From the NCBI RefSeq assembly GCF_032854445.1, contig NC_088306.1, forward strand, positions 17,765,764 through 17,829,763: a stretch of 64,000 bases of DNA, in the 5' to 3' direction. Under the pieces are notes generated by a model that saw only the letters and a program-made list of their open reading frames with translations, made no database searches and had not been told where the DNA came from. Numbering within the stretch: position 1 is the first letter of the stretch; each line of letters starts with the position of its first letter. Source of the DNA: Liolophura sinensis (lineage: Eukaryota; Mollusca; Polyplacophora; Chitonida; Chitonidae). Both the position numbers and the translations under genes were made by a program. Shown in pieces: positions 1 through 64,000 of this stretch.

Positions 1-355
1 ATTATGAGGTCACCACTGAAAAACGTCACGCGGAATTTGATGCTTTGCGTCATCGTATGTAGAGAACATTTACTCGCTGGAACATTGCAGCAGTTTTGTA
101 GACAGCAATAATTACGGGATTTGTCATTATAAATAATCTCATAACAGAATGTATTGTAAAGCAAGGTTTTGGGGCTCCACCTGTATTATTTTTTGCAATT
201 CTATAAACGTCAGTGATAGTTACGATTATTTTCTTGTTCTTTCGTAATGTTGAAGACAGTAGAACATTTACTAACTGACCACAAGATGTAAATTAGAATT
301 TATGACTTATTATTTTGTATGATGATTTTGATTGTTTCGTTTTTATTATTTTTAG

Positions 356-499
356 GTAGTCCCAAAACAATCGAAATCCAGGACCCCGGGTCCATCTACG
401 TGACAGGTGAGGGCGTGGTCAGATGTCAGATCGGGGAAGAAGGCGTGTTCACAATCCATCCTGACGGACATGAAGGAGACATCAGCGTGAATATAAGAG
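356..499 (+). CDS. Filamin exon 1 of window
   Basis: The exon follows TTTTTAG and ends AGAG|gtcagt, phase 1 on both sides. It encodes [11 protein letters not shown] and [17 protein letters not shown], the first half of a filamin repeat. Confidence 0.8.
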
Positions 500-3318
500 G
501 TCAGTCGGTCAATGGCCTCCGATCTTATTACATTTACATAGCTCGATGATAAACGACCAATAAGAGAGACTGGTACAATCATTCCATTACCTACAGATAT
601 GCGTCAACGTTTTTCTGAAAAGAATATCTGATGTAAAACGTGGATCGATGTGATTTTGATAGTTTTATTACCGCCCAACAATTTGGTTCGATACAGGTGT
701 GACCCAGTAATGGCGAAGAGCGTTTCCAAATATCTGGCTGACAGAAATGTGTTTTGAAAAAGTGTCACAAAAAGACAAACAAAGAAGTATAAATCCACCG
801 ATCCACTTGTGGGACAACATCGTGACGCCCACAAATATCAAGTATTCTTATTAGCTGATGTGGTATTTTGACTGTCAGTTTCTGTCGGTCATATTATGAT
901 CTATCTGTTAAAGGGATACTGAATCGATTCTGATTGGTTGGTGGGAGAGATAGGCAAGTCTGGGTTGTGCCTTGCCTAAGCTGAATTTTAGGTACGGTAC
1001 CAAAATCGTGACCAAGGCTGCAAGATTTAACCGTAGAAAACCTATCTCAACTATCAGCCAATCGGCGTCGATTCTGTATCCATACAAGGACCATTAGTTT
1101 GCAGGACCAAATCACGCAGCAGTTTTCACGTGTGTCGAATGTTTGGGCGTGTATTTCAAATAACTTTGACAATAAAATCATAAACGACGATTCTAAAGAT
1201 GATACATTATTTGTTCTTATCACGTATGATACATGTCCTTCCTGAGTCTACGGATATAATGTTACTTTTGCTGATGTGGTATACGTGACACCAAGTTACT
1301 CCTATGAAGAAGGACATCAGGCCATAACGAAGCGATTTTCGAATTAAGCCAAAATTTCAAATCACTTTAAAATTGTTATTTCTTACGTAGCAACGTCAAA
1401 ATATTGCTTGACAACGTGAATTTTGTGAAAGGTATTCAACACAACGTATATTTCAATCTAGGCTCAAGATGTCTGGAATCCTTGTACGTTTTTATCCATG
1501 ATGATATTTACCAAAATAATTTTAGCTGTTCTTTAGCAAACATTTGCAAACCAAACATACAACCTAGATATACTTCCTGTGAAATTGGTTGTAATTCGTA
1601 TACTGACGATTGCCTTCTTCACAGAGTCTGGAGAGGAGATGGAATTGGAGCGAATGTTCCGAAGTGATGGCACGACCGAGGTGTCGTATCGTCCCCAGAG
1701 AGTCGGCATGTATACCATAGACGTCAAATGGAATGGCCTGCATGTCAGAGGTATGTATGGTAGACGGTTATGACCTAATATGATTTGATTTGCATAGTAT
1801 TTTTAAGAAGACGTATTTCAGTTCGTTAGATTTAGAGTCCATAGATTTAAAACATTTGATTGCATAAATATGGATGAATAAGGAACACAGTTAAGCTGTG
1901 AAGCGATAATAGTTAAAACACATGAATACCATGCAGGCGTGGATCTGTTGGGGTGCGTTTTATGATTTGCATTGAAACTTGTCAGTCAGTTTCCAAATAT
2001 TTCCGTGATTAAATCACCACTAAACATGTCCGTATGTGGTTGACTTCATCAGATGTCTTAGTGTTATTAGGAAATTGTTCATTAAATTACAGATATTGAA
2101 TATTAATGACTGTATCCAGTTTACATAGAATATCTCATCCCACTACATTGCTGGCCGCTGTCGTATAAATGGAATATTCTTGAGTACAACGTAAAACACA
2201 GGTCAAATAAATAATTTTTTTTTTTTTGATTGGTGTTTTACGCCGTACTCAAGAATATTTCACTTATACGACGGCGGCCAGCATTATGGTGGGTGGAAAC
2301 CGGGCACAGCCCGGGTGAAACCCACGACCATCCGCAGGTTGTTGCCAGACCTTCCCACTTACGGCCGGAGACGAAGCCGTAGACATGAGCTGGACTTGAA
2401 CTCACAGCGACCGCATTGGTGAGAGGCTCCTGGGCCATTACGCTGCGCTAGCGCGCTAACAGACTGAGCCACGGAGGCCCCTAAATAAAAAAATAAATTA
2501 TATAGAGTATCCCCTACTTTTAAATAGTATATTTCACCGCCAGGTGATTTGTACTCCCTTCTATTCGGCAGAATTACCCTGATTGGTAAAAAATGTCCTG
2601 TGTTCATACACCATCAGTGATATTGTAGCAAACTATACACGACTAGTAAACATTTGCTGTAATTCCTGAGGTTTGTAAGGTAGGTGGCGAACAGGGATAG
2701 AGCTTTATACAGTTCCCTCCACTAATAATCCCCACCCACGTCATATTTCTGACAAATTCTTAAGTACGGAGTTAAGTTCGAATCAAATAAATGATCATTC
2801 TTAAACAGTATGCTTATGTTCAACCCAGCTTTATACATTACAGAGCTGACATTTTACAACATCCACTGTTTTCTCAATCAACAGAAAGTCCCTTTTTAGT
2901 CAGAGTAACCGATGCCACTAAGGTCACGTGCTTGGACGAGCTCGATGATTGGATGGATGAATATGAGCGCATTTTACTTGACTACAAAGAAGAGGCCACC
3001 TTTAGATTTGGTATTGCCAATGCAGGTCCAGGTTCGTACACTGGAGATGCGTGTTGCTCGTCTGGAAATTCTTTTTCTAAATTCGTGCAAACCAGCCAAA
3101 ACTTCTATGATGAATTATTCCGAAAAAAGGAAACTTATTACTGTATACTATAAAAGATAACACTATAAAACTGTTATACTGGACAATGTATATTATTTAC
3201 TGACGTTTTACTTATTGCTGTGTATACATTACACCCGGTTTCCTCCCACCATAATGCTGGCCACCGTCGTATAAATGAAATATTGTTGAGTACGGCGTAA
3301 AACACAAATCAAATAAAT

Positions 3319-3349
<31 letters not shown>

Positions 3350-6300
3350 TTTGATTTTGGTGTTTTACGCCGTACTCAAGGATATTTCACTTATACCACG
3401 ACGGCCAGCATTATGGGGGGAGGAAACCGGGCAGGGCCCGGCGGAAACCCACGACCTTCCGCAGGTTGCTGCAGGCCTTCCCACTTACGGCCCGATAGCA
3501 AATCAAATAAATGAAATAATGTGCACATTACAGACCTTCATCGAAAGTAGACTTTAAACTTTCTTTCAAATGATTTAAAGCTATATTCATTTTGTTGAAA
3601 ATTATTGAATTTTCTTTCCCAGGGAAATTTACAGCAGAGGTTCTCTCTCCGAGCGGGAGATTACCGGTCACCGTGAGCAACGTGCGAGCCGATGTTATCC
3701 AGGCAGTGTTTATCCCAGAGGAAAAAGGTAAAGTGCACAAGTACTTACATGTCATACCAGTATGGAAGACAAGCAAATGTTGTTTATCACTTGGGTAAAA
3801 CAGTTTTACATACGTCACTGGTCTACTACCTACATGGCAGTAAGTGTCAAATGCTGCACTACAAAATCACAATCCACTGAAACGCTAGCAACACAAAAAA
3901 GAAACCTATCCGTCATGATGGCCGTGGTGAGCGTAAACAATGTCGCCTCCCGTGTGTGGTGAGTTCCCTCTGAAGCCGCCTGAACTTAGTTCATTTTCAA
4001 GCCTACAGTTGCTTCAGTTCAGATAAGACGTTGTGCAGCTCTACACCGTAGTGTTAACGAAAGTGTAGAGGTACGTGGTGCTACTGAAAAGCAGAGAAAC
4101 GAAACAAAAAATGCCAGATCAAACTGTTCTCAAGATTATTACGGCTAAAACCGCTGGAATGACATTCAGTGTGGTTTGTATCCATATTGCTTTTGTTAAT
4201 TCAGGTGATCACTACATCCATTTGTACTGGTCCGATGTACCTGTTCAGAACTCGCCTCTGCTTGGCTATTGCCCGGGTGCCAAACCTCCATTGGACTACA
4301 CCAAAGTCGCCGTGAGGGGCCCCGGAAGGGAAGAAGCGAGAGCCACAGTCCAAACATACTTCTTCGTGGATGGCAGACTGGCAGGCCCAGGTATGATCTG
4401 TTAATGGGGATAAACATCACTTTCTGTGCAGCTTTGAGGACAATAAGCGGTCGGGGACCCTCTTGTGAACGATTGCGTTCATTTAATACCACTTGCCGTT
4501 CACCAATATAGTGTTCGTATCACATGAGGGAAAGGGCGACAGTAACTTGCCAAAGGTCGGTGGTTTAGAACGGGCTATCCGGTTTACTTCACCCATAAAA
4601 CTCAATTTTCAAGTATGGCGTTAAGAGCGAGTGTATTTGGAGTTTAACGTCGTACTTAACAATTTTTAGTCATATGACGAGAACATGTAATGCGCCTCCT
4701 TGCATACAGGACGGATTTCCACTGCTCTTTTATCTAGTGCTACTTCACACACAAGGCAAGTAAGCTGCCCCGACCGAGCCATTATACTGATACGGGTCAA
4801 CCAGTCGTTGCGCTTCCTCTTAATGCTGAACGTATGGGCTAAAGACACAATCAAGTAAATGATATAAACGAAAATGAGGAAATTGCCCGTCTAAATCAAG
4901 TGGGTAAAAGGGTGTTCTCTTTCGTTCTTTTTTGTAATGCTTCACTGCTTGTGTATAGCCTTTGTGCTCTTAAAGCAATGAGGTACAAGCACTACAGCGT
5001 AACAGAAGACAATGAGGTGTTTTTACACAGCTTGGATCCGACTTGAATAGGACTAACTGGTACGAGCCCGACGTCATTGAAAAATGACGTGTTTATGTAT
5101 GTTTGGGGTTGAACGTCGCACCTTTTTCAGTTTTTCAGTCAATTTTTCAGTGATATGACGACGAGGACTGTTGAGGTGTGTGTAGGGCCTACATATATTG
5201 TCTCCTTATGGCAGAGCGAGTTAATGCGGCCAAAGTGCTGCCGTCACTGAAATATCATGCCAAAGACACCAGACATGGCACCACACCCATTCACATTTTA
5301 CTGACACCAAGTCAACCAGTCATGTTTACTTGATCTAACTTCTCAGTGCTGTGGGGCAAGCAAGGCAGCAGCAAGTCCCATTTTTAAAGTCTGTTGCGAC
5401 CCGATACGCGAGTTTGATCCCGATGTCTCCCGACTTCGAGGCGGACGCGCTAACCATTAGTTACCAATCACATATATGTTTTCTGTGTTTTTTCGATTGA
5501 ACTTCCTGGGTATGCTCATAAAACATTAGGATAGTATACACCCACTACAGCATAATAGCAAAAAAACGGAACTTATCACCGGTAAATGAGTCGATAGAAA
5601 CAGTGTCCTATTCTGGGACTTATCACAGGTAAATGGGTCGATAGAAACAGTGTTCTATTCTGGAACTTATCACCGGTAATTGGGTCGATAGAAACAGTGT
5701 CCTATTCTGGAACTTATCACAGGTAAATGGGTCGATAGAAACAGTGTCTTATTCTGGGACTTATCACAGGTATATTGGACGATAGAAACAGTGTCCTATT
5801 CTGGAACTTATCACCGGTAAATGGGTCGATAGAAACAGTGTTCTATTCTGGAACATATCACAGGTAAATCAGTCGATAGAAACAGTGTCCTATTCTGGAA
5901 CTTATCACAGGTAAATGGGTCGATAGAAACAGTGTCCTATTCTGGAACTTATCACAGGTAAATGGGTCGATAGAAACAGTGTTCTATTCTGGGACTTATC
6001 ACAGGTAAATGGGTCAATAGAAACAGTGTCTTATCCTGGAACATATCACAGGTAAATTGGTCGATAGAAACAGTGTCCTATTCTGGGACTTATCACAGGT
6101 AAATGGGATGATAGAAACAGTGTCCTATTCTGGGACTTATCACAGGTAAATGGGGCGATAGAAACAGTGTTCTATTCTGGGACTTATCACAGGTAAATGG
6201 GTCAATAGAAACAGTGTCCTATTCTGGAACTTATCACAGGTAAATTGGTCGATAGAAACAGTGTCCTATTCTGGGACTTATCACCGGTAAATGGGTCGAT

Positions 6301-6983
6301 AGAAACAGTGTTCTATTCTAGAACTTATCATAAGTCAATGGGTTAATATTTTTTAACTGTGTTTCATTTCAAGCACTTAAATTCTAACTTTATCTTACAA
6401 TATATTTATGACCAACCTTTCCTCTTTGCCCTGTTTTACTTCTGTCATTTCACATCTTCTCTTCCCGCCTTACCAACCTCAATTTTTTTTCCTTCCTATC
6501 CCGCATTGACGGCGTAGGCTCCTAATTAACTGTGACTTACATCATCATTTCAGGGACACCAGAAATCCGGATGGAGGGCTTAAAATCCAACGTTGATATA
6601 ATGTCCAAGCGTCTACCCTGCGATAGGTACAAGTGCACCTACACAGCCGATGTCCCTGGTAAGTTTAGCTTGATTGATGACGTCATCAACTCGTCAGGTT
6701 ACGTCACGTCATACTGCTTTTTGGTGATATTCCTAATGCGAGTATCGACTCAACTAGTGTGACGGTTGTACAGGAAAGCATTAGATATTTTCGTTAAATA
6801 TGATCTCTCTTCGTATGTGTATCGAAAATAAAAAAAAATGAATGAATGGTTGAATGAATGAATGAATAAATGACTAAAATTATTCCAGTCATATCGAGGA
6901 TATACATATATACATACATACACGAAAATATTTCATATTATATACATCGTGTATATATATATATATATATTTACCGTGATCTC

Positions 6984-7081
<98 letters not shown>

Positions 7082-10000
7082 AACATACTGCGTGGGGCTA
7101 TCTTCATAGAGTTTTATTCACTTTTAACACCTAAAACCATAACTATTAATAACGGCAGCCTTTATACAAGTAAAGGTACGTGTATATTTTTTTCTTGAAA
7201 ATGACTGGACGTAAAGAAGTAGCACAATACGCAGGCCCTGTTTCACGCCCAGATTGTTCATCTTGCGTGTACCTAACAACCATGACGACCTTATCACATC
7301 AGCACTAGTAGACATCGATTCATACATCTATTTTGCCAACTCTAAATTTAACAAACGCCTTTCAAACTACTCAAGCTTGGTCATCATCCAACGTCCTCCT
7401 TTACGCTGTGCTGTATTTATCAATAGCCTCTAGTCGCCATGTCTTATCCGAACGATATCTGAGATCACGGTAATTAATGTGAGCAAGAAGTACAATAGCC
7501 TGAGATCACAGTAACTGATGTGAACAAGAACTACAGTAGTCTGAGATCACGGTAAATAATGTGAGCAAGAACTACAATAGTCTGAGATCACGGTAAATAA
7601 TGTGAGCAAGAAGTACAATAGTCTGAGATCACAGTAACAAATGTGAGCAAGAACTACAATAGTCTGAGATCACGGTAATTAATGTGAGCAAGAAGTACAA
7701 TAGTCTGAGATCACGGTAATTAATGTGAACAAGAAGTACAATAGTCTGAGATCACGGTAATTAATGTGAGCAAGAAGTACAATAGTCTGAGATCACGGTA
7801 GAAAATGTGAACAAGAAGTACAATAGTCTGAGATCACGGTAACCAAGGTGAACAAGAAGTACAATAATCTGAGATCACGGTAATTAATGTGAACAAGAAG
7901 TACAATAGTCTGAGATCACGGTAATTATTGTGAGCAAGACGTACAATAGTCTGAGATCACGGTAATTAATGTGAACAAGAAGTACAATAGTCTGAGATCA
8001 CGGTAATTAATGTGAGCAAGAAGTACAATAGTCTGAGATCACGGTAGAAAATGTGAACAAGAAGTACAATAGTCTGAGATCACGGTAACCAAGGTGAACA
8101 AGAAGTACAATAATCTGAGATCACGGTAATTAATGTGAACAAGAAGTACAATAGTCTGAGATCACGGTAATTATTGTGAGCAAGACGTACAATAATCTGA
8201 GATCACGGTAATTAATGTGAACAAGAAGTACAATAGTCTGATTAATGTGAACAAGAAGTACAATAGTCTGAGACCACGGTAATTAATGTGAACAAGAAGT
8301 ACAATAGTCTGAGATCACTGTAATTAATGTGAGCAAGAAGTACAATAGTCTAAGATCACGGTAAAAAATGTGAGCAAGAACACAATAGTCTGAGATCACG
8401 GTAATTATTGTGAGCAAGAAGTACAATAGTCTGAGATCACGGTAATTAGTGTGAACAAGACTTACAATAGTCTGATTAATGTGATCAAGAACTACAATAG
8501 TCTGATGCGAGGATGTAAATTGGGAAACAGATCTTTGTGGGAAAACTCCGACAGATCTTTTTTAAATACCACCTTTTAATCACCCTCCATAATTGAAAGG
8601 GAGCAAATGTACATATTTTATTTAATAAAAGGGGAGCTCCTTGGCCGAACTGGTTAGCACGCCAGCGAGGTGCAATGACCCAGGAGCCACTCACCAATGG
8701 GATCGCTATGAGTTCAAGTCCAGTTCGTGCTGGCTTCCTCTCCGGCAGTTCGCCTGCCCGATTTTCTCCCACCATAATGGTAGCCGCCTTCATATAAGTG
8801 AAATATTCAAGAGTACGGCGTGAAACACCAATCCAATACACAAATCAATCAATCAGTAACGTATTTAATAAATAAAAAATGTTGTAGGGGCGTGCTTAAA
8901 GGCCTTTTGATCATTTTTTTTCCTACATAAGGGGTGTTTGAGATATAACAGCCATCACGTAGCACAAGTTGTTTTAGAAGTCGGATGTGCAAATCACCCC
9001 TTTATAGGCTTAAATACGAAGAAAAACAAGTGAATAAAAATATATGCACTAGTTAGCCCAGAAACGTAAACCACTTGCTGGATGGTGGGAAAGAATATTC
9101 TGTTCCGTTTTTTCCAAGAAATAGTTTGTTCCACTCTTTAGGTCATTAGAGATTTGTACAAATATTTGCATGTGATTAGCTGGTGCACGGGTATGTAAAG
9201 ATGGGTACTTTCTGTTATTATGAGTAGCCATGCAAAGCAATCGAAGAGTTTGTCGGCAACTGCATCTGTGAAAATACTAACTGGTTGAACTGCCGGTTAT
9301 GCGCGAACCTGTTACATTCAGGGCATGGTTTCTACATGCTTAGTTTCAGTTGATTATTGAAGGTCTGTAGGCAACCTACGGGTGGTCGTGGGTTTACCCC
9401 GGATTCCTCCCACCATAATGCTGGCCGCCCTCGTATAAGTAAAATATTCCTGAGTGCGGCGTAAAACACCAATCAAATAGATGAATAAATAAATAAATCC
9501 AACGGTTATTCTAAGGACACGTACTCGTGTATTTTCATATAGGTATGGTCGCACGTGTTTCGCCACATGGTTACCATTTTTTTCAGGTGGATACTTGCTG
9601 TACGTGTACTGGTCGGGTAAACAGGTCCCTAGCTCCCCATACAAGGTGACCGTCACGATGAAGGGGGACCCCAGCAAAGTAGCCGTCTGCGGGGACGGCC
9701 TGAAAGGGGGCTTGGCTGGAAAGGAACTCCGTGTTTTAGTAGATACAAACCCCACAGGGCCAGGTGCGTTTTAAGAACTTCCATTTCTGGGAAAATTTCA
9801 ATGTTCAAGCTGTGCTATTTAATGGCGAAAAAAATCAAATATTGACTACATGGCAGAGTGATAGTGGCCATATGGTCACCCGTAATCGGTGAAATCTGCC
9901 CTATTGTCAGTTTGCCTCAGTTAGGGTTTTATTTTAACTTGTCATGTAAATACTTAAAGAGTGTCAACCTACGCCCTCCATAGCACGGTATGGACTTACA

Positions 10001-13000
10001 TCAGAACTAAAACTACCAACAAACGATGGATCATACTGCTTTAAAGCTAAATCATAGTCTTTACTCCATTTCTATTGATAAACTTCACCGAGATTTTGCC
10101 AATAATACAGGTGCCTTGAAAACAGAGAATATTCTTTTATCCACCTCTATTTGTCATAAATAGACTTCACCGTCTTGCCAATTGTATTTGGTTGATGCAG
10201 GGGAGATAACGGCGAGTTGCATGGGTCCGACGCAAACAGCCCGCTGTCAGTTGTTCGACCATCACAACAGAACTTACACTGTTCGGATATTTCCCACAGA
10301 GGCCGGGCGACACACACTAAACATTACGTATGACAAGGAGCATGTGCCTGGTAAGTGTAACACTTAACAGATATGACACTTCAGTTACAACAAGGGGCAC
10401 TGCCTGGTAAGTGTAAAACTTGACAGATACTACACTCTACTCCACATGTTACGACGACCGTACATATGTACCAGGAAAGTATAATGTTGTTGATATATAG
10501 ATCGCACTTGACTACGCACAAGGAGCACGCGCAAGTAAAACTTGACGGATATGGCGAAAGAACACGTGCCTGGTAAATGTAGGACTTGACTACACAACAA
10601 GGAGCACGTGCCTGGTAAATGTAAAACTTGACTACACACATCAAGGAGCACGTGCCTGGTAAGTGTAAAATTTGACTACACACAAGGAGCACGTGCCTGG
10701 TAAATGTAAAACTTGACTACACACAACAGGAGCACGTGCCTGATAAGTGTAAAACTTGACTACACACAACAAGGAGCACGTGCCTGGTAAGTGTAAAACT
10801 TGACTACACACAACAGGAGCACGTGCCTGGTAAATGTAAAACTTGACTACACACAACAGGAGCACGTGCCTGATAAGTGTAAAACTTGACTACACAAAGC
10901 AAGGAGCACGAGCCTGGTAAATGTAAAACTTGACTACACACAACAAGGAACACGTGCCTGGTAAGTGTAAAATTTGACTACACACAACAAGGAGCACGTG
11001 CCTGGTAAGTGTAAAACCTGACTACACACAACAAGGAGCACGAGCCTAGTAAGTGTAAACTTGACTACACACAACAAGGAGCACGAGCCTGGTAAGTGTA
11101 AAACTTGACTACACACAACAAGGAACACGTGCCTGGTAAGTGTAAAACTTGACTACACACAACAAGGAGCACGGGCCTGGTAAGTGTAAAACTTGACTAC
11201 ACAAAGCAAGGAGCACGAGCCTGGTAAATGTAAAACTTGGCTACACACAACAGGAGCACGTGCCTGGTAGGTGTAAAACTTGACTACACACAACAGGAGC
11301 ACATGCCTGATAAGTGTAAAACTTGACTACACACAACAAGGAGCACGTGCCTGGTAAGTATAAACTTGACTACACACAGCAAGGAGCACGAGCCTGGTAA
11401 ATGTAAAACTTGATTACACACAACAGGAGCACGTGCCTGGTAGGTGTAAAACTTGACTACACACAACAAGGAGCACATGCCTGATAAGTGTAAAACTTGA
11501 CTACACACAACAAGGAGCACGAGCCTGGTAAGTGTTAAACTTGACTACACACAACAAGGAGCACGTGCCTGGTAAGTATAAACTTGACTGCACAAAGCAA
11601 GGAGCACATGCCTGATAAGTGTAAAACTTGACTACACACAACAAGGAGCACGAGCCTGGTAAGTGTAAAACTTGACTACACACAACAAGGAGCACGAGCC
11701 TGGTAAATGTAAAACTTGACTACACACAACAAGGAGCACGTGCCTGGTAAGTATAAACTTGACTACACAAAGCAAGGAGCACGAGCCTGGTAAGTGTAAA
11801 ACTTGACTACACACAACAAGGAACACGTGCCTGGTAAATGTAAAACTTGACTACACACAGAAAGGAGCACGGGCCTGGTAAGTGTAAAACTTGACAGACA
11901 TGCCACTTCACCCCGCTTTTGACGATGGAGATATACCAAGATCGTTTAATGCTGTTGGTATATATATAGATCCCACTTGACTACACACAAGTAGCACGTG
12001 TTTGTAAGTGTAAAACTTGACAGACATGACACTACACGCCGGATTGGACAAAGGGCATATACCAGATATATATACATGTAATGATTATGTATTTCACCGC
12101 CTGATTAGACAAGGAACATAGAACAAAGAAAATATCACGCAAGCCTCCATACCATTTAGGGGAAGTGTGCACAAATACTCCAAAACATTTGGTTCCACAA
12201 ATGGTCAAGAGCATACGTAATTCACGACTGTCTTAGTGTTTGAGCTTTATGTTGGTGATAGACAGGAGGTTTAGAGTTATGGATAACTTTGAAGTTAGAA
12301 ACAGATTTCTGTATTTTTTGCATGTTTTCTTGGTCCTTCAGTTATTAATTTAACATTTGTCATCCACGGGTTTTACATTTCTTGTTTTTGTTGCGATTTT
12401 CGACTGCATGTGAACGTTTCTAAAGCGGCTGTGTGTGCGCGGGGCATATCCATGTTGACCTCAAGCCCCAATATATTCACCATATGCCCCATGTTGTTGT
12501 TGTAGGCAGTCCATTTTCTATCAGAGTGATGGATCCTCCTGACCCTACCCGAGTTAAGGTGTACGGCCCGGGGGTGGAAGACGGAGTCATACAGAAGTTT
12601 CAGAGCCGCTTTATAGTAGAAACACGAGGGGCAGGGGCTGGGCAACTAGCCGTCAAAGTCAAAGGACCCAAAGGTAAGAGTGGCAATAACAGAGGTTAAG
12701 CTGGTTCTTCGCTTACAGGAGCTCCACGAGATGGCGCTACCGGAAGTTAAGGAAATAACATAGCAGCTCACAGCCCATGCGTACATCCATACAACGACAG
12801 TCCAGTGTGTTTCTTATCAAAAATTTCGACATCTACCGTTCCTTACGAATAATTTGTTTTCTTTAACGCCTTTTGAGACTTTTTGCCCCTATAAGTATAT
12901 TTTTCTTTTAATCACTTGAAGCAAAGGGATATCATTTATTAACCCCTATGCTAAACCCGAATGCCAGACTTGTGCGAATCGGCATTTTCAGAGTTTCATA

Positions 13001-13419
13001 CAGCTTTAGACGAAACTGACTGCAATATGGCGCCATTAGTTATTAGGCCTATATGTACCACAAAAACAATGCGCCTTTTTGCCACCTTAATTTGTTCCGC
13101 AAAACCAGCATTAACAGACGAGGTTCCCGACATGCTTCTGACAAATTTTATGGTTTCACATCTTTTTTATCTCTCACCAGGTGGCTTTAAAGTGGAAATG
13201 ATGAGGGAATCAAACATGGATCGAACCATTCTGTGTCGCTACGATCCTATGGAGCCCGGAAATTACATCATCAACGTAAAGTGGTCCGGCGAGCACGTGA
13301 CCGGAAGTCCCTTCGACGTTCGAATATTTGATTCGCTGGAGGCTCGTCAGCGGTACATGAAAGAAAAAGGCGTGATAACTAACGGCGATGGACAAGGGTT
13401 ATGGCAAGAGGATATATAG
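356..13419 (+). CDS. Filamin-type Ig-repeat protein, C-terminal part (10 exons)
   Basis: Exons are 356-499, 1625-1750, 2885-3031, 3623-3727, 4205-4390, 6554-6658, 9587-9763, 10201-10350, 12506-12673 and 13181-13419 (stop TAG). Joined, they encode 514 codons and continue upstream of the window. The product shows about five filamin repeats, recognised by recurring SPF-x-V-x-V, YTxDVxW, G-x-HVxGSPF and VxGPG motifs. Filamins cross-link actin and scaffold membrane receptors in the cytoplasm. Every internal intron is phase 1 and every internal exon is a multiple of three, which supports the model. The last repeat ends in SPFDVRIF and is followed by about 28 hydrophilic residues ending QGLWQEDI. 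No second hinge was recognised before it. It may be a classical filamin or a jitterbug-like relative; the sequence seen does not decide this. The intron after exon 8 holds a large array copied from its own donor site. Confidence 0.85.
914..1081. mobile_element. MITE-like palindromic element
   Basis: Inverted ends of about 41 bases: 914-954 (GGATACTGAATCGATTCTGA) pairs with 1041-1081 (ending TCGATTCTGTATCC), with mismatches. No coding capacity; it lies in a filamin intron. Confidence 0.6.
1625..1750 (+). CDS. Filamin exon 2 of window
   Basis: The acceptor is CTTCTTCACAG and the donor GAG|gtatgt. It encodes the second half of the same repeat, including [19 protein letters not shown] and HVR. 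The phase-1 join to the next exon restores the ESPF motif. Confidence 0.85.
2130..2211 (+). mobile_element. SINE tail fragment
   Basis: Plus-orientation 3' part (ATATTCTTGAGTACAACGTA, then AAATAAATAA). It abuts a full-length copy in the opposite orientation. Confidence 0.7.
2212..2481 (-). mobile_element. Full-length tRNA-derived SINE
   Basis: The most complete copy: T-rich tail complement, GTTTTACGCCGTACTCAAGA, the central CCGGGC block, and a tRNA-like head (CTGAGCCACGGAGGCCCC on plus). Confidence 0.85.
2885..3031 (+). CDS. Filamin exon 3 of window
   Basis: The exon starts after TCAACAG and encodes [14 protein letters not shown] at the start of a repeat. An acidic stretch ([11 protein letters not shown]) follows, then [11 protein letters not shown]. 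The donor CCAG|gttcgt is weaker than most. An earlier GCAG|gtccag is possible but would lose the GPG motif. Confidence 0.75.
3228..3325 (+). mobile_element. SINE 3' fragment
   Basis: Starts CCGGTTTCCTCCCACCATAA and ends in the ATTT repeat. It forms a second tail-to-tail pair with the next copy. Confidence 0.75.
3345..3497 (-). mobile_element. SINE 3' fragment, inverted
   Basis: Begins TTTGGTGTTTTACGCCGTAC and extends to CCCACTTACGGCCC. An (ATTT)n stretch at 3316-3352 joins it to the preceding copy. Confidence 0.75.
3623..3727 (+). CDS. Filamin exon 4 of window
   Basis: Acceptor TTTCCCAG, donor AAAG|gtaaag. It encodes [19 protein letters not shown] and AVFIPEEK, the central strands of a filamin repeat. 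Confidence 0.8.
4205..4390 (+). CDS. Filamin exon 5 of window
   Basis: Acceptor TTAATTCAG, donor CCCAG|gtatga. It encodes [18 protein letters not shown], which ends one repeat, then TKVAVRGPG and the start of the next repeat. The [11 protein letters not shown] motif is a strong filamin signature. Confidence 0.88.
4530..4860. mobile_element. Degenerate SINE pieces of other families
   Basis: CCAAAGGTCGGTGGTTTA at 4551 recurs at 16136. GTTTAACGTCGTACTTAACA with CATATGACGA recurs near 5105. These look like old, overlapping SINE insertions. Confidence 0.45.
5096..5462 (-). mobile_element. tRNA-derived SINE, second family
   Basis: The 5395-5460 end, read on minus, gives GCGCGTCCGCCTCG and GGGATCAAACTCG, like a tRNA A/B-box head. 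The body includes GACACCAAGTCAACCAGTC. Confidence 0.55.
5560..6345 (+). repeat. 47-bp tandem array, about 17 copies
   Basis: The period is 47 (GATAGAAACAGTG recurs at that spacing). Each unit contains TTATCACAGGTAAAT, a consensus-like splice donor. It lies in the filamin intron between exons 5 and 6. Units differ by a few bases. Confidence 0.92.
6554..6658 (+). CDS. Filamin exon 6 of window
   Basis: Acceptor CATTTCAG, donor CCCTG|gtaagt. It encodes [19 protein letters not shown] and [11 protein letters not shown], the middle of a filamin repeat. The intron before it holds a 47-bp tandem array. Confidence 0.8.
6953..7079. repeat. (TA)n microsatellite, interrupted
   Basis: Near-pure TA for over 100 bases, interrupted at 6970-6986 by TTTACCGTGATCTCAGG. 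The 'YIYIYI' frames here are artefacts. Confidence 0.97.
7452..8512 (+). repeat. 41-bp tandem array with 246-bp higher-order unit
   Basis: About 25 units containing CTGAGATCACGGTAATTAAT and ACAAGAAGTACAATAG. A block near 7801 recurs at 8047, exactly 246 bases (six units) later. It lies in the filamin intron before exon 7. Confidence 0.92.
8631..8855 (+). mobile_element. SINE, near full length
   Basis: The head (CTGGTTAGCACGCCAGCG) and B-box-like GAGTTCAAGTCC are present. The central part is shortened. The tail ends AATCAATCAATC. Confidence 0.8.
9361..9497 (+). mobile_element. SINE 3' fragment
   Basis: Runs from GGGTGGTCGTGGGTTTACCC through GTGCGGCGTAAAACACCAAT to (AAAT)n, 90 bases before a filamin exon. 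Confidence 0.8.
9587..9763 (+). CDS. Filamin exon 7 of window
   Basis: Acceptor TTTTTTTCAG, donor GCCAG|gtgcgt. It encodes [20 protein letters not shown] and [13 protein letters not shown], the end of one repeat and the start of the next. Confidence 0.88.
10201..10350 (+). CDS. Filamin exon 8 of window
   Basis: Acceptor GTTGATGCAG, donor GTGCCTG|gtaagtg. It encodes the repeat half ending [12 protein letters not shown]. Its last 17 bases plus the donor are the template of the ~44-bp array that fills the next intron. Skipping the true donor and reading on meets TAA within six codons. Confidence 0.85.
10368..12115 (+). repeat. ~44-bp array copied from the filamin exon 8 donor
   Basis: About 34 units. 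Each contains CAAGGAGCACGTGCCTG, the last 17 bases of exon 10201-10350 (with one T/C change), followed by GTAAGTGTAAAACTTGAC. The first and last units are degraded. The minus-strand frames with [14 protein letters not shown] are by-products. Confidence 0.93.
12506..12673 (+). CDS. Filamin exon 9 of window
   Basis: Acceptor GTTGTTGTTGTAG, donor AAAG|gtaaga. It encodes [20 protein letters not shown] and AVKVKGPKG. After the phase-1 join the motif KEHVPGSPF is continuous, as expected for filamin. Confidence 0.88.
13181..13419 (+). CDS. Filamin terminal exon
   Basis: Acceptor CTCTCACCAG, stop TAG at 13417-13419. It encodes [27 protein letters not shown] and [18 protein letters not shown], then a short charged tail. 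Confidence 0.9.
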
Positions 13420-15050
13420 GACGGGGGAATGTTATTCCTTTAACATATGTGCCGTTCGAAACGGCATGCGAGAATATTCTACACAGATCGCACGTACGTA
13501 TCGTATACAACCGACTTGATCGAGAGCGATATTCTTGATTCTTACAACAGGTGCGAGACAAACGGAAAGACCTCCACAAACATTTGTTGTGAATTTATTA
13601 AGTTATACATATACTTGTAAGATGAATATAGTTAGAGATATAGAAATATCAACATGTATAAAACCATGCATTAACTATAACGATATGTTTATTGAGGCAA
13701 GATACACACGTGAGCATGACATCACGTGGCGCACACATCATATGTAGGCACAGCATCGTACGCGGAACTTTGTATATATAACGCATGTACGAGAACCAAA
13801 ACTGTACTGTGTAAATATGGCACATCTCGACCTTCAAGCGAGGTGTACCCAAGGGTAGCGTGCGAACCACATCCATTTTGCGATTTAATCCATTTTAATC
13901 GGACTGACATAAAAATAGAATTAGACAGTATTGAGCATCGCATCAGTGGCGTAATGTTTCCTATAAATATTGATATATCAAGTCTCACAAGAGTGTTGAG
14001 TTCGTTATATATTGTACAAAGCAGAATATATGTATGACATAGTGAACCAAAGACATTTAACTGGAGATTTCGCTTTTGGTGCATTTTTAGTTACTATGAC
14101 ATTGTAGATGATGTTGAGGATATCGATGTTGTTGATAAAAATGTTGTTTTAAAGTAATGATGATGATAAGGTGAACAATGAGGATGATGATAATTGTGAT
14201 AAAAAAATAATAATGCTGGCACTGACGATGGATGCGTTAACAGTGGTGACCAAAGCGATGATGCTTACTGCAGTCAATATGTTTTTAAGGATGATATCGA
14301 CAGTAATGATGTCGAGGTTGCCATATGCGACGTTCGTAGCGATGTTGACATTAGTAATGTTGATGGCGATGAGACGAATAATGAAAATCAAAGATAATGC
14401 TAATTGTGTGTTGATTGTTGATGACAATGATGATGGGGTACACAAGCTATTTATATGTCTAGCTATTTATATTCAGGCCGTGCTAAAGACAAGAGTGAAA
14501 TAAAACCACATCTAAACCTTTAAAAACTGGTAATATCCAACTATCCAACACTGTTTTAACTTATCAGTATATATTTTCAAAGTGACTTTGATTTTGTCAA
14601 TTCTTTCGTATGTACATAATATATTCTGACCTTCATATGTAAGTCAGACTGTCACACTAAGATATGCTGTTAACGTATGAAAACATAAATACAACATAAA
14701 TATCACACAAAACTCATAATTCTTAAAAGACAGAGAATAACATATTTGCCGAGTCTCAACACAGGATAGGTGTACCCTAATAGAACATAATTGCTCACGA
14801 GATGTAAGCACTATCAAGTGAACAAAGTGTACGTTAGTATGAAAGACCTGTAGATAATTGCGTGAAGTTGAGACTTCCCAGTTTGTGACAGAGTTATGTC
14901 CCCTGTTTCTATGCTTTACCAGTGTCATGGATATTGCTCTTCGTGCAAATCTTACAAATCTATATTTACTCAACTTATCAAGCATGTAAATTGAACGTTA
15001 TACTTGTACACTTTGCTTGATGGGAATAAAGACTTTTTAGTCCACTGATT
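13420..15050 (+). other. Probable filamin 3' UTR
   Basis: No coding similarity is seen. The stretch is A+T rich and contains GATGAT-rich DNA at about 14100-14450. Poly(A) signals follow at 14499 and 15025. The scattered reading frames here match nothing recognised. Confidence 0.5.
15025..15030 (+). terminator. AATAAA poly(A) signal of filamin gene
   Basis: AATAAA is followed within 40 bases by T/GT-rich DNA (GTTTCTGTGTTTTG), the usual arrangement of a cleavage site. A weaker alternative AATAAA lies at 14499-14504. Confidence 0.55.
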
Positions 15051-15733
15051 AAGTTTCTGTGTTTTGTTCAAGGTTATTAGAATTAATTTATTAAACACGC
15101 GTTTATACGCCGCGATTTTTGGTAACGATTCGTCAAATGTGGCAAGTCAAATAAAAACAGAACAAAATGCAGTTTCACCCAGTTTCGAGCTTTTGTCTAA
15201 AATACAACACGTTGTACAGCCTTAGCGGGACTTGAACCTTACCAAGTTAACGATAGCAGATTATAGTTTCATCCCTATTGTATTTAATACTGCACGTCCG
15301 AGGAAAGCACTCTCAAGTACTTTTCATCGAAATTGATTAAGTTAGAGGTCTAATGCTTCCACCTTTCCGTGTAGATAATCTATTACAAGCTATGCTCCAT
15401 TTGTTAGCTTGCTTCGAGCTGTATACGAATTCTTGAGTGCGGTGATCAAATAAATGATTAAATCGTTGTAGCAGGCAGCTCCGGTATTTATAGCACTACC
15501 CCACTAGAACGTCATACCTAAGACACTAACGACGATACCCCGTACAGACATTAGGTCGTGCAATACTTGATATATCCCCTTATGATTAGCACTAAATCAG
15601 GGGATTAAGTCGCAGTCTTGCGAAGTAAACGTACTTGAATGAAGGTATGGAGCTGAATGTGTCATAGTGAGTATAAGGCCCGCGAGTCTAAAGCACGAAG
15701 AACAAAGAGTGTGAGTTCAATCCCAGTCTAGGA

Positions 15734-15988
15734 TTTTTTTTTTTATTTATTTAATTGTACTCAAGAATATTTTATTAATACGCCGTCAGGTAGTATTATG
15801 GTGGGAGGAAACCGGGTAGAGCCCGTGGGCAACCCATAACCATCCGCAGGTTGCTGGAGACCTTCCCACGTACAACCGCAGAGGAAGCGGACGTGAGCTG
15901 GATATGAACCCACAGCGATCGCATTGGTGAGAGGCTGCTGCGCCACTCTACTGTACTAGCACACTACCCACTAGGCCACAGAGGCTCC
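15734..15988 (-). mobile_element. SINE, full length, diverged
   Basis: Reads GGTGGGAGGAAACCGGGTAG in the centre and ends CACTAGGCCACAGAGGCTCC at the tRNA-like head. Confidence 0.8.
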
Positions 15989-16956
15989 CACCAGATTTCG
16001 GACAGGGAATTTGTAGATTGCCCTCTTTGTCTTTGTGGTGTTGCTTATTACGATTCTCCGTCTCTGCAGTCCGAAGTCGGTTGAAAATTACGCTCTGTGC
16101 GCCAAATTGGTTGGAAAGCCCGTTAGTAAATTACCAAAGGTCGGTGGTTTATTTTCGGACACACTGTCGCCCACAGTGGGAATGGGTGTATTCTTCCGTT
16201 AACAGATTGTTTCACGAAATGGGTTCAAGACGTTCCATGGCCAGACCGGGAAGCTATCTCTCGCTCCGTTGTTCAGCTGTGACAAGAATAAAGGTAAAGT
16301 CAGTCCTGATATGTAGTGGAAAATTTTCATTTGATAAGCTGATCAATGAAACTTCGGATAAGAAAATTAATAAAAACAAAATATGTCTTAGTCCACATTG
16401 GAATGAATTGACTGTAAAGCGTCCAATCCGAGAGATAAAAATGTGTCTGATTAAAGCATGGGAGCTACGTACGATGATTGTTGCCTCCTTTGTTTATGTA
16501 ACCAGTCTTACAGTTCTTTCATCTTTAACATATGATCTTTTATTCCTTCAGAAATATTCATTGTTACAATTTCGATGTTTTTGCAAGCGTTACTCTTGTC
16601 AAGGACAATTGTTACAACGTGGATTTTTCGAACACGTGCTAACGCCTTGAGTAACACTTTCTGACGCCATAGCCCTGTAGATTCGTACAGTTATATTTAT
16701 GTGCATTTATGTATTATTTCTCCACATTTGTTCTCAACTATATTTTGTTTATGCTGAACATTACAGGACATTTAAAATAACCCTTATCACATAGAGAACG
16801 ATATACATATATACGACGATTAATTAATTAAGATATACCTGATAAAGTGCCAATATAATAGCTTGGACTATTGAGTACATGTCGTTCCATTCTCATATAC
16901 AGATGTAAATTAGAAAGTACAGGGTTCCTGATATATTCATGTAAGGTACCCTACTA

Positions 16957-17078
16957 GGGCCGGTTTCATGAAGTTCACTTAGCTAAGTTTGCCCTTAACG
17001 ACCATGACGACATGTGTTGTAAAGATCTAAAGTGAACTTGGCTACTTACGACTAGGTGTGCTTCATAAAAACGGCCTC
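16957..17078. mobile_element. Palindromic element, short
   Basis: GGGCCGGTTTCATGAAG at the left end pairs with CTTCATAAAAACGGCCTC at the right end. AGTTCACTT/AGTGAACTT are also inverted inside. Confidence 0.55.
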
Positions 17079-17448
17079 AGGTTCATGGTTCGTACCACTC
17101 GGCTTACCTAAACTCGTGTAACTGAAGATAAACAATCAATTTTGAATGATGATTATTAACAGAAATTTCCAAAACAATTAAGAGGGATACGTAAGGCTCG
17201 CGTTGGGACGTGTTGTGGTCTGTATAGACACAATACACGTATATATGTAATAAACTGGAAATGTTTTACATGCGTGCTTCAGCCTAAAACACTGCCTTAC
17301 AAGATAATAAGGAAGTATTGGAAAGGGTGTAGATGTTGGAACAGAATTAGAGTCAAGCAAAAATTTAAATTCAATTCAAATATCACAAAAATGGATACTC
17401 CTAATATGAATGATTGATTCCAGCCTGGCTTAAGAGTGGAAAAAAATT

Positions 17449-17602
17449 TATTTATTTATTTATTTATTTATTTGATTGGTGTTTTACGCCGTACTCAAGA
17501 ATATTTCACTTATACCACGGCGGCCAGCATTATAGTGGGTGGAAACCGGGCAGAGCCCGGGGGAAACCCACGACCATCCGCAGGTTGCTGGGGACCTTCC
17601 CA
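17449..17602 (-). mobile_element. SINE 3' fragment
   Basis: Starts in (TTTA)n, then TGGTGTTTTACGCCGTACTC; ends at GACCTTCCCACT. Confidence 0.8.
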
Positions 17603-17889
17603 CTGAGTGGAAAAAAGTCCTTAATTCAATTACTGCACCTCAAGTATAATTTTCACCCTGGAAGACCAATCAACAGCTAGTATATATGCAGTGGGTCATC
17701 GGGGAAATCCGGTGACAATTTTATCACGCCAAAAATAGGGTATCAAGAAAAAGTTAAACAATTAAGAGTGATCTATGGCCTAATGAATAACACGTTGTAT
17801 GCTAACGATGATCTCAGGCCACTAGTAATTTTCCATAAGCTGCAATGTTAACGTCATTTTAATCAAAAGTTCTTGAGTATGGTGTTAGC

Positions 17890-17942
17890 AGCAATCAATC
17901 AATCAATCAATCAATCAGTCAGTCAGTCAGTCAGTCAGTCAC
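17890..17942. repeat. (TCAA)n/(TCAG)n microsatellite
   Basis: Pure tetranucleotide runs, TCAA then TCAG, probably a remnant SINE tail (GGTGTTAGCAGCAATC precedes it). Confidence 0.8.
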
Positions 17943-18593
17943 AGACCTGTTGTTTTAACTATCACACAGTGCACATCTTGGTACCATTTTTTTACCAGTT
18001 TTATTATATTAGGCTCGGTTAACCTTCACAATCTGCTAATCATGGGACCTTAAGCGTTTAGTCTGCTGTCACCTTTCACAGATTGGCTAGGCTAATGAAT
18101 ACATCTCACGGCCGGCTTTTCAAAGGTGTTTTACTTTAATCATTATCAAAGAGTAAACGTATAGCAACTTTTCTCACACACAAACTAGTTTAATCGTCTC
18201 AGAGAACACTGTTTGGTATTGGTTTCCCACAGGCAGGAGGATATCAGTTTGGGACTGGTTTCCAGCAGGCAGGCAGAAAACCAAGCTTGACACTGGAGGC
18301 AATGAAAGAGGAGTAAGAACGACAAAGGACCAGTGTTGAGCATTTGTGGCAATATTTCCATACTGTAGGAAAGAAACATGTTTAGGAAAGTTTAAACCAG
18401 TAAAGATCGCTATATCCTGTAATCAGTGAGGTCGAGAGATACAGTACAACTCCGGCTGAGCTGACCGTAGCTTTTTTTTTTGGGGGGGGGGGGATGTGTT
18501 GCTGACCACCGGAAGTTGTGTGGTTTTCTTACGGTATCCTTAACCCTCTAACCTTAAATCTTAATAAATGACTGATGCATAGCCACAAGCTTC

Positions 18594-18605
18594 TGCGCAT
18601 GCGCA
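18594..18605. promoter_or_regulatory. NRF1-type motif
   Basis: TGCGCATGCGCA is a perfect match to the NRF1 palindrome known from animal promoters. A second, weaker core (GCGCATGCGC) lies at 20470. Both are upstream of the phosphatase transmembrane exon. Chance occurrence is possible. Confidence 0.25.
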
Positions 18606-18716
18606 TTTCAAAAGTGCACCTAATAACCATGGACTACAACATCTCCAAAAACAAGGATTTCCTTTCATAAAACTGTTCGTGGCAACTAAATAGAAACGAA
18701 TAAATAGGTGAAATAA

Positions 18717-18931
18717 ATTGGTGTTTTACGACGTACTTGGGGAATATTTCACTTATACGACAGCGTCCAGCATTATGGTGGGAGGAAAACCGGGCAGAAC
18801 CTGGGGGAAAACCCACAATCATCCGCAGGCTGGTGGCAGACGTTGCCACGTTTGGTCGGTGTACATTGGTGAGACGCACCTGGGTCATTGCGCAGTGCTG
18901 GCACGCTAACCACCTCGGCCACCGAGGCCCC
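18717..18931 (-). mobile_element. SINE, near full length
   Basis: Starts TTGGTGTTTTACGACGTAC and ends CTCGGCCACCGAGGCCCC. The B-box segment is partly deleted. Confidence 0.8.
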
Positions 18932-19184
18932 AATATGTGGAATAATACCGCACATAAGTAACCCTTTCGTCTTGGGGTCTTCCCACCTCCAAGTTAAAAA
19001 CTACCGTCCAAAATCTGCTCAAAATCTTTTTGGGATTTTCAGATGACATTCACGTATCACGTGTTCACGTATTTCTCTGGCTCATTGGAATATATCATCA
19101 ATCTTACTGCCGCCGATCGGCTTTTCATCGAATCTATCTCTTTCTGGTTATGCAACAACTTAAGTCCGGAACATTTTGGTGACT

Positions 19185-19345
19185 GTCGTACTCCTTCCAG
19201 AAATCTGACGCTTGAAGTTGCTATGTTACACGTGGTAAAGTTCACCAGTTACTGGTCAGAGGTCAGTTTAATCCGGGCACGACGGTTTGCTTTACCCATA
19301 AAACTGACCGCCCTGATATAAATGAAATATATAAATGACATAAAA
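19185..19345 (+). mobile_element. SINE of a second family
   Basis: CACCAGTTACTGGTCAGAGG and TTTACCCATAAAACTGACCG mark a distinct family whose pieces recur at 4551 and 16136. Confidence 0.5.
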
Positions 19346-19427
19346 TAAAGTACATAAGTAAAACTTAAGCGTCCGTAAACAAGATAAAGTTATTTATTTA
19401 TTTATTTACTTATCTATCTACTATATA

Positions 19428-19490
19428 AGTGTTTACGCCGTACATAAGAATATTTCACTTAACAGACGGCGGCCAGCATTATGTGGGAGG
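19428..19490 (-). mobile_element. SINE tail fragment
   Basis: TTTACGCCGTACATAAGAAT to CCAGCATTATGTGGGAGG only. Confidence 0.7.
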
Positions 19491-20094
19491 ATGAAATTAG
19501 AATGCAATTAAATGGAATGAAAATACATAGAATGGAATTCAAATAAAAACACAATTTTGGACAGAGTTGATTGTTATTACCACACGTACACATGTTGCCT
19601 TGATAGTTACAGTCAACTTAGCCTGCAAATTGTTTTGGGGAAGAGGACACACAAGGCTAAGGAGGTAGGACAGACTGCTTTGTCATTTTCATAATTACAC
19701 TTTTTTGGGGTATGGCACATTTGGAGTTCTAATCACGGCTTGTAACTGCGTAAATGTGTATAATCGGTACCCACATGTTTTCTTTTTCTTTTTTTCTGTG
19801 TAAACATATAACGTTTATTTTAGGACGGTGTCAAGTCTTTCCTTGTAGGACACAGTGCCGTCATATGTATCGTGCTGCGTCAATGTGATACCATTCCGGA
19901 CACGCCAAACAATGCCGTCATACTTAACGTACTGCGCACGTTTCAGACTTGTTTTAGTCTTAGTCTCACCACTGGTGTCCTAACTATTAAATCAGCGTCC
20001 ATCAATAAAATTGATTCACTTGTTGGTTAGAATCGTGTTGTGCTTAAGATAAAGAGAATGTGCGTGTATGAATAATTAATATTTATTTCATTTA

Positions 20095-20310
20095 TTTTTT
20101 GAATGGTGTTTTACGCCTTACACAAGAATATTTCACTTATTCGACGGCAGTGTTATGGTCGGAGGACCGAGCCGAGCACGGGGAAGGCCCATGGTCATCT
20201 GCAGTTTGCTGGCAGACCTTCCCACGTACGGCCAGAGAGGAAGCCATTTGCACTTGAACTCATAGCGGCCGCTTTGGTGAGTGGCTTTTGGGTCATTGCG
20301 CCGCGCTGGT
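20095..20310 (-). mobile_element. SINE, near full length
   Basis: GTGTTTTACGCCTTACACAA to the B-box region GCGGCCGCTTTGGTGAGTGG; several short deletions. Confidence 0.75.
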
Positions 20311-21085
20311 GGAAACAAAGGTTGAGACAGAGCTTTTGCTCGTTCTGGCATCACTTCATGGCGTGAGCCCAGTGACCGTCACATTGACCCCACTGACCAG
20401 GGTGTTGTTCAAAATTTCTGTATAAAATTTGCTATAGGTGGCAGTGATGTAAAGTAAACGCAGAGAGCGGCGCATGCGCTGTTAAGGAGTATAGTCTACG
20501 TGCTCCCGGCTTCATACCAGTTGCTTTCTCACACAGTACAGACATATTATAACTTAGTATCGTTCTTCCAAACAATTCGACCTATTATCTAGCTAAAAAT
20601 ATCATTTAAATACATTTACTAAACGCCATAAAAATAATTCCACACAAATTACAAGCTATATTCTTCCTGTACAGACCGACAGGATTTGAAACCGCAATGT
20701 TGTGATTCCTAGCAATGGGTAATTACAAAACCAATTTTTCGCAATAAATGAGGAAGTTAGAATCTGATAAACTGTGCAGCGTTACATACACTCGTTGTAC
20801 ATACATGTCGGATCGCTTAAAATGAATGATCTGTGTGGTGAATTTTCCTCCAATTTCACCTTGGGTAAGTCGAATTGTTTCAACATTTCTATGCTTTAAA
20901 ATGAAACAACTTAGAGCGCATTTTTCATACGGTGCCATGTTAATTCCAGATTTAACATGGTCGATTTCCAAACTGTCTTCATCGTAATGGCGGATTGTAA
21001 AACTGATACCCCCTGCAAGTTTTCAGGCCGCGGGAGACCATGGCTTCAGTATCATGTAATTGACATGATCCCCTTTTTGTTCCAG

Positions 21086-21182
21086 AATGCGTGAGGCCTT
21101 TATGCTGGGGTCCACCGTGGGGAGTAGTGGCAGCGTTGCTGGTGCCGCTTAGTCTCGTCGTCATTGTAATATTTCTTCTTAG
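21086..21182 (+). CDS. Phosphatase exon: transmembrane segment
   Basis: Acceptor TTTTTGTTCCAG, donor CTTAG|gtcagt (phase 2). It encodes CVRPLCWGPPWG followed by a 19-residue hydrophobic helix. No in-frame ATG is available, so an upstream exon must exist. Confidence 0.8.
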
Positions 21183-24100
21183 GTCAGTATATATCCAATA
21201 CAATGTAGTGCAAAGTTATCACTATCGGAGAGTAACAACTGTAAACAAATGGCTTGTTGAACTCCCAGACACTGATAAAAACTTCACACAAGATCAAAGA
21301 AGGAAACACAAATACCCTTAGCTAAAACCAATACATATAATTGAACAATGTAATATAAACAGTACAGCATTAGTATGTACAGTATACAAAGTAATGTAAA
21401 CAACAACAAAATATGTTTCTTACGGGGAATACAACAGGCACAATTCCAGTCCAAGCCTCAGTCCCTTCTCAGAGACTTCTGCAGAGGCTACGCAGATAGT
21501 AGAGTCTTCTGCTAATGTCAGACAGATATTACAGACTTCTTATGAGGCTACGCAGATAGTAGAGTCTTCTGCTAATGTCAGACAGATAATACAGACTTCT
21601 TATGAGGCTACGCAGATAGTAGAGTCTTCTGCTAATGTCAGACAGATAATACAGACTTCTTATGAGGCCACGCAGATAGTAGAGTCTTCTGCTAATGTCA
21701 GACAGATAATACAGACTTCTTATGAGGCTACGCAGATAGTAGAGTCTTCTGCTAATGTCAGACAGATAATACAGACTTCTTATGAGGCTACGCAGATAGT
21801 AGAGTCTTCTGCTAATGTCAGACAGATAATACAGACTTCTTATGAGGCTACGCAGATAGTAGAGTCTTCTGCTAATGTCAGACAGATAATACAGACTTCT
21901 TATGAGGCTACGCAGATAGTAGAGTCTTCTGCTAATGTCAGACAGATATTACAGACTTCTTATGAGGCCACGCAGTTAGTAGAGTCTTCTGCTAATGTCA
22001 GACAGATAATACAGACTTCTTATGAGGCTACGCAGATAGTAGAGTCTTCTGCTAATGTCAGACAGATAATACAGACTTCTTATGAGGCTACGCAGATAGT
22101 AGAGTCTTCTGCTAATGTCAGACAGATAATACAGACTTCTTATGAGGCTACGCAGATAGTAGAGTCTTCTGCTAATGTCAGACAGATAATACAGACTTCT
22201 TATGAGGCCACGCAGTTAGTAGAGTCTTCTGCTAATGTCAGACAGATAATACAGACTTCTTATGAGGCCACGCAGATAGTAGAGTCTTCTGCTAATGTCA
22301 GACAGATAATACAGACTTCTTATGAGGCCACGCAGTTAGTAGAGTCCTCTGCTAATGTCAGACAGATATTACAGATTTCTGCCAGGATCAGGCAGATATT
22401 ACAGACGTCTTATGAGGCCACGCAGTCAGTAGAGTCTTCTGCTAATGTCAGACAGATATTACAGATTTCTGCCAGGATCAGACAGATATTACAGACTTCT
22501 TATGAGGCCACGCAGTTAGTAGAGTCTTCTGCTAATGTCAGACAGATAATACAGTCTTCTGCCGGGATCAGGCAGATATTACAGACTTCTTATGAGACCA
22601 CGCAGTTAGTAGAGTCTTCTGCTAATGTCAGACAGATAGTACAGTCTTCTGCCGGAATCAGGCAGATATTACAGACTTCATATGAGACCATGCAGTTAGT
22701 AGAGTCTTCTGCCAATGTCAGACAGATAATACAGTCTTCTGCCGGAATCAGGCAGATATTACAGGCTTCTTATGAGGCCACGCAGTTAGTAGAGTCTTCT
22801 GCCGGGATCAGGCAGACATTACAGACTTCTTATGAGGCCACGCAGTCAGTAGGCTACAGTCTTCTACTGATGTCAGACAGATAGTACAGTCTTCTGCCGG
22901 GATCAGGCAGATATTACAGATCTCTGTCGAGGTCAATGAATGACTAGTATACACTTCACTTATACACTTGTCAAAGTCAGTAATAATAAGTCAATTGTCA
23001 AATCAATTTATTGATTAGAGAACGGAGTGATAAAAAATGATTCTTGATTGGATGCAGAAACAATAGGCAACGATAATGACCTAATAGTAAGACATACAAA
23101 AAACTACAACGGGAGTAGAAACTTTGGATTTTTACCTGGGTAGAGTGTCATGTCTGATTTGATCCTTACCTGGGTAGTGTGTCATCTCTGATTGGATTTT
23201 TTACCTAGGTAGAGTGTCATGTCTGATTGGATTTTGGGTCACCTATCATGTCTGATCTGACTTTTACCTTGGTCGCCTATCATGTCTGATCTGATTTTTA
23301 CCTGGGTAGACTATCATGTTTTAGTTCATTTTTACCTGGTAGAATGTCATGTCTGATTTCATTTTTGACTTGGTAGAGTGTCATGCCCGATTGGATTTTT
23401 GCCTGGGTAGTGTGTCAATTCTGATTTGATTTTTGCCTGGGTAGTGTGTCATGCGTAACCCACTCTTTCAAGCTAAACCGTCCGCACTAAAAAAAACATC
23501 TTGTGTGTCGATGTGTAGGCTACCCACCATCGAGGTAGTTCAACTTAATCATTAGATGATTAAATACAAAAAAAATTCTGTTTGAATATGACTAAATCTT
23601 TTGCAGACGAAAGGTTAAAAGGTCAGACAACGAACATCTGCTTGACAATTCTGAGAATGCGTGGCAAACAGATGATGGATGTGGTATGTATAATAAATAT
23701 ATACAGCCTAGACTTTATTAATCTATTCAGGGGAGATTACCCTGTAAAGCACTGTGTGCATAAGTGGGTCATAGCCAATTATAGGTTATATTCACGTAAC
23801 AGATCCCTATCGATATGACCTATATGTACTTGTACATACGCAGCTTCTCCCCTGAATAGATAAATATTTTTTGAACTCTAAGCTGCATTTATTCACTCCT
23901 TTCATTTTGCAAGACCCGTTTACGCTCTCTGAACTTATGCTGAATCTAGGCATCCAAATAGACATTCGTATACAATCCGCCAACCAAACATGGAAATTCC
24001 AGGCCGATGACCGCAAGACTAATTTCCAAAACAACGTCCAATACAAGCCATCGGTGCATTAAGAAAGTATATAATGATATTCTTATGGACACTTCTAAGG

Positions 24101-27100
24101 GTGTTTAAGGGCTTCATGTCCTAGTCAAAGATTTTGGTTTTCTCTCGTATTTAAATATGAAAAACGCTTGGCGTTTGAAACGTGTAAGGTATCCTAGACT
24201 CCAGATGGAACCATTGAAGTAACATGCCGAAGTCACCAGACATAACACCCTACCCGGTCACATTATACAGACAATGGACCAGCCAGGCAGAAAAGGCCAT
24301 TGAAGCGGTCAAACAACTAAAATGTAAACGTCCAATCTTAAAACTGCTCATAGTTATTCCTGATGAAACTTGTGAGATGCTTCAACCGTTTGTTAAAAGC
24401 ATTTGAAAAAGCGATTTTATTCATCCTGAATTTTAGAAACCGATTTATAATTTGCTTCCCAGAACAAGAAATCTGTGTTGATGATTTCGTCGTTGTCACT
24501 GAACAGCGCCGGTCCACTCGCGTCGAGGTGAGCAGTATTCTGGAGTACATCACAAGTCGACTTGCTGAAGAACATCCATTCCAAGATGAGTTCAAGGTTT
24601 GTGATGAAAGCTTGTGTTCAACGGGTGTCAAACAATATATAAATTAGTCTTTGATATATAATCAGCCATAGTCGGATTACATTACTTTTAGTCTAAGACA
24701 CTCTTAAATCAATGACATATACTAGACACAAAATTGATATGCAAAGACCCTGAGGCTGGATGTGCTTGAGTTCAATTTCTTTCTGCAGGAGCTTCCTGCC
24801 GGACTACTTTATGATCACGAGGAAGCATACAAGCCTGAGAACGAAGGACGATTCCGCTACCGAGGAATAGTTCCATGTAGGTATCACATTCTTTTACCTC
24901 GTTGTAAGACTCGGTTCGAGCTTTCGACCTCTATACTGAGCGTGATTATGGAGCTAAACTCGATTCGGTTAGTCTATCATAAGCGCCACGCATTTAGTTT
25001 AAGAGCTTCTCGGTAAACAGCGCGGAAAGCCTTTGACTATGTAAAGGTACCTCTATCGACGAGTGAAGATAAGAAACTTGTTTAACTCTCAGATCAGTGA
25101 TGTGCCTTAGACAAGATCAAACAAAGAAATACGAAGACGCTTGAATTAGTTCATATTAGTACATATATTTGAACAAAATAGACAAATAATACATCTAGCA
25201 ATAATATACGAAACAATAATTACAGATATATATGTATAGTCTCTAGTGATGTCAGCGTCTAAATTCGGATGGAATAGTCCGGCTTCCAAAGGCGAGTCAG
25301 TCCACGTAAATATAGAATCCACAGTCAAGAGGAATTCCTCAATCGACGGATGATAGGATGACAACGTCGGAAACGGCACGCTGACAATGGTTTATTCTTA
25401 CCTGTGAAGGTGTAACTTCTCAGGTTGGACAGGTTGACAGTAGCGTCAGCGATGCCGAGCTGGCGATGTTTGTTTCACTCCTCGAAAATATACACGAAGT
25501 CAATTTCACGGTAAATTGGGATGAAATGTAGGTGATCGCACAAAGAGACAATAAGCGATACAAGCTCCAAAATAACGTCTCAAAATAGCAATTGGCGAAA
25601 CACAAGCTCACAAAGTGCTCTGTACAGAAAATGGAGTACAAAAGACGAAAGTCGAATGGTGTGAAAGCCCATGTCTCCAAACCCAGTAAAATCCTTCACA
25701 GTGAATGACAGTAAATACGACTGCTCTCAAATGAACTTGAGTAAATTACTGCTTTTAAGTGAATTTAAATGGATGACTGCGAACTTCACAACTCCGTCGC
25801 TCGTATTTATAGATTAACGTAAAAGAAAATTCTGGATGGTTGATCATAAACATGTTTACAACACTGACACATATTTCCAGAATGTAGACTCTATTTACAA
25901 TGACACAAAACTCATGAACACCGAAGCCTTGTGAACTCGGGGCTGAATTACATTGCATGCTATAACATACACAGAGGGGAAAATGTAGGACAAACACTGG
26001 GATATAAAACAATGCAATCTCTTGTTGTTTGTTTTTGATTAGACTCGATTTGAATAGTCCGACCATTTCACGCCTCTGTATCGTTGTAGATGGCCGGTGA
26101 CAGTGCCGAGATATTTGCAGTGCTGCATCACTAAATTATCATGCCAAAGATATGTACAAATATATGATGATACAGATAAAGATATGATGGCCAAGACGTT
26201 CACTGTACACTGACACCAGGGAGTCCAACAGTTGATCTAAACCCCTTTTAAGTCTTGTCTGTTAGCGGAATAATGTAGCCAGTCTATTTCTTCTATCTAT
26301 ATACACATTGATATACGGCAAAAATAATCATACTTAAGGCACTCTTGCAGAATGAAGGCGGCATGGGATCCGTCAGTTGACCATGTGACATGCCAACAAT
26401 TACAACAAGAAACATTCTCCCTTACCTAAGTAGGGACTTACATCAACTTAACACTATATTTATTTATTTATTTGATTGGTGTTTTACGCCGTACTCAGGA
26501 ATATTTCACTTATACGACGGCGGCCAGTATTATGGTGGGTGGAAACCGGGCAGAGCCCGGGGGGAAACCCACGACCATCCCCAGGTTGTTGGCAGAGAGG
26601 AAGCGACCGCATTGTTGAGAGACTCCTGGGTCATTACGCTGCGCTAGTGCGCCAACCAACTGAACCAAGGAGGCCTCCCCTTAACACTACATGCACAGTA
26701 TATAACTCTACTTTTTTAAACTGAAAGTAAGCACATATGCTTAATTTTGACTCGCCGTATTTTTGGTTTATTACAAGAGGTACAAAATTTTCTGCTGACA
26801 GTAACACCACTAGCTGCATACTTTAAAATTTAAAAATTGATCATTACTTTACTCATGATGAGCTTCTACAGTTAGCCAACAAACGTATTCAACCTGCATT
26901 TTGATCACATTAAAACATGGTTAATATATTCATAAATATTATCATAATTCACATTAAACGCATGTGTTTGGATATAAACAAATTTACATTCAAATAAATT
27001 AATTAAACATGAATAGCATTCTTATTTAGAACATTATTATGCAAAGACGATATATACCAAGAAGTGTTCCCAAATACCCACCATACAAAAATATTTTCAA

Positions 27101-30100
27101 ATACCCTTTTCTACTGATAGAAAATATTAAAGGCTATGCTTCCAAATAAGTTTTCGACATTAATTTGATGGGTTTTTTTTTTTTTCTTTAAAGCTTCTGT
27201 TCCGGTTTCTTACCACCATAATGCTGTCCGCCGTCGTGGAAGTGAAATATTCTTGAGTAGGACGTTAAACACCAATCAATCAATCAAATATGCTATAACA
27301 ATAGCAGAATAGGTCTACATTCTAGCATTCATTTGAGGATGGTCGTGGGTTTTCTGGTGTCCCCTCAACAAAATAACAGCGTGGTTAATAGTTAATTGAC
27401 AGACACGGAATCCCCTCGTCCGCTTATACCGGTATTCACTTAGACTCTCATGATGCAAATAGCAAACAGGAGACATATGTGGTAATAGCAATAAGAAGCG
27501 GGGCTCGGCTCTATTGCGCTGTGCGCTCCTCATGAAGTTTGGAGAGAATACGGACGTTACAGAATATGTGCTATATAACTGCGCATGACTGACTCACAGC
27601 TGTATGGGTTTGTATTCCCGCGGAACGAGTGCAGTATCGACCCTGAGTAAGTATAGGCAGAACCAATATATGTTCTGTTTTAATACTGCACCATGTGTTT
27701 GGATACAGGGTCGGTGTAAAAAAAATCATAATTATACAATCGTTACGAAGGTTAGATGACGGATGAAGATAACAGAGTTGCATATGAAGCCGAATTATCT
27801 ACTGTGTATTCACAACTAGCACAGGGATAAGCTCTTCAGTGTGTCATGCGAAGCTACGTAATATTTATAATAACAGGGACAGTCTCAGGTTATCATCGTA
27901 CCCAGGACTTCAATAATCAAGACAGCCTTAGGTTATCGTCGTACCCAGGACTTCAATAACCAGACATTCTTAGGTGATCATCGTACTCAAGACTTCAACA
28001 ACCAGACAGTCTTAGCTTATCATCGTACTCAGGACTTCAACAACCAGACAAGCTTAGCTTATCGTCGTACCCAGCTAAAGTCCTTTCCTGTTATTAACAT
28101 GTATATATGTGTATGCGTCATTGCCATCCCACATCAAGAGTTGAAAGCTTCGATCAGCTAATCACACAATCTGTTTTGTTTTGTTTTGTTTTTTCTTTTT
28201 CTTTTTTTATTTTTTTTATTTTTTTTTTTATTTATTTTTTTTTTTCAATGTCTTCTAGACGATCACTCCAGGGTTATATTACGAACTCTAAGACCCACAC
28301 AGGAAACTGACTTCATCAACGCCTCCTACATTGATGTAAGTAAAGTTCGTGGGATCTTTCATCATGATTAATTCTGTAGAACTAAGTGGGAAGATCTTCC
28401 AGCAACCTGCGGATGGTCGTGGGTTTCTCCGGCCTCCGCCCGGTTTCCTCCCACCATAATGCTGGCAGCCGTCGTATAAGTGAAATATTCTTGAGCACGC
28501 CGTAAAACGCCAAATCAAATAAATTCTATAGAAAGGGAATATTCTCTATGAAAACAACAGTCTTGAATACTCAAGATATTTTAATTAAGATGTCTATTTT
28601 AGTCCTGTCTGCTCTTGCCTTGTAAGACATTGAAATTTGACTTCAATATGGTTCCCAGATTCAATGGGTTTCATTTTTGAAGATATTTGAAAGTTTAAAT
28701 AAATTTTTAAAAAGCCCGTTCCTCCCTTCTGTGTTTTAGGTAGGGTTTTTATATATGCACATATTAAATATATGCACTGGTGTCATTTTATTTGGATTTC
28801 CCGTTTTTATACCGAGTGCATTTGAGATGGTTTTTTTTCAGGGAGGATACATCGCTGCACAGGGTAAGTGGGTTCAGCTAATTCTAGGAAAACTACCCAA
28901 GACATAAAAAAACCGATGGAGTCGAAATAATTGTGTTGGCTGAGTTCATAGCATGGTGTTTCCTAAAAACAATTTTTTTCCTGCTGTTTGTCTTAAAACA
29001 TAAGTATACCTGGATTGCAAAATCCCATTCAAAGAAATATCTGTTTTTGTTGTCGTCGTTGTTGTTGTCTTTCCATCGAATCACATAAACTTACCTGGCA
29101 AACCTTGTGGGATAAAGCTTCAGTCGTGGCTGTGAAAGTTGTATTCAAACAGACCACCGCCTTATTCCGTGGCCGGCTGCCTTTGTGAAAAGCCTAGTTT
29201 TTTTTATAACCCTAACACACGAATGTGTTTCGTAACTTTATAGGTCCAACGTCAAACACGATCACGGAGTTCTGGAGGATGATATGGCAAGAAAGGTGTA
29301 GCCGTATAGTGATGCTGACCAACCTTCACGAGTGGGGAGTTGTGAGTTTTTTTTATTCTGTAGGCCTACTCTACTGTTTGTTTCCGGAATGGCACAACCT
29401 GACGTCTATCCACATTATCTATATACAACAACAACGTGATATACATCACGCAAGATCCTGTTTTGCAAACTTCCGTCTTGCAAATGGAGATATAACTACT
29501 TTTGTAACCTAGATATATAATAATTTATGTGGCGGAAGCGGTTCAATTCACGCTAAATGACGAACTCGATAAATGACGAACTCGAGTTATCTCCCTTAGA
29601 CGCTTGAAGTCAGATTTCAGTTAAAATTGGTCAGCCAATCGCAAGCGACCACCTGTCACATGTACTATTTGGCCGTTTTAACGATCAATGCAAAACTTTG
29701 CAATGCAACTTTACATATTATAAATGAATTCAAGATTACTTAGTGCATAGACGTATAGCATATTTTTTCTCCATGGGTTTAAACAAATAAAGTTTCCAAT
29801 TTTGGTAGTGAGCAAACAACAAAAACTACACCAGTTGATTATGGGTTATTTCTGAAAATGCTACGTTAAAAAATCAGAACAATTTTCATCCTAGCTATTT
29901 AAGTTAATGACGTGAATTATTGTTTGTGTTTGCAAAGGTGTGGGCTTAAAGCTTTGTGCACTTAATCAAAAGTTTTGTCGTTGAAAAGATGCAACACGGG
30001 TTCGAACCCATTGATAAGCTCATTTGGCATCGTCAAGTATTTTCTGTGAAACATTTGATGGTCACATCTGTAAACGGTTGATAACACACATTATGATGTC

Positions 30101-33100
30101 TTGTCTGAAGACGTTGATAACACACATATAGATGTTCTCATTTGATGATGAAGGTAACACGTGTTTTGATGGTTTCGTGTATAACACATATCTTGATGTC
30201 TCGTCTGAAGATTTTGATAACACACACATAGACGTTCTCATTTGAAGATGAGGATAACACGTATTTTGATGGTTTCGTGGATAACACATGGTTTCATTTG
30301 ACTTCAGAAAAAGGTGGAACAGTACTGGCCAGATGAAGGGGAAGTTCGATATGGCGACCTGGTCATCAAAATGGGAAGCGTCCAGCATTTCTCAAACACT
30401 CTTTTGAGAAGGCTTACAATTAACTTGGTACGTAATATTGATTATCAGCCCAACGGATAAATTCAAAATGATTTTTAACACAGATACATCAACGTCTTGT
30501 CAGTGACTGTAAATATAAGCTTAAGGACTTATTCAGAGAAAATAACCGCGGATGGTCGTGGGTTTCCCTGTCCGGTGCCCTCCCACAACAATGCTGGCTG
30601 TTGTCGTATATGTGACAGGCGTCGTCCACAGCAACTGTACTGTCATTGGAGATACCTCCCCTTGTAGCATTTTTTATGCCTGAAGATTTGCTGAATTTCC
30701 ACGTATCTTCTCGTGGTTACGATATAAGGTACTGAAAGTTACGTTTTTCTTACTTCTTCGTGTTATTGGTGCGATGTCATTGTAACAAAAGAGTAAACAC
30801 ACATGAGTTATGGTTAAGGTAGAGTGCCGTGAATACTTTGTGCGTGATGGATTTCAGTATTTCTTATTGTACGCAGAATTCTAGCAGTTAGCTCAGCGTT
30901 ACTATGTGACGAAAACTGAGCACTTCATGAGATATGAACGCAAAGTGTTTCCGTGCATTTTTCAATGGACTTTGTTTTGTGCACGCAGTGGACGCAGTGG
31001 ACGCAGTGGAGTCTAAATGCTTCCTTTAGAATTTACTGAGATACTGGTAGTTATACTGAAGCCATCAGATGTGATTTACTTGGATTGCACACACACACTT
31101 GTTAGGGAAATGAGAGTTCGCGATGTCAAACAGTAGTGAACTCAGTATTACCGTAAATATCAGTATTATGGTTTGTGATTACAGATGTTTGCATGTACTG
31201 TGAAATTCCATTCCCTTAAGAGTCAGTAGCTGTCCCACGTGAAGTTACACATGTAAGATAGTTGTCTGTAGGGAAAGATTCTCACCACTTTCATTTTCTG
31301 GAGTTCTTTTTTGGTTTTGTTGTTTGTTTGTTTTTTTGTTTTCTTGTTTTTTTTTTTGAATTCCTGTTTGTTCACTCTAAAAAAGGCTGAAAGGATCTGT
31401 GGCTTCTCATATGAATCGTAGTAACAATACAGGAACAATATATGGCCAAGGCATGTTTAGGCCTAATTACTCTTGCCATAGTTATTATATTGCTACATAC
31501 GTCCACGGCCATAAGATGCATGTTTCATTATTGAGATATTTCCTGTGTATGATGTAATCATAACACTTCATTGCAGTTAGTGACATAAAGTTCTGCTGAT
31601 AATGGACTGATGTATGCTAGGATGTGTGCAGCGGTTAAAGGATAAAGGATACTGCAGTACAGAATTGTCTGGTTGTTTGTAGTACACTGTAATAGTAAAG
31701 TATCAGTACTAAATCTGTATTGTTGTTTTTACAGGTAGGGTTATCTCCCATGTTTGTTTTCTCCTCTTGTTGTCAAGTGTGTCTTCGAGGTCAGGCAATA
31801 AATATAACGGCATTCCTGTGACAATGAAAACACGCCGTGTCTGCTGTGTTTTTTTTTTTTTTACTATGGCCCCCCTCACACATAAGTGGAACATTCTTGA
31901 GTACGGTGTAAAACATCAATCAAATAAATAAATGATTCTGAGACAAAGTCAACTAATGGATAAAGCCATTGTGAAAAAACATTGTGACTAAAATTGTGAA
32001 AATGTCCATATAGCTTTCGAAACAGAACTGTTAAAGAAAGTTTATTACATTGGATGATGTAAAGTTGACAACCAAACATTTCACTTAAATAATTAGCCAA
32101 ACTCTCTGACTGGAAAATTGTCAATTTTCTCGGATTATGGTCTATTTATGCCCTCAGGGTAACGAGTCACGTGAGGTGTTGCACTTCCTGTATCCTGACT
32201 GGCCGGATCATGACGTTCCCAGTGAAACGGCTGGTATCCTTCACTTCCGGTTCCAGGTTCACTCGGTTGACCGCCAGTCCACTGGGCCGATTGTCGTCCA
32301 CTGCAGGTAACTTCCACGGCACATATGTTTTCCTCGTGAACAGATGCTGTTCTAATATCTTCATATTGCAGTAGTTTATATAATATGTGAGTTCCGAGAA
32401 ATACTTTTGCCGTAAGGTTTAAATGTATTTGGTTTAAAGATATGCTTTATTTACATACGGAATAAAGTTAAACTTTACGCTTATATTTTTGCTCCGTTTT
32501 CAAATAGAAATAACATTGTAAGATGGCCATTTTACATATTTGTTTGGATTAGTAAAATTGTTATGTAAAGGATTGTGTACAGAAAAGGAGTAATAGATCC
32601 ATCTGAGCAAAAATATGGGTTGTAACGGAGCCACAAGGAGAAGCATATCATTCAAAACAATAATGGTAAAGGATATACCCCAAATCCAACTGGATATATA
32701 AGCATAGCACAAATTTGCATTATTTACGTCTGTGTGGTTAATAATAATAAAAATAACAATGGTTCAGTATTCATACGTGCACATGCATACTTCCAATCCA
32801 TATATGTTATATTCATATTCATACGTGCATAAATGGAAATATTTAAAAATTCATTTAAGTTCTCATCACCAAAGAGAAATACGACAGCAGTGATCTCTCT
32901 TGTGTGACCCGGCGTTAGGGTCTTAATACTTTCTGGTAGGTTATTCTAGTCAATGATGGTCGTAGATAGAAACTTTTTCTTAAAATGCTCTGTTCTACAA
33001 TGTACAGAGGTTAACTGGTTTGGTGATTTACAAAGTATGGTTATGATCTACTGTTCTGGGAGGAATATGGTCTGATAAAGTGCAAATGCCTGGGTTGTGA

Positions 33101-36100
33101 ATAATGTGATGCACATAAACCAAAGGATGCATGTGCCTTCGTTTACGGAGAGGAAGCAATCCAGATTCCTGGTGTAGCAAATTCGTAGAGGTACTAACTG
33201 TCAATCCAGTAATCATTCGAACGCATTCTTTTTGATTTTTTTCCAGCCTGTTTATATTATATTCGGTAAGAATGTCTCAAACTACATCTGCATATTCTTG
33301 ACATGATCTAATAAAGCTCGTGTTCATAATAGAAAATGATTTCCTGTTCATTATAAATATATATGTCAATCCTCTAGGAAGAGATCATTTTTTATTCGCG
33401 GCTTGAACAAGGTTATCAGTATGATTGCTCCAAGTGGCTTGAGTATTCAAAGTACTGCTAAGATGCTTGTGTGTGATAGCTGCATTTTGTAATGTCAACT
33501 GAGGGCGCGATGACGTTCTACGTCTAGACACAAGGAGAGATTCAGTTTTATTAGAATTCAAATTTACCAACCAAGTGGATAGCCACGATTCAGTATTAGA
33601 TATATCCTTCAACAGTGTTTGATGGACAAATTATCTGACACAACATATAAACGTGTAGTCAGCAAAAATGTATTTGGTTGGTGTTTAACAACTCACTGAT
33701 TAAAGTCATGACATGCAGAATGGACACGTTCGGTAATACTTACCGTCAACTTCATTATTCGCTTTTTCTTTTTTATGCAATGAAGTTGCATCAATGACAT
33801 TTACGTTTAGGCAATAATGAAGTAATTAAAACCCTTCTACTACCCGTTTGCATGTATGTTTTCCAGTGCCGGCGTCGGGAGAAGCGGGACGTTCATCGCT
33901 CTGGACTTACTGCTCCACCGATGTCTGAGATCCCGTCACGTGAACGTTTTCTCCTGCGTCGTTCACCTCAGGAGCAGGCGCACTCAGATGGTGCAGACGC
34001 TGGTACGTGGTTGTCTCCCTTTATAAATCCCCACCAATACTGCCCGCGTCACCAAATTTCCAGGTCGGTTGTTACAATTGTGTCTTTAATATTTATTTTC
34101 AGCTAATGCACTAATATGACTTCTTTACAGAACTAGCACGTAATCCTTCACAAGTTTTTACAAACTTGTTTACAAAACCGGTGGGTGCATTTCCACAAGT
34201 TTTTAACTTTGTTTATTATGTGTTCTCACAAAGTTTTTATCTTTGTTTACAGCATCAGTGAGTGTTCCTTCGCAAGTGTCTAACTTTGCTCACAGAACAA
34301 GAGCGTGTTCCTTCACTACTTTGTAATTTGTTTACAGTGTGTGCTCACAAAATTTTTAATCTTTGTTTACATCGCCAGTACTTGTTCTTTCACTAATCTC
34401 GAACTTTTTTTTTCAGAACTAGCACATAATCATTTACAAGTGTTTAACTTTGTTTACAGGACCAGTACGTGTTCCTTCACAAGGCTCTCCTGGATGGTAT
34501 GCTCTGTGAGGGTTCTATCATGCTGGAGGAAGATTTCTTGGCGGCTTCGGTGCGAATCTCGAGGTCGTCACATGACTACGAGAACTTGAACCGTATTAGC
34601 CAGCAGTATGAGGTAAACAGTCATAGGTGATATAACTAATACGAGGAATGAAAGGTAAACAAAGCAGCAGAAAGCGATACGAGGATAACAGAGGTGTTCC
34701 GATTAATAGCAGATAAATAGATTTGATCCGTGCAATATGACATAAGTAGAAGTGGCCTGAGCGACATTACATAAATAGAATTGTTTTGACTAATATAAGT
34801 CAAATTGTGACTAACAATATGAGGTAAACAGCTAATCCGACCAACAGAAGTTAAATAGAATGATTACCAGCAATGCCGTGTATATAATTGGACTCAGTCA
34901 TATGATGCAAATGTGATTAGTACAAGCAGTATGAGGTAAACAGAATTGTTTTGAGCAATATGGCGTATTTATAGAGTTGTTATCGGCAGTAAAATCAGCA
35001 GTGAGATAAATAAAATTGTAACCTGCATTACGAGGTAAACAGAATTGTTACCTGCAGAATGAGTCAGTAAGTGAGTGCTTGGGGTTTAACGTGGTATCCT
35101 GCAGAATGAGGTAAATAGAATTGTTACTTGCAGAATGAGTGAGTGAGTGAATGCTTGGGGTTTAGCGTTGTATCCTGCAAAATGAGGTAAATAGAATTGT
35201 TACCCGTAGAATGAGGTAAATAGAATTGTTACTTGCAGAATGAGATAAATAAAATTGCTACCTGCAGTATGAGGTAAACAGAACTGTTACCAACAATATG
35301 AGGTAAACAGAATTGTTACAAGCAGTATTAGGTAAATAGAATTGTTACCAGCAGTATGAGGTAAACAGAATTGTTACCAGAGGTATGAGGTAAACAGAAT
35401 TGTTACCAGCAGAATGAGAGAAATGAAATTAGTTACAAGCAGTATGAGGTTAATAGAATTGTTGCCTGCAGAATGAGGTAAAAATAATTGTAGCTGCAGA
35501 ATGAGGTAAATAGAATTGTTACCTGCAGAATAAGGTAAATAGAATTGTTACAAGCAGTAGGAGGTAAATAGAACTGTTACCAACAATATGAGTTAAATAG
35601 AATTGTTACCTGCAGAATGAGATAAATAGAATTGTTACCAATAATATGAGGTAAATAGACTTGTGCCTACAGAATGAGGTAAATAGAATCTTTACCTGTA
35701 GAATGAGGTAAATAGAATTGTCATCAATAATATGAGGTAAATAGAATTGTTACCAATAATATGTGGTGAATAGAACTGTTACAAGCACTATGCGGTAAAT
35801 AAAATTGTTACCTGCAGAATGAGGTAAATGGAGTTGTTACCAGCAGAATGAGGTAAACAGAACTGTTACCAACAATATGAGGTAAACAGAATTGTTACAA
35901 GCAGTATTAGGTAAATAGAATTGTTACCAGCAGTATGAGGTAAACAGAATTGTTACCAGAGGTATGAATAGAATTGTTACCAGCAGTATGAGGTAAACAG
36001 AATTGTTACCAGAGGTATGAGGTAAACAGAATTGTTACCAGCAGAATGAGAGAAATGAAATTGTTACCTGCACAGTGAGCTAAACAGAATTGTTACCAGG

Positions 36101-39100
36101 AGAATAAATTTAATAGAATTCTTACAAGCAGTATGAGGTTAATAGAATTGTTACCTGCAGAATGAGGTAAAAATAATTGTTACCTGCAGAATAAGGTAAA
36201 TAGAATTGTTACAAGCAGTAGGAGGTAAATAGAACTGTTACCAACAATATGAGGTAAATAGAATTGTTACCTGCAGAATGAGATAAATAGAATTGTTACC
36301 AACAATATGAGGTAAATAGACTTGTGCCTACAGAATGAGGTAAATAGAATCTTTACCTGTAGAATGAGGTAAATAGAATTGTCATCAATAATATGAGGTA
36401 AATAGAATTGTTATCAATAATATGTGGTGAATAGAATTGTTACAAGCACTATGCGGTAAATAGAATTGTTACCTGCAGAATGAGGTAAATGGAGTTGTTA
36501 CCAGCAGAATGAGGTAAATGAAATTGTTACCAACAATATGAGGTAAACAGAATTGTTACCAGCAGTATGAGGTAAACGGAACTGTTACAAGGAGAATGGG
36601 GTAAATAGAATTGTTACCTGCAGAATGAGGTAAACAGAATTGTTACTTGCAGGATGAGGGTGAATAGAATTGTTACAAGGAGAATTAGTTAAATAGAATT
36701 GTTACTAGCAGTATAAGATAAATAAAATTGTTATCGGCAGTACGAGGTTTTAAATATAATATAAGAGAATTATAAAAGCTTTATTGTATTTATTGAAGGG
36801 CGATCATATACGAACGCCAAATTAATTCATGAGCCAATGTCTAAAGACACTTCAGAAACTTACAGGGACTATTTTCCCTCCATCCACAGAAACTTGAAGC
36901 TATAAAACCCTTGTTGGATGAGCAGCCATGTGAAGAAGCCACCAGTCCCGAGAACATTGGTAAAAACCGAGATTTGAATTGTTTACCTGGTACGTCTGTG
37001 TTTAACCTTTCAGTTGGATTGCTGGAAAACACTATATACATGACTTACAGCACAAAGAGTAAAACCAAAGCAACCATGACGGTGTGGTACTTGACAAATG
37101 GTCACACGTGACCAGCAAAATGCTATATAGGCAAAACAATCATACTCACTATCAAAATTGAAAAAATGGATGAAAACGTAAAGAGCGTCAGCAAGAGGTT
37201 GACTGTATGTGTTCTGTCTTTACTTTTCCATTCAATTGTCTTCATAACCCAAAAAAATGCAGTAAATTGGCGAAAGATGGAGATGAAATCTGTATTAATT
37301 TGATTTGAATGCATTGCGTATAAAACTCAGGCCATGCACTTAAATTAGTGGGGATATCTTATATTTTTTCAGTTGATTACGTCCGACATGCGAGGCTTTG
37401 CCTCGTATTGCTCAGTTCTACTGTGGCAGTAGCTGATTCAGAACGGCAGTGAGTGAACTGATTTAAAACGGCATTAAGTGAACTTTCTTGTTTGCAGATT
37501 TCCGCTTCCGGGTGTACCTGACTTCCGTAACCGGAAAGGACAACTACATCAACGCCGTCTACTTCCCGGTATGACTCCGTATACAGGGTCACCCCAAATG
37601 ACATAATGTAGTTATTTCATGTTTTCAGATATTTTAGAAGATTGTAACAAAAGGGTTCAGTATAATTGTTTCTGATGTATGCCTCTTAATAACTCAACAA
37701 AAAAGTTTTCCTTTGAGACCTAGCTGGAGTTGTTTAAGCTGCACAATTAAGACATTCTCTGCTTACATCAAACCCTAATAGGTCCAGTGTAAATCCTTGC
37801 TCCTTTAGAACTCAGATTCGACACTATTCTGTTTACTCTAAAACTATTAATCTCTACAACTGTACATAAACTGAACTGTTTTTGAAATATGGCTTGCACA
37901 TATTTAAACAGTTTTATCTCATAAATCGTCTCGACGCAGACAGTTTTTTCTTTAATTGTGAAAGGCATTCTTTCAAATAAAAACTATGATGAAACTTTTT
38001 GCTATATCCTCTAACAGAATCTGAAAACTGAAAGTTATACTATTATTATTAGCTTTTTTTATTAGCTGTATTATCAGTTGAATTCATTTTTAGGTCATTT
38101 TGTATATTTATTTCATTACGTCAACTGGACTCTCCCTGGTTTCCACTCACCATAATTCTGGCTGCCGTCATATAAGTAAAATACATGTATTCTTCAGTAC
38201 AGCATAAAACACCAATGAAATAAATAAACTGTGTCAACTCCACTGTAGGAGTCAGGTTTTTGTCTGGTAGAAGTGAGAGGATCGCTGTAAGGAATCTGAC
38301 AAGATCTGAAAATGCAAAAGCGATCAGGACATTCCTAGATAATGAATTACATGTAAATTGTCAGTGACGCACATAATATTGGGAAACACATGAAAGTACA
38401 CATACTGTATTGTGGAGATATTCGCAAAAAAGTGTTTTCTATTATTTGGGTGCCTCCGTAGCCCAGTGGTTAGCGTGCTAGTGCAGCGCAATAACTCACC
38501 GGCCACTCCCCAGTGCGGTTGCTGGGAGCTCAAGTTCAGCTCATGCTGGCTGCCTCTCCAGTCGTACGTGGGAAGGTCTGGCTGCTACCTGCGGATGGTC
38601 TTGGGTTTTCCCGAGGCTTTGCCAGGTTTCTTCCCACCATAATGTTGGCCGACATCACATGAAACATTTTTCAGTGTGGCGTAAAAATGCAATCAAATAA
38701 ATTAAACAAATAAGTAACATGTACTTAACTGTTAACAATAGTAAACATCACCTTGATGGAACGACGTCATTTCCCATCATGCATTAGTCATGTTTGTGTT
38801 TTCTTTATGACTATGCTGTTTACTACCATCCATCATACTATTTATTAGTGCTTTCCGTACCTAATCCTGACGTGATTGAAAGCTGCGCGCTTCTAGTCGT
38901 TCATTGGGTCCATACTAAGATTCAAGAACGCTTTCGGTAACTAACGCATTATTGACGTTATTGAAACTTGTCAGCCTTCAGTTCACCGCCTTTTGACAAT
39001 ATCACTGATTTCTTTGCTTATAGGGCTATGGGAATCGTCGTCTGTTTATCTCTACCCAAATGCCGCTGTCTAACACGGTACAGGACTTCTGGCGGATGAT

Positions 39101-41525
39101 GGAAGAACACGACTGTTCCACGATCATTACTCTGGAACCATGTGAGGTTAGTGTGGTGCTGATCATATCCGGTGTCTACCTTATCGGAGGTCACAGACGG
39201 CATCTTTTTCCATTTACCTTATATATTGAATCATCTTAAATTCTTTCTGGAACAGTCACCATAAATTTATGGTATAGTGAAATGCTTTGACATTCGGTTG
39301 GACTGTTGACTTTGCAGCTCGTCTTTGGGAATTTGAATTCGGGTATTGTTTTTCGGGTTGAAGGCCCGAACTGTCATTTGAATACTTTGTTTATTATTAC
39401 AAAAATGCAATGAAAAATAGCTGAAAGTTTATGCTTACCTCTTTTGAAAGTCCTGATATTAGCTTTACGCAACTCTTGTAAATGTCTTGTAAAACTGCGA
39501 TGTGTTGAAATGTGAAACCGTCTTTAGGCCGACATAGAAATATTTCCTTGCAAGAATCTCGTCTGTAGCATGTCCACATTATCCGTAAATGAAATAGGCT
39601 TATGTGAAACTTTAAATTTCTCTATATATTCTGGTTGTTCATCTGTTCTGTAGAAGTTTGACATGTACTGGCCTGACATAGGACAGTCGCTAAACCTGGA
39701 CTGCTTTGACGTTACCCAGACTGATCAGAGAACCCTGAACGCCATGGTACAACGGACTTTTACACTGGACTATAAGAAATGGGTGAGTAGACACTGTGGC
39801 GTGATTGGTTCGATTGTGGGGAGTGTCTAAAAGAGTGAGGTGCATGACTCCCGATTTCTTGTGAGTTCACCCCTGGCCTTAGACAAAGAACTGCCATATT
39901 CCCACGTCCTCATTGTTCATGGTTTCTTCATGATTATACACTCAAAAAATTAATCTGTTAAAGTTATCAGAAAGTTTGTTGTCTGAGTGATGCTAGAATG
40001 TATTCTGTCATTATAACACAATATTCTGTCATACTCAAGATAATATTCTGTTAATCAAATAGAATCTGTATGTTGAATTAATAAAATATGTGTATAATAT
40101 TTAACAAAATAATCTGGTACAATAGAAGAATACTTTCTAACATCACTCAGACAACAAACTTTCTGGTATTAAAGTTTAAGAGATTAATATTTGAGTGTAA
40201 GCAGTATATGGTTACCATGGGCCATTTGAGCTGTCTTCTTCACCTTCGTTCAAGACCGCTTGTCTTTAACGAATATAGCGTGCTTGTCCACTTTTTGTGT
40301 CTTTTTCGTTTTTGTTTCATTTTATTCTCGCATGTTAACGCCTTATCTACATAGGCCGCCTCACACTGTGAGTTTGAGGCAGCGATGTTACATAGTCTCA
40401 CAGAATAATTCCTTTGTTATCGTCAAACTACTGGCGGTTTCTGTAGATGTACAGACGAGTTGACATTGGTGTCGTGTTACTTCCAGGGTAACAAGCAGAG
40501 AGTGGTCAAGCAGTTTTGTTTCACTCAGTGGCCGAGTGATAAGGCCATTCCGTCATCACACGTCTTTCTACTCCTGCTAATGGAAGCCGTGGCAGAGTGG
40601 ACTGGAGAGCCTCCGCTGTCTACAATCGTCCTGCAGTGTCGGTCAGTCGTCATTACCTCAGTAATTTCTTACTGTAGATAGCTTAAATTATTATGTGTAT
40701 TCAATAAAGTGCTAAATGTCTTATATAAACGTTGAACTGGACAATTAACGTTTGGAAAATTGTTTGCATATACGTCATGATTCGCGGGTGTACAAAAATT
40801 TCCGGTATGATCCATGGCAAGAACGCTAAACCGTGCTAGGGACAACACACGAATCTTTATAATTACATTGGATGTTAAATATGTGCAACGATTAATTGTG
40901 AATTTCATCTCTTCTATGGCACAATCCTTTTCTGACCCAGTAGTACTCGGCCACATTTGATAAAAGAAAATTAGCAATCAAATAAATTCCATCCCGTGTA
41001 GAGAAATAATTGCCACTGCCTGCTTTATTTCATACCCTTAATACACCAACATCCTGTTCGGTCTTTGACTACCATATACGTATATCTGTAGGACTAAGGC
41101 TTTCAGCAAATATATGTTTCGTTTGCTGTCCGTGACTGGAATCCATTGACCTATATGTTGACAGGAATGGGGCTGAGCGATGTGGACTGTTTGCTGTGTG
41201 TTGGTCTGTGCATCAGCGACTGAGTCAAGACGGTATTTTCTCCTTGATGTTGACCGTTAAAGAGTTGAGACGGGCACGAACTAAAGTCATCACCTCTCTG
41301 GTAAGACAACTTCATCCGAATACTTCACTTTATAAATGTCCCCGTGAACGTTTAGTGCAGAAGGTTCAGCCTGTCTGCACCTGATTCCGAAAAGTTTCAC
41401 TTCACATAAAAGTCATGAGTGAACTTTTACTTCAACATTTACTCCAAAAGATGCAGCGTGGATTTGTAGTCTTCATTCAGCACTTGACTTACAGGCCTAT
41501 CTGCTTCAGGTAAGTAGGGTTTTAA

Positions 41526-41580
<55 letters not shown>

Positions 41581-42580
41581 ATTTAAAAAACACAAGCGAC
41601 TTACATGGCCAAATATAAACGTTCAGCTGTTTGGTGGAGAGTGGGATTTACCTTCCTCGGAACATGTACATGTTTACTGACTGTTACTGTGACAAGGTAA
41701 AACATTACTATTTCAAGTAAAAACACCTTAGTTCATCTTGTACATGTGGAATGTTTACTGTAAAAGGTAAATATTTACAGAATATATGTAAAACATGTAC
41801 AGTAATCGCTGAACGTTTACTAGGAGTTCTAACAGTGTAGTAACCGTAGATACAAAAGCCAAATGAATTGAATGGGAGTCTCTGGCGATGTTAGGGTCAC
41901 TATTACGACTTCTTAAGTAACGTATGAAAACAGCAGTGGATTTTCGAGATTGAAGTTGGTCGTAAGAAACTTATGCTACAAGCATATAGGTTTGATTCCA
42001 GTGGAAAAGCCACGTATGACAGATGTAGTGTGTCTGTTTCTAGAAAAATGGTGTTTTTAGCGACATCTTCAGCCTGGTTTTATCCACCACTGTCACAGAT
42101 AGTTGTACATTGTATTACAGTGTTGTATGGCACCTTCATGGCCGTGTGTTTAACATGCTCGCTCAGAACGATGACAGAGAAACCTCTCAACAATGTGGTC
42201 ACTGTGAAACCATACCGACTGGTTCTCCAATCGTTCGTGGGAAGGTCTACTAAGAAAAATCGACCGCTTCGGTGGCCTAATGGACAAGGCGTCCGCCTCG
42301 CAGTTGGGAGACCCGGGATCAAACCTGATCATACCAGACTTTAATGGCACTAGTTGTAATCCTTGTCGTAAGGATGATTTGTTTCTGACTTCAAATTTCA
42401 ATCAGTAAAATAGTCATATAATCGTTTTACTTCCGTTTACAGGAGCAATACAGATTCTGTGAAGAATTCATACTGAACTTCGCCCAGGGACACCATGAGT
42501 ACAGTAACATTGAATTCGCACCGCCGAAAGTGCCGGAGAAATATAAACCAACCAAAAAGCCCCGAAAGTTAATGAACTAA
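21086..42580 (+). CDS. Receptor-type protein tyrosine phosphatase, transmembrane to C-terminus (18 exons)
   Basis: Eighteen exons join in phase to 666 residues, counted from Cys1 at 21088. Residues 13-31 are a transmembrane helix (VVAALLVPLSLVVIVIFLL), followed by basic RRKVKR. D1, about residues 75-383, removes phosphate from phosphotyrosine in the cytoplasm. It has NASYIDG, YIAAQGP, the WPD loop at 252-254, HCSAGVGRSG with Cys286 and Arg292, and the QTLDQY Q-loop, so it should be active. D2, about 384-645, keeps the fold but has WPS (539-541) and the loop QCRNGAERCG (Cys575, Arg581). It is probably a regulatory pseudophosphatase. The tail is Lys-rich (KYKPTKKPRK). The ectodomain is not identified, so the subtype stays open. 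Introns hold several large arrays and a dead LINE. Confidence 0.9.
21474..22930 (+). repeat. 60-bp tandem array with open frame
   Basis: At least 15 consecutive, nearly identical 60-bp units (21481-22380), then mixed 60- and 30-bp units. One plus frame is open from 21406 to 22881 and reads SYEATQIVESSANVRQIIQT repeatedly. It lies in the intron after the transmembrane exon. Confidence 0.93.
23120..23455 (+). repeat. ~34-bp tandem array, about 10 copies
   Basis: Units contain TTTTTACCTGGGTAGAGTGT and CATGTCTGATT, with length variation. It lies in the same intron, upstream of the juxtamembrane exon. Confidence 0.85.
23607..23683 (+). CDS. Phosphatase exon: juxtamembrane
   Basis: Acceptor CTTTTGCAG, donor TGTG|gtatgt. 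With the split Arg codon it reads RRKVKRSDNEHLLDNSENAW, a basic stop-transfer followed by an acidic linker. Confidence 0.75.
23722..23860. repeat. Inverted repeat, possible hairpin
   Basis: TCTATTCAGGGGAGA (23722-23736) has a perfect inverted match TCTCCCCTGAATAGA (23846-23860). It lies 39 bases after a phosphatase donor site. Confidence 0.7.
24218..24330. mobile_element. Second-family SINE body fragment
   Basis: ATGCCGAAGTCACCAGACAT resembles ATGCCAAAGACACCAGACAT at 5258. Confidence 0.45.
24463..24596 (+). CDS. Phosphatase exon: start of D1
   Basis: Acceptor TTTGCTTCCCAG, donor TTCAAG|gtttgt. It encodes ILEYITSRLAEEHPFQDEFK, matching the N-terminal helices of PTP domains. Confidence 0.8.
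24789..24876 (+). CDS. Phosphatase exon: D1
   Basis: Acceptor TTTCTGCAG, donor CCAT|gtaggt. It encodes ELPAGLLYDHEEAYKPENEG then RFRYRGIVP, the KNRY region of D1; here the motif is RFRY. Confidence 0.85.
25100..26070. other. Unassigned intronic block
   Basis: A phosphatase intron segment with several minus-strand frames of 80-100 codons and less A+T than its surroundings. I recognise no protein family, terminal repeats or tRNA primer site. Confidence 0.3.
26075..26255. mobile_element. Second-family SINE body fragment
   Basis: ATCATGCCAAAGATATG and CACTGACACCAGGGAGTCCA parallel the element at 5096-5462. Confidence 0.45.
26455..26678 (-). mobile_element. SINE, near full length
   Basis: (TTTA)n, TGGTGTTTTACGCCGTACTC, then the head AACTGAACCAAGGAGGCCTC; an internal deletion after GGTTGTTGGCAGA. 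Confidence 0.85.
26990..27180. mobile_element. Half copy of the 53181-53712 palindromic family
   Basis: CAAATACCCACCATACAAAA and the following bases match one arm of the element in the last myosin intron. Confidence 0.5.
27198..27290 (+). mobile_element. SINE tail fragment
   Basis: TTACCACCATAATGCTGTCC to CCAATCAATCAATC. Confidence 0.75.
27880..28075 (+). repeat. 42-bp tandem array, 5 copies
   Basis: Units share TTATCATCGTACCCAGGACT and CAATAACCAGACA. It lies 180 bases upstream of a D1 exon and shows no similarity to it. Confidence 0.88.
28259..28335 (+). CDS. Phosphatase exon: D1 phosphotyrosine loop
   Basis: The acceptor TCTTCTAG follows an unusually long T-rich tract (about 28160-28252). 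It encodes DHSRVILR and TDFINASYID; the split codon joins as IVPYDHSRV. Donor GAT|gtaagt. Confidence 0.92.
28385..28526 (+). mobile_element. SINE 3' fragment
   Basis: AACCTGCGGATGGTCGTGGG to AAATCAAATAAATTC, 50 bases after a donor site. Confidence 0.8.
28842..28863 (+). CDS. Phosphatase 22-nt microexon: YIAAQ
   Basis: Acceptor TTTTTTTTCAG, donor CAGG|gtaagt. Only 22 bases long, it encodes GGYIAAQ and joins in phase to GPTSNT, giving the invariant YIAAQGP motif. Confidence 0.85.
29244..29341 (+). CDS. Phosphatase exon: D1
   Basis: Acceptor CTTTATAG, donor GAGTT|gtgagt. It encodes PTSNTITEFWRMIWQERC and IVMLTNLHEWGV, the FWRM and IVMLT motifs of D1. Confidence 0.9.
30068..30300 (+). repeat. 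~101-bp duplication next to an acceptor
   Basis: GATGTCTTGTCTGAAG at 30094 and GATGTCTCGTCTGAAG at 30195 mark two copies. The unit also contains GATAACACACATAGACGTTC, similar to the DNA just before the acceptor at 30307. Confidence 0.75.
30308..30427 (+). CDS. Phosphatase exon: D1
   Basis: Acceptor TTTGACTTCAG, donor AACTTG|gtacgt, exactly 40 codons. It encodes KKVEQYWPDEGEVRYGDL, the QYWPDE motif after the IVMLT strand. Confidence 0.88.
30547..30620 (+). mobile_element. SINE fragment
   Basis: GCGGATGGTCGTGGGTTTCC to the TATATGTGA region only. Confidence 0.6.
31870..31933 (+). mobile_element. SINE tail fragment
   Basis: TTGAGTACGGTGTAAAACAT followed by (AAAT)n. Confidence 0.65.
32158..32306 (+). 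CDS. Phosphatase exon: D1 WPD loop
   Basis: Acceptor TGCCCTCAG, donor CTGCAG|gtaact. It encodes HFLYPDWPDHDVPSETAGIL and GPIVVHC. The general-acid Asp of WPD is present; the usual HGVP reads HDVP. Confidence 0.92.
32860..33640 (-). pseudogene. Dead LINE (reverse transcriptase C-terminal part)
   Basis: On minus, 33385-33612 reads WLVNLNSNKTESLLVSRRR and HKHLSSTLNTQATWSNH. Then 33028-33216 reads HQESGLLPLRKRRHMHPLVY. These match the end of reverse transcriptases of CR1/L2-like or Jockey-like LINEs. Frames are broken and a stop replaces Trp in the expected WNxLP motif. It is 5'-truncated and lies in a phosphatase intron. Confidence 0.7.
33867..34002 (+). CDS. Phosphatase exon: D1 catalytic P-loop
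   Basis: Acceptor GTTTTCCAG, donor ACGCTG|gtacgt. The junction with the previous exon gives HCSAGVGRSGTFIALDLL, with nucleophilic Cys and phosphate-binding Arg. RRTQMVQT follows. Confidence 0.93.
34124..34459 (+). repeat. Array copied from the acceptor of exon 34460-34612
   Basis: Irregular 40-80-bp units carry TTTGTTTACAG or a variant, then bases like the exon start (GTACGTGTTCCTTCACAAG). Pseudo-acceptor AGs are at 34130, 34252, 34295, 34337 and 34416; the true AG is at 34459. Confidence 0.82.
34460..34612 (+). CDS. Phosphatase exon: D1 Q-loop, flanked by arrays on both sides
   Basis: Acceptor TTTGTTTACAG, donor TATGAG|gtaaac, 51 codons. It encodes DQYVFLHKALLDGM, completing the QTLDQY Q-loop, and ends ISQQYE. 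The acceptor with the first exon bases is repeated upstream, and the last exon bases with the donor are repeated downstream. Confidence 0.9.
34613..36745 (+). repeat. 29-bp array copied from the donor of exon 34460-34612
   Basis: About 70 units, regular from about 34815. A unit is CAGTATGAGGTAAACAG or CAGAATGAGGTAAATAG followed by AATTGTTACC. CAGTATGAG is the last 9 exon bases. Segments are re-duplicated at offsets of about 579 and 661 bases. Confidence 0.93.
36890..36989 (+). CDS. Phosphatase exon: start of D2
   Basis: Acceptor CATCCACAG, donor ACCTG|gtacgt. It encodes KLEAIKPLLDEQ and SPENIGKNRDLNCLP, the PEN/KNR region that opens a second PTP domain. Confidence 0.85.
37498..37568 (+). CDS. 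Phosphatase exon: D2
   Basis: Acceptor TTGTTTGCAG, donor TCCCG|gtatga. It encodes FRFRVYLTSVTGKDNYINAV, the D2 counterpart of the phosphotyrosine loop (YINAVYF instead of FINASY). Confidence 0.85.
38138..38228 (+). mobile_element. SINE tail fragment
   Basis: CACCATAATTCTGGCTGCCG to CCAATGAAATAAATAAA. Confidence 0.7.
38448..38713 (+). mobile_element. Full-length tRNA-derived SINE
   Basis: The head GCCTCCGTAGCCCAGTGGTT has an A-box-like motif, GAGCTCAAGTTCAGCTC is B-box-like, and the tail is AATCAAATAAATTAAAC. It is a SINE head, not a tRNA gene: it has no cloverleaf 3' half. Confidence 0.85.
39024..39146 (+). CDS. Phosphatase exon: D2
   Basis: Acceptor GCTTATAG, donor TGTGAG|gttagt. It encodes RRLFISTQMPLSNTVQDFW, the D2 equivalent of YIAAQGP, then CSTIITLEPCE. 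Confidence 0.9.
39654..39782 (+). CDS. Phosphatase exon: D2
   Basis: Acceptor TGTTCTGTAG, donor AAATGG|gtgagt. It encodes KFDMYWPDIG, the D2 YWPD motif, and the strands up to FTLDYKKW. Confidence 0.88.
39937..40199. mobile_element. MITE-like palindromic element
   Basis: CAGAAAGTTTGTTGTCTGAG (39968) matches, inverted, CTCAGACAACAAACTTTCTG (ending 40165). Similarity extends outward to the tips TACACTCAAA / TTTGAGTGTA. It lies in a D2 intron. Confidence 0.8.
40487..40641 (+). CDS. Phosphatase exon: D2 degenerate WPD loop
   Basis: Acceptor TTACTTCCAG, donor TGTCG|gtcagt. It encodes FCFTQWPSDKAIPSS: the WPD aspartate is replaced by Ser. It ends at VLQC, the degenerate P-loop. Confidence 0.9.
41165..41300 (+). 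CDS. Phosphatase exon: D2 degenerate P-loop
   Basis: Acceptor TGTTGACAG, donor TCTCTG|gtaaga. The junction reads QCRNGAERCGLFAVCW: CX5R is kept in outline, but the loop residues differ from the catalytic consensus. Confidence 0.9.
41530..41578. repeat. (TA)n microsatellite
   Basis: An uninterrupted TA run in a phosphatase intron. Confidence 0.95.
42272..42350 (+). mobile_element. tRNA-like SINE head
   Basis: GGTGGCCTAATGGACAAGGC (A-box-like) and GGGATCAAACC (B-box-like), the same type as 5395-5460. It shows no complete cloverleaf. Confidence 0.5.
42443..42580 (+). CDS. Phosphatase terminal exon
   Basis: Acceptor CCGTTTACAG, stop TAA at 42578-42580. It encodes EQYRFCEEFILNF, the D2 Q-loop region, and ends with a Lys/Pro-rich tail (PEKYKPTKKPRKLMN). 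Confidence 0.92.
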   Translation, partial: EQYRFCEEFILNFAQGHHEYSNIEFAPPKVPEKYKPTKKPRKLMN

Positions 42581-42654
42581 CAGCTCAAAAGGGTTGTTGT
42601 TGTTTTTTTTTCAGAAAACGGAACGAATGAATGAATGAATAATTGCAGCCGGGA

Positions 42655-42660
42655 AATAAA
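42655..42660 (+). terminator. AATAAA, proximal phosphatase poly(A) signal
   Basis: AATAAA lies 75 bases after the stop codon. A second AATAAA at 43277-43282 is a plausible distal site. Confidence 0.4.
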
Positions 42661-42856
42661 AGAAAGTAACACTGTTTATGTAAAGTAAAGTTGCAATCTG
42701 GAAATCCTTGTGTGAAGAAAGAACCATTTTCTATTGTATAATGTCATATTTGTGCCATTACATGGATATACATGTAGGAGAAGTGTATTTGTTGAATAAT
42801 GATCTTTGTCTTAAATATTCCGCGGGAGAACCTTGTTGCGTTTACTTTTGCTTTCT

Positions 42857-43064
42857 GGGGCCGATTCCATAAAGCCATTTTTCACTTAAGTCAAAATTTG
42901 AAATGCACAATTTTAGAATTTATTTTTGGGACCAAGAAATTACAATTTAGAACACCTTATGAATGTCATCTGAAGATAAATTTATAAACATTACAACTTA
43001 CAGAACCCCCCAAAAAGTAAAATGATGAGATTATAAATTTTGACTTAAGTCAGAAATAGGCCCC
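42857..43064. mobile_element. MITE-like palindromic element
   Basis: The left end GGGGCCGATTCCATAAAG with ACTTAAGTCAAAATTT is mirrored by AAATTTTGACTTAAGT and ATAGGCCCC at the right end. It lies in the probable phosphatase 3' UTR. Confidence 0.7.
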
Positions 43065-43276
43065 TGCCCTTTTCGCCCATCAGGATATTCCAACATAAGG
43101 CCTGTTCTGCATTGTTCTGTATTCATCTAACTTCTTAGAATACATGTGAAGCGTAAAGAACAGAAGTGTTCTGGTTATTTCATATATGTTTATTTGTAAT
43201 GTCAGAGGCCATGTCGTTATTCCAGTAATTACTGTTGTAAATGTTGATTCTGTTGCAAATTTCTAGCCTTGTTGAA

Positions 43277-43282
43277 AATAAA
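43277..43282 (+). terminator. AATAAA, distal phosphatase poly(A) signal
   Basis: AATAAA in AAAATAAAAATCC with T-rich DNA downstream. Use of this site would give a 3' UTR of about 700 bases that includes a palindromic element. Confidence 0.4.
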
Positions 43283-43299
43283 AATCCGTGTCAGACACA

Positions 43300-44428
43300 C
43301 TTTCACTGAGTATAATAGTAAGGTGATGTGTTTTTTATATTGTTTTAAGTCTTTATGGCAGTAAAGTAGAAAAGACAAGCCAGCACATGTGTATCGATAG
43401 TACGGGGATGAAGCGGAACCCGAAAAAAATCTGCAAAATCGTACATTTCGTCCATCCCCGGGAATCTGTTTATAGAGGCAGTCATATTGAGCTCACCTGT
43501 GACATACCGGACTCCAGTTCGATCGCATGAAGACGAAGGAGAAAGTTACCGTATACAGTCTCGGATGGTCATGTTTTGACAATTCTGTGGAAATGTCAGG
43601 TTTTGTTCCAAGCTGAATAAGTATCCCCATCAGCTGACAGACAGGAATAATGTGATAAGTCTGCATTCCAATAATATGTTACACGACAATAATATATATT
43701 TATACTTCTTATGCGTCTCTTTTGAAGTACAATTTACAATACCCTAAGGTACCACTTAAGCAGGAAAAGGAAATGGTTAACTGACTGATTGATTGATTGT
43801 TGTTTAATGCCGTGCCCAAGAATTTTTCAGTTAACTGACGGCAGTCAGGTTTATAGCTGATGGAAAGTCCCCGCAGTAATCCACCGCCCTTTGCTAGGTA
43901 CTTAAAAAACCTCCTGACTTAAAGCCTGAGCCAAAACAACGAGAGCTGGACACGTGATTTTAGTGCTCAGTAGTTTGATAATCATAGCGGACAAGCGCGT
44001 TAAAAATCTGAGTAAGCGAGTCCACGGAAATTATAGTAAAGAGATCTGTTATGATGGCGAGGAAGGTGCTGTAGTTTTTCAACTGAAAATACGTAAGAAT
44101 TCATCTTACATAGATGGGACCAATTATGGTAACATTTTAATAATATTCCAGTACGTAAAACTAAATTTTCTCCTCTTAATTTTGAGATGTGTTATTAGAC
44201 AAGAATTGCCTATAATTAAATTGACAGAAATAATCAATTCGTCTGTTGAAGCAAAGAAAACGCGAGGCATATAGCATAAAGCATATGGTAACACATTCAG
44301 CATTTTACAGGCGAAAGGAACTATTTGCTTTGCTTTGAAGTGCATTTATTTGATTGGTGTCTGGGTTTGAAATTTGTGTTTTATCAGTATGTCAGCTCTT
44401 CATCGAACTGAAGTTCTTTCTTCGAAAA
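43300..44428. other. Convergent intergenic region
   Basis: This lies between the phosphatase 3' end and the receptor stop. A degenerate SINE-like piece lies near 43779-43990. A minus-strand AATAAA (TTTATT at 44345-44350) could end the receptor transcript. No gene was seen. Confidence 0.4.
43779..43990. mobile_element. Degenerate SINE-like piece
   Basis: TTGTTTAATGCCGTGCCCAA and AACGAGAGCTGGACACGTGA suggest an old SINE in minus orientation. Confidence 0.4.
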
Positions 44429-45409
44429 CTAAGAAATCACTTTCCGGACATTTTCAATTTTCTTGAGAACAATTTCTTTGATAACCTGCAGAGTGGCAGA
44501 AAGCTGTTGATTCCAAGTCCAACAGAGAGCCCAATGCGCTGAGAAAAATCCGGTGTTAATAACAATGCTCCAGTACACGCAACTAGACGGAACAACCATT
44601 AATAATGGCGCGAAAATACATAAGGGGGCGCTACACACAACAAACGTGATGAGTGTTGACGTCGATAGTTTCCACAGAAGAGACTGCTTTGCTTTCCAGA
44701 GCGCCTCGTCATCGGCATTGACGGCGGAGCCATTGGCACTTTGGCTGATGTCCCAGACGTTAGTTCCGCTGGCGGTGCTCCTCAGCTCTCCATACGACTT
44801 GTACAAGCAAAGGGTTGTGACGCTAATTGGTATAACGCTTACTGCCAGTTCTGTTACTAAAAGATAATCCAAACTTTTCTGGTAATCTAAAGAACACACA
44901 GGCACTTCCGCAGGTGGTTTGATGTGGTACCTTCCCCAGCCGAAGAATGGAAATCCCGCCCAACAGGCAGCAACCGCCCAGATGAAGCCGCAAGTCACAA
45001 CACAACGCGGTTTTGTCATAATGGATTGGTAATTCAGAGGCCGATGGATGGCTAGATACCTTTGTACAGCCAAGAAAACCATACTTAGTAAAGCGGCCAT
45101 GCAGCAACAGACGTGCATCCAGCCCGTAAACTGGCACAGACCCTCGCTGACGACAGGCACCTTGACGTCAGAGGTGACACTGCTGACAGACGGCGTCGTT
45201 AGGGACGTCACACTGGCTGCCGCGGCGAAGTAAACCGTCATGAAGAAACTGCTGACTGTCAGATTTAGCTGGGACAGATTACCGAAGTCCGTCTCTCGAC
45301 CGCACCACAGTCGAAACACGAAGAGAAGGATCACTGTCAGATTCCCAAGGCCTCCTAAACAAGCACCAGCGATGAAGAGAGACGCTCCTGCAATGCGTTC
45401 TCCATCCAT
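44429..45409 (-). CDS. Rhodopsin-class G protein-coupled receptor, atypical motifs, single exon
   Basis: An uninterrupted 326-codon frame with seven hydrophobic helices. Seen: Asn23 in GNL of helix 1; Cys92 at the top of helix 3 paired with Cys162 in VCSLDY of loop 2; Trp134 in helix 4, then PFFGWGRY; Pro184 in helix 5. Missing or changed: D2.50 aligns with Ser54, DRY is QRY (116-118), CWxP is CSAP (269-272), and helix 7 ends HWALCWTWN instead of NPxxY. Helix 7 has no lysine, so it cannot bind retinal like an opsin, although the loop 2 region resembles opsins and melatonin receptors. N- and C-termini are very short. The ATG follows GTCCCC; Lys/Ile-rich helix 8 ends the protein. The ligand is unknown. 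It is convergent with the phosphatase gene. Confidence 0.85.
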   Translation of the reverse strand: MDGERIAGASLFIAGACLGGLGNLTVILLFVFRLWCGRETDFGNLSQLNLTVSSFFMTVYFAAAASVTSLTTPSVSSVTSDVKVPVVSEGLCQFTGWMHVCCCMAALLSMVFLAVQRYLAIHRPLNYQSIMTKPRCVVTCGFIWAVAACWAGFPFFGWGRYHIKPPAEVPVCSLDYQKSLDYLLVTELAVSVIPISVTTLCLYKSYGELRSTASGTNVWDISQSANGSAVNADDEALWKAKQSLLWKLSTSTLITFVVCSAPLCIFAPLLMVVPSSCVYWSIVINTGFFSAHWALCWTWNQQLSATLQVIKEIVLKKIENVRKVIS

Positions 45410-45499
45410 GGGGACTATATCAGATGAGTACTGATCGAGTAACGCGGAACAGTTTCGAACCCGAATAGATCAAATGCACAGATCCAGATAGAATCTGTT

Positions 45500-46110
45500 C
45501 ATTTAAGGCAAGCATTAATCGAGAAACGTTAGCTTGTAGCTCTAGTGGTGTTTGGGAACAGCCCAAAACTCAGACTGAAAAGTCATTCGTTACTGTTAAC
45601 TTAAGCTTGATTCGTTCAGCTCTATCAGATTTGGCCCATCCAAGGTATGCATTAACTCAGTAACGTTTGCTTTTAGCTAGAATTGGTCATTTGCTCGGGG
45701 ATGCAAAGAGTGCATGAGATTGGATAGATCCAAGACGAGCACCAATCCAGTAACGTTGTTCTGTGCAAACATGCGATTGGGTATATCCAAGACAATCACT
45801 AGTTCGGTAATGTTGTTATAAGCACACTTGAGATAGTCATATCCAAGACAAGCACTAATCCAGTAGCATTATCATAAGCACAAAAGGGATTGGACATAAC
45901 CAAGACAAGCACTAATCCAGTAACGTTGTCCTAAGCACACTTGAAACTGGGCATATCCTTGACGAGCACCAATCCAGTAACGTTGTCCTAGACCCACGTG
46001 AGATTGGAAATATCCAAGACAAGCACTAACCCATGAACATTGTTCTTAAGCATACATGAGATTGGATACATCCAAGGAAAGCAGAAATCCTGGAACGTTA
46101 GCTCGTAAGG
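45500..46110. repeat. Degenerate ~61-66-bp array upstream of the receptor
   Basis: About eight units containing TATCCAAGACAAGCACTAAT and CCAGTAACGTTGTCCTAAGC. It starts about 90 bases upstream of the receptor ATG, so it may overlap the promoter or 5' UTR. Confidence 0.8.
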
Positions 46111-46539
46111 CAAGCCGCTCAGTTGTTTAGGAATAGTTTCCAACGCATACTTCAAATTGAGTTATTGTATCAAGTCGGCCTATTATTTAAGGATAACTTT
46201 CTAAAATGCCATTTCCGAAGGGCGTAAACCAATTCAAAAGTTTCCAAATCAAAATCAGTTAATGCGTCAGAACGACGGGATTGTTTTTATAACAAAAGTC
46301 TAAAATCGAGACCAAAGGCAAGAGTGATGTAGGCATCCAAAGGTAATTCGCATGAATCCTGGTTATGGAACAGTAATTTCAGTCTGCATCACAGTCAACC
46401 TTATCATACACAACGTGACTAATTTTCAATTGCTTTACACAAACCAAAGCTTTAGAGTTGGATTCTCCATGCATTCTAAATCAGCCCATTACCTGTGATG
46501 AGAACGGTAACACTGGTTTCTTAAACAATCCAAGCTTTA

Positions 46540-46990
46540 GTGGTGGAACAATGAAAACGGTCTGACATCTCACATAGACACAAACAACTGCAATGATTAC
46601 AGCAAGTTCAGCTCCGCCAGTAGCCTGTTCTCTAGAGTTAGTCCCAAAACGATGGAACCAGTTCTCAAGTAATGAAGCGTACTCGAACAATAATACAAAC
46701 TCTAGCACAGGCGACTTCGACGATGAGAGAAGGTTCGGCTTAAATCACAACTTGTTTGGTCTGCTGTAACAAAACGATGGAACCAGTTCTCAATCAATCT
46801 TTTTGAGTGTTCAAACAGTAAATATTCAAGCCAAACACAAGAGCAGCGATGTAAGTCATTTCAGCTTCAGCGCTAGTTATTGAGCAATTCCCACGAATGC
46901 TCGAACAATAAAATCTCTGACTGGAGAGACTGCAGCGATATGAGTCAGTTGAGCTTCAAACACGAGTCTGCATTACTGGTTACAGGATGG
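46540..46990. repeat. Degenerate ~120-bp repeat
   Basis: AACGATGGAACCAGTTCTCA occurs at about 46648 and 46773, with weaker copies of the surrounding bases to 46990. Confidence 0.5.
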
Positions 46991-47479
46991 TGGTTCTACC
47001 TCCGTATTGATAAACCGCAACTGCGTGAGTTTAGCAGTGTTTGAACACGAGTCCACATTCAGCGAACTCTGTTGATCGAATCCAGAACCGCTGTATACAA
47101 GCACGTGGAGAGGAAATGTCCGTGACTCTGTTACACATGATCAGATCAAACAAATCCGTCCGCTCAGACTGTTAAATAATGAAGACGGACCGGTTATAAA
47201 CGCTGATGTTTCGGGATGAATGGCGTCGTTTGCTGTAACCATCGATCAGGTTTAAACGCATGTCCTTGGTCCCTTAGATTATAAATACAGATATTAATAC
47301 CAACGTCCTCTTTGCAAATACCACAACCAAATATTTCGATGTGCGCGGTGTTAAATTTCCCCGATTAATTCGTGATTCTTTGACACTCTTAGGAACTGGT
47401 TTCTCCAACGAGGTGTGCATGCGTGCCAAGTATATTACCGTACCAGGGCTTCCAGATCAGAAACGTCTCATACATTGAA

Positions 47480-47650
47480 ATCAACACTACTGCATGTTTT
47501 TACCCTAATTCTGCCTAGACCATTGTGCTAAGGGTGTGTATACTTAGACATATAAACGAAAAGCTAGAATAAAACCCTGAGTTAGATTGACAAGAGGTCA
47601 TATTACGTCTGATCCTCGCTGCTCTAGTTTTCCTCTCTAAGTCCTTTATT
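47480..47650. repeat. Unnamed interspersed repeat, copy 1
   Basis: CCTAATTCTGCCTAGACCAT and CTGATCCTCGCTGCTCTAGT recur, diverged, at 53810-54000 and more weakly at 58240-58450. Confidence 0.55.
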
Positions 47651-48539
47651 AATATTCAATAGCGATTATCTAATAGATTGATAGAGATTTTTAAATATTT
47701 TTTCGAACATACCAACGAGGTACTAGAAGTACTTCTTGGAGAACTTGCTGGCTCATGTCATTAAAGCATCACTATAATTGAAGCCCTTTGATAGATGTTA
47801 AAGAAAGATTGCGTAATTCATAAATATATATACGTGCAACGATGAAGTGATGTCATATCATTAATAAACAAAATAACATAGACGCTTCCCTCGCAAGAGG
47901 ACTCGAATAATAGACCATTCGTCCACAAAGATAAAGTTAAAAGCGATGTTGAACCTCAACCAAGCCTACAAGCTAACAAACAATGTTAAGTAACGAAACC
48001 ATTTAGCGTACCTTCTCGCAACAATTTGTAGTTCTGACGCAAATTTCTTACAATGCACGAATTCGTCAAGTTTTGTCGGAAAAGTCCTGGCTTAGATAGT
48101 CTGAGACAAGAACGTGTCACACGTAAACAATAAATGTCGTAAAAGGGTGAAAAGTAATGTCGCGATTTTTTTTTCTTTTTTGGCGAAAAATGTTTATAAA
48201 TATACGGGACTATTGCGTTATTGGAACACATTGACGAGGTCTATCTCTTCAAATATACGAGATGAAACCAGTATTTGGAAAACACCGAGGATGTCTTTCA
48301 AATGCAAGTTACTTGGTGTCGGTTTTAGTCACTTCAATTTATTTATTTGTTTGTTGTTTAAACGCCATGTACACAAGAATTGCTCTCTTATTTACGCAAA
48401 GGCGTAGCCATTTTTATTGGTGGATAAAACGGGAGTTTTCGGTTCAAAACCACATACTTTTAGCAAGTTGCTGAGAGACTTTCCCACGCCGTATTGGTGA
48501 AACACAAGTCATCTACAGCGAACATGAAATTGCACAAGA

Positions 48540-48612
48540 AACAAATCTAATGCCGGGATTGAACCCGCAAACTCATTTGATATCCGTTGGAAATTGGGCA
48601 CTTATCACTAAG
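48540..48612 (-). mobile_element. tRNA-like SINE head
   Basis: Minus strand reads TGGCTTAGTGATAAGTGCCC and GGGTTCAATCCCGGCAT, A- and B-box-like. It is too degenerate for a tRNA gene. Confidence 0.4.
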
Positions 48613-49429
48613 CCACTTTTCATTTTAAGGCTCAGCAAAAGTTTCACAGAACGAATGACATAAGATAACATGAATTGTCAGGGTATATATTTGTGAAGCA
48701 ATATAAATACAATCTTTTCACAGACTAATAAGGTTGAGACATGACCGCGAGGCAAAAACTGATCCGGTATAAAGATGGAGATATCGCTATTGACATGGTA
48801 GAAGTAGTCAAATACAGATATTTTACAGTACAAAAATAGAAATGCATAAATACATAAATCTTAGATAAAAATGCGCTATACATTATTTATCTTTTAATAT
48901 TGAACAAGTGCTTATAAAAAATAAATGAAAGACGTACATATGTTCTGTACTCAGTATTTTTATATACACGTGTTTACATACCGTCAGCATACTCTACAGT
49001 GCACGTTTTACTGCCAGATACTTCCTAAAGAAAATACTTTCGGCCAGATACTTTCTGTCGCACTAATACATTTATTTATTTGATTACTGTTTTACGTTAT
49101 TGAAACGATTCAGTTTTTAACAGTAGCAAGGTGTATAAGGAAATCACCCAAAACCTGTCAAACTTTTCGAGGTCAGGCCGCAAATGACCCAGTGCGAGCT
49201 GGATTTGACATGTGACTGGAGCCTGATCAGTCGAAATCTCTTCGCCAATCAGGGCTCTTAAAAGATACTGCCGAAAACATTAATACATGCTGAAACAATG
49301 CCACTTCTTTAGAAGGTGATACAGATCCAAACAATTCTGGGAAAACATGAAGTGTTGACAATAGCTAATTTAATTAAGTTGCTAAAAACTTGGAAATAGT
49401 TGTATCGATATGCTTTGGTCCGCGCTATA

Positions 49430-50335
49430 GTTAATCCGAATGTGTCAACAGTCCATCCAAATTTGTCAGCCGTTCGTCCAAATGTGTTCCCAGTTTATCC
49501 AAATGTGTGAACGGTTCCTCCGAACTTGTCAGCCCGTCACCCGAATGTGTCAGCGGTTCATCCAAATGTGTCCACAGTTTATCCGAATGTGTCAACGGTT
49601 CATCCAAGTTTGTCAGCCCGTCACCCGAATGTGTCAGCGGTCCATCCAAATTTGTCAGCGGTTCGTCCAAATGTGTCTACAGTTTATCCGAATGTGTCAA
49701 CGGTTCATCCGAATTTGTCAGCCCGTCACCCGAATGTGTCAGCGGTTCATCCAAATTTGTAAGCTGTTCGTCCATATGTGTCTACAGTTCATCTGAATTT
49801 GTAAGCGGTTCATCCGAATGTCAACAGTTTATCCGAATGTGTCAACGGTTCATGCCGATGTATCAACAGTTTATCCGAATGTGTCAACGGTTCATGTCGA
49901 TATGTCAACAGTTTATCCGAATGTGTCAACGGGCCATGCCAATGTGTCAACAGTTTATCCGAACGTTATCTACTGTTCACGCAATGTGTCAACAGTTTAT
50001 CCGAATGTGTCAACGGTTCATGTCGATGTGTCAATAGATTACCGAATGTGTCAACGGTTCATGCTGATATGTCCACAGTTTATCCAAATGTGTCAACGGT
50101 TTATGTCGATGTGTCCACAGTTTTATCCGAATGTGTCAACGGGCCATGCCAATGTGTCAACAGTTTATCCGAATGTTATCCACTGTACACGCCAATGTGT
50201 CAGCATTTTATCCCAATGTGCCAACGGGTCATCCAAATATCCAGACAGTTTACCTGAAAATGTGAATGGCTCATCCGAATGTATAAACAATTATGTTGTC
50301 ACCAATTCATCCGAATGCGTCAACGGATTAATATA
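49430..50335. repeat. 21-bp tandem array, about 42 copies
   Basis: The unit resembles CAACGGTTCATCCGAATGTG, with variants (CAACAGTTTATCCGAATGTG, GTTCATGTCGATGTG). Because 21 is divisible by three, several frames on both strands stay open for 80-230 codons. Nothing supports translation. Confidence 0.9.
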
Positions 50336-51684
50336 TATAAACAATTTATTCCAATATATCAATGATCCCAATGTTTCAACCCTTATCCCTTGGTGGCTAC
50401 GAATGTTACAAGTTTTGACTTTTAATGAACTCACACTAAGCCAACAAACAATTTTCATATCCTCGATTCAAGAATTTAAGAATCTCAAATCAGAAATCTC
50501 AGGGCCACGTATTACCTAAACGGACAGGGAGACACTAAAAACAGTGTGTATAAATGACAAAATGCAGCCAAAAATGCAGCCAAACTGCACGTGTTTTTCA
50601 TGTCTATTACTACCCATACTACTTATCCACTTCAACTTCGAACAACTGAGACAGTTTCGTCGCACAGAAACTACAGAACAAAGTAATAAATGCCTCAGAT
50701 CTTCGAAAAAAATAAATTCAGTTGGGCCCGGGCGAAACTACAGAACAAAGTAATAAATGTCTCAGAACCACATCTTCGAAAAAAAAATAATAAATCCAGT
50801 TGGCCCCCAACCCCAATAAAACATCTGAGAACACGTAATTGTGCTGTAGGAGCATACAGGTCGTCGTTTACTCTGGAGAATCAACATCCAGACAATGGAA
50901 TTGCTGTAGTTTAACACTAGTATACTACGCGGATTCTAATGCTGGAATCTCATTAAGTTATCAAGTTACCGATTACAAATATTACCTGTCATGTAAAATT
51001 TGACACACGAACGAGGATCTGATACAAAAGAATTGTTCTAAATACTTATAAATGTGTATTAAAGTAATCGGACGATGTTTTCTTTCCCAAAAATGACATT
51101 TTTAGGATCACTTTTTATCTTGCAATCCACACATACTTTGCAGTTCATTGTTCACGTCAATTTTGTTAATGTAGTTTGCTATATGTTTGTTTTGCTTTGT
51201 TTACAACAAATAATTTTACACCCCTGCGCTGTATATATGGCTTTGAAAACATGAAAAAACCATAACACCCTTTGGTCATGTAAAAATAATTTCTCTGCAA
51301 AAACAAAAACAACTTTTTCCAAAATTTTCCACTTCAACCATCTGAAATAGGCCTCTTCATACGCAAAGAATAATTACGGTAGTCAAACCCTCTAGTTTAA
51401 CTAACACCTGCATATTTCCAAAAGCTTTGAAATATGTCACAAAAACTTACAGGGTCATTTGGTAAAGCCTGGAAAAACCTAGTAAAAATACACCAATAAT
51501 AAGTGCTTCAAAAATGAGCCATCCACAAACCATGTGTCATTTTTGCAGGGTTTATGAAATGTTATGCAATATATCGCTGGTTAATACTCTTTCTGTGCAT
51601 TTAAATATACTGAACACATTAGTCTTTGACATTAACTGACAAGTTGGATTATATTCTCCATGTCGTGTTACATTACCGCAAGCA
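50336..51684. other. Intergenic, no gene recognised
   Basis: A+T-rich DNA without a recognisable gene. A short direct repeat (AAACTACAGAACAAAGTAAT at 50668 and 50736) is the only structure seen. Confidence 0.4.
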
Positions 51685-51965
51685 CAGTTGTATTTCAGCC
51701 AGAGCAAAATGTTGTATTCAAGCAAGCACAGGGTTGTATTCAAGCAAGCACAGGGTTGTATCCAGACGCGCACAAGATTGTATTTCAGCGAGCACAAGGT
51801 TGTATTTAAGTGCGAGAAAGGACTGTACTACGGGAAATACAATACAATATTTTTTTCAACACAATGTTGTATTCTTGTAGAAACAATGTCGTATTCTAGG
51901 GAACACAATGTAGTATAACAACGAGTACAATGTTGTATGACAACGAGCACAATTTTTGGTTCCAG
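51685..51965. repeat. 22-bp tandem array, about 12 copies
   Basis: Units like GGTTGTATTCAAGCAAGCAC become diverged towards 51965. Confidence 0.85.
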
Positions 51966-52639
51966 GACCACACAACCTTGTACCTAGCCAACACAAGAAG
52001 ATACAGCATTTCAGCAACCACAAGGTAGCAGAATGCAAGACTGTGTTCATCGCGCACATTGTTGTAGACCCAGACCAATCTGGGGTACACAGCGGTCCTC
52101 TGTTACAAAATGTTGCACTGCACAAAATCCGCATCGTCAGCTGCCCAAGTAGGTACATCCGGTTTTGAATTTAACTTCATCACAGACGAGCCAACTCTTC
52201 AGTGAGTAATCCAAACGGCACGTTTGTCTGATGATTTCAAGCAATCAGTCGTCTTGTTAACGCTGAATTCCTAAAATTCCAGACAGCCTTAAAAGCTACC
52301 AGTGGATATTCTTTCCTTCTTTTGCTAAACAGAAGCCTACCTATGATAAGTTAATGGCTTAATCCGGTCGCTTGCAACCAACGTCTTGTTATCTGATCTG
52401 TTAGTTGTGTGTGCCGAACATTTAGACGGTCTTGTTCAGATAAAAAAAAATCCACACAAAGTAGTCCTAAGTAATAGAAGGAATATTTTGGAAGTTGATT
52501 CGTCGAAATGTCTATTAGTGCAAATCCCCCGGGTGCGATCTTACGATTTTAAATCTTTGGAAAACTAGTAGTTCAAGCAATTCCAATTCCATAAATGTCC
52601 TTTGCTTATTACTATTTCTTTCAGGTTAATTCTCTTGAG

Positions 52640-53033
52640 TCCACTTTAAATTCACTCACGTTTGTCCCTCAGAGTGTGATTCTCTAATGAACCTGTTGGT
52701 TTCACTTGATATTTTCTGATTGTTTTTAAGGAATATGTTGGTCTGTAACATTGAAATTCACCGAGAAAACACTTGGTCTCACTTGTATTTCACTCACCGG
52801 ATTGTCTGTAACATTGCGATTCACAAAGGAATCAGTTGATCCTACTTACATGTCACTCGTTTTTGTCTGTAACATTGCGATTCACAAAGGAATCAGTTGA
52901 TCGTATATGTCACTCGATTTTTGTCTGTGACATTGAGATTCGCCAAGGATTTGATTATTTGATCCCATTTGCATTTCACTCGTTTTTTGTCTGTAACATG
53001 GAGATTCGCCAAGAAAACATGTCATTGTCGTTC
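52640..53033. repeat. ~58-bp tandem array in the myosin 3' UTR
   Basis: About six units with TTTTGTCTGTAACATTGCGA and ATTCACAAAGGAATCAGTTG. It ends directly at the minus-strand stop codon (53034-53036), so it forms the start of the myosin 3' UTR. Confidence 0.85.
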
Positions 53034-53147
53034 TCAACAATAGGATTCCCCAGAAGGGTCCCCATCTACAGTCTTCACTCTCTTCTTCATATGGTAGTTC
53101 ATCAGCCAGGTGATGTAGGCCATGACTAAGTCGTCGATATTGTGACC
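53034..53147 (-). CDS. Myosin terminal exon
   Basis: Acceptor TTTATTCCAG, stop TGA at 53034-53036. It encodes [19 protein letters not shown], then a short basic/acidic tail. A tandem array starts directly after the stop codon. Confidence 0.88.
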   Translation of the reverse strand, partial: GHNIDDLVMAYITWLMNYHMKKRVKTVDGDPSGESYC

Positions 53148-56100
53148 CTGGAATAAAGCACACAGATTGATCGATTCATTCATTAATTTTTAAAGGAGAA
53201 GAAAACATAAAAATGATTCCAAAATCAGATGAAAGACCGTCAAATCTTATTTGCAAATATGATCTTTAATATCTTTTTGGATTTTTTGGGGGGACGAAAG
53301 GTTATTTGAAAATTTTTTGTATGGTGGATATTTGGAAACAACCTTTGGTATTTCTCGTTGTTGCATAATAATGTACTAAATAACGATGTGATGCTTGTCT
53401 AATAAATTTATTTGAATAAAAATTTGGTGTTTATATCGAAACATATGCATTTAACCTAAATTAAAATTCTAGTGCAAAAATATTATTAAACCTGTGTTAC
53501 ATCCTCATATATGACAATATTAAACAAAGACTATAAATACCAAAAGGTGGTCACAAATACCCACTGTACAAAAATTATTTTCAAGTGTCTTTTTCTCCTT
53601 AAGGAAAAATCGGAAAAAATATTGAAGACCACATTTAGGAATAACTTTTCGCACTCTTTCATCAGAACCACATGTTATTTTTATGTTTTCTCCACCTTTA
53701 AAGTAAATAATGTTATTGATTACTGTTTAACGCAAATGTGATGATAACACAGTATTTCAGTAATTCTATAGCACTGACGTCTACCATATTGCGATTAACA
53801 TCACTGCATTTCGTTTTACCTAATTCTGCCTAAACAATGGTGTTAGGGGCTTGTAAATTAAGGATTTACACCAATACTAAGAACAAAACCTTAACCCCAT
53901 TAAACTGACAGAAGATCAGCCTCTTTGGGTTACGTGTGACCATTTAAAAACTATCAAACTGTCCTCGCTGCTCCAGTTTTTCTCTCTTATATTAATAAGA
54001 TATCCCACCTGCATGATGATGGTTAATGCCTTTATTAATCAAGCAACATAAAAATTAAACCATATATTGCACAGGGCTTAAACGCGGATTGAGAATAGGA
54101 AAGAACTCAAATCGTGGTTAGTACATTGTTCAGCAGTAAAGATCGCGATCAGTGTACAAACTTCCTAGAGTAAAACGTTTTGATTGTAGCTGTTTGAATT
54201 TTTCACTTAAGTCTTAAGACGTGTGATAAAAATGGCCCCTGACTTTATGGTTGGGGTGAGCCAGAGTGCCAGAGTGAGAGTAAAGCATGGATTTTAGTAA
54301 GTTTATTACGTTTAATCTGGGTTTATACACTTACTAGAGCAGTGTCCAGGACCATCTTGGCGGTGTTGACCGAGTCTCCGATGAGCAGAGTGAACTGGCT
54401 ATTGTCGTACTGCCAGTTAGGGATCTTGGAGTAGCCATACGTCACCAACATGTCCTAAAGGGAGATAAACAGACGGGAAGTTGAGAACAAACGTGGAATG
54501 AGCATGTGCAAGAAAACTAGAAACAATGCTATATAAAACAGTCATTTCCAAACACCGGTACAAGGTTTGTTTAAAAAAATGTACCGTAATGTTAAGTCTC
54601 TTGGGAATTGTCCTTGCGATTATTGAATCTAAACGTCCATTTTCGTTAACGGCTGGTATACGAATGTCTGTTTCGGCGCATAGATTTTGAAGACTGTGCA
54701 ACGTTGCGTAGGTAGGTATGATCCACTTGTCGTACACTGATTTTAAAAAATATCCATTTTATAACAACAATTTTTAATAATTTTATCCATTTTATGTATA
54801 TAACAGTTCTGATGAAGTAAGGTAACATCGAAAATATGCCACTGACACAAACAAATGGACTTGATAAACCGCCTGCTTAGAGCCTTACGCATAAAAGTTG
54901 ACAAATTCGAATATAATGACATCAAATACTAAATTCATGCATATTCTTATTTATTTATTTATTTATTTATTTATTTGATTGGTGTTTTACGCCGTACTCA
55001 AGAATAGTTCACTTATACGACGGCGGCCAGTATTATGGTGGGAGGTATACATATTCTTCACTATGTAATTAATAATACGTGTGTTCATAGGGCAGAAATG
55101 TTTAATAACTCTTTCAATAACGTTGGAATATCAGGAAAAGTAGAACGCAGGAGGAAATAGGTTAATCAACCTCTATAGTTGCACTATGTAATAGGAAATG
55201 ACGTTATCGATTCTGAGTTGCAAGACATAAGACGCGAAAACATTAAATTAACTTTTGCTTAAGTATTGCTTTCTACTATATAAGCTAACCACCTGGCCTC
55301 TGACGCATAAATAAAGAAATAATGGCATTTACCTTTGTCTGTCGGTCGATGAGATACACTCCAGACGTGTTGATTGCTAACAGAACGTCTTTAGGATAAG
55401 ATTTGGCGCTTCTTTGCTGAAAGTGAAAGTGAAAGCGGAAGTGAAAGTGAAAGCTGAAGTGAAAACCTATGTAGATAAGCCAAGCCAAACTAGGCAAAAC
55501 ACACACCAAGAAATGTGCAGCACCTTTCGTTCATTCATACTGATTTATATCACAGAGTCACTGTTTCTCAAAAATACAGAATGTTAAAAGGGTAAAGAGA
55601 ACCAACAGTTGAACAAAACAACCTGGTGTATGTACATTTCTATTGCACTGTCATGCATAGCTTTTGTGGGCGTGTATTTGGTTAACAGATGTGGGTTACC
55701 AAAAAGTGGATTTCTTTATTATTAAGTTTGGTTGATCGGTTTGGTTAATTTGATTTAATTGACTGTTTCAAAGCTGTATGCATGAACACTTCTTTTATAT
55801 GACAAAACTAGAGTGTTTGGAATAAACATCCGACCGCATATTGCTGGCCACTGTCGCATAAATGAAATATTCTTGAGTGCGGCGTAAAACACCAATCAAA
55901 TAAATAAACAACCGAATAAGTGCTAAGTAACGCAATAAAATTCTCGTTCCCCCTCCCCATGGATCTTCGTTATAGCCACAGCTTACCTTCACTTCAAAGA
56001 AGACGGACCCATACGTAGGCCAGTGGCTGGCAATTTCAAGGAAGCCACGCTTGGCGTCATCTACGCTCATCTGACTGTTCTGAGACAAAGTAGACACAAT

Positions 56101-59100
56101 GTTCTGAAACGAGAAGATTAACATATTGAAAAGTTCCTGAAACGACAAGATTAACATGTCGGATCGTTCCTAAAACGACAAAATTAACATACTGGAACGT
56201 TCCTGAAACAACACGATTAACACACTGGAACGTTCCTGAAACGAGAAGATTACATATCGGATCGTTTCTGAAACAAGATTGACATATGGGATTGTTCCTG
56301 AAACGACAAGATTAACATACAGGAAAGTTCCTGAAACGACAAGATTAACATATACGCACGTTCCTGAAACGACACGATTTACTAGAACGCTCCGGAAATG
56401 ACAAGAATAACACGTTGGAACGTTCCTGAAAAGACAGGATTTAACATTCTGGAACGCCCATGTCATCAGAAATAGAGATAGAAATGGCCTGTTTTGCTGA
56501 TGCGCCACTTGACATGGTGTTCTTTTTTTGTGCAACGTTCTCAGAAGTCATTGGCGGCTTGTTAAGGGAAATTCCGCTGTATTAAAAATTGATTAACTCT
56601 TTATTTTTCTTTTGAAAAAAGGACAATATATCGAATGGCGTTGGTATAAAACGGATTATAAAGCCAGTGATAACAAAGATGATCAACACAATCAACTGTT
56701 CCACGTAGTTGGTAAGTTATTTCTAGCTCTGGTAAAAGTACTGGCGTGTATAATAGGTGCGATGTACCTACATAACCGAACCCATAACCGAACCGCATTC
56801 ATAGGCAAGTTTTCATCCAATGCGGGGGCCTGAGTGGCCGTCGTAGTTAGCTGCCAACACAGTCTTATGACGCACGAGCCTCCCACTACAGCGGTCGCTA
56901 TGAGTCCAGCTCATGCTGTCTTCCTCTCTGGCTGGAATTTTTTGCTGGAAGGTCTTCCAGCAAAATGCAGATTGTCGTGGGTTCACCCCGGGGTTTGCCC
57001 GGCTTCCTCCCACCATAATGCTGACGGCGGTTATATGAGTGAAATATTCTTCAGTATGGCGTAAAACACTAATAAAATAAATAAATAAATTTTTTACTTA
57101 TATTTTACTTCTTGAATAAAATCTGTTATCAATCTGTTGAGTCTCACCTCTGCCCAATCGTCGGCGCTCCTCTTCTTTAGCAAGTCATCCGGAATAAGCT
57201 GCGGCAAGGATTTTCTGGGGGGAAAAAAGAAATGTCATAACAGAAGTGCTAATTCTTTTCAAAGTTTGCAAATGATTTTGACGCCTCCTTTAAACGCTGT
57301 TTCATGTCATATTACTACCGTGTATACTAGGAGAAGAGTGGTCCAAATACCAATATATTTACATGGCTTCCCCGCTGACACGCCTTGACGAAGACACCAG
57401 ATATGAAGCCCCATCTATTCACATTACACATACATCTGGTCGACCTGTACTTGGCTTGTTCATCGTTTTCTCCCCGGTCGTACGTGGGAAAGGTTTCGAT
57501 GCAACCTGCGGACGGTCGTGGGCTTCCCCCCAGGCTCTGCATGTCTCCACCATCCATAATGCTGGCCACCGTTGCATAAGCGGAACATTCTTGAGTACGG
57601 CGTAAAACGACAAAATCACACAAAGAGTGAAAGAAAGAAAATCGCACCAAGTTCGTAGATTTTAAAAGCGTAGGTAAGCCGCAACTCGGGAATGAGCTAT
57701 CCTAGTCCAGTGCAGGGTAACTATGCCCCATTCCGACTTTTCATGTTACCAGACTATATTTTCTTACCGTATGTCATCTGACGAGGCCCTCGTCGTGCCG
57801 GCTTTCACCACGTAGACACACGCGGCCAAAGTTACTGCTTCTTCGTCCGTCACTTTGTGATATCCACGAAGGTAGTTAGGCAGTTCCTGAAAGACATGAA
57901 TATGAAAAAATTTTAACCCATTCTACTGAAAAATCTACTGTAGCTCCGAAATCGGGTCAAGGCAAGAGCTGTTTATCTCATCACCTTGGTGCGGTTTTCC
58001 ATTTTTGTGGTGATAGAAATGTTTTGGCCATTTACAGGAAACAAATCCACAAACACCTTCTCTTCACATGTCAGAGAAAGACAGAAATGAAAAATCAATA
58101 GAACTTCCGTACCATTGGCTTGATTTTATTTTTGCAAATGACTGATCTGACCAATCATACACAATATTGTGCTATTCAAATTTGAAAGAACGCCTTATCT
58201 GAGGAAAGATAGTGGCCGTCAGAAACCTTAGGGTTCACACGTTAGGCAGTGATGTTGGTCTTCTGTTAGGAATTCCTCACAGGGGACTGTGTATGTTGAA
58301 GGCATGTACTTTGCCAGGGGCGTGTAGGCTTTCAGAACATAATCCTGACATTGGTAAATTCAGAAGGAGTCGGATTTCACTGGTCCTGCGTGTGACCATT
58401 TACCAGCTATCACTCTGTCATCACCGCTCTGATTTTACTCTCTGTGATGTAGTCTTTTAAATACAAGGTAGTAGTAGTGTTCAGATAAGAAGACGAAAAC
58501 GGCCATGAAAAAACCCGTCGCACCACATTCATCAGTTTAGCAACCTTACCTGAGTATAATGGAACTTCAGGTCTGCCACAGGGTCGGAGTCCGGGGCGAC
58601 GTTCACCCAGAGTTTCTTCATAAAGAACAGAGCCAAATGGCGGGGAGGGGAGTCTGCAATATGCAATAGAAAGGCGATACTTACATGTACATACTAAACA
58701 TAGGCGTTTCGTTTAATAAACGCATCCTGATGCTTAATAATAAAAACTATGTTTAGTAACTAAAGAAGTGTTTATTACAGTAAATATGTGAAATGTTTAC
58801 ATAGTAATGCTTACCACAGTAAGCAGGTGACATGTTTACAAAGTAAATGTTACATGTTTGCTATGTAAACACGCTTACATTTTTAGCGGCTTCTTTCACA
58901 TAACAGCAAGTTATGTTTACTGGACAGTGTGTCTCTCTGGCAAATAGTTACCCCAATACTTTACAAAGCATTCCTTATGTTTACTATAACAACACATTCC
59001 TTTAATTACTAAGCATAGCCTTTGATGAATAAACACAAAGACGCGTTTATTAACTGTGAAAATAATGTGTTTAAATGCTAAACACATATTTTACTGTGTA

Positions 59101-62100
59101 TACATGCCATGAGTAAACACAAGGCAAGACGAAATTGTTAACGCAAATGGCAAATAGAAACGTCTACGCTACTATACGATCATGATGACAAATTTCCTCT
59201 TTGTTGTGATTACACTGTTGATTTAAAGGAAACTGACTTATATGTGTGAAGTCACGAATGCGACTGGGACTCAGATAGTGTCACTTTAAAGTGTGGTGTT
59301 TTAAGGTCTTAACAAGAATAACACCAATTATGTAAATAAGCCAGAAGCAGTTTTTGCTACTTTTCTTTCAATTAATGTAATTGGAACGCAACCTTAAAGT
59401 TCCCCATATGTACAAATATACCCTTGCATATAGCGGTCAATTCAGGAAACGACAGACCGATGGAAGAATGCCCCTCTGAACTTTCTATTATTGAGGCATT
59501 CCTTCCTTTGTCATTATGCAACACTGCCAGGCACACTGGCTTTGTAATCTTTAGTAAAATTCTAAATTCGAAAGGTTTACGTGTTGTTTGTAAATCACAT
59601 GAAACAAAGTTAACTCTTAGCCGTCAAGTATGAAGCCGAAAATATCAACCAATGAACTCACAGCTTGCTCGGCGCTTGATCCAATAAATGTCCGCGAAAG
59701 ACACGTGATCAAAAATATACTCGTCATCCGGAATGGATAAAACTGAAAGCAAAACAATCATTTTAATCAGTAAGCTATTTGACAGAAGAGATAAAATGCT
59801 GGATACCTACATAAACTTTTAAGCACAGTTGATTTATTGCTCAATTCTGAAAGTACAAAATATTTATTTTGACGTAAATTTGAGTCAATCCCTCTGTGGT
59901 TTCTTGAAACATCTCAAAAATCGCAAATAGCAAAATCCCCAAATAAAGCAATTAGACATCGAACAAGAATTCAAAAACGTATTCTGTCTAAATACAAGGG
60001 TATGTCCATTAAATTTATAAATCGTGATCGTCAAGTCTGACATCCGTACACCCCTTCCAAACCATGAGGTAGGTTACAGATACTCATCGTAAGGATAAAT
60101 GCATAATTACAAGAAAAAAAATCAATAAATGAGAATGGATGGAATTGATTTTTTACCATTTAATGCCTACACACCCCTACAGTGTAAATCATTTAGGCTT
60201 GGACATGTTACTTGCCTTTGACGCCTTAAACAACATTAACCACACCCCCGAGAAAGTAAACACTGTCTATAACAGTTTTATTTCCCTCAGTGAATGGTGT
60301 TTTACGCCGTACTCAAGAATATTTCACTTATACGACGGCGGCCAGCATTATGGTGGGTGGAAACCGGGCAGAGCCCGGCGGAAACCCACGACCATCCGCA
60401 GGTTGCATTTTTATGGCATTTGATTACTGTTTTACACCCCACTTCAGACTTTTTCTCTTGTGAGAAGTAGGTCGTGATTATGGATGCAGTTTTACAGCAC
60501 TGGCTCACTGGGAATGGCAGACTACATTACCCTTTAAACTATCACGTGTAGTATGGAATAGTACTAGGGGGTCGGGGTGGGGATGAGAATGTAAATAAAC
60601 TCAGTGGAATGTCGTCTTCAGTGGGTATGTGTGGTGGAGAGAAAATCGGGAGTGACGTCTAGTGGGTAAAGCAAAAGGCGATAGGCAACAGCTTCATAAT
60701 ACGACAAAGAGGAAATATTCGACACTGCAAACGCTTCGGTTCAATTAGCTCCCCTGAAAATATAGCGCTCTTTCGACTATGGAGGTACATTTACCCAAAC
60801 AGGCCAGATTCCCAAAACTTACTGAAGAATATATATATATATATATATATATATTACTTGACAAATGTACATATGGTTAACGTCCATCTCCTTTATTTTA
60901 CAACACGTTTTTACGAAAACTCAGCCCTCTACCCACAAACATATAAGATATGAGAGAGACAGAGGATCCAATGCCAAGGAGCATGCAGCCCGGGTGTAAA
61001 GAGGGTGTAATTACACAAAAGTTACCTACACGGGCCTGAGCCTCGTTCCGATAAACCTGCGATAAGAATACAGGTAAAACAATTGTCTATAACGCATGAA
61101 AGGAAAACACTGTAAATATGAATACTTCTAGGCATTTACATGGTCGCATGACCAAAATTTATTTATTTATTTGATTGGTGTTTTACGCTCTGCTCAAGAA
61201 TATTTCACTTATACAACGCCGGCCCGCATTATGGTGGGAGGAAACCACGTAGGCCTACGAGCAATCGATCAGTTAAAAACTGCACATGAATCATGTACCG
61301 CATAAAAAACCAAATTCAAATTTTTCATCCCCCAAAAAACTATCAATCTAATCCAAAACAACTTCTGTCTAAGGCATTTAGTTGTTGCCTTCAGACAAGA
61401 CTCCATTATTATTCGAGACAGAAATCAAACTAAACCAAGCAGTTGCTATTCATTGGTGATCGTCTGTTTCTAGGTCTGTACCATTTGATTATGCTAATTG
61501 TGCTATTTATGTTCAGAAATATCCTTTACGTTACAAAAAAAAACTCACCAACATACTGCCGAAGACTTTCATTTGTAGCATTAATCTACAATTATCCAAT
61601 CATTCATACATCCATTCATACATCCATTCATATTAAAAGCACGTGATTACAAAACCGAATACAGAAATGTTACTGAGACCTGGAACAATGTCTTTGACAT
61701 ACAAACCTTTGTCGCCAGCACTGAAGAACAGACTGTATTCCTCCGAGGATTTGAGCTGTAAATCACTGGCTATCGTCGCACATAACTCCACCGCGCGACT
61801 CGAAGACGTCGCTTGGTAGTGCTGGAACACAAAAACCATTCATTGACGTCCAACTGGTTTGCTTCCTTACATACTAAAGGAGTCAATGGTGCTGGGAGAC
61901 TAGTCTAGTGTCTGGACCCTTGTTACTTCCCCTGTTCTAACAGCATGGAACATGGACTTCCGCCAGTTTTCACATTCTCATATAAGATTTCAGATTCAAT
62001 GGCCACATATATTTATTTATTTATTTGATTGTTGTCTTACGCCATACTCGAGAATATTTCTCTTATACGACGGCGGCCAGCATTATGGTGGGAGGAAATT

Positions 62101-63062
62101 GGACAGAGCCCGGGGGAAACCCATGACCATACGCAGGTTGTTGGCAGACCTTCCAACTTACGACCGAAGAGGAAGCCAGCATGAGCTGGACTCGAACTCA
62201 GAGCGACCTCTCTGGCCACATATAAAAATACTGCATACATTTGATTCATTCCTGCTGTGTCCTTGCTTGAAACTAGAAGTTGAACAGCCTGTTGTGTTTG
62301 CGTGGCTGCTCCAGTGTTTCTGGAGAAGGGCAGCGGTAATTCTTTTCTAGATTTTGTCTTGATTCCTTCATCCACAAACCTTATCGCCGCCATATAAAAT
62401 ACACCTTTTCTTGAATATAGGGCGAAAAACACTAATCAAAAATATAAAAAATAATATTGTAATTTTACTAATGCCGCTATATTACGACTCTCCTTAATTT
62501 ACTTCAGTAACATTGTACTAGGCCTTTATAAGCGAAGAAATGAATCGGAAGACGGTTCCAGTTTCACGAAACTTATTATGTTCAGCAAGTTGCTTAAGTC
62601 AATAGTTCTTTTTTTTTTGCTCTAGTCCAACATGAACAGCTTATCCAAAAAAACTTAAGGCAAACACTTATCGGGCCTATTCCACAAAGCCCTTTCTGAC
62701 TTAAGTCAACATTTAAAAACTATGTACGATGGTTAATTTTTGGTACTGGAAGTTCAAATTTGGAAACACTTTTCTCTCAAGATAACGTTGAAGAAGGGTA
62801 CAAAATTTTAATTTCTATAACCCGAAACGAAGCTTTGAGATCGTTTCTCAAATTTTGACTTAAATCAGAAACGACCAAGCAATTTTGCTTAAGTACAAAA
62901 AAAATTAAAGCGTTTCGTGAAACCAGAAGCTGGTTCCTTTGTGAGAATAGTTTTACCTGTGAGGTTTGGTCTGGGAAGTGGACATGTATTGTGATAGTAG
63001 TCTCGCCAGCTTCTACAGCCTCGTACTCGTATCGGTGTGGAGCAAAATGGCGGCTCCCTCCC
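53034..63062 (-). CDS. MYO7A: MyTH4-FERM myosin, class VII-like, C-terminal FERM domain (10 exons)
   Basis: In coding order the exons are 62957-63062, 61674-61821, 59662-59742, 58550-58653, 57768-57886, 57148-57214, 55987-56103, 55333-55416, 54335-54454 and 53034-53147 (stop TGA). All join in phase to 352 residues; the gene continues beyond 63062 and outside the window. The F1 lobe includes [20 protein letters not shown]. The F2 lobe includes [31 protein letters not shown] and YGSVFFEVK. The F3 lobe includes [20 protein letters not shown] and [10 protein letters not shown]. Order and spacing match the C-terminal FERM of myosin VIIa; myosin XV is less similar. Such tails bind cargo and adaptor proteins in actin-based protrusions. 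The motor, IQ and MyTH4 parts lie outside the window. The symbol is an orthology guess. The last residues ([11 protein letters not shown]) are unlike known tails. Confidence 0.85.
53181..53712. mobile_element. Long palindromic MITE-like element
   Basis: TTTTTAAAGGAGAAGAAAAC, ATAAAAAT and AGATGAAAGA at the left are mirrored by TCTTTCATCAGAACCACATG, TTATTTTTATGTTTTCTCCA at the right. A second inner pair (ATGGTGGATATTTGG / CAAATACCCACTGTAC) extends the arms to about 170 bases. It lies in the last myosin intron. Confidence 0.75.
53810..54000. repeat. Unnamed interspersed repeat, copy 2
   Basis: CCTAATTCTGCCTAAACAAT and GTCCTCGCTGCTCCAGTTTT parallel 47480-47650. Confidence 0.55.
54335..54454 (-). 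CDS. Myosin FERM exon: F3 lobe
   Basis: Acceptor TCCCTTTAG, donor GCTCTA|gtaagt, 40 codons. It encodes [20 protein letters not shown] then GDSVNTAKM. Confidence 0.9.
54949..55046 (-). mobile_element. SINE tail fragment
   Basis: (TTTA)n then TGGTGTTTTACGCCGTACTC to GTATTATGGTGGGAGG. Confidence 0.8.
55333..55416 (-). CDS. Myosin FERM exon: F3 lobe
   Basis: Acceptor CACTTTCAG after a purine-poor repeat (CTTTCACTTTCA), donor ACAAAG|gtaaat, 28 codons. It encodes [20 protein letters not shown]. Confidence 0.9.
55831..55910 (+). mobile_element. SINE tail fragment
   Basis: GAGTGCGGCGTAAAACACCA with (AAAT)n, 75 bases from a myosin exon. Confidence 0.75.
55987..56103 (-). CDS. Myosin FERM exon: end of F2 lobe
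   Basis: Acceptor TCTCGTTTCAG, donor GTGAAG|gtaagc, 39 codons. It encodes [20 protein letters not shown] then FFEVK. Its acceptor is the template of the 33-bp array in the upstream intron. Confidence 0.92.
56104..56460 (-). repeat. 33-bp array copied from the acceptor of exon 55987-56103
   Basis: CTGAAAC recurs on plus at 56104, 56137, 56170 (CTAAAAC), 56203 and 56236, exactly 33 apart. On minus each unit reads TTAATCTTGTCGTTTCAGGA, like the true acceptor TTAATCTTCTCGTTTCAG|AA. About ten units, the far ones diverged. Confidence 0.88.
56822..57090 (+). mobile_element. Full-length SINE, diverged
   Basis: Head GGGGCCTGAGTGGCCGTCGT, centre GGATTTGCCCGG-like, tail AAAATAAATAAATAAAT. It ends 58 bases from a myosin donor. 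Confidence 0.8.
57148..57214 (-). CDS. Myosin FERM exon: F2 lobe
   Basis: Acceptor TTCCCCCCAG, donor GCAGAG|gtgaga. It encodes [20 protein letters not shown], the short PDDW region of F2. Confidence 0.85.
57468..57618 (+). mobile_element. SINE 3' fragment
   Basis: CCGGTCGTACGTGGGAAAGG to GAGTACGGCGTAAAACGAC. Confidence 0.75.
57768..57886 (-). CDS. Myosin FERM exon: F2 lobe
   Basis: Acceptor GTCTTTCAG, donor CATACG|gtaaga. It encodes [20 protein letters not shown] then [10 protein letters not shown], the most recognisable stretch of the gene. Confidence 0.92.
58240..58450. repeat. Unnamed interspersed repeat, copy 3
   Basis: GTGTGACCATTTACCAGCTA parallels GTGTGACCATTTAAAAACTA at 53934; weaker elsewhere. 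Confidence 0.4.
58550..58653 (-). CDS. Myosin FERM exon: F2 lobe
   Basis: Acceptor CATATTGCAG, donor ACTCAG|gtaagg. It encodes [20 protein letters not shown] and ADLKFHYTQ, a strong myosin FERM signature. Confidence 0.9.
59662..59742 (-). CDS. Myosin FERM exon: F1/F2 linker
   Basis: Acceptor GCTTTCAG, donor CAAGCT|gtgagt. It encodes [20 protein letters not shown] then IKRRAS, matching the phase on both sides. Confidence 0.8.
60291..60405 (-). mobile_element. SINE 3' fragment
   Basis: AATGGTGTTTTACGCCGTAC to CGACCATCCGCAGGTTGC, close to the consensus. Confidence 0.85.
60828..60855. repeat. (TA)n microsatellite
   Basis: A short, pure TA run in a myosin intron. Confidence 0.9.
61158..61243 (-). 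mobile_element. SINE tail fragment
   Basis: (TTTA)n, TTGGTGTTTTACGCTCTGCT to ATTATGGTGGGAGGAAACC. Confidence 0.8.
61674..61821 (-). CDS. Myosin FERM exon: F1 lobe
   Basis: Acceptor GTGTTCCAG, donor GTCTCA|gtaaca. It encodes [20 protein letters not shown] and [13 protein letters not shown], a clear F1-lobe match. Confidence 0.85.
62010..62216 (-). mobile_element. SINE, near full length
   Basis: (TTTA)n, GTTGTCTTACGCCATACTCG to AGCTGGACTCGAACTCAGAG; the tRNA-like A-box part is missing. Confidence 0.82.
62384..62445 (+). mobile_element. SINE tail fragment, degraded
   Basis: CGCCGCCATATAAAATACAC to AACACTAATCAAAAATA. Confidence 0.5.
62554..62937. mobile_element. Outer palindromic element, split by another
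   Basis: GGTTCCAGTTTCACGAAACT at the left is mirrored by CGTTTCGTGAAACCAG and GGTTCC at the right; TTGCTTAAG / CTTAAG pieces also pair. Its right end is about 19 bases from a myosin donor. Confidence 0.65.
62673..62875. mobile_element. Inner palindromic element
   Basis: GGGCCTATTCCACAAAGCCC and CTGACTTAAGTCAACATTT are mirrored by AAATTTTGACTTAAATCAG. It is the same family as 42857-43064, inserted inside the outer element. Confidence 0.65.
62957..63062 (-). CDS. Myosin FERM exon: F1 lobe start
   Basis: Minus-strand acceptor GCTTCTCCAG, donor TCACAG|gtaaaa. It encodes [18 protein letters not shown] and [12 protein letters not shown] competing frame exists, but only this one joins in phase and looks like FERM F1. 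Confidence 0.75.
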
Positions 63063-64000
63063 CTGGAGAAGCAATAGAAGTTCGTCTATGTATCTGACAG
63101 GTGTTTCACTTAACACTGACTTTTAAGCCACGTACATGACGGCGTGCTGTGTATAGTTAGTGTATATGGAAGACGGGTATTCACAGATAATGATATAACA
63201 GAAGCTCTAATCACAATGAAAAGCGACCGGGAAACATGTTAAAGGACCAGATAGCACCTGGCTAAAACATATTTCAGTTGACAGCAGGATACTCAAACTT
63301 TCTAAAAAGTATCATACTTTATTATTTTAATGAGATTTAACCGAGTTACATGTAGAACAAAATGACAATTCTGCACAAATGGCTGGTGTGAGTCGAGGCA
63401 GCCATGTTGAGAATTTTATCCAATCAAACACGTTGCTATCAGATTGAGCGGCCTAGGCTGTGACGTAGCCTGTATCCATTCACTCCATAAACTGACATAT
63501 AATACCACAAAACTAAGCATAGGACATCATTTTGAGATCGTTTACAACGATTTAGTTACGTGTGGCCGAAGGGCCATTTCACAAAGTCTTGTGGGGCAGG
63601 TCTGTATCATTTACGGATCCCCAAAGAGGCAAAATCATTTGAAGCCGTTCAAATTATTACAAATTATGTCAGACAGTAGCATACTGTTTCGGCCCATACC
63701 TCATTAATATCCCAAATACAGTGTTTGCTGTACATTTTAGAGTTTAATTAGCAGCTTCTAAATAACAAATATCAGAGTCGGTGCAAAATTCACTTGGAAG
63801 GCCGAAGGGTTATGGGAATGAGACTCCTCACCAGACAACACTTAAAATTAATGAATTCTTCAGATATAATTTTATCTTCTCTGAATTTATTACAACTGAA
63901 TTATAATTCGCATACAAAGGATATTTTTTCTGTTTTCTCTTATGAAATACAGAAAAATTATTGAAACCGTGTTTAATCCGAGGTTCTTCCTCTGACGTCC
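63063..64000. other. Intron upstream of the last myosin exons
   Basis: Anonymous A+T-rich DNA. No further myosin exon was recognised to the window end. Confidence 0.4.

Follow-up and report, generated by a model that had tools for sequence, protein, structure and literature searches.

Minisatellites templated on splice sites at exon edges of a chiton genome, a probable counterpart of amphioxus mirages

The window analyzed here, a 64-kb stretch of the genome of the chiton Liolophura sinensis, contains genes for a filamin, a receptor tyrosine phosphatase (PTP), and a myosin-VII-like protein, and four tandem arrays in it all lie at genuine exon edges of these genes. When the exons are stitched together, the frame stays open without stops through 10 exons of the filamin gene, through exons 5 to 14 of the PTP gene, and through 9 exons of the myosin gene as far as its own stop codon, and the stitched exons of all three genes match Pfam families. 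Alignments to PDB structures cross the relevant junctions in the myosin and PTP proteins; the filamin gene model is supported by Pfam and the open frame. The edges carrying arrays are the donor after 10350 in the filamin gene, the acceptor running to 34459 (exon from 34460) and the donor after 34612 in the PTP gene, and, on the minus strand, the acceptor ending at 56104 (exon from 56103) in the myosin gene. The features are as follows.

10201..10350, plus strand: filamin-repeat exon ending in ...KEHVPG, its donor being the outermost copy (open stitched frame, PF00630, donor score 10.8)
10351..11895, plus strand: donor-templated array, unit of ~44 bp with ~19 exon nt, 32 copies found
30080..30307, plus strand: possible fifth edge array, unit of ~100 bp, its last partial copy entering the acceptor of the exon at 30308 (by eye)
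34110..34459, plus strand: degenerate acceptor-templated array, unit of ~42 bp with ~24 exon nt, 4 extra copies (start approximate, by eye)
34460..34612, plus strand: PTP exon DQYVFLHKALL...SQQYE, with arrays on either side (open frame, Pfam, PDB alignment)
34613..36748, plus strand: donor-templated array, unit of ~29 bp with ~14 exon nt, 54 copies found, degenerate close to the exon
55418..55464, minus strand: 6-bp CTTTCA array that makes up the pyrimidine tract for the acceptor at 55416, a microsatellite version left uncounted
55987..56103, minus strand: myosin-VII-like FERM exon NIVSTLSQ...FFEVK (open frame, Pfam, PDB 5mv9)
56104..56456, minus strand: acceptor-templated array, unit of ~33 bp with little or no exon sequence, 9 copies found

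A first-pass annotation of this DNA had described four arrays in three genes, each starting at an exon edge and extending into the intron side only, and this is borne out by the gene models and by the recurrence of junction sequences described below. It had further held that each array takes the splice site of its edge as the repeat unit, which stands for the donors at 10350 and 34612 and, more weakly, for the acceptor at 34459, where the array is unreported by TRF and its extra copies come from the junction search. The unit at 56104, by comparison, is nearly devoid of exon sequence (identity of 0.27 over 15 exon bases, and of 0.33 to 0.43 when the first 18 bases are taken in sixes). The statement that the true site is always the outermost copy provides no independent clue, since this is the necessary look of any tolerated duplication. 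Five further intronic arrays (5568, 7458, 21473, 23127, and 27878) lie away from exon edges. A 494-amino-acid open frame at 21400-22881 was rejected as an exon, the gene model making it an intronic array, and an array at 52741-53007 with donor-like words was rejected as a splice-site array, as it lies behind the myosin stop codon.

Within the window, a 30-bp junction (12 exon and 18 intron bases) was counted as recurrent if it was found at least 2 times at ≥20/30 identity in its own intron. This held for 4 of 60 edges, exactly those of the first-pass annotation, compared with 1 of 1,740 other edge-intron pairings; relaxing the threshold to ≥19/30 gave 4 of 60 edges versus 4 of the 1,740 pairings, and ≥18/30 gave 5 versus 16. 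The possible fifth array at 30080..30307 fell under the threshold used and produced no positive in this test. When 10 intronic arrays were seeded uniformly in simulation, 0.69 of them on average spanned an edge, with P(≥4) = 0.002, a value that is optimistic because the window had been picked for these very arrays.

The genome-wide comparison proposed in the first-pass annotation was carried out in a reduced form, with 130 exon anchors from outside the window, several of them exons of one gene. The anchors comprised 70 of 81 myosin matches (the 30 best loci and 40 hand-picked), the best 30 of 151 phosphatase matches, and 30 of 52 filamin matches (10 in L069 and 20 hand-picked); 13 anchors, from L069 onward, have a stop inside the match and were retained. 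A splice-site candidate scoring above the cutoff was present at 194 of the 260 possible edges, and 188 were left after 6 redundant or simple ones were dropped. Nine of these 188 new junctions form the first copy of a junction array, whereas the 17,832 other pairings gave a single hit, so that the prediction passed in this form. A strict reading by eye leaves 7 clear new cases among the 188, six in myosin exons and one in a phosphatase exon, excluding the donors at L073 and L076, which are above the threshold but weak by eye; the 30 filamin anchors gave no junction array. The cases recur on several contigs, and junction-templated arrays look common across this chiton genome. In 10 of 11 arrays the exon part measures ~10 to 50 nt; at 56104 it is indistinct. 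The copies hold pieces of exon coding for Pfam-recognized stretches (DTNRVVLDA at L041, NPLLEAFGNAKTVRN at L070, and QCVII at L026), and the conserved coding of the exon points to the exon as the source that was copied. Splice-site minisatellites at exon edges are thus a real feature of this genome: junction copies occur on the intron side, in several genes, and in excess at exon edges.

This excess was measured against positions in the same introns. Control positions at least 100 bp inside scored in 0.99% of cases versus 4.8% (9/188) at junctions, a 4.8-fold enrichment (bootstrap 1.9 to 11.1) that becomes 3.7-fold (bootstrap 1.2 to 8.5) with the strict counts; since control positions are autocorrelated, the bootstrap was done by flank. 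The rate is also raised 30 to 100 bp into introns (25/1,014, 2.5%), so the enrichment is wider than the junction itself. Genome-wide, a donor word formed tandem triples in 3.56% of its occurrences versus 1.41 to 2.07% for five control words, which is 2.4 times their median and above all five, although these counts are matches and not arrays (by eye, per 100 matches in the listed heads, ~16 arrays for the donor word and 13 to 14 for its reverse). One alternative is that minisatellites are born at a high rate anywhere in introns, some spanning junctions by chance and without preference for splice sites. The many arrays in the sampled introns fit this, as do those at L018, L032, and L042, which begin 14 to 31 bp into introns without a splice site, and a rough estimate from array density and unit length cuts the excess to about 2-fold. 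We nevertheless regard a purely uniform origin as unlikely, given the rarity of scoring positions deep within introns and the behavior of the donor word per occurrence. Array births could be uniform in part, the genome being minisatellite-rich, and a constrained exon copy may prolong the time over which an array is recognizable. We suggest, tentatively, that minisatellites in this protostome genome arise preferentially at exon edges, a junction being about five times as likely as an ordinary intron position to seed an array, and that junction-templated duplication is a widespread means by which introns grow, either common to molluscs and lancelets or convergent in the two.

As another explanation, the first-pass annotation had put forward selection for decoy sites that tune splicing; in this reading, copies would be kept as extra donor or acceptor motifs, decoys or boosters. 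We compared retention of the splice dinucleotide with that of other base pairs in the columns around the junction. In 8 of 11 arrays the dinucleotide is better preserved than the average pair, usually by a small margin (0.89 versus 0.80 at 56104 and 1.00 versus 0.87 at L107), but the 11 arrays pooled retain it in 130 of 155 copies, where 132.3 are expected from the other pairs; GT is kept in 27 of 32 copies at 10350 (0.86 for other pairs) and, far below the average pair, in 7 of 16 at L034. Overall, splice dinucleotides are therefore kept no better than other pairs, which leaves decoy selection unsupported. In all six donor arrays the median donor copy is equal to or weaker than the true site, and at L107 no copy comes within 1 bit of it. 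Both site types are hit (6 donors and 5 acceptors), and in 10 of 11 arrays the exon's reading frame, which for acceptor arrays was taken from the downstream exon, meets a stop no more than 49 nt away from that exon. The stop at L034, at 39 nt, comes immediately after the first unit of 32 bp, and use of that unit would shift the frame. Because of these near-exon stops and because unit length is not a multiple of three in 7 of 11 arrays, productive use of inner copies is unlikely, and a role as decoys is, in our view, improbable.

The first-pass annotation knew of no named class for such arrays, yet one exists. In the available text of two papers on amphioxus (PMC3087553, PMC3902484), mirages are described from Adh3, the globin genes BflGb6 and BflGb9, and PGBD5. 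As defined there (PMC3087553), they are minisatellite-like tandem duplications over 5' and 3' intron-exon boundaries with units of 10 to 160 bp; AG/GT signals are present in many but not all copies, regular splicing is undisturbed, and length is unstable between haplotypes. The chiton arrays likewise have units of 29 to 129 bp, involve both boundary types, and keep the signal in most but not all copies. We consider it probable that they are mirages, produced by tandem duplication of a segment straddling the junction and subsequent lengthening. In such a process, a segment across the exon-intron junction would first be duplicated in tandem; slippage or unequal exchange would then lengthen and homogenize the array; and alleles that splice at the exon-side copy would be retained, each duplication adding one extra unit of intron. 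The extra copies would all be intronic because only such alleles keep the protein, and duplication would be tolerated, presumably as a neutral change, because the outermost site is the one used in the mRNA. The suggestion of the first-pass annotation that local duplication is seeded at exon-intron borders is supported by the recurrence and the exon-edge excess, with tandem duplication and later unequal exchange as the likely mechanism.

Tandem duplication across an intron-exon boundary is also known as a way of gaining introns (the Rogers model), in which a duplicated junction makes a new intron rather than a longer old one. The amphioxus globin authors, in the text available, proposed it for mirages, the intron-exon boundary is duplicated in a potato case, and for human duplicated genes the available portion of PMC2812944 states that variable internal tandem repeats lying at exon-intron boundaries can give rise to new introns. 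In intron gain from a duplicated boundary, however, one duplication yields a new intron, whereas in the chiton an existing intron is lengthened by many copies: every array adjoins one existing junction, and the exon continues into a conserved domain, so that we hold intron gain to be highly improbable here. The human repeats, moreover, were sought within exons of recent paralogues, and the available portion of that paper presents no class of splice-site-templated intron arrays. An assembly artefact is hardly credible: misassembly is known to arise from tandem repeats, and the available amphioxus text records one such case, but the chiton copies differ among themselves, the cases lie on several contigs, and HiFi reads, with a reported mean length of 8,347 bp for the assembly, exceed the arrays (~0.3 to 2.1 kb) in size.

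In the open-licence literature, as far as its available text goes, mirages were found only for amphioxus (PMC3087553, PMC3902484), and the corresponding text on cone-snail introns mentions microsatellites only (PMC3862624). The amphioxus mirages, whose origin is described as unclear, are boundary-spanning minisatellites like the chiton arrays; the class is already known, and what is new is the phylum, the frequency (9/188 sampled junctions, in three gene families with those of the window), and the measured bias over intron positions. A little-known curiosity of amphioxus is thereby extended to another phylum. If exon edges are hot spots of tandem duplication, part of intron length would derive from the introns' own splice sites, and the arrays, as naturally repeated splice sites, lend themselves to asking how the spliceosome picks the outermost one.

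A minisatellite with multiple splice donor sites has reportedly been found in a human interferon-induced transcript (Turri, Cuin, and Porter, 1995). Judging by its title, that report likewise concerns repeated donor sites, at a single locus; beside it, the chiton arrays show stops close to the exon in nearly all cases. Separately, one array away from exon edges differs by one unit between the similar loci L057 and L059.

The window lies at C12:17765764-17829763 (contig C12) of a 609-Mb genome of 632 contigs, and exon models were built for three of its genes:

Filamin gene, + strand (exon models, Pfam match)
Receptor tyrosine phosphatase (PTP) gene, + strand (exon models, Pfam and PDB matches)
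FERM tail of a myosin-VII-like gene, - strand (exon models, Pfam and PDB matches)

Joining the exon models gave open reading frames in all three, and the products matched Filamin (2e-85), Y_phosphatase (8e-91), and FERM_M (5e-19) in Pfam as well as receptor phosphatases (2fh7) and myosin VIIa (5mv9) in the PDB; the model of the short PTP exon 4 is one base off, and PTP exons 1 to 4 were omitted from the protein searches. Given these frames and matches, the four positions at which the first-pass annotation had placed splice-site-templated arrays (donors at 10350 and 34612, acceptors at 34459 and 56104) are genuine exon edges, the basis being Pfam and the open frame in the filamin gene and, in the PTP and myosin genes, PDB alignments as well. 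The window also holds a single-exon rhodopsin-family receptor (44432-45469, - strand; PF00001, 2e-25) with a 57-bp array upstream.

Thirty bases per edge (12 of exon and 18 of intron) were compared, for 60 edges, with the edge's own intron and with all other introns. Requiring two or more copies at an identity of at least 20/30 left four of the 60 edges positive in their own intron versus 1 of 1,740 other edge-intron pairings; the four are precisely those named in the first-pass annotation. Looser cutoffs gave 4/60 edges versus 4/1,740 other pairings (19/30) and 5/60 versus 16 among 1,740 (18/30).

Arrays at exon edges of the window
Donor 10350: unit of 44 bp, 32 copies
Donor 34612: unit of 29 bp, 54 copies
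Acceptor 34459: unit of ~42 bp, 3 to 4 copies
Acceptor 56104: unit of 33 bp, 9 copies

The array at 34459 is the weakest of the four and is absent from the TRF output. Five further intronic arrays of the window lie away from exon edges, and another one, at 30080, is doubtful. With ten randomly placed seeds, 0.69 would be expected across an edge [P(at least 4) = 0.002], a value that has to be read with the fact that the window had been picked for these arrays. The array at 30080-30308 (unit of ~100 bp) is a possible fifth edge case, below threshold: its final, partial copy takes in a PTP exon's true acceptor. At 55416-55464 (- strand), an acceptor of the myosin gene has as its pyrimidine tract a 6-bp CTTTCA array that reaches the AG. 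By eye, an inverted copy of ~15 bases of the 41-bp unit of the array at 7458-8475 was seen ~500 bp upstream, at 6970-6990, beside a long AT repeat.

So as to avoid this choice of window, new exons were fetched through matches to PF00063, PF00102, and PF00630; 130 anchors yielded 113 donor and 81 acceptor edges, of which 6 were dropped, leaving 188 junctions. At nine of these, the junction serves as first copy of an array extending into the intron (L numbers denote loci around the Pfam-found exons):

Donors: L026, L034, L073, L076, L100, L107
Acceptors: L041, L070, L073

When junctions were paired with other flanks of the same type, 1 of 17,832 pairings was positive. The genome-wide check proposed by the first-pass annotation, run here in reduced form, comes out in its favor. 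Seven of the nine are clear on inspection by eye, the donors of L073 and L076 being weak; of the clear cases, one belongs to a phosphatase and six to myosin exons, which are spread over five contigs (one each on C1, C2, C8, and C11, and two on C12). No array-first junction was found among the 30 filamin anchors. Four more edges have one extra junction copy only; L089 and L069@50589079 are clear dimers. Contigs C7, C15, and C3 carry very many receptor-type tyrosine phosphatase exons, with similar matches clustered (151 matches reported).

The arrays are real and recurrent, and they extend an established class to another phylum. A human minisatellite, that of Turri, Cuin, and Porter (1995), reportedly supplies multiple splice donors. 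The view that no named class exists has to be given up, since amphioxus "mirages" are minisatellite-like tandem duplications across intron-exon boundaries (PMC3087553, PMC3902484), and the mirage features tested here were all found. According to two further papers, introns can arise from single duplications crossing an intron-exon border (PMC4974935), and tandem repeats at the exon-intron boundaries of human genes may likewise create them (PMC2812944). No mollusc report of such arrays turned up among the open-licence papers listed. What is new is their frequency (9/188 sampled junctions, 7 by the strict count; 4/60 in the window) and a measured, moderate excess at exon edges.

Of positions at least 100 bp inside the same introns, 0.99% (bootstrap, 0.54 to 1.50%) were first copies versus 4.8% of junctions (9/188) in the same test, a ratio of 4.8 (1.9 to 11.1), or 3.7 (1.2 to 8.5) with the seven strict cases. 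With flanks already positive excluded, positives made up 25/1,014 (2.5%) at 30 to 100 bp from the edge, 5/1,864 at 100 to 300 bp, and ~1% farther away; the excess therefore spans ~100 bp rather than the junction alone. Arrays generally crowd near exon edges, and those of L018, L032, and L042 start 14 to 31 bp into the intron and do not include the splice site. Genome-wide, 1,192 of 33,488 occurrences of the donor word MAGGTRAGT (3.56%) stand in spaced tandem triples, versus 1.44% for its reverse, 1.51% for a shuffle, 2.07% for the shuffle's reverse, and 1.49% and 1.41% for a second shuffle and its reverse; as matches were counted, long arrays carry more weight in these figures, and genic regions may not behave like the remainder. 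Only a fraction of such words being real donors, a larger excess is to be expected at the real ones, by our own arithmetic ~5- to 6-fold if the ~9,800 words by which the donor word outnumbers comparable controls are donors. Together, these data provide good, if not conclusive, evidence that arrays are modestly biased towards exon edges; a constrained first copy may also keep edge arrays recognizable for longer. At the closely similar loci L057 and L059, a 43-bp intronic array has 3.0 and 4.0 copies, respectively, one unit apart, suggesting rapid turnover.

The exon portion of the copies is roughly 10 to 50 nt in 10 of the 11 arrays (four in the window and the seven clear ones elsewhere). Copies at the L041 acceptor hold ~30 nt coding for the phosphatase stretch DTNRVVLDA, those of L070 hold ~48 nt coding for ANPLLEAFGNAKTVRN, those of L026 the end of the QCVII coding sequence, and those of L107 YNYLTQ. 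At 34459 the extent routine gave 0, yet identity is 0.67 to 0.79 across 24 nt; the 56104 array has almost no exon portion. Since the exon sequence is fixed by the protein, we infer that the intron copies descend from the exon and not vice versa.

Across the 11 arrays (six at donors, five at acceptors), the splice dinucleotide is intact in 130 of 155 copies, versus 132.3 expected from other pairs near the junction. Per array, it exceeds the average pair in eight (mostly slightly, most clearly at 56104, L026, L070, and L107), equals it in one, and falls below it in two (10350, slightly; L034, strongly, with 7/16). In none of the six donor arrays does the median strength of the copies exceed that of the true site, and every L107 copy is more than 1 bit short; acceptor copies roughly match the true acceptor in strength. 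With acceptor arrays read in the frame of the downstream exon, 10 of 11 arrays have an in-frame stop no farther than 49 nt from the exon (in L034 just beyond the first unit), the 56104 array alone staying open across two units. The pattern fits neutral passengers of introns presumably spliced at their outermost site. The proposed selection for decoy sites finds no clear support in these dinucleotide counts, donor strengths, and nearby stops. Elsewhere in the window, a 61-bp array with donor-like words follows immediately after the myosin stop codon (52741-53007), in the presumed 3' UTR, and a 60-bp-unit intronic array (21400-22881) contains a 494-amino-acid open frame with several, presumably spurious, Pfam matches, a pitfall for gene prediction.
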